A stretch of 21,936 nucleotides of DNA, from positions 1 through 21,936 of the IMG/VR virus record IMGVR_UViG_3300030406_003065, one strand, 5' to 3'. The notes under the pieces are model-generated. The model saw only the letters and a list, made by a program, of their open reading frames with translations, had not been told where the DNA came from and did no database searches. The stretch is from a virus. Positions 1 to 21,936 of this stretch are shown here, piece after piece. Both the position numbers and the translations under genes were made by a program. Numbering within the stretch: position 1 is the first letter of the stretch; the number at the start of each line of letters is the position of its first letter.

Positions 1-858
1 GAAGCACACGATACAGCTTGTAATTTACCTGACTGGAACGAAGATGAACATGTAGATTGTATGTTATGGGCAGGTAAAAGAACTTACAAATGGCTTATGG
101 ATAGAAAACGAGCTGCAGAAACTACAGGTGGTAGGGCAATATACGAAATGGTATATCTTAATGTAGCTATGCCAGATGGTTTATCATTATTTGACAGAGT
201 AGAGATAGAAGAGTGTCGTGACCAAAAGCGTGACATAGGACACATACCACATGGTACAAGACTTATTGCAGGATTAGACCCTGCATCTACAGGTTATCAA
301 GCAGCATTTTTGTGGGCATACGAACCTATAGAAAATAAATTACACATGGTAGATATGAATAACAATCTAGGTGGTGGTATTCCACAAGCATTAGAGATAA
401 TGAAGGAATGGTGGATGAAGTACAACTTATCACACTGGGTTATAGAAGAAAATGGTTTTCAGAAAGCAATAAGACAAGACAGAAGTATTAGAGAGTTTGC
501 ATCAGGTCATGGTATATTTTTAGAGGGTCACGAAACATATAAGAATAAATTTGACCCTATGTATGGTGTTACAGCTATGCGACCAATGTTTCAAGAACAA
601 AATATTTCTTTGCCATATCTTAGCTTTGAAGCACAAGAGAAGGTAAACTTATATACAAGTCAGTTAGTGTATTTTAGTTCTGCAAAGAACAAAAGCAAAA
701 GCGTAGGTACAAAGACTGACATAGTTATGGCTAGTTGGTTTCCAATGAGAGCCATAAGAAGAATGCAGAAGGAACGCTTTGCAGAGTTAGGATATGAATA
801 TAATCCTAGCTTTGAAGGGTACGAACCTAGTAGTATGGATTTAGATAATTGGAGTTAA
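1..858 (+). CDS. terL: Terminase large subunit, C-terminal nuclease domain (5' partial)
   Basis: The reading frame is open from base 1, so the gene starts upstream and its ATPase domain lies outside the window. TerL cuts concatemeric phage DNA and pumps it through the portal. The visible part fits the RNase H-like nuclease domain: a hydrophobic strand ending in 'GLDPASTG' (first metal-binding Asp at 277-279), a second strand 'HWVIEENG' with acidic residues (about 436-459), and a late 'KTDIVMASW' (Asp at 718-720), the usual spacing of the three acidic clusters. The family call rests on these motifs and on the portal gene following directly. The stop TAA is immediately followed by the portal ATG, and the GGAG that serves the portal lies inside this gene. 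The assignment is fairly firm. The packaging type (cos, pac or direct repeats) cannot be told from this fragment. Confidence 0.88.
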   Translation, partial: EAHDTACNLPDWNEDEHVDCMLWAGKRTYKWLMDRKRAAETTGGRAIYEMVYLNVAMPDGLSLFDRVEIEECRDQKRDIGHIPHGTRLIAGLDPASTGYQAAFLWAYEPIENKLHMVDMNNNLGGGIPQALEIMKEWWMKYNLSHWVIEENGFQKAIRQDRSIREFASGHGIFLEGHETYKNKFDPMYGVTAMRPMFQEQNISLPYLSFEAQEKVNLYTSQLVYFSSAKNKSKSVGTKTDIVMASWFPMRAIRRMQKERFAELGYEYNPSFEGYEPSSMDLDNWS

Positions 859-2640
859 ATGCCTTTAGATAGCAAAAAGTTATACGACAAGATAGATTAC
901 CTAAGAGTAATTAATCAAGAACAAATGATTGATAGGTCTAGGATTCGTGACATTATGAATGGTGGTGAAGCTGCAGTAAAAGCACTTCTTGGCAATTCAG
1001 TTAATGTAGAGTATCACGAATTACCTGCACCTAATTTATTTTTAACAGCACTAGAAAGATTTGCACAAAAACTAGGTAGAAGTCCTGATTTAAAAGTTGA
1101 TATTATAAATGAAAAAGATAGCGAAAGAGCTAGAAAAAAATCAGAAAAAATTGAACGTATTGTCACATCATATGACAAATTTCAAAAATTACATATGCAG
1201 TTACCACAAGCTGCAAGATGGTTACCTGGTTATGGTTTTATAGCATGGACTATAGGACACAAAAGAGATAAAGATGGTAATGCGTATCCTTATGCTGAAC
1301 TACAAGACCCATTTAGTTGTTACCCTGGAATATTTGGTAACGACCAACAACCACAAGAATTAGCAATAATTCGTAGAGTGCCACATACAATATTGGCAGA
1401 ACAATATCCTGAAGCTAAACAGTACATATTCGCACAAAAAGAAAATGATGATGGTTTTCAAAATCCATATTCTGCATTACTAGATAGTACAGATAGAGCA
1501 GGTGGTTGGGCTAACTCTACAGGGCATGGAAAAGTTGTAGTTGAGTATAGAGATATAGAAGGAACTTATGTATTTTTACCTGAAAACAAAAAAATAATAG
1601 ATTACATGCCTAATGTATTACAGTCAGGACCTTGCTTTGTTGTAGCTAAAAGATATGCGTTTGACCAAATGCAATCACAGTTTCAACACATTACAGGTCT
1701 TATGGCAAATATGGCAAAAATTAACATACTTGGAACTATTGCTATGGAAGATGCAGTGTTTACAGAAACAAATATTGTTGGAGAAATAGAATCAGGAAAA
1801 TATAGAAAAGGCAGATTTGCTGTTAACTATTTAACACCTGGTTCGCAAGTGTCTAAGCCAGTTAATAATTTACCATATCAATTATTTCAACAAGTAGATA
1901 GATTAGAACGACACCTAAGACTTGGTGCTGCATATCCAGTATCTGATGATGGACAATCTCCTAATTCTTTTGTTACTGGTAGAGGACTAGAAGAACTAGG
2001 ACAGTCTGCATCTTTGCATGTAAGAGAATATCAAACAGTTCTTAAAGAAGCATTACAAGAGATAGATGCTAAAAGATTAGAATATGATGAAGTTATGTTT
2101 CCTAATAAACGTAAACCTATTGCAGGTAGGCACAAAGGAACATCTTACAAAGAATCTTATACACCATCATCTGACATATCAGAAGTTTATGAAACAAGAA
2201 GAGTATATGGTGTAATGGCAGGGTTTGATGAGCCACAAAAAATTATTACAGGGTTGCAATTAAAACAACAAGGCATCATTGATACACAGACATTACAAGA
2301 AAACATGGATGGATTAGATAACATTACTAAAATACAACAACGTATAAATGCAGAAAAAGCAGAAACAGTTTTGTTTGAATCTCTTATGTCACAAGCTGCA
2401 CAAGGTAATCCTAAAGCAACTATTGCTGCTATAGAGATAAGAAAAAATCCACAAAAAATGTCAGAGATATTAGATAAATTTTATACAGCAGAAGGTGAAG
2501 AACCTAGTGCAGAAGAATTAGCTTTACTTGGTCAAGGTGGACCACAAATACCTGCAGGTCCAGGTGGTGGATTGCCAGGTATAGAACAAGTATTAGGTGC
2601 TTTAGGTCAAGGACCACCACAAGGAGAACCAGTTGCCTGA
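859..2640 (+). CDS. Portal protein
   Basis: A 593-residue protein directly after terL, the normal place for the dodecameric portal that forms the DNA entry and exit vertex of the head. The length is typical for phage portals. Residues about 115-150 ('PQAARWLPGYGFIAWTIG', then 'QDPFSCYPG') fit the central part of portal proteins, and the following stretch is alpha/beta with a long helical region after residue 270. The C-terminal 50 residues are low-complexity, rich in Gly, Pro and Gln, which is common in portal C-termini. ATG 859 follows the terL stop without a gap (TAAATG), with GGAG at 851-854. The gene ends in an 8-nt overlap with the next reading frame. The call relies on context, size and general character rather than a diagnostic motif. 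Confidence 0.8.
   Translation: MPLDSKKLYDKIDYLRVINQEQMIDRSRIRDIMNGGEAAVKALLGNSVNVEYHELPAPNLFLTALERFAQKLGRSPDLKVDIINEKDSERARKKSEKIERIVTSYDKFQKLHMQLPQAARWLPGYGFIAWTIGHKRDKDGNAYPYAELQDPFSCYPGIFGNDQQPQELAIIRRVPHTILAEQYPEAKQYIFAQKENDDGFQNPYSALLDSTDRAGGWANSTGHGKVVVEYRDIEGTYVFLPENKKIIDYMPNVLQSGPCFVVAKRYAFDQMQSQFQHITGLMANMAKINILGTIAMEDAVFTETNIVGEIESGKYRKGRFAVNYLTPGSQVSKPVNNLPYQLFQQVDRLERHLRLGAAYPVSDDGQSPNSFVTGRGLEELGQSASLHVREYQTVLKEALQEIDAKRLEYDEVMFPNKRKPIAGRHKGTSYKESYTPSSDISEVYETRRVYGVMAGFDEPQKIITGLQLKQQGIIDTQTLQENMDGLDNITKIQQRINAEKAETVLFESLMSQAAQGNPKATIAAIEIRKNPQKMSEILDKFYTAEGEEPSAEELALLGQGGPQIPAGPGGGLPGIEQVLGALGQGPPQGEPVA
2621..2626 (+). promoter_or_regulatory. Ribosome binding site deciding a TTG start
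   Basis: AAGGAG lies inside the portal gene six bases before TTG 2633. It supports TTG as start of the small downstream gene. The only nearby ATG in that frame (2663) has a T-run upstream and no purine-rich site. Confidence 0.6.
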
Positions 2641-2839
2641 TATAAATAAAACTTTTTTTGACATGATTAATCAAGAAGATTGGTCTGAAGATGTATTTAC
2701 AGGTACAGAAGATGAAACAAGTATTGTTATGAAAAACTTTATTACAATACCTACACCACATCCACATTTTTTTATAAATCTCACATTTGAGTACGAATAT
2801 AATCCAAAGTTAGGAGATGATTTATTTGGCGAAATATAA
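2633..2839 (+). CDS. Small acidic hypothetical protein (TTG start)
   Basis: A 68-residue acidic protein that I do not recognise. TTG 2633 is preceded at good spacing by AAGGAG and overlaps the portal stop by exactly 8 nt (TTGCCTGA), an overlap length that recurs at other junctions in this operon. An ATG at 2663 is an alternative start but lacks a ribosome binding site. The codon choices (AAA, GAA, GAT, TTA, ACA) match the neighbours. The chain has an acidic N-terminal half, a 'TPHPHFF' stretch around residues 42-48 and an aromatic, acidic end; no signal peptide or membrane segment is seen. If it is not translated, about 185 bases here would be the only sizeable gap in an otherwise gapless operon, which argues that it is real. 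Confidence 0.6.
   Translation: MPDINKTFFDMINQEDWSEDVFTGTEDETSIVMKNFITIPTPHPHFFINLTFEYEYNPKLGDDLFGEI
2811..2816 (+). promoter_or_regulatory. Ribosome binding site deciding a TTG start
   Basis: TAGGAG ends directly against ATG 2817 (zero spacing, unusable) but is nine bases from the in-frame TTG 2826. The TTG start gives an N-terminus reading Met-Ala-Lys-Tyr, followed by a basic stretch. Confidence 0.5.
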
Positions 2840-3230
2840 CAGAGGTAGAAAAAGTAAGGAGTTACAAGAAGCAACTGACCTAACACAAGGTGGTGCATTT
2901 GCTGACATTGTTGCACCTCCAAGAAAAGAAGGCGACCCAACAGGACAAACAACAATGTTAGAAGAACAAGCAGGTGCTATAAGTCCTATGGGTGAAACAG
3001 GACCACAAACTCCTATGACACCACCTATGATAAATACTCCTATGAATATAGCAGCACCTACTAATAAACCTAATGAACCTATTACATCAGGAATACCATT
3101 TGGTGCAGGAGATAATGGACCAACACAAATAATGACAGATACAGTTGCAAATATATTTAAAGCAGCAAAAAGAATTTTACCTGACCCAATATGGGATGAG
3201 TTATTAGAAGCTGATACAGATATAGGATAG
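2826..3230 (+). CDS. Pro/Thr/Met-rich hypothetical virion-module protein
   Basis: About 134 residues from TTG 2826 (137 from ATG 2817). I prefer TTG because TAGGAG at 2811-2816 is correctly spaced only for it; it overlaps the previous gene by 14 nt. The N-terminus is strongly basic ('KYNRGRKSK'). The middle (residues about 45-85) is low-complexity, rich in Pro, Thr, Met and Asn and probably disordered, and the last 30 residues look like a short amphipathic helix ('IFKAAKRILPDPIWDELLE'). I do not recognise a family. Its position between the portal and a giant virion gene suggests a small virion or assembly protein, possibly binding a partner through its C-terminal helix; this is inference. The next gene starts two bases after its stop codon's last base. 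Confidence 0.68.
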   Translation: MAKYNRGRKSKELQEATDLTQGGAFADIVAPPRKEGDPTGQTTMLEEQAGAISPMGETGPQTPMTPPMINTPMNIAAPTNKPNEPITSGIPFGAGDNGPTQIMTDTVANIFKAAKRILPDPIWDELLEADTDIG

Positions 3231-3231
3231 T

Positions 3232-6200
3232 ATGGATTGGAAATCTACTTTTTTTCTTCCTTCGTACTATAAACAAGGTTTAGCTGATGGAACTGATGCG
3301 AATCTTAACGAAATAGACCGATTTGAAAGAGCTATAAGTCCTGACCTAGCAGGAGTTATGAGGGATATAGCTTACACATATCCATCTTTAGACAAAAGAT
3401 TAATAGCTTATTTACCATTAATGGGATTAAAAGCAGATGATGAAGATGTTTTAAAAATTGCACAAACACAACAACGTGCTATGGAAAAAAAACAACGTGT
3501 TATAACTGATGTAGGTTTTGGTAAAAAAACATCACAATTAGGTTTTTTAGCTATGGACAGTGCTTTTCAAAATATATCAAGAAATTTTAAATCAACTGTT
3601 GTAGCTGCACAAGAAACAGATACATCAGTTGGAGGTGCAGTAGTAAGTAACACACTAGCAGGTTTATTACCAGGAGAAGCATGGACAGAAGCTACACGTA
3701 AAGCAACATTAGGTAAAGAATTTAATGAAAAATATAATGAAGCTAAAGAAGCTTATGGTGATAGTGAATTTAGAAGAGCAGTAAATGAAGCAGGTGGTGT
3801 AACAAATGCTTTAACAGGCAGAGGTAAACCTCTTAACTTAGGTGTGGGTATTTTACCTAATTCAATACCATTAGAAGAAACTGATGTGTATATTAAACAG
3901 ATTAAATTAGGTAAGACACCTACACAAGCATACGAAATAGCTGCTGATGTATATGGTAGACCTATTACAGAAGAGTATGAAAGAGATGAATATCAATATA
4001 CTTATAAAACAGATACAGGAGAAAGAATACCAATATCTCCTGGAAGAATAGTCGCTGCACAATTTTCACAAGAAGGAGAAATATCTTATGCTTTAACATC
4101 AACTATTATTGATGGGGCATTTAGATTAGGTGCAGACCCTATAAACTTATTACTTGGTTATGGTGGTGCAATTAAAACTGCAGGTAGAAAAATTGTATCA
4201 CAAGCAGAAGTAGCACAATATGTAGATGATGCTTCTTTTATTACAAGAGCATTAAGGACTGTAAAACCAACTAAAAAAGGTGCTGAAGCAAGAAAAATGA
4301 TGTTTGGTAAAAGTGCAGAGCAAATATTAAATTCTAAATGGGGAGATAAATTTATAGAAGCATTGACTGTAAATGAATCTGTGGCACGTTTAAGAGATAT
4401 ACCAACTTTTAGACAAGTAGATACAAGAGTTTTAAATTTATTAGCAAAAATAAAAAATAAAGAATCTATGAAAGAAGTAGTAACTTCTTTGTTAAAACAT
4501 GGAGATTTGTCTGATTTAATGATTGCACCTTATTCAGGTACATTTGTCGGACAAGAAATTGCAGCAGCAGCTATGCAAACACCAATAACTAAATTGCCAA
4601 TGCGACAATCTGTAGTAGCAGAACTATCAAATCAATTAGCTTATAAATTTGCAGGTGAAGCAGTAGATATTGCACCTCTTAGAAATAGCATAGGTGCTTT
4701 GTTGGGTATGGCTAAAAATGACCCATTTAAAGGTGTTGTTGGTATTGGTGGTGCTTTAAAAAATGCTATACCACAAAAAGTAAAAAGATTATTTGATTTA
4801 GCACCAAGTAGATTTGCTTCTATTAATTATATTGCAGAAACCATAGAAAACATAGATGGTGTGTTAATTGCTTTAGGTGATGACCAAGCAGCTAGAGATG
4901 TCATAATGGCAGAATTATTAACTGCTAAAAATCAAGATGATATTGTTAAGGTAGTACAAAAAGTAAATGTTAAAATTAAAGAAAAAGTAATAAAAGATAA
5001 TCCTGATTTACAAGATGATGAAGAGTTATTAACAGAAATTACAGATTTTATTAATAATGAATTAGTAGAGAAAAGAAAATATTTATATGATGCTGATGGA
5101 TTACCTTTATCTTTTCCTGGAACTAAATATAAATTACGACCACAACGTGTAGATGAAGAAGGAAATATACTTGAAGCTATAGAAGTAGCAGTACCTACTG
5201 CATTTTCAATAGGTCAATTTGCAGATAACTTTGTTCCATTAACTGACTATCAACAACTTGCAAAGTCACTTGCATCATTTAGAAGAATGGTTGGTCCTAG
5301 TAGAAGTGAATTGAGAAAATTTTTAAAATCATCAACTTGGGGAAATAAAGATTATACTTTACCTGAAAAAATATTACAACAAGCAAAAATACCTACACGT
5401 GGTTTAAAAACTAATTATAGAACTGGAAAAGTAGATTTAGCACCTAGTAACTTTTTAGAGTATATGTATTCCGATTTTATTATGCAACGTGCATTAAAAC
5501 CATTGTGGATGCTTAGACCTGCATTAGCATTAAGAGTTCCACCTGAAGAAGCAGTACGTATTGCTATGTATGGTGGTCCTAGTGTATTTAGACATCCTTT
5601 GTTATTAGCTTCTTTAAAAGCAAGACCATTTCCTAATGTTGTAAATAAATTAAATTTAGATAAATCAGACCCAGTTTTTGTACAGCTTCTTGATAATACA
5701 GGTGAGCAATTTTATGCTATGCGAATTAATGCTGATGAAGTAGATAACGTAGCAGAATTAATTGGAAACGTAGATATGAAAAAATCATTAGAAAATTTAA
5801 ATTACGACCAAATACAACAAATAATGAAAGTGTTAAGACTTAACACTAATTCATCAGGACAAGTAGGTGATTCGTTTTTACAGTATGCTATTGATGGTAA
5901 TAATGCCACAGACTTTGCATTTGATGAAATAGTTGGTGAATTAAAACAACTTAAAACACAAAAAGTTAACCCAGTTGGTAACCTTGGTAATTCACTAGAG
6001 TTACGTGACACAGTAAGACCTTTTGCTAATTTATCAAGAATGAAAAATAATATATCTGTAATACCTAATAAAAAATATAAACAAATAGTTGAGGTAGAAA
6101 CTAATGCAGAAATAGCACAAGCAATACAAAACTATGCAAATAATCCATCTATACAAATGCAACTTAAAAAATTAAATCATGGATTGTCTATACAAGTAAA

Positions 6201-9200
6201 AGATAATTCTGTAATACTAGATGTTACTGTACAACTAAACAGTGGTAGCACATTAGCAGAAGCAGAAACAGCATTAAGAAATGCTTTGAGTATTGCTATT
6301 AAATCACATCAACCAAAAATATATATAAGACAAGAAGCATTTAGTTTATTACCTGATAGTAACCCTATAAAAAACAGTGCTAGGTATATAGAGGATGGTG
6401 ATGTATTTGAAATATCAGTATATGGTCAACCTGACCCTCGTATAGATAATGTAGATTTTGATTCACCAGTAATTAAAGAAGTAATGGAATATTTGTTTGA
6501 TAGTAATTTTCAAACAGCTAAAAAAATTATAAATAAAAAAACAGGTTACGCACAAGCTGCACCTTCAGGAACATTTTTTAATACTACACCACAATATATA
6601 AACACAATGTCAGAACAATCATTACTTAAAGTATTAAAACCACAAGCAAGAGGTAGAAATGCAAGAGAAGATTTTTTTATAAACGTACCAAAATATGAAG
6701 GCACTGGTAAGGTTATTAATCCTAAATGGTGGAGAGGTTGGATTCACGAAATGCTTAATAGAGCAAGTGACCCATTGTTTGTAGTTGTTGCTAGAGATGG
6801 TGTAGATAAAGCTATGGAATTTTTTAGCAATACTCCACAAGGTAAAAAATATATTGAAAATTTAATAAGCCGAAGTGATGACCCTGAAATAAGAGCAGTG
6901 TTACAAAATAAAGACCAGTTATTAAAATATTTAAAAACTGCTGAATGGGAAATAGGAAGATTACAAGGAAATGAATCATCAAAAATTTTGCGTGAAGGTG
7001 TAGAAATTTCAGAACAAGAAGCAAGAAAAATGTTACGAGATGGTAATGGTGATTTTGTTTTTCCTGATTATGAAGTAGATTTAAATATTGGTGCTGCAAA
7101 AGTAAAAGAATTTATTGCTAATGGTGGATTTGTTGATGGTGAAGATTGGTTAGAGTTATCACAAAAACATGCAGTATTAGCATCTAAAACAGAAAAATAT
7201 TTTGGAAAGTTTTATGACAAAATTAAAAAAATATTTGATGAAGAAATAAGGTCTATGGATTTAGGACCAAGAACTGTAGCTTACAATAATAATGAAAATT
7301 TTACAAAAGCAGGGCTATTAAAAGAAAGAGCAATAGAAAAATTTGATGAAAGGTTAGGAGATTTATATTCTTTGTTTCTTGCTAAACCTTCTGATTATTT
7401 AAATCGTGACCCAATGTTTAGATGGACATTCTATACATTAGCTGAAGATTTAATGCCTTTTATGACAAATGATGTTAAAAAAGAATTTATGGTAGGTGCA
7501 AAACCTTGGATAGAAGGAAGCGATTTATATACAACATTATTAGCAAAAGCAAAACAAACACCAACTGAAAATTCTATTACAACATTAGAACAAGCAGAAA
7601 CATTACTTAAATACAAAGCTATGGATGAAGTAAGAAATTTGTTATATGCTAGTTCAGAACGACACGTGTTGTCTGATGTTATGGCAACATATATTCCATT
7701 TCCTGAAATATGGCAAGAGGTATTAAAAACATGGGGTAAACTTACAATAGAAAATCCACAAAAATTTAATAGAACTCGTATAGCAATAGACAGAGGAAAA
7801 GAATCTAGTCCATGGGATACAGACAATGCATTTTTTACATCAGACCCAGTAACAGGAGAATTGTTATTTAACTATGTTGATGTAATGAATGTTATGACAT
7901 TTGGCATGACAGCTATACCAGGTGCATTTGGATTTTCACCATTACAACAAGGTTTGCTTGGTGAAAATTTAGAAGATGAAGGTGTAAGAGTAAAACCATA
8001 TGGCTTTTTAGAAGGATTAAACTTAATATCTGCAAATGGGTTTTCTCCTGGCTTTGGACCTATTGTTACGTTCCCATTTAAAATATTAACAAAAATTGCA
8101 ACAGTACCTAAAGTTATAAGCAATTTTGTATTAGGTAATTTTGAATCACCTGGTGGTAAAATAAATCTTATTGATGAATTACCATCTTGGGCAAAAGGAG
8201 TTTTTAAAGCAATACCATTTACACAAGAAGCAACAGAAGAAATAAATGCTTCATATTCAAGAACAGTTATGGATATATTTACTATGTATTACTATGCAGG
8301 TAAATGGTCACCTGAAGATGAGGAATCTATAAAAATTGCTATGCAAGAAGCAGAAAAAGCTGCTGCTTTACACTGGATGGTAAGAGGTACTGCACAAGCT
8401 GCATTTCCTACACCAATACAACCTAGATATGAACTTAAAGACAAAAATGGTGCTTGGTGGACAATACAAGTATTAAGCCAAAAATATCAACAAATGTTAG
8501 AAGCTAATCAATTTGATTACACTATTACAACGTTGCAGTTTGAAGAAAAATTTGGAATAAATCCAGTACCATTAAGACAATCTGCTAGTGCTAAACAAGG
8601 TAGATTTCCTGTTAAAAAAGAATCATATGCGTTTTGGCAAAAAATAGAAAATAAAAAGTTGTTAGAAAGAAAACCATATACAGCTATTTTTCTAAAACCT
8701 GACAAAGTAGATGATGAATTTTCATTACCTGCATTTATGGAAGGTGCTTCAACATTAACTCCAAGTCAATATTCACGTGCTGTGCAACAATCATTATTAC
8801 AATTTGAATTAGAAAAATTTAAAGAAGATTTAAAAAATGATAAATCATTATCTCCAAGGGCAAGAGATGAACGATTTTCTGCACGTAAAACAAAATTACA
8901 AGAAGAATATGGTGTTATTGCTTATGGTAGTTTAGGAGATGCTGTGCAAATGGCAGATAAGTACCAAGTTATATTAGAGTTTAGGGATTGGAAAAACGAA
9001 CCTTTGTTAGCTAATACACCTGAAATGGAACCATTAACAAAGTTTTTAAAAGAATATGATAAAGCAATAGAGGTAGTTTTAAATGGTGGAGAAATATTTT
9101 TACCTGGTTCAGATAGAGCAGTTGTAATAGCTAAAGGTGGTATTAAGGGTAAAGTTGCTGCTACACTTGAAGGAAAAACTGGTAACATTGATGTAATACG

Positions 9201-9321
9201 TGAAGAATTAGATGCGTATGCTAGAAGGTTAGCTTTAGAGTATGAAGGAACTGCGTGGATAGATATGTATTTAAGTTCCTTTTGGAAAGTATTAGATAAC
9301 AGAAGGTATTTTGATGACTAA
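3232..9321 (+). CDS. Giant virion protein, 2029 residues (putative internal/ejection protein)
   Basis: One uninterrupted frame of 2029 codons, the largest gene here. ATG 3232 follows AGGA at 3224-3227. I do not recognise an enzyme domain. The chain is mostly helical and charged, with hydrophobic islands. Residues about 740-790 hold 'FIMQRALKPLWMLRPALALR' followed by a Gly-containing 'MYGGPSVFRHPLLLASL', which looks membrane-interacting or buried. Residues about 1550-1635 form a Gly/Phe/Pro-rich hydrophobic stretch ('NVMTFGMTAIPGAFGFSP' and beyond). No signal peptide is visible. Length, location between portal and scaffold, and company with cell-wall-acting domains suggest an internal virion or genome-ejection protein of a short-tailed phage. 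A tape measure is an alternative, but no tail genes are nearby and the hydrophobic islands are not in a heptad-like pattern. The function is inference; that it is a real gene is certain. Confidence 0.75.
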   Translation: MDWKSTFFLPSYYKQGLADGTDANLNEIDRFERAISPDLAGVMRDIAYTYPSLDKRLIAYLPLMGLKADDEDVLKIAQTQQRAMEKKQRVITDVGFGKKTSQLGFLAMDSAFQNISRNFKSTVVAAQETDTSVGGAVVSNTLAGLLPGEAWTEATRKATLGKEFNEKYNEAKEAYGDSEFRRAVNEAGGVTNALTGRGKPLNLGVGILPNSIPLEETDVYIKQIKLGKTPTQAYEIAADVYGRPITEEYERDEYQYTYKTDTGERIPISPGRIVAAQFSQEGEISYALTSTIIDGAFRLGADPINLLLGYGGAIKTAGRKIVSQAEVAQYVDDASFITRALRTVKPTKKGAEARKMMFGKSAEQILNSKWGDKFIEALTVNESVARLRDIPTFRQVDTRVLNLLAKIKNKESMKEVVTSLLKHGDLSDLMIAPYSGTFVGQEIAAAAMQTPITKLPMRQSVVAELSNQLAYKFAGEAVDIAPLRNSIGALLGMAKNDPFKGVVGIGGALKNAIPQKVKRLFDLAPSRFASINYIAETIENIDGVLIALGDDQAARDVIMAELLTAKNQDDIVKVVQKVNVKIKEKVIKDNPDLQDDEELLTEITDFINNELVEKRKYLYDADGLPLSFPGTKYKLRPQRVDEEGNILEAIEVAVPTAFSIGQFADNFVPLTDYQQLAKSLASFRRMVGPSRSELRKFLKSSTWGNKDYTLPEKILQQAKIPTRGLKTNYRTGKVDLAPSNFLEYMYSDFIMQRALKPLWMLRPALALRVPPEEAVRIAMYGGPSVFRHPLLLASLKARPFPNVVNKLNLDKSDPVFVQLLDNTGEQFYAMRINADEVDNVAELIGNVDMKKSLENLNYDQIQQIMKVLRLNTNSSGQVGDSFLQYAIDGNNATDFAFDEIVGELKQLKTQKVNPVGNLGNSLELRDTVRPFANLSRMKNNISVIPNKKYKQIVEVETNAEIAQAIQNYANNPSIQMQLKKLNHGLSIQVKDNSVILDVTVQLNSGSTLAEAETALRNALSIAIKSHQPKIYIRQEAFSLLPDSNPIKNSARYIEDGDVFEISVYGQPDPRIDNVDFDSPVIKEVMEYLFDSNFQTAKKIINKKTGYAQAAPSGTFFNTTPQYINTMSEQSLLKVLKPQARGRNAREDFFINVPKYEGTGKVINPKWWRGWIHEMLNRASDPLFVVVARDGVDKAMEFFSNTPQGKKYIENLISRSDDPEIRAVLQNKDQLLKYLKTAEWEIGRLQGNESSKILREGVEISEQEARKMLRDGNGDFVFPDYEVDLNIGAAKVKEFIANGGFVDGEDWLELSQKHAVLASKTEKYFGKFYDKIKKIFDEEIRSMDLGPRTVAYNNNENFTKAGLLKERAIEKFDERLGDLYSLFLAKPSDYLNRDPMFRWTFYTLAEDLMPFMTNDVKKEFMVGAKPWIEGSDLYTTLLAKAKQTPTENSITTLEQAETLLKYKAMDEVRNLLYASSERHVLSDVMATYIPFPEIWQEVLKTWGKLTIENPQKFNRTRIAIDRGKESSPWDTDNAFFTSDPVTGELLFNYVDVMNVMTFGMTAIPGAFGFSPLQQGLLGENLEDEGVRVKPYGFLEGLNLISANGFSPGFGPIVTFPFKILTKIATVPKVISNFVLGNFESPGGKINLIDELPSWAKGVFKAIPFTQEATEEINASYSRTVMDIFTMYYYAGKWSPEDEESIKIAMQEAEKAAALHWMVRGTAQAAFPTPIQPRYELKDKNGAWWTIQVLSQKYQQMLEANQFDYTITTLQFEEKFGINPVPLRQSASAKQGRFPVKKESYAFWQKIENKKLLERKPYTAIFLKPDKVDDEFSLPAFMEGASTLTPSQYSRAVQQSLLQFELEKFKEDLKNDKSLSPRARDERFSARKTKLQEEYGVIAYGSLGDAVQMADKYQVILEFRDWKNEPLLANTPEMEPLTKFLKEYDKAIEVVLNGGEIFLPGSDRAVVIAKGGIKGKVAATLEGKTGNIDVIREELDAYARRLALEYEGTAWIDMYLSSFWKVLDNRRYFDD

Positions 9322-10846
9322 CGAAACATATTTAAAAATACAAAATTATTTAAAAAGATTAGATAAAGCAGGTATTTATGTTGAGATGCCTGAATTTTTA
9401 GGTAATATAAATAGAAATTTTGATTTACAATTTAATGTTGGTGGGCAAATTAAATCTGTTACCTTATCAGAATTTTTAAGTAATTTAAAAATTAAAGATG
9501 GTGTTGTAGAATCAATTCAAGATATAGGTTATCAAGCACCAGGCACAACATCACAAGAAACATCAGATGCAATATTTTACACAACTATAGCAAGTATGTT
9601 AGATGCAGAAACGTATAATCAATTACTAGGTGGAACTGATTTAAATATAGTGAATTGGGATGCTTATACTACTGCATTAGAAAATTTATTTAATAGCTTA
9701 TCAATAAGCACAACTGATACACAAGGTAATCAAGTACAATTATTAGTTGGAGATGAAGAAAGTGATGAAAATGCTTTTTCTAATTTAAACAAAATAAGAG
9801 AAAGAGTTATAGAGTGGGAAACAGAAACTGTTACAACACCTGATGGCACAAGAACGTACACTGCTTCTCAACCTAAAATAGGAAATATTGTAGGTACACC
9901 ATCTGAAGTTGTTACTGATGAAGGTGAGGTTGTATTTGGTTCAAAAATATTTTACACAGGTCCTAATGTTGCTGTAAATACTGCTAATCAATATTTTGAC
10001 CCTATAACTGGAAAACCAAAAGTAGACAGTGAAGGAAATATATTACAACCACATTTTAAAAGAGGTTCTGCTGTTATGGTGTTTGAAGGTTTAACACAAG
10101 ATGCAATATTTGAAATACAACAAGATTTAATGAATGCAGGTATGATAGATATAAGTAGTTATAATTTTGTTCCTGGTGTTGTAGACCTTGTAGCAGGACC
10201 TGAAATAGCTGCTATTGCAAGATTAATGATGATGGCAAATGATTCTATTGTTGCTTTTCCAAATACACCTTATATAAATAAAAATGCTGCATCTTTGTAT
10301 GGTCAATTAAAACCATATGTAGAATTTCAAAAAAATGTACAAGAAATGGTTGGAGTTGATTATGGTATTGAAGGACTTGATGAATTTTATAAGGAAATAT
10401 TACCACCAACAGAATCAGAAGTAAAAGCAGTTGTTGATGAATTGTTTATAGAAAAAGGTATTAATCCTACTGCAGCAGATTACCAAAAATATGCAGATAT
10501 ATTTGGTAATTTAAGAAAACAAGCAGCAGCTAGAGATATAGAAATACAACAAAATAAACCTAATGTAAATCAATCTATTGGAATGGCACAAACTTTATCT
10601 GAAATTGCACAGGAACAACGTAATTACGTTTATCCTGGATTTGGTGTTGTAGCACCTAAACCTGAAGAAGTAAGAGAAAAATTTGATATGCCATTGTTGC
10701 AACCTATAGACCCAATATTTGAACTTAGTAAAATTATAGATGACATTGAAGAAGGCAGAATAGATGCTAGTTCTGAAATACGTGCTAGGTCTGCTGCTGC
10801 TGCTGAATTTAAAAGAAACTTTATGGTATTTGAGGAAAACTTTTAA
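9314..10846 (+). CDS. Virion-module protein of 511 residues (510 from the preferred ATG), function unknown
   Basis: I choose ATG 9314 over the TTG at 9311 because it gives the 8-nt overlap (ATGACTAA) with the giant gene and sits seven bases after AAGG (9303-9306). The protein is acidic. An N-terminal helical region of about 120 residues is followed by a beta-rich, Thr/Val/Gly-rich middle (residues about 160-255). Then comes 'VFEGLTQDAIFEIQQDLMNAGMI' (positions about 256-278; first 20 residues shown by the span start), which resembles the Gln/Leu helix-turn of peptidoglycan-binding-like modules but lacks their DG..G..T core. Residues about 375-425 ('DELFIEKGINPTAADYQKYA') form a helical element of a type I associate with repeated modules in virion proteins. 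Near the C-terminus is an Ala run (four GCT codons). No catalytic motif is seen. A structural or ejection role is inferred from the operon. Confidence 0.7.
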   Translation: MTNETYLKIQNYLKRLDKAGIYVEMPEFLGNINRNFDLQFNVGGQIKSVTLSEFLSNLKIKDGVVESIQDIGYQAPGTTSQETSDAIFYTTIASMLDAETYNQLLGGTDLNIVNWDAYTTALENLFNSLSISTTDTQGNQVQLLVGDEESDENAFSNLNKIRERVIEWETETVTTPDGTRTYTASQPKIGNIVGTPSEVVTDEGEVVFGSKIFYTGPNVAVNTANQYFDPITGKPKVDSEGNILQPHFKRGSAVMVFEGLTQDAIFEIQQDLMNAGMIDISSYNFVPGVVDLVAGPEIAAIARLMMMANDSIVAFPNTPYINKNAASLYGQLKPYVEFQKNVQEMVGVDYGIEGLDEFYKEILPPTESEVKAVVDELFIEKGINPTAADYQKYADIFGNLRKQAAARDIEIQQNKPNVNQSIGMAQTLSEIAQEQRNYVYPGFGVVAPKPEEVREKFDMPLLQPIDPIFELSKIIDDIEEGRIDASSEIRARSAAAAEFKRNFMVFEENF

Positions 10847-12186
10847 TGTATAGTCCACAACAATTATATCAATTTATTAACTTTGCAAAACAATATCTTG
10901 ACCAACAAGGTATGCAGTATAAGAGTGGTGAACTGTTACTTGACCCAAATAAAGAAGAAGATGTTAATAAACTAATTGCTATTGCATTAGCAGAGCATAG
11001 AGGTAATGATGGTGAATCAACAAATATTGCAGGAGATAGTGATAAATCTCGTGGACCATGGCAGATAAATTATACAGTTTGGGAAGATACATTAAGAAAA
11101 TACGACATATTTGAAGGATATGATGACATTACAGAAGCATTAGATGACCCTGGTTTAAATGCTGTTGCTGCACTTATTGTTGCACAAGCAGAAACAGGAG
11201 ATGAAAGAACAAGTGGTATTAATAACTGGGAAACAATATTAGATACAAAAATTAATCCAACAACTGAAGAAGTAGAAATTGTGCAAGATGACCCATTTCA
11301 AATTAAATCAGGCACAGGAGAATTTGTGCAGATGGCTAGTAATTATAATAGAAATTTAATTGAACAACCAACACAAGTGCAAGATGCAGATGGAAATATA
11401 ACACAAATTACAGGAGAGTTAACACCAAATATTATGCAAGAAGAACAACAAAAGTCATATCCTGGTAATCCAATGAGTATAAAAAATATGTCCTCTATGG
11501 TAAAACGAGCTAGTAAAGGGGAAGCATTTTTAAATAGAGAAGAGTATGCACATTATAGTGGTAATAGAGTTAGAACTATTAGTGGTGAAAATATAAACAA
11601 TATGCACAAAAATTTATTAGCTAATATCAATGTAGCTGACATGAGTAATCAAGAAATTATTAACTTTTATTCTAAAAACATACATCCATATATTCCATAC
11701 AATGCAACTTATGGTGGTGTAAATATGTTAGGAAATGGTCAAAATATTATTGACATGTTACAAAACACTTCTGCTAATCCAAAAGAAAATTATTATGTTC
11801 CAGGAGAAAACACTGTTATATCAGGTATGGATGTTAATAAAAGAATAAATAATTTAAAATCTTATATGTATCAATATTTTTTAAACAAAAAAGAAACAGA
11901 ACCATTAGCACAAATAGAAAGTGTTTATGAGTATATATTAAGAACATCACAACCATACATAAAAGTAACTGATGATTTTAAAGTTAATAATAATAATTCC
12001 ACAACACCACCACCACCTAACACAAGGTTTCCTAGAAGACCACAAAATAATATGACTAATCAAACACCACAAGCAGCACCTACGTTTTTAAATAACTTAG
12101 AAAAAATATTAAAAGTTAAACCTAGTAATAACCAAGGAGTTACTCCAAAAAATACAGATGCTTTTTTTGATATGTTTGGTGGGTAA
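10846..12186 (+). CDS. Virion-associated lysozyme-like transglycosylase (N-terminal SLT-type domain)
   Basis: 446 residues, starting at a TAATG junction with the previous gene; GAGG lies at 10832-10835. Residues about 40-130 match the lysozyme-like/soluble lytic transglycosylase pattern: 'IALAEHRGN' with the probable catalytic Glu50 (codon 10993-10995), then 'GDSDKSRGPWQIN' (residues 63-75, the conserved S.G.WQIN strand), then 'DDPGLNAVAALIVAQ' (101-115) and a downstream 'INNWETI', as in families whose DP..N..A helix follows the QIN strand. Such domains cleave the glycan strands of peptidoglycan, and in virions they open the wall during DNA entry. The remaining 300 residues are of unknown type and end in a Pro-rich, probably disordered tail (residues about 383-446, with a run of four Pro). 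There is no holin or signal peptide, and the place in the head operon argues for a virion enzyme rather than the lysis endolysin. Confidence 0.8.
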   Translation: MYSPQQLYQFINFAKQYLDQQGMQYKSGELLLDPNKEEDVNKLIAIALAEHRGNDGESTNIAGDSDKSRGPWQINYTVWEDTLRKYDIFEGYDDITEALDDPGLNAVAALIVAQAETGDERTSGINNWETILDTKINPTTEEVEIVQDDPFQIKSGTGEFVQMASNYNRNLIEQPTQVQDADGNITQITGELTPNIMQEEQQKSYPGNPMSIKNMSSMVKRASKGEAFLNREEYAHYSGNRVRTISGENINNMHKNLLANINVADMSNQEIINFYSKNIHPYIPYNATYGGVNMLGNGQNIIDMLQNTSANPKENYYVPGENTVISGMDVNKRINNLKSYMYQYFLNKKETEPLAQIESVYEYILRTSQPYIKVTDDFKVNNNNSTTPPPPNTRFPRRPQNNMTNQTPQAAPTFLNNLEKILKVKPSNNQGVTPKNTDAFFDMFGG

Positions 12187-12386
12187 TGGAAGAATTTAAA
12201 AAGTTTTTAAAAGAATATTATTTTAAAGAATATCCTGATAGAAAATTTATTCTAGGTCCTAATAATGAATTAGATGGGGAAAAATTAGGAATAGACACTA
12301 GCAAAGTAGATGTTAATAAATTATCTTATGAACAACTTGTGGGATTATTGAACTCGTATTTTTTCTATGAGGATGTATATGAATAA
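12186..12386 (+). CDS. Small hypothetical protein between two large virion genes
   Basis: 66 residues starting at a TAATG junction with the transglycosylase gene, after a GGTGGG stretch at 12178-12183. The next gene overlaps its end by 8 nt. The N-terminus is Lys/Phe/Tyr-rich and amphipathic ('EEFKKFLKEYYFKEYPDRKF'), the middle acidic, and the C-terminus aromatic ('LNSYFFYEDVYE'). I do not recognise it. It has no membrane segment. It may be an accessory or chaperone for one of its large neighbours; only its position suggests this. Confidence 0.65.
   Translation: MEEFKKFLKEYYFKEYPDRKFILGPNNELDGEKLGIDTSKVDVNKLSYEQLVGLLNSYFFYEDVYE
12369..12372 (+). promoter_or_regulatory. Ribosome binding site deciding the start of the second giant gene
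   Basis: GAGG is six bases before ATG 12379. Two upstream in-frame ATGs (12367, 12373) overlap or abut this site and cannot use it, so 12379 is preferred. Confidence 0.6.
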
Positions 12387-15300
12387 ATTAATAAACGATA
12401 TAGCTAATTATTTAATTTCTATAAATGTTAGACCAAATCAAGTAAGCCAAACTGCAAATCAATTATTTAAAATAATAAGACAAAGTGAAAGTGGAGTTGT
12501 TGCTAAAACTAATTTAGCAAAATGGATTTTAGAAAATTTAGAAACAGTATTAGATGAATCAAGAGTAGCATATTCAACAGTAATGAAAGATAAATTACTT
12601 AATATGGTAAACAATACACCTGATTCTGTTTACGAAAGTGCTAAGACTATAAATAAATTTCAATTTAAAGATTTTTTAAATCAAAATTCAACAGCAATAG
12701 ACAACATAGTTAAAATTATGCAAACTGAAGTTGCAAATTATTTAAATGAATTAGGTTTAAGTATCACTAGTGGACAAAAAGGTGCGTTAACAAGAAAAAT
12801 AAAAAATAGAATAAAAGCTTCTGAATTTAGAACTTTAGATGAGGCACGTGATGCAGAGTTTATTTTTTCTAATATAGCTGCAAATCTACCAGACATAGTT
12901 ATAAGAGAAGTTAATCAATATGTTAATAATGGTTATGGTTTTGATAACTACAACGAAGCTATTGAAAATTTTGAAAATAGATTTACAGAAGAAACTTTTT
13001 CTGAATTTAAAACAGATTTAGATAATTTTATTAACGAAAAAGCAGCACAATTTGCTGAATCTACAAATGTAGATAACGTTAAAGCAAAATATATAGACAA
13101 TGAATTAAATAATAAATTAAAAACAATTAGACAAAAAGTGCTAGATTTATATAACCAAGCAAGTCCATATGAACAAGGGCAAATTAATTTATCAGTATTG
13201 TTAGATAATATACGTATACAAAGTTCAGAGTTGTATGAAGATAAAATAATTTTTTATTACAACAAAGGTGTAACAAGTGCATCAGCAAATACAGGTGTTG
13301 ATATAGGTATGGGTTCAGGTGTAATAGATAAACTTCTTAATAATTTAATAGAAACAGTAAAAGAAAACAATTCAGTATTTCAAATAGAAATAGAAAAAAA
13401 TGTAAAAACAAAATTAGCAGAAGGTGGAAGGCATTCTAATGAAATACCTGAAAAAGGTGTTTTCCGAGTAGAATCTCAAAATAAATTAGGAAATATTGAT
13501 GTTACAAAAATATATTATCCTGAAGAAAATAGTGCAGTATTAAATAAATTTACAGAATGGTTTGATAAAAGATTAGAACTATTAAGTCAAGATATAGAAC
13601 AAATAAATCGTTTAGGAACTGCAGTATTGCCTGATGATTTTAATACAAGTAACAATAAATTAGTAAATCTTATAAATGAAGATGGTCCTTTATTTCCTAA
13701 CAATAGTACAGCAATAAAAAGTTACAATTCTATTATTTTACAACAATTAAGAATGCATCCTGAATTGCAATATATTATAGATACAGGTATTGACCATTCG
13801 TTAATTAACCAAGATAACCCAAATTCACCTTTAAGGTGGGATATTGTTGCTTCTAATCAAGAAAGTGGAAATTTAAATACAATAAAAGAAATACATACAC
13901 AGGGGTATGGTCAATGGTATCAAGATATAATAAATATTAATGAAGATAACATAACAGAAACATTAGAAAAACATCCTCGTTGGAAAAAAGTACAACAATT
14001 CTTAAAAGATAATTATAAAAATCAAACTTTAATTAATAATAAATTCGCAATATTAGATGATGCACCTAGTTGGGTTTATGGTTTAGTACATACAGGACCT
14101 GATGGAAAAAAAAGAATTATAAGTTTAGCTTTGACAGATGGAACAGATAATAGATTTGGTAACGATTTAAGTTATAGTGTTGAAGAAAAAACATCAAATA
14201 TAACAACTAATTTTATATCATGGAAACCTGTATCGGAAAGTGGTCAACAAATTGTTTATGGTTACTATCCAAATGTTTTACAAAATATTACTACTACTAA
14301 TAGGGAAGGTAAAGAAATAGTTGAATCAATTAACAAAATGCTTAAAAGAGGCACAACAAGACTTGCACAGTATTGGTTTGGTGGAATGTTAGCAGTAGCA
14401 GATAAAGATGGAGTTGTGTGTTATTGTGACCCAATTAATGGACAAGTATTTGATATTTATCAAAGAGGTGGATTTATAGCTGAAAATCTTAATAATTTAA
14501 CTATAGGGGAAATTCCTGTAAATAGAACAGACTTAAGTACATATATGACACGTTATCCTGGACCTTATATAAAATTTAACGTTGATGACATTTTAGATGA
14601 TTCAAACGCATGGAGTGTTACTCCATTAAATGGTGAATTTAAAATTAAGAAAATTAGAATAGAAACAAGTGTATGGGGTGAACCTGATGATTTAGAAGTA
14701 ACTGCACAACGAAAAAAATTTACTTCTACCCAAATACAACAATCACCAAGACACATGGCAATATTAGGACTAATGGAAGCTGATTTAAAAAAACGATACC
14801 CAAATTTAGATATTCAAGATGCAACTTTTAAAACTGCACAAGCAAAGTTAACACATACAATATTAAGACTAGGTGGAATTGATTATCGTGGAATGGATAT
14901 AAATTACATAAATGATGCTGTGGATAATAATTTTGTAAAAGATTTAAAATACATATGGACTAGTAATTCAGACATATCAAACAAATTTTTTAATGAAATT
15001 TTAGAAACATTAGACCATAAAATATTAGGAGAAAAAATATTTAATTCATCTTTGTTAAAAGATATTACAGGAATAAATACTAATGAAATAACTGATTATT
15101 TAAAAAAATCAGTAGGTATATCATTTAATACAGATAATCAAATAGATACAGGAGAAATAAAAAAAGGAAATCCTGATTCACTTATTATTCCCAACAATGC
15201 AAATAATGTAGAAATAATATTAGATAGTTTAACTGAAAATCAAAGACAAGAGTATGGAATATATACACCTAAAGAAGTACTTAATAGTGTAAATGAAGGA

Positions 15301-17739
15301 CTAGAAGCTAATGAACAAGTTACAGAGTTAACACAAGAATTTTGGAAAAATTGGAGTAATGGAACATTAGCACAAACTAATTTACCACATTCTACTAACA
15401 CTTTAGGTTATTTTGATAATAGTGTTTCTTCAAGTGCAGTTTCAACAGCTAACTTTTTAGAAACAAATAATTTTCGTAATATGTATTCAAATTCACCTGA
15501 TAATATAATACAAATAATTCGTAGTGCTGTAATAAATAGGGAAGTATCACCTAGTGATGTTGTAGACAAAGGTGGTTTAGTAGATGCAAATGATTGGACT
15601 GGTGTAGATGAACTAGTAACATCTGAACGTTCACAAATTAGTCCTACTGGTAGAGCAAGTGATAGACAAATTAAATTGCAAAATACACATATGTTTGAAC
15701 GATTTTATACAGGTGGTAATAGTTTTATAGAACGTTTATCACCAAGAAAACAACATAGATTTACACACATATTAAACGAATTACATAAAGCAGAAAATAC
15801 TTTATTACTTACTGCTGACATAGAATACGTTGGTAGTTACACTGCTTCTGTTGGTACACCAATAGATTATTTTGAAATTGGAACAGTTAAACAAATAACA
15901 AGAGAAGGAAGAACTGAATTAGTTAAAAATTACATGACAATAGCAGTAGATTTTACCAATATGGACACTACAGGAACAACTGATACTGTTGCAGCAAAAA
16001 TATTAAGTGTACAACAAGCACATAAAGATATGGGAAGTAGTGGTGTAGTAGAATTAGCAGATAATAACACATTTAAAGCATTTGTTATGATGTTAAATGA
16101 TTCAGGATTAACAACAATAGGTTATCGTAACCCTACAGTAAATACAATAGAAACACAAATTCATCCTGTAGGAAGAGTTGGTAAAGCTATGGGTGTTATA
16201 ACACGTTATGATGATGGTAGTTTAGGAATAAATTTTGATGAAACTACAACAAATACTAATTTAAAAAATACTGTTGATGATATAGTAGATTCATCACCTA
16301 ATAACGTTCTAATGAAAGATACTATAGAACAATTATTACAAGATAGTCAAAAGAAAAAAACAACAACTACAGATATATCACCACAACCTTTATATACAAA
16401 CGTAAACTTTGATGCATATTTAAATAGAGCAGATGTGTACAATCCAGCAATACAAGAATTGTTTGACTTAATAGATAATAAAACAACAGGTGCAGTAGCA
16501 ATAAGTTTAAGACTTAGAGGCACTGATTTAACAGATTCTGAATTAGGTACTATAGTAAAAAGACATGGGCAACAACCTACATTTAATAAAGTAGGACCAC
16601 ATTTAGATTCACCATCATTTGACACTGATTTAATTGTTTTAAATAAAAATAATAATATTGAGGTATTAGGAGATTTAGATAATCCTAATGGTGCAGGTGC
16701 AATATCTAATGGTAATGCTGTAATATATGTAGATAATATTGAAATAGCTGCACCTAGTAGTGATTTTGATAATCGTGTTATACAAAATTCTTTAGAAAAA
16801 ATAAAGAAAAAAATTAATGCAAATAGTGATGAATTTGACAATACAAATATTAATAGTCAACTAGAAGGTGTTACACGAAGTCAAAATAGTGTAGTTACCA
16901 CAACTAATGGAATAATTCCATTAATTGGAGATGATACAGATATAGAAAAAGTACAAGCAGGTTACACTTTAGGTGACAGTATTGGATATGATGGAGGAAC
17001 AGAAAGTGTTGGTGTTGTTTTTAATCCTAATAGACCTCCAGTCGGAGTAAATCCTGATAAAAAAACTTTAAGACAATTAGGTAAAGCATTTGCAAAAACT
17101 AAAACAGGTAAAACTTTAGGGTACGCATGGAAAACTGTTGACATTGGTGAAACATTAATATCAAAAGGTTTTCAAAAAGCTGCTGCTGCTGCTGCTGCAG
17201 CAGGTGCTGTTTCATTAGGAACAGGTGTAGCTGCATTAGCAACTGTATGGGCAGCATATGAAGTAGGAAACTTAATAGTACAAGCTATGAGAGGTATTCC
17301 TGATTTATATAATGTTTACGAAAAAAGAAATGAAATATTAGCTAATGGTGAATATTGGGAAAAACAACTTGTTGAAGAAACATTTTGGAAAGATTATGGT
17401 AGTGAACTATTAGAAATTTTAGAAGATGCATCAAAATATTCTCCTGCTGAAATATTAGGAGATAAAATATGGAGTATAGCTTTAGATAGTTTATTTAGAC
17501 AATCGCAAGGAGAATCGTTTCCTGAAATATATGAAGAAGATAATAGTGATTTAGATATGAAAAACGATATATATTATTCATCCTTGCCTAGTAATGTTAA
17601 ATTAGAGCAAATGCAAAACAGTATTGATTATGATAAAGTATTAACAGGGTACTATAACAATAGACCTGAAGCTAATGTGATTATGAATAGAACGTATGAA
17701 TTAGCAAATAATGTTTATAATAGGGATGGTAATGTCTGA
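12379..17739 (+). CDS. Second giant virion protein, 1786 residues, with C-terminal membrane-like segment
   Basis: ATG 12379 gives 1786 residues and an 8-nt overlap (ATGAATAA) with the upstream stop; a longer reading from 12367 adds four residues. The first third is helical and charged, coiled-coil-like. The middle (about residues 560-800) is beta-rich with many Gly, Asn and Tyr. Around 1147-1260 there is a stretch with a faint resemblance to a DnaQ-type exonuclease ('LLTADIEYVG', later 'IGYRNPTVNTIE'), lacking the usual second-motif Phe-Asp, so I do not call it. Residues 1601-1608 are eight Ala followed by Gly, Ala, Val, Leu and Trp residues to about 1637, a plausible membrane segment, preceded by a Lys-rich basic region. 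An ejection-type virion protein that inserts into or crosses the cell membrane fits size, context and this segment, but is inference. The protein family is unknown to me. Confidence 0.74.
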   Translation: MNKLINDIANYLISINVRPNQVSQTANQLFKIIRQSESGVVAKTNLAKWILENLETVLDESRVAYSTVMKDKLLNMVNNTPDSVYESAKTINKFQFKDFLNQNSTAIDNIVKIMQTEVANYLNELGLSITSGQKGALTRKIKNRIKASEFRTLDEARDAEFIFSNIAANLPDIVIREVNQYVNNGYGFDNYNEAIENFENRFTEETFSEFKTDLDNFINEKAAQFAESTNVDNVKAKYIDNELNNKLKTIRQKVLDLYNQASPYEQGQINLSVLLDNIRIQSSELYEDKIIFYYNKGVTSASANTGVDIGMGSGVIDKLLNNLIETVKENNSVFQIEIEKNVKTKLAEGGRHSNEIPEKGVFRVESQNKLGNIDVTKIYYPEENSAVLNKFTEWFDKRLELLSQDIEQINRLGTAVLPDDFNTSNNKLVNLINEDGPLFPNNSTAIKSYNSIILQQLRMHPELQYIIDTGIDHSLINQDNPNSPLRWDIVASNQESGNLNTIKEIHTQGYGQWYQDIININEDNITETLEKHPRWKKVQQFLKDNYKNQTLINNKFAILDDAPSWVYGLVHTGPDGKKRIISLALTDGTDNRFGNDLSYSVEEKTSNITTNFISWKPVSESGQQIVYGYYPNVLQNITTTNREGKEIVESINKMLKRGTTRLAQYWFGGMLAVADKDGVVCYCDPINGQVFDIYQRGGFIAENLNNLTIGEIPVNRTDLSTYMTRYPGPYIKFNVDDILDDSNAWSVTPLNGEFKIKKIRIETSVWGEPDDLEVTAQRKKFTSTQIQQSPRHMAILGLMEADLKKRYPNLDIQDATFKTAQAKLTHTILRLGGIDYRGMDINYINDAVDNNFVKDLKYIWTSNSDISNKFFNEILETLDHKILGEKIFNSSLLKDITGINTNEITDYLKKSVGISFNTDNQIDTGEIKKGNPDSLIIPNNANNVEIILDSLTENQRQEYGIYTPKEVLNSVNEGLEANEQVTELTQEFWKNWSNGTLAQTNLPHSTNTLGYFDNSVSSSAVSTANFLETNNFRNMYSNSPDNIIQIIRSAVINREVSPSDVVDKGGLVDANDWTGVDELVTSERSQISPTGRASDRQIKLQNTHMFERFYTGGNSFIERLSPRKQHRFTHILNELHKAENTLLLTADIEYVGSYTASVGTPIDYFEIGTVKQITREGRTELVKNYMTIAVDFTNMDTTGTTDTVAAKILSVQQAHKDMGSSGVVELADNNTFKAFVMMLNDSGLTTIGYRNPTVNTIETQIHPVGRVGKAMGVITRYDDGSLGINFDETTTNTNLKNTVDDIVDSSPNNVLMKDTIEQLLQDSQKKKTTTTDISPQPLYTNVNFDAYLNRADVYNPAIQELFDLIDNKTTGAVAISLRLRGTDLTDSELGTIVKRHGQQPTFNKVGPHLDSPSFDTDLIVLNKNNNIEVLGDLDNPNGAGAISNGNAVIYVDNIEIAAPSSDFDNRVIQNSLEKIKKKINANSDEFDNTNINSQLEGVTRSQNSVVTTTNGIIPLIGDDTDIEKVQAGYTLGDSIGYDGGTESVGVVFNPNRPPVGVNPDKKTLRQLGKAFAKTKTGKTLGYAWKTVDIGETLISKGFQKAAAAAAAAGAVSLGTGVAALATVWAAYEVGNLIVQAMRGIPDLYNVYEKRNEILANGEYWEKQLVEETFWKDYGSELLEILEDASKYSPAEILGDKIWSIALDSLFRQSQGESFPEIYEEDNSDLDMKNDIYYSSLPSNVKLEQMQNSIDYDKVLTGYYNNRPEANVIMNRTYELANNVYNRDGNV
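17179..17202 (+). repeat. Alanine codon run (six GCT plus two GCA)
   Basis: A short trinucleotide repeat coding eight Ala at residues 1601-1608 of the second giant protein, at the N-terminal edge of its hydrophobic segment. Such runs can vary in copy number by slippage. Confidence 0.85.
17722..17725 (+). promoter_or_regulatory. Ribosome binding site deciding a start codon
   Basis: AGGG is six bases before ATG 17732. Earlier in-frame ATGs at 17711 and 17726 lack a correctly spaced site. Confidence 0.5.
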
Positions 17740-18955
17740 ATATTTTATAGAAGGTAGTTTATTACAAGAACCTGATGAGTTGATAAGTATTGACAATAAT
17801 ACTTATGCAGTATATTTATACACTACAACAAGTGGTTCAGTTATGCCTTTAGTGGTACGTGTAGATTTACCAAAAAGTTTTAAAGAAGGTGCAATAGATA
17901 AAGCTAATCCATATACAGAAGAAACGTTTGCTGATAAATATGGTTATGCTTTTTTCTCTATGTTTAATTTATCTGATTTAAAATTAATTGACCCTGATGA
18001 TAGAGATGTATCAGATGTTGATTGGTTGTTACAAAATATAGAAAATGATTTAGAAACAAAAGCTAAAAATTTTGGTAAAAGATGGTATTTAGATGATGAA
18101 GTACAACAGTTATTTGCTTATGGTGCAATAACTGGAGAAGATATATCACCATTCCTTGAGCAATTAACTTGGTTTAAGGATAGTACACCTGAACAAAGAA
18201 ACTTTATTGAACTTTTATATACTAAACCTGATAAAGCAGCAAAGTTAGTTAAAGACAATTATACAGCATTAAAAGTGCAAATTGCACAAATGGGTATATC
18301 AGGTGAGGGTGTAGATGATTTAGTTAGAGAATTAGCAGGAGATGTAGCACAAGGAAATATAACTACTGCTGAAGCAGCTTTAACATTATCTTATTTAATT
18401 GACCCATATAAATTATCTATGGCAGGTGGTAAAGATGTTATGAATCAAGATTACGTAGGTTTTATAGGCAAAATAAATCAAACTCATAGTGGAGTAGCTA
18501 ATGCAAAAGATTTAGTTACACAATACTTAGGTGTAGATACATCTATGGCATTTGAAAAAAGTGGTGTTATTGAAAAATACGCAGCTATGTTAAGAGCAGA
18601 TGCTGCATTAGGAGAAGGTGTGACAACTAATTTAGATATTATTAAAAATCAATTACAGTCTGCACACGATAAAATGTTTCCTGGTTATGCAGGTAGTCAA
18701 CACAATTTATGGTCTGCACCTTTGTATAGAACATTTCAAACTATAACTGGTAAAGCAGGATTATCTAATGAAGATAAGAAAAAAGTAGACATTATATCAC
18801 AAAAAGTTGGTGGAGATATGACACTGTTTGCAGCAGAAATAAGAAAACAATATGAAGATGACCCAACATATCAAGACACAGTGCTTGGTGCTATGACAGG
18901 AGTGTTTAAGCAAGATGTATCAGGTGTATTTACAGGACAAAGTTTGGTAGGTTAA
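17732..18955 (+). CDS. Virion-module protein of 407 residues, function unknown
   Basis: ATG 17732 gives an 8-nt overlap (ATGTCTGA) with the giant gene and follows AGGG; a longer reading from 17711 is possible (414 residues) but unsupported. The first 100 residues look beta-containing ('EGSLLQEPDELISIDNNTYA'). The rest is alpha-helical and acidic with an 'ALTLSYLIDPYKLSMAGGK' segment in the middle. A Gly/His/Trp-containing patch ('MFPGYAGSQHNLWSAPLY') lies around residues 310-328, where a loop or interface is likely. No catalytic motif, signal peptide or membrane segment is visible. It sits between a giant virion gene and a peptidoglycan-binding protein, all co-oriented and nearly gapless, so it is probably another structural or ejection component. 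I do not recognise the family. Confidence 0.7.
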   Translation: MSEYFIEGSLLQEPDELISIDNNTYAVYLYTTTSGSVMPLVVRVDLPKSFKEGAIDKANPYTEETFADKYGYAFFSMFNLSDLKLIDPDDRDVSDVDWLLQNIENDLETKAKNFGKRWYLDDEVQQLFAYGAITGEDISPFLEQLTWFKDSTPEQRNFIELLYTKPDKAAKLVKDNYTALKVQIAQMGISGEGVDDLVRELAGDVAQGNITTAEAALTLSYLIDPYKLSMAGGKDVMNQDYVGFIGKINQTHSGVANAKDLVTQYLGVDTSMAFEKSGVIEKYAAMLRADAALGEGVTTNLDIIKNQLQSAHDKMFPGYAGSQHNLWSAPLYRTFQTITGKAGLSNEDKKKVDIISQKVGGDMTLFAAEIRKQYEDDPTYQDTVLGAMTGVFKQDVSGVFTGQSLVG

Positions 18956-18957
18956 TT

Positions 18958-20235
18958 ATGGCTATGACAACAGAAGAGATAAAAGAGTTACAAAGAGAAT
19001 TAGGTGTTACACCTGATGGAATTATTGGACCTATAACTAGAGCAGCAGCAAAAGCAGCACAAGAAGCATCTCCATTTGAAGAAACAAAATATGATGATGT
19101 AGTTAACACTACAGGACTTGTTAGAGGTACAGATGACACTGTAGATGAAACTGTAGATGAAACTATAGATGACACTGTAGATGAAACTATAGATGAAACT
19201 GAAGATGAAACTGTAAGTAGTGATTACCCTAAAATTTTATACAACGAATTTGGTGTACCAGTTTCTGTAGATGATGCTGAAGAGGAAGAAAAATTTAGAG
19301 GAATAGGTTTTACTTTTGATGAAAAACCTGAAGTTAAAGGTGGTGGTATAAATACAGATTTATTAGGTCAATTACTTGGAAGTTACGCAGAATCAGCACA
19401 AGTAGCAGAAATTGCACAAACAGGACCATCAACATACGAACAAGCTAAAGGTTTATATCCTTATTTAGATGATAGATTAATTAGGTTATTTCTAAATAAA
19501 TATGCAGAATCAGGAAATGAACGTTTAGCTTTAGCAGAAATGAGAGCAGACCCAATTATGGATACTATATATCCTGGAATAAAAAGAACAGATGGAACTC
19601 TTAGAATGACAGAACAAGAATATGTTGCTGCTGTTGATAATATGAAAGCCACTGTACGAACATATAATTTAAACCCTAATGAGTTTCAAGATGATATTGT
19701 TAATGCAATAAGTGGTGATGTATCACCTTTAGAGTTTAGACAGAGAATGGAAGCAGGATACGAAAATGTTGTTAATAACATTCCACAAGTAAAACAAGCA
19801 TACCTAGATAACTTTGGTGTTGACTTACCAAATGAATCTATATTTGCTATGTTTGTTTCTCCTAACGTTGCTACAAAAATATTAGAAGGACAAATTAGAG
19901 CATCACAAATTATTGGTGAAGCAGAGGCAGCAGGATTTGGTAGTATAACTGGACAAGTAGGTACATCATTAGCACAACAAGGACTAACACAAGAAGGTGC
20001 TAGAAAAGGTTATGGACAAGCAGCTTTAACTCTTAAAGGGATACAAGGTGCTGCTGCTAGACAAGGAAGAGAAAATATTACAGCTACAGAATATGTACAA
20101 GCAACACAACTTGGTGCAGCACAAGAATTACAACAATTACAAAATGTATTACAACAAGTAGAAACTGAAAGTTCTGCAATACTTGGTGCAGTACGTACAC
20201 AACAAGGTGCTGTTACAGGACTAGAAGAAACATAA
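18958..20235 (+). CDS. Virion protein with N-terminal peptidoglycan-binding domain and acidic repeat linker
   Basis: 425 residues, starting two bases after the previous stop. Residues about 5-35 carry the PG_binding_1 core: 'IKELQRELGVTPDGIIGPIT' and an Ala-rich helix, matching the lQ..Lg...DG..G..T signature of three-helix domains that bind peptidoglycan. Residues 59-86 are an acidic repeat (D-D/E-T-V/I/E), presumably a flexible linker. Residues about 191-325 form a separate helical domain with 'YPGIKRTDGTLRMTEQEY', 'NAISGDVSPLEFRQRME' and 'FGVDLPNESIFAMFVSP', a pattern I associate with virion proteins of marine and actinobacterial phages (memory, not a search). The C-terminal 50 residues are Gln-rich and helical. 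The likely role is to anchor a virion or ejected complex at the cell wall, together with the transglycosylase encoded upstream. It is the last gene before the internal promoter. Confidence 0.78.
   Translation: MAMTTEEIKELQRELGVTPDGIIGPITRAAAKAAQEASPFEETKYDDVVNTTGLVRGTDDTVDETVDETIDDTVDETIDETEDETVSSDYPKILYNEFGVPVSVDDAEEEEKFRGIGFTFDEKPEVKGGGINTDLLGQLLGSYAESAQVAEIAQTGPSTYEQAKGLYPYLDDRLIRLFLNKYAESGNERLALAEMRADPIMDTIYPGIKRTDGTLRMTEQEYVAAVDNMKATVRTYNLNPNEFQDDIVNAISGDVSPLEFRQRMEAGYENVVNNIPQVKQAYLDNFGVDLPNESIFAMFVSPNVATKILEGQIRASQIIGEAEAAGFGSITGQVGTSLAQQGLTQEGARKGYGQAALTLKGIQGAAARQGRENITATEYVQATQLGAAQELQQLQNVLQQVETESSAILGAVRTQQGAVTGLEET
19132..19215 (+). repeat. Tandem 12-bp repeat, seven units, coding an acidic Asp/Glu-Thr linker
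   Basis: Seven in-frame copies of a 12-bp unit (consensus GATGAAACTGTA) with only synonymous or conservative differences between units (GAC for GAA in two, ATA or GAA for GTA in three). Together they code [D-(D/E)-T-(V/I/E)]x7, residues 59-86 of the peptidoglycan-binding protein. Unit number probably varies between related phages. Confidence 0.92.
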
Positions 20236-20256
20236 TACAATATTTAGTATATACAC

Positions 20257-20283
20257 TTGCACAACCACAATATATGGTATAAT
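20257..20283 (+). promoter_or_regulatory. Vegetative sigma-70/sigma-A-type promoter with extended -10
   Basis: TTGCAC at 20257-20262 and TATAAT at 20278-20283, spaced by 15 bp, with TG one base upstream of the -10 (TGGTATAAT, extended -10). Short spacing is compensated by the extended -10. Transcription would start near 20290 and read a leader of about 150 bases into the scaffold and capsid genes. It is the only intergenic promoter I can support in the window. Confidence 0.72.
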
Positions 20284-20318
20284 CAAATTAAGCTGCGTTT
20301 GTAAGTCTGCAGGATAAT

Positions 20319-20336
20319 ATGACTTCAATTTTGTAA
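20319..20336 (+). CDS. Possible five-codon leader cistron (MTSIL)
   Basis: ATG ACT TCA ATT TTG TAA, preceded by AGGA at 20311-20314 with four bases between. It lies in the leader downstream of the promoter and stops three bases before the first hairpin arm, so a ribosome on its stop codon would cover that arm. Short ATG-stop frames arise by chance in AT-rich DNA; it is listed because of the ribosome site and its placement. Confidence 0.25.
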   Translation: MTSIL

Positions 20337-20338
20337 TC

Positions 20339-20363
20339 GGTCTTGATGCCTACTGACAAGACC
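20339..20363 (+). promoter_or_regulatory. Leader hairpin A (7-bp perfect stem)
   Basis: GGTCTTG (20339-20345) pairs perfectly with CAAGACC (20357-20363) around an 11-base loop. It shares 20357-20358 and its loop/3' arm with hairpin B, so only one can form. Confidence 0.5.
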
Positions 20364-20368
20364 TGTCA
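20354..20368 (+). promoter_or_regulatory. Leader hairpin B (5-bp stem, alternative to A)
   Basis: TGACA (20354-20358) pairs with TGTCA (20364-20368) around the loop AGACC, which is the 3' arm of hairpin A. It is weaker than A by stem length. Confidence 0.35.
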
Positions 20369-20398
20369 AATAAAAACAGTAGTGTAAGACTAAAAAGC

Positions 20399-20419
20399 AG
20401 TGGTTACTTATACACCACT
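20399..20419 (+). promoter_or_regulatory. Leader hairpin C just upstream of the scaffold start
   Basis: AGTGGT (20399-20404) pairs with ACCACT (20414-20419) around a nine-base loop. It ends 21 bases before ATG 20441 and is not followed by a T run, so a role in translation or mRNA stability of the scaffold message is more likely than termination. Confidence 0.4.
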
Positions 20420-20440
20420 TGTAAAAATATCGTATAAAGA

Positions 20441-20905
20441 ATGGACAATAGAATAATGACAGAAGAACTAAACAACTCTGACACAGGCGAAAAGAACTGG
20501 AAAGAGATGAGAGAAAAACTTAATCTCTACGAAGCGAAAATCGCAGAATACGAAGGTAAAGAAAGACAAGAAGTTTTTAACAAAGCAGGTCTTGACACTA
20601 CTAAAGGTGTTGGAAAAGCAGTTGAGATGATGTACGAAGGTGATATGACTGTTGAAGGAATACAGCAATATGCATCAGAAGAATTTGGGGTTGAGTTTGG
20701 GAATCAAGACAGATTACAAGATACTGTACAAGCTACAGAACAAAGTCAGGATAGACTAAACAACATACAGCAAAATTCAGTTGTAGATTTATACAACACA
20801 GATGTAATATCGCAAGTTCGTGAGATAGAAAAAACTGGAAATACAAGACAATCAATAGCTGCCAAGTTATCTGTTATAGAGGAAGCGAAGAAAAACTCTA
20901 AATAG
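20441..20905 (+). CDS. Capsid scaffolding protein (putative)
   Basis: 154 residues directly before the major capsid gene, the standard place of the scaffold that guides procapsid assembly and is then removed. It is acidic, hydrophilic and helical. Residues about 19-48 ('NWKEMREKLNLYEAKIAEYE' onward) look coiled-coil. Next comes 'FNKAGLDTTKGVGKAVEMMY' (46-65), then 'EGDMTVEGIQQYASEEFGVE'. This 'AGLD.[ST]KG...YEGD.T.E.I..YA' layout is one I recall from scaffold-like proteins of actinobacterial phages. The C-terminus is Lys-rich, as expected for a capsid-binding tail. ATG 20441 has only a weak AAAGA upstream; ATG 20456 is an in-frame alternative with no better site. It has no protease motif, and no separate head protease is seen in the window. 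Confidence 0.72.
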   Translation: MDNRIMTEELNNSDTGEKNWKEMREKLNLYEAKIAEYEGKERQEVFNKAGLDTTKGVGKAVEMMYEGDMTVEGIQQYASEEFGVEFGNQDRLQDTVQATEQSQDRLNNIQQNSVVDLYNTDVISQVREIEKTGNTRQSIAAKLSVIEEAKKNSK

Positions 20906-20946
20906 ATTTTCTAAACTTCTTCAAACAATTTAGACAATTAACTTAT

Positions 20947-20952
20947 AGGAGA
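20947..20952 (+). promoter_or_regulatory. Strong ribosome binding site of the major capsid gene
   Basis: AGGAGA eight bases before ATG 20961, followed by an A-rich spacer. It is among the best Shine-Dalgarno matches in the window, fitting a highly expressed gene. Confidence 0.8.
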
Positions 20953-20960
20953 AGTAAAAA

Positions 20961-21936
20961 ATGGCAAATATTTCGTTAACTAACAATACGATTTATGCAC
21001 AAAACATTAATAACTTTACTGGTGAGTTGTTTAAAGTTGGTGGTCAAAGAACACCTTTATTGTCATCAGTTGGTGGTTTGAATGGTGGTAAAGTATTAAA
21101 CTCTACATTTTGGCAAGTCCAAGTAGAAGATAATGCAACCATTTCTTCAGAACCAACTAAAGGACAAGAAGGTAGCACACCTACAGAATATCTTGGAAGA
21201 GATAGAGCTGCATATACTTATGTAACACAAATCTTCCATAAAGGTGTACAAATGACCTACACAGCTTTAGCTTCAACAGGTAACCAAAATCCTTTTGACT
21301 TGTCAGCTAACATTGTTAACACATCTGATGGAGATGGAACAACAACAGCAGCAGATAAATTAGGATTATTTGGTGGTAACCCAGTAAATGATGAATTTGC
21401 ATTACAGCTTGAAAAAGCTATGGAAAAAGTAGCAAGAGAAGTTGAGTGGTTCGCATTCAATGGTTCTTTCTCTGATGGTGCTAATGTCACCCCAGGGTCA
21501 GGAACAAGAGAAATGTATGGTCTTGATGTATGGATTTCATTAAACAAGAACGCTGACAACTCTGCAGCAGTAAACCCACTTGGTGGTAACTGCTACTACA
21601 ACGACACATCAGGTGATGGAACTGGTTCTGCACAAGTAATCAGTTTCGCAACTATTTCAGGTGCGTTAAAGAGGATGTATGACAACCATGCACCAATGAA
21701 ACAACCTGTACTTTGTGTTAGCCCACAACAATTACTAGACCTTAACAATGAACTTGTTAAAGGAACAGTTGATATAGCAGGTGCAATCATTCCTAGAGAT
21801 AGAAATGTTGCAGGTGTTGACATTGATACAATCATTACACCATTCGGTTCAATCGGACTTATGGTTATTGACCCTGACATCATGCCAACAGGAACTGCTT
21901 TCATCTTAGACCTAGCTTACATACAACCAGTATTCA
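20961..21936 (+). CDS. Major capsid protein, HK97 fold (3' partial)
   Basis: The frame opens at ATG 20961 and runs off the window after 325 codons without a stop. The N-terminus reads MANISLTNNTIYAQNINNFT. A Gly/Ser/Thr-rich region is followed by a long helix around residues 142-167 ('FALQLEKAMEKVAREVEWFA', then 'FNG'), the spine-helix region typical of phage capsid subunits, then 'GTREMYGLDVWI' and a C-terminal 'DPDIMPTGTAFILDLAYIQPV'. The pattern suggests the SU10/DUF5309-type branch of HK97-fold capsid proteins; this is from memory of the family. The start has a strong AGGAGA site, and codon use shifts towards C-ending codons (about 16 AAC to 11 AAT, 8 TTC to 6 TTT), unlike the giant genes, which fits very high expression. 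Few residues should be missing at the 3' end. Confidence 0.85.
   Translation, partial: MANISLTNNTIYAQNINNFTGELFKVGGQRTPLLSSVGGLNGGKVLNSTFWQVQVEDNATISSEPTKGQEGSTPTEYLGRDRAAYTYVTQIFHKGVQMTYTALASTGNQNPFDLSANIVNTSDGDGTTTAADKLGLFGGNPVNDEFALQLEKAMEKVAREVEWFAFNGSFSDGANVTPGSGTREMYGLDVWISLNKNADNSAAVNPLGGNCYYNDTSGDGTGSAQVISFATISGALKRMYDNHAPMKQPVLCVSPQQLLDLNNELVKGTVDIAGAIIPRDRNVAGVDIDTIITPFGSIGLMVIDPDIMPTGTAFILDLAYIQPVF

Follow-up and report, generated by a model that had tools for sequence, protein, structure and literature searches.

GATC absence across a family of uncultured marine phages, and ACGT absence that follows a putative phage nuclease gene

The tetranucleotide GATC is absent from the virus record IMGVR_UViG_3300030406_003065, a fragment of 21,936 bases that was analysed in full (the window, labelled G000 in our comparisons). 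The absence spans almost all of a widespread family of uncultured marine phages and affects several words at once. We consider it likely, with a probability of about 0.7, that a host enzyme purged GATC and that, separately, ACGT was purged by a solitary nuclease encoded by the phage gene c24.

Counting confirmed the original prediction, made from the letters of the window alone, that the whole window lacks GATC: 0 copies were found, whereas 60.6 were expected from base composition. Both counts proposed as a check, an order-2 Markov model (trinucleotides) and synonymous codon shuffling with the proteins and codon usage fixed, gave 46.5 copies (± 4.5 for the shuffle; range, 27-64 in 2,000 draws). 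The depletion in the window exceeds composition and coding constraints, as in the avoidance of Type II sites. The idea that the absence simply follows from the base composition or codon bias of AT-rich phages in the sea, which a GC content of 31.5% and few CpG words might suggest, has a negligible probability: it is refuted by the shuffle, which still expects 46.5 copies, by a control pelagiphage of similar GC content (131 GATC, 139 expected) and by close relatives of the same composition, which reach up to 37 of 47 expected copies.

The avoidance is also visible in codon choice, as had been claimed. Where the next codon started with C, Asp was GAC in 39 cases and GAT in none; where it started with A, G or T, the counts were 370 GAT and 59 GAC. 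After codons ending in G, Ile was never ATC (ATA/ATT in 26 cases), and Ser following ..GA was written TCN in 0 of 8 cases. The example codons listed with the claim held in part: those at 277, 553, 4135, 13792 and 3316-3321 were correct (Table 1), others were displaced by 1-2 bases, with GAC starting at 17990 (cited as 17989), 21870 (21868), 4882 (4880) and 5806 (5807), and there was no GACCCN at 6781.

Table 1. Features of the window, with coordinates and strand.
Feature	Position	Strand	Remark
GATC-free sequence	1..21936	.	0 observed; 46.5 expected by Markov model and by codon shuffle
Terminase large subunit gene, 3' part (c1)	1..858	+	phrog_38, E=2e-13
Asp-Pro as GAC-CCT, avoids GATC	277..282	+	read in sequence
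Asp-Pro as GAC-CCT	553..558	+	read in sequence
Conserved post-terminase gene (c2)	859..2640	+	presumed portal by position only
Span of 45 ACGT sites (first 1155, last 20193)	1155..20196	.	47.5 expected
2,029-aa structural-region protein (c5 type)	3232..9321	+	cluster c5
Asp-Arg as GAC-CGA; GAT-CGA would make GATC and TCGA	3316..3321	+	
Asp-Pro as GAC-CCT	4135..4140	+	read in sequence
1,790-aa structural-region protein (c22 type = cluster d23)	12367..17739	+	
Asp-His as GAC-CAT	13792..13797	+	read in sequence

The terminase gene, whose full-length relatives encode about 640 aa, was used to find related contigs and to build a tree. No named phage was close by DNA, and the terminase matches among named phages were mostly to Streptomyces phages, with identities of about 26-32%. 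Almost all of the related contigs examined had gene c2, which gave no match in PHROG; the c5-type protein had no match in Pfam.

The original prediction was to be checked in the rest of the genome and in relatives; the record ends with the window, and contigs of relatives of up to 44 kb were also GATC-free. In total, 42 related marine phage contigs were at or below 5% of their GATC expectation, most of them at exactly 0, with 3,536 copies expected altogether. GATC was regained in one nested clade, which was also released for CCAGC and GAGAC. A comparison of GATC-bearing and GATC-free relatives revealed synonymous GAC/GAT alternatives, and the return of GATC was mostly at synonymous positions.

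The proposed cause had been selection by a GATC-specific host system. Selection against GATC is supported by the codon shuffle, the family-wide loss and the mostly synonymous return in one clade. Among the remaining causes the host system explains it best, since none of the phage genes compared follows the GATC state. A GATC-cutting enzyme met in infected cells would eliminate genomes that kept a site, and the synonymous codon choices would have been fixed as a result of the cutting. We infer that this enzyme belonged to the host, most likely as part of a Type II restriction-modification system resembling DpnII/MboI or perhaps DpnI; the data fit both DpnII-type and methyl-directed (DpnI-type) restriction. 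DpnII, MboI and Sau3AI all have GATC as their site.

A GATC-specific nuclease of the phages' own, lost in the GATC-bearing clade, is a quite unlikely source of the purge. The all-or-nothing pattern is the same as that for ACGT, and in the mosaic contig G391, where a GATC-bearing late module is joined to a GATC-free structural module and GATC occurs only in bases 1-7,500, GATC tolerance goes with the late module. However, no gene other than d19 set all GATC-free genomes apart from the GATC-bearing ones by its presence, and a single nuclease would leave the release of CCAGC and GAGAC in the same clade unexplained. Our presence/absence search for a GATC nuclease gene yielded d19 as the only gene that fitted the first set; it was rejected, as it resembles a structural protein of small size and also occurs in the GATC-bearing G391. 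A phage-encoded GATC methyltransferase found no support in the contigs searched: the D12 family (PF02086) was found in none of 22 related contigs and the N6/N4 family (PF01555) in none of 21, and the C5 type (PF00145) occurred in 2 of 21, G025 and G027. The GATC-bearing clade may have been released by an anti-restriction gene instead of a change of host; the candidate is d112, a small gene found only in GATC-bearing contigs.

Loss of this kind has precedents. Rusinov et al. 2018 (PMC6286503), where GATC is treated as a restriction site, reported that roughly one viral genome in ten has lost a Type II site completely or nearly so, and that GATC is under-represented in almost every phage with a host that has the corresponding GATC enzymes. 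Our phages resemble these in having lost such a site completely or almost completely; here, however, a whole uncultured family and several words are affected, and the word ACGT tracks a gene of the phage, not an enzyme known from a host. With the GATC result, this known effect is extended to an entire family of abundant marine phages that have not been cultured, which may help to identify their hosts; as had also been proposed, the signal may tie the phage to hosts with such an enzyme. Binning of relatives with metagenome-assembled genomes (MAGs) conflicted, as relatives were binned with an Actinomycetota MAG and with a gammaproteobacterial MAG, and the phage terminase was found in no other genome searched of the Actinomycetota order. 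Full-length or nearly full-length Dam-family (D12) methyltransferases, which may act on GATC or on another site, were present in 6 of 42 genomes of that candidate host order, and some of these genes adjoin restriction-like genes.

Among close relatives, ACGT was either normal or exactly absent, following one phage gene, c24. The 54 contigs with c24 contained 2 ACGT sites (789 expected) and the 37 contigs without it contained 1,308 (1,541 expected); ACGT was the most differential 4-mer between the two groups, GGCC and ACGG differing less strongly. All 53 of the fetched loci with c24 had 0 ACGT (510 expected). The c24 and ACGT states switched together on a tree of c16, in 3-5 independent switches, a number too small for a formal sign test. 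Exceptions were L298, which has a divergent copy of c24 and 2 ACGT; L393, with 1 ACGT located 60 bases from the contig end; and L302 and L314, which lack c24 yet have 0 ACGT, lie inside a c24-bearing clade and have a different nuclease-like gene at the position of c24.

The c24 product is a protein of 158 aa with a predicted PD-(D/E)xK fold, in which P63, D64, E77 and K79 are invariant in 20 copies; one copy of the gene lies at G017:22927-23403. Its structural model (pLDDT 86.8) had PD-(D/E)xK nucleases as its nearest folds with modest scores (Foldseek, best E 3.4e-3, TM-scores about 0.3-0.5), and it resembled Hjc/RecU resolvases and HincII. A sequence profile of c24 had no match in the PDB, and no relatives were found in our named-phage collection, PADLOC or NCBIfam. 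No N6/N4 (PF01555) or C5 (PF00145) methyltransferase was detected in 15 contigs with c24, which are not certified complete, and PF02086 was detected in none of the c24-bearing contigs among the 22 related contigs searched; a paired methyltransferase of the chlorovirus type was found in none of the c24-bearing contigs tested.

From these sequence comparisons, c24 is a putative solitary phage-encoded ACGT-specific nuclease. It would cut ACGT and be used against host or competitor DNA, and a phage carrying it would be protected solely by having no ACGT sites. We regard it as fairly probable that this small PD-(D/E)xK enzyme, acting without a protective methyltransferase, cleared ACGT from its own genome and forms a one-way recombination barrier, by which ACGT-free modules would flow out to phages without c24 and ACGT-bearing modules could not enter. 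Four mosaics (G036, G032, G026 and G002) are genomes without c24 whose ACGT-free blocks best match ACGT-free relatives, mostly with c24. The reverse mosaic, a c24-bearing genome with an ACGT-bearing module, was essentially unseen among the compared genomes. A scan for relatives of the large structural protein of G016 yielded two contigs only, G016 itself being one.

It is unlikely that hosts restricting ACGT cause the avoidance and that c24 only marks a clade or is a recombination resolvase passed on with those lineages. The position of c24 between c15, a possible recombination gene, and the exonuclease gene c16 (phrog_284) is consistent with that explanation, as are the weak match of a divergent c24 copy to a phage Holliday junction resolvase family (phrog_843, E=0.017) and the small number of independent switches. 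However, the mosaics show that phages with and without c24 recombine, and therefore share host cells, yet their ACGT content differs: the four mosaics hold structural or tail modules that are ACGT-free and related to c24-bearing phages, and carry ACGT elsewhere. Likewise, L310 and L312, which lack c24 within a c24-bearing clade, have normal ACGT. The Hjc/RecU resolvases are the best structural matches of the model, and c24 adjoins an exonuclease gene; on the other hand, the TM-scores are modest, no PDB profile match was obtained, and an enzyme specific for junctions would not be expected to purge a single 4-base word.

Neither the late-module gene d29 nor the structural gene d23/c22 occurs together with c24, and both show a good association of opposite sign; all 17 contigs with the c22-type (= d23) structural protein had normal ACGT. 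The presence of d29 in 28 contigs without c24 and in 0 with it would fit restriction of ACGT by all hosts, with normal-ACGT phages shielded by an anti-restriction gene, for which d29 would be a candidate. This appears very unlikely, as G037 (27.5 kb), a distant lineage that may be incomplete, has neither d29 nor c24 and contains 67 ACGT against 69 expected.

The putative nuclease c24 has partial counterparts. PacI, a solitary restriction enzyme, occurs in a genome that has no PacI sites (PMC3488263); both it and c24 would be nucleases without a cognate methyltransferase that are tolerated through a site-free genome, as we propose for c24. However, PacI is bacterial and rare-cutting, whereas c24 is a phage protein with a proposed 4-base site and a predicted PD-(D/E)xK fold, whose cleavage we infer. 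The chlorovirus enzymes CviAI/CviAII are virus-encoded restriction activities against GATC and CATG in PBCV-1 (PMC7248222), as c24 would be against ACGT; the chlorovirus methylates its own sites, whereas the protection of phages with c24 would be site absence. Searches of the open-access literature turned up no phage that combines a solitary restriction enzyme with a genome free of its site, which is not proof of absence. The ACGT result suggests that missing phage words can report phage-made enzymes and not host defences alone. If this is true, missing words would allow new phage nucleases to be found and their specificity to be predicted from sequence alone, and one gene would provide a simple mechanism limiting gene exchange between co-infecting phages.

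The window itself has a normal ACGT count, from which its phage is predicted to have no c24; the part of the genome where c24 would lie is not covered by the window's record. Besides GATC, the avoided words were TCGA, GACG, GCGC, GGCC, GCTGG, GTCTC and others. Our search for gene associations of CGTC, TCGA, GGCC, GCGC, CCAGC, GAGAC and others gave no match as clean as that of c24 with ACGT. In the window, GACG/CGTC occurred 0 times (20 expected), and GAC was used before G in 0 of 156 cases. TCGA, on which the original prediction had touched only in passing, was also absent from the window, against 16 ± 3.4 copies in codon shuffles.

The window is a fragment of viral DNA, 21.9 kb long. No named phage is close to it by DNA. 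Its terminase matched hundreds of IMG/VR contigs (598 matches confirmed). The longest contigs examined were 40-44 kb, and one MAG contig contained the same gene repeated approximately 43.8 kb apart, which suggests a phage genome size of ~43.8 kb.

The absence of GATC from the window is real and strong. No copy occurs in 21,936 bases, whereas 46.5 were expected from trinucleotide counts and 46.5 ± 4.5 when synonymous codons were shuffled with the proteins kept; the lowest count in 2,000 shuffles was 27. The original prediction that GATC is missing and that the choice of Asp codons avoids it was borne out: Asp before C was encoded by GAC 39 times and never by GAT, while before A, G or T it was encoded by GAT 370 times and by GAC 59 times. 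Of the positions cited with that prediction, ten in all, five were exact, four were displaced by 1-2 bases and one, 6781, was wrong. TCGA was also absent (16 ± 3.4 expected from the codon shuffles), as was GACG/CGTC (20 expected), and G never came after GAC (0 of 156). GCGC and GGCC were likewise missing, with expectations that are small at 31.5% GC.

Among 46 contigs compared, 42, with 3,536 GATC expected between them, had no more than 5% of expectation and most of these had exactly 0; they include relatives at ~55% terminase identity. The GATC-bearing relatives (G015, G016, G041, L064 and L070) formed one nested clade in the terminase tree, with roughly half to 90% of the expected number. 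GATC sites of this clade were spelled otherwise in GATC-free relatives, with amino acids unchanged, in 18 of 18 comparisons in the terminase large subunit gene and 26 of 39 in the conserved gene that follows it. The avoidance of CCAGC and GAGAC was also released in this clade, which looks like a release from host restriction. The pelagiphage HTVC010P, of similar GC content, contains 131 GATC (139 expected), indicating that AT-rich marine phages do not in general lack the word. In the first 42 kb of another pelagiphage, HTVC008M, GATC was low (22/109) and TCGA was absent (0/34).

Comparison of gene presence and absence with GATC state left no phage gene that tracks it. The single candidate, d19, which encodes a small structural-looking protein, was eliminated because it is carried by the GATC-bearing mosaic G391. 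All 13 GATC of this contig fall in its initial 7.5 kb, where the late module is akin to that of GATC-bearing phages, and the GATC-free remainder resembles GATC-free relatives; tolerance may therefore go with the late module, through a host change or an anti-restriction gene. Another gene, d112 (~61 aa), was found only in GATC-bearing contigs. Relatives occurred in a gammaproteobacterial MAG and in an Actinomycetota MAG of ~1.1 Mb, the latter with two distinct phage contigs of the family; no close relatives were found in other genomes searched in the orders of both MAGs. Contigs sampled from the Actinomycetota MAG did not avoid GATC (251/312). Dam-family (D12) methyltransferases, some adjoining restriction-like genes, were present in 6 of 42 genomes of its order, which is compatible with a host source of restriction. 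Restriction-modification genes varied among genomes of this order (L360-L366): an MvaI/BcnI-type enzyme occurs, and DUF6996/DUF6997, PDDEXK_11 or GIY-YIG genes adjoin Dam-family methyltransferases. Of the original reading, selection is supported by the codon shuffle and the family-wide absence, and restriction by the host, a commonplace cause acting here on an unusually large scale, is the most likely explanation.

ACGT was either near normal or exactly 0 across relatives, and its state coincided with gene c24. ACGT was absent from all 53 fetched loci with c24 (510 expected); in distinct contigs, observed/expected counts were 2/789 with c24 and 1,308/1,541 without it, and a further 31 loci gave 1/220. 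ACGT was the most differential 4-mer between the two groups, GGCC and ACGG being less so, and no 5-mer or 6-mer was comparably differential. In the tree of the exonuclease gene c16, ACGT state switches three times and c24 five times, and the scarcity of independent switches is, statistically, the weakest point of the association. Two contigs without c24 inside a c24-bearing clade (L310 and L312) had normal ACGT. The exceptions were L298 (c24 present, two ACGT), L393 (one ACGT, close to the contig end), and L302 and L314, which lack both c24 and ACGT and carry a different gene in the c24 slot.

Mosaic genomes indicated that carrying a particular structural or tail module is not enough to determine ACGT state. 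In G036, which lacks c24, the first 19.7 kb is ACGT-free and resembles ACGT-free relatives, including c24-bearing ones, while all 25 ACGT lie in the last 8 kb, which resembles ACGT-bearing relatives. Four other contigs without c24 have ACGT-free blocks, whose best match was a c24-bearing phage for G032, G026 and G002 and another c24-free phage for G025. No ACGT-rich block was seen in a c24-bearing genome, with L298 as a possible exception. Since recombination requires shared host cells, host-level restriction of ACGT explains the difference poorly.

Residues P63, D64, E77 and K79 of c24 were invariant in 20 diverse copies. Its AlphaFold model (pLDDT 86.8, pTM 0.79) was nearest, with modest scores, to the Hjc and RecU resolvases and HincII; no match was found in Pfam, PADLOC, NCBIfam or PDB sequences. 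Searches of 15 c24-bearing contigs for N6/N4 and C5 methyltransferases gave no hit. These data point to an ACGT-specific nuclease that the phage itself encodes and could tolerate only with the sites gone from its genome; both cleavage of ACGT by c24 and its purpose are inferred.

Genes located in the window and in related contigs
Feature	Location	Description
Large terminase gene, 3' part, then structural-region genes	Window	Terminase: phrog_38
c24	G017:22927-23403	PD-(D/E)xK protein; presence coincides with zero ACGT
c24	L118:8427-8900	As above
Gene in c24 slot	L302:4607-4981	124-aa nuclease-like, phrog_13596
Gene in c24 slot	L314:1415-1789	As above
C5-type DNA methyltransferase	L300:9694-11268 (G025)	524 aa; c24-free relative
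C5-type DNA methyltransferase	G027:7967-8692	c24-free relative
Small SET-domain-like protein (by eye)	L285:1457-1765	Adjoins c16
Small SET-domain-like protein (by eye)	L249:2188-2496	Adjoins c16
Small SET-domain-like protein (by eye)	L280:1794-2081	Adjoins c16

CATG likewise behaves as an on/off word, and no gene was linked to it. It is absent throughout G013, L056, L058 and other contigs, and from positions 1-21903 of G014 (59 expected), yet present in the rest of that contig. The non-palindromic CCAG/CTGG was nearly missing in G006 and G045 (2 in G006, 111 expected) and normal in most relatives.
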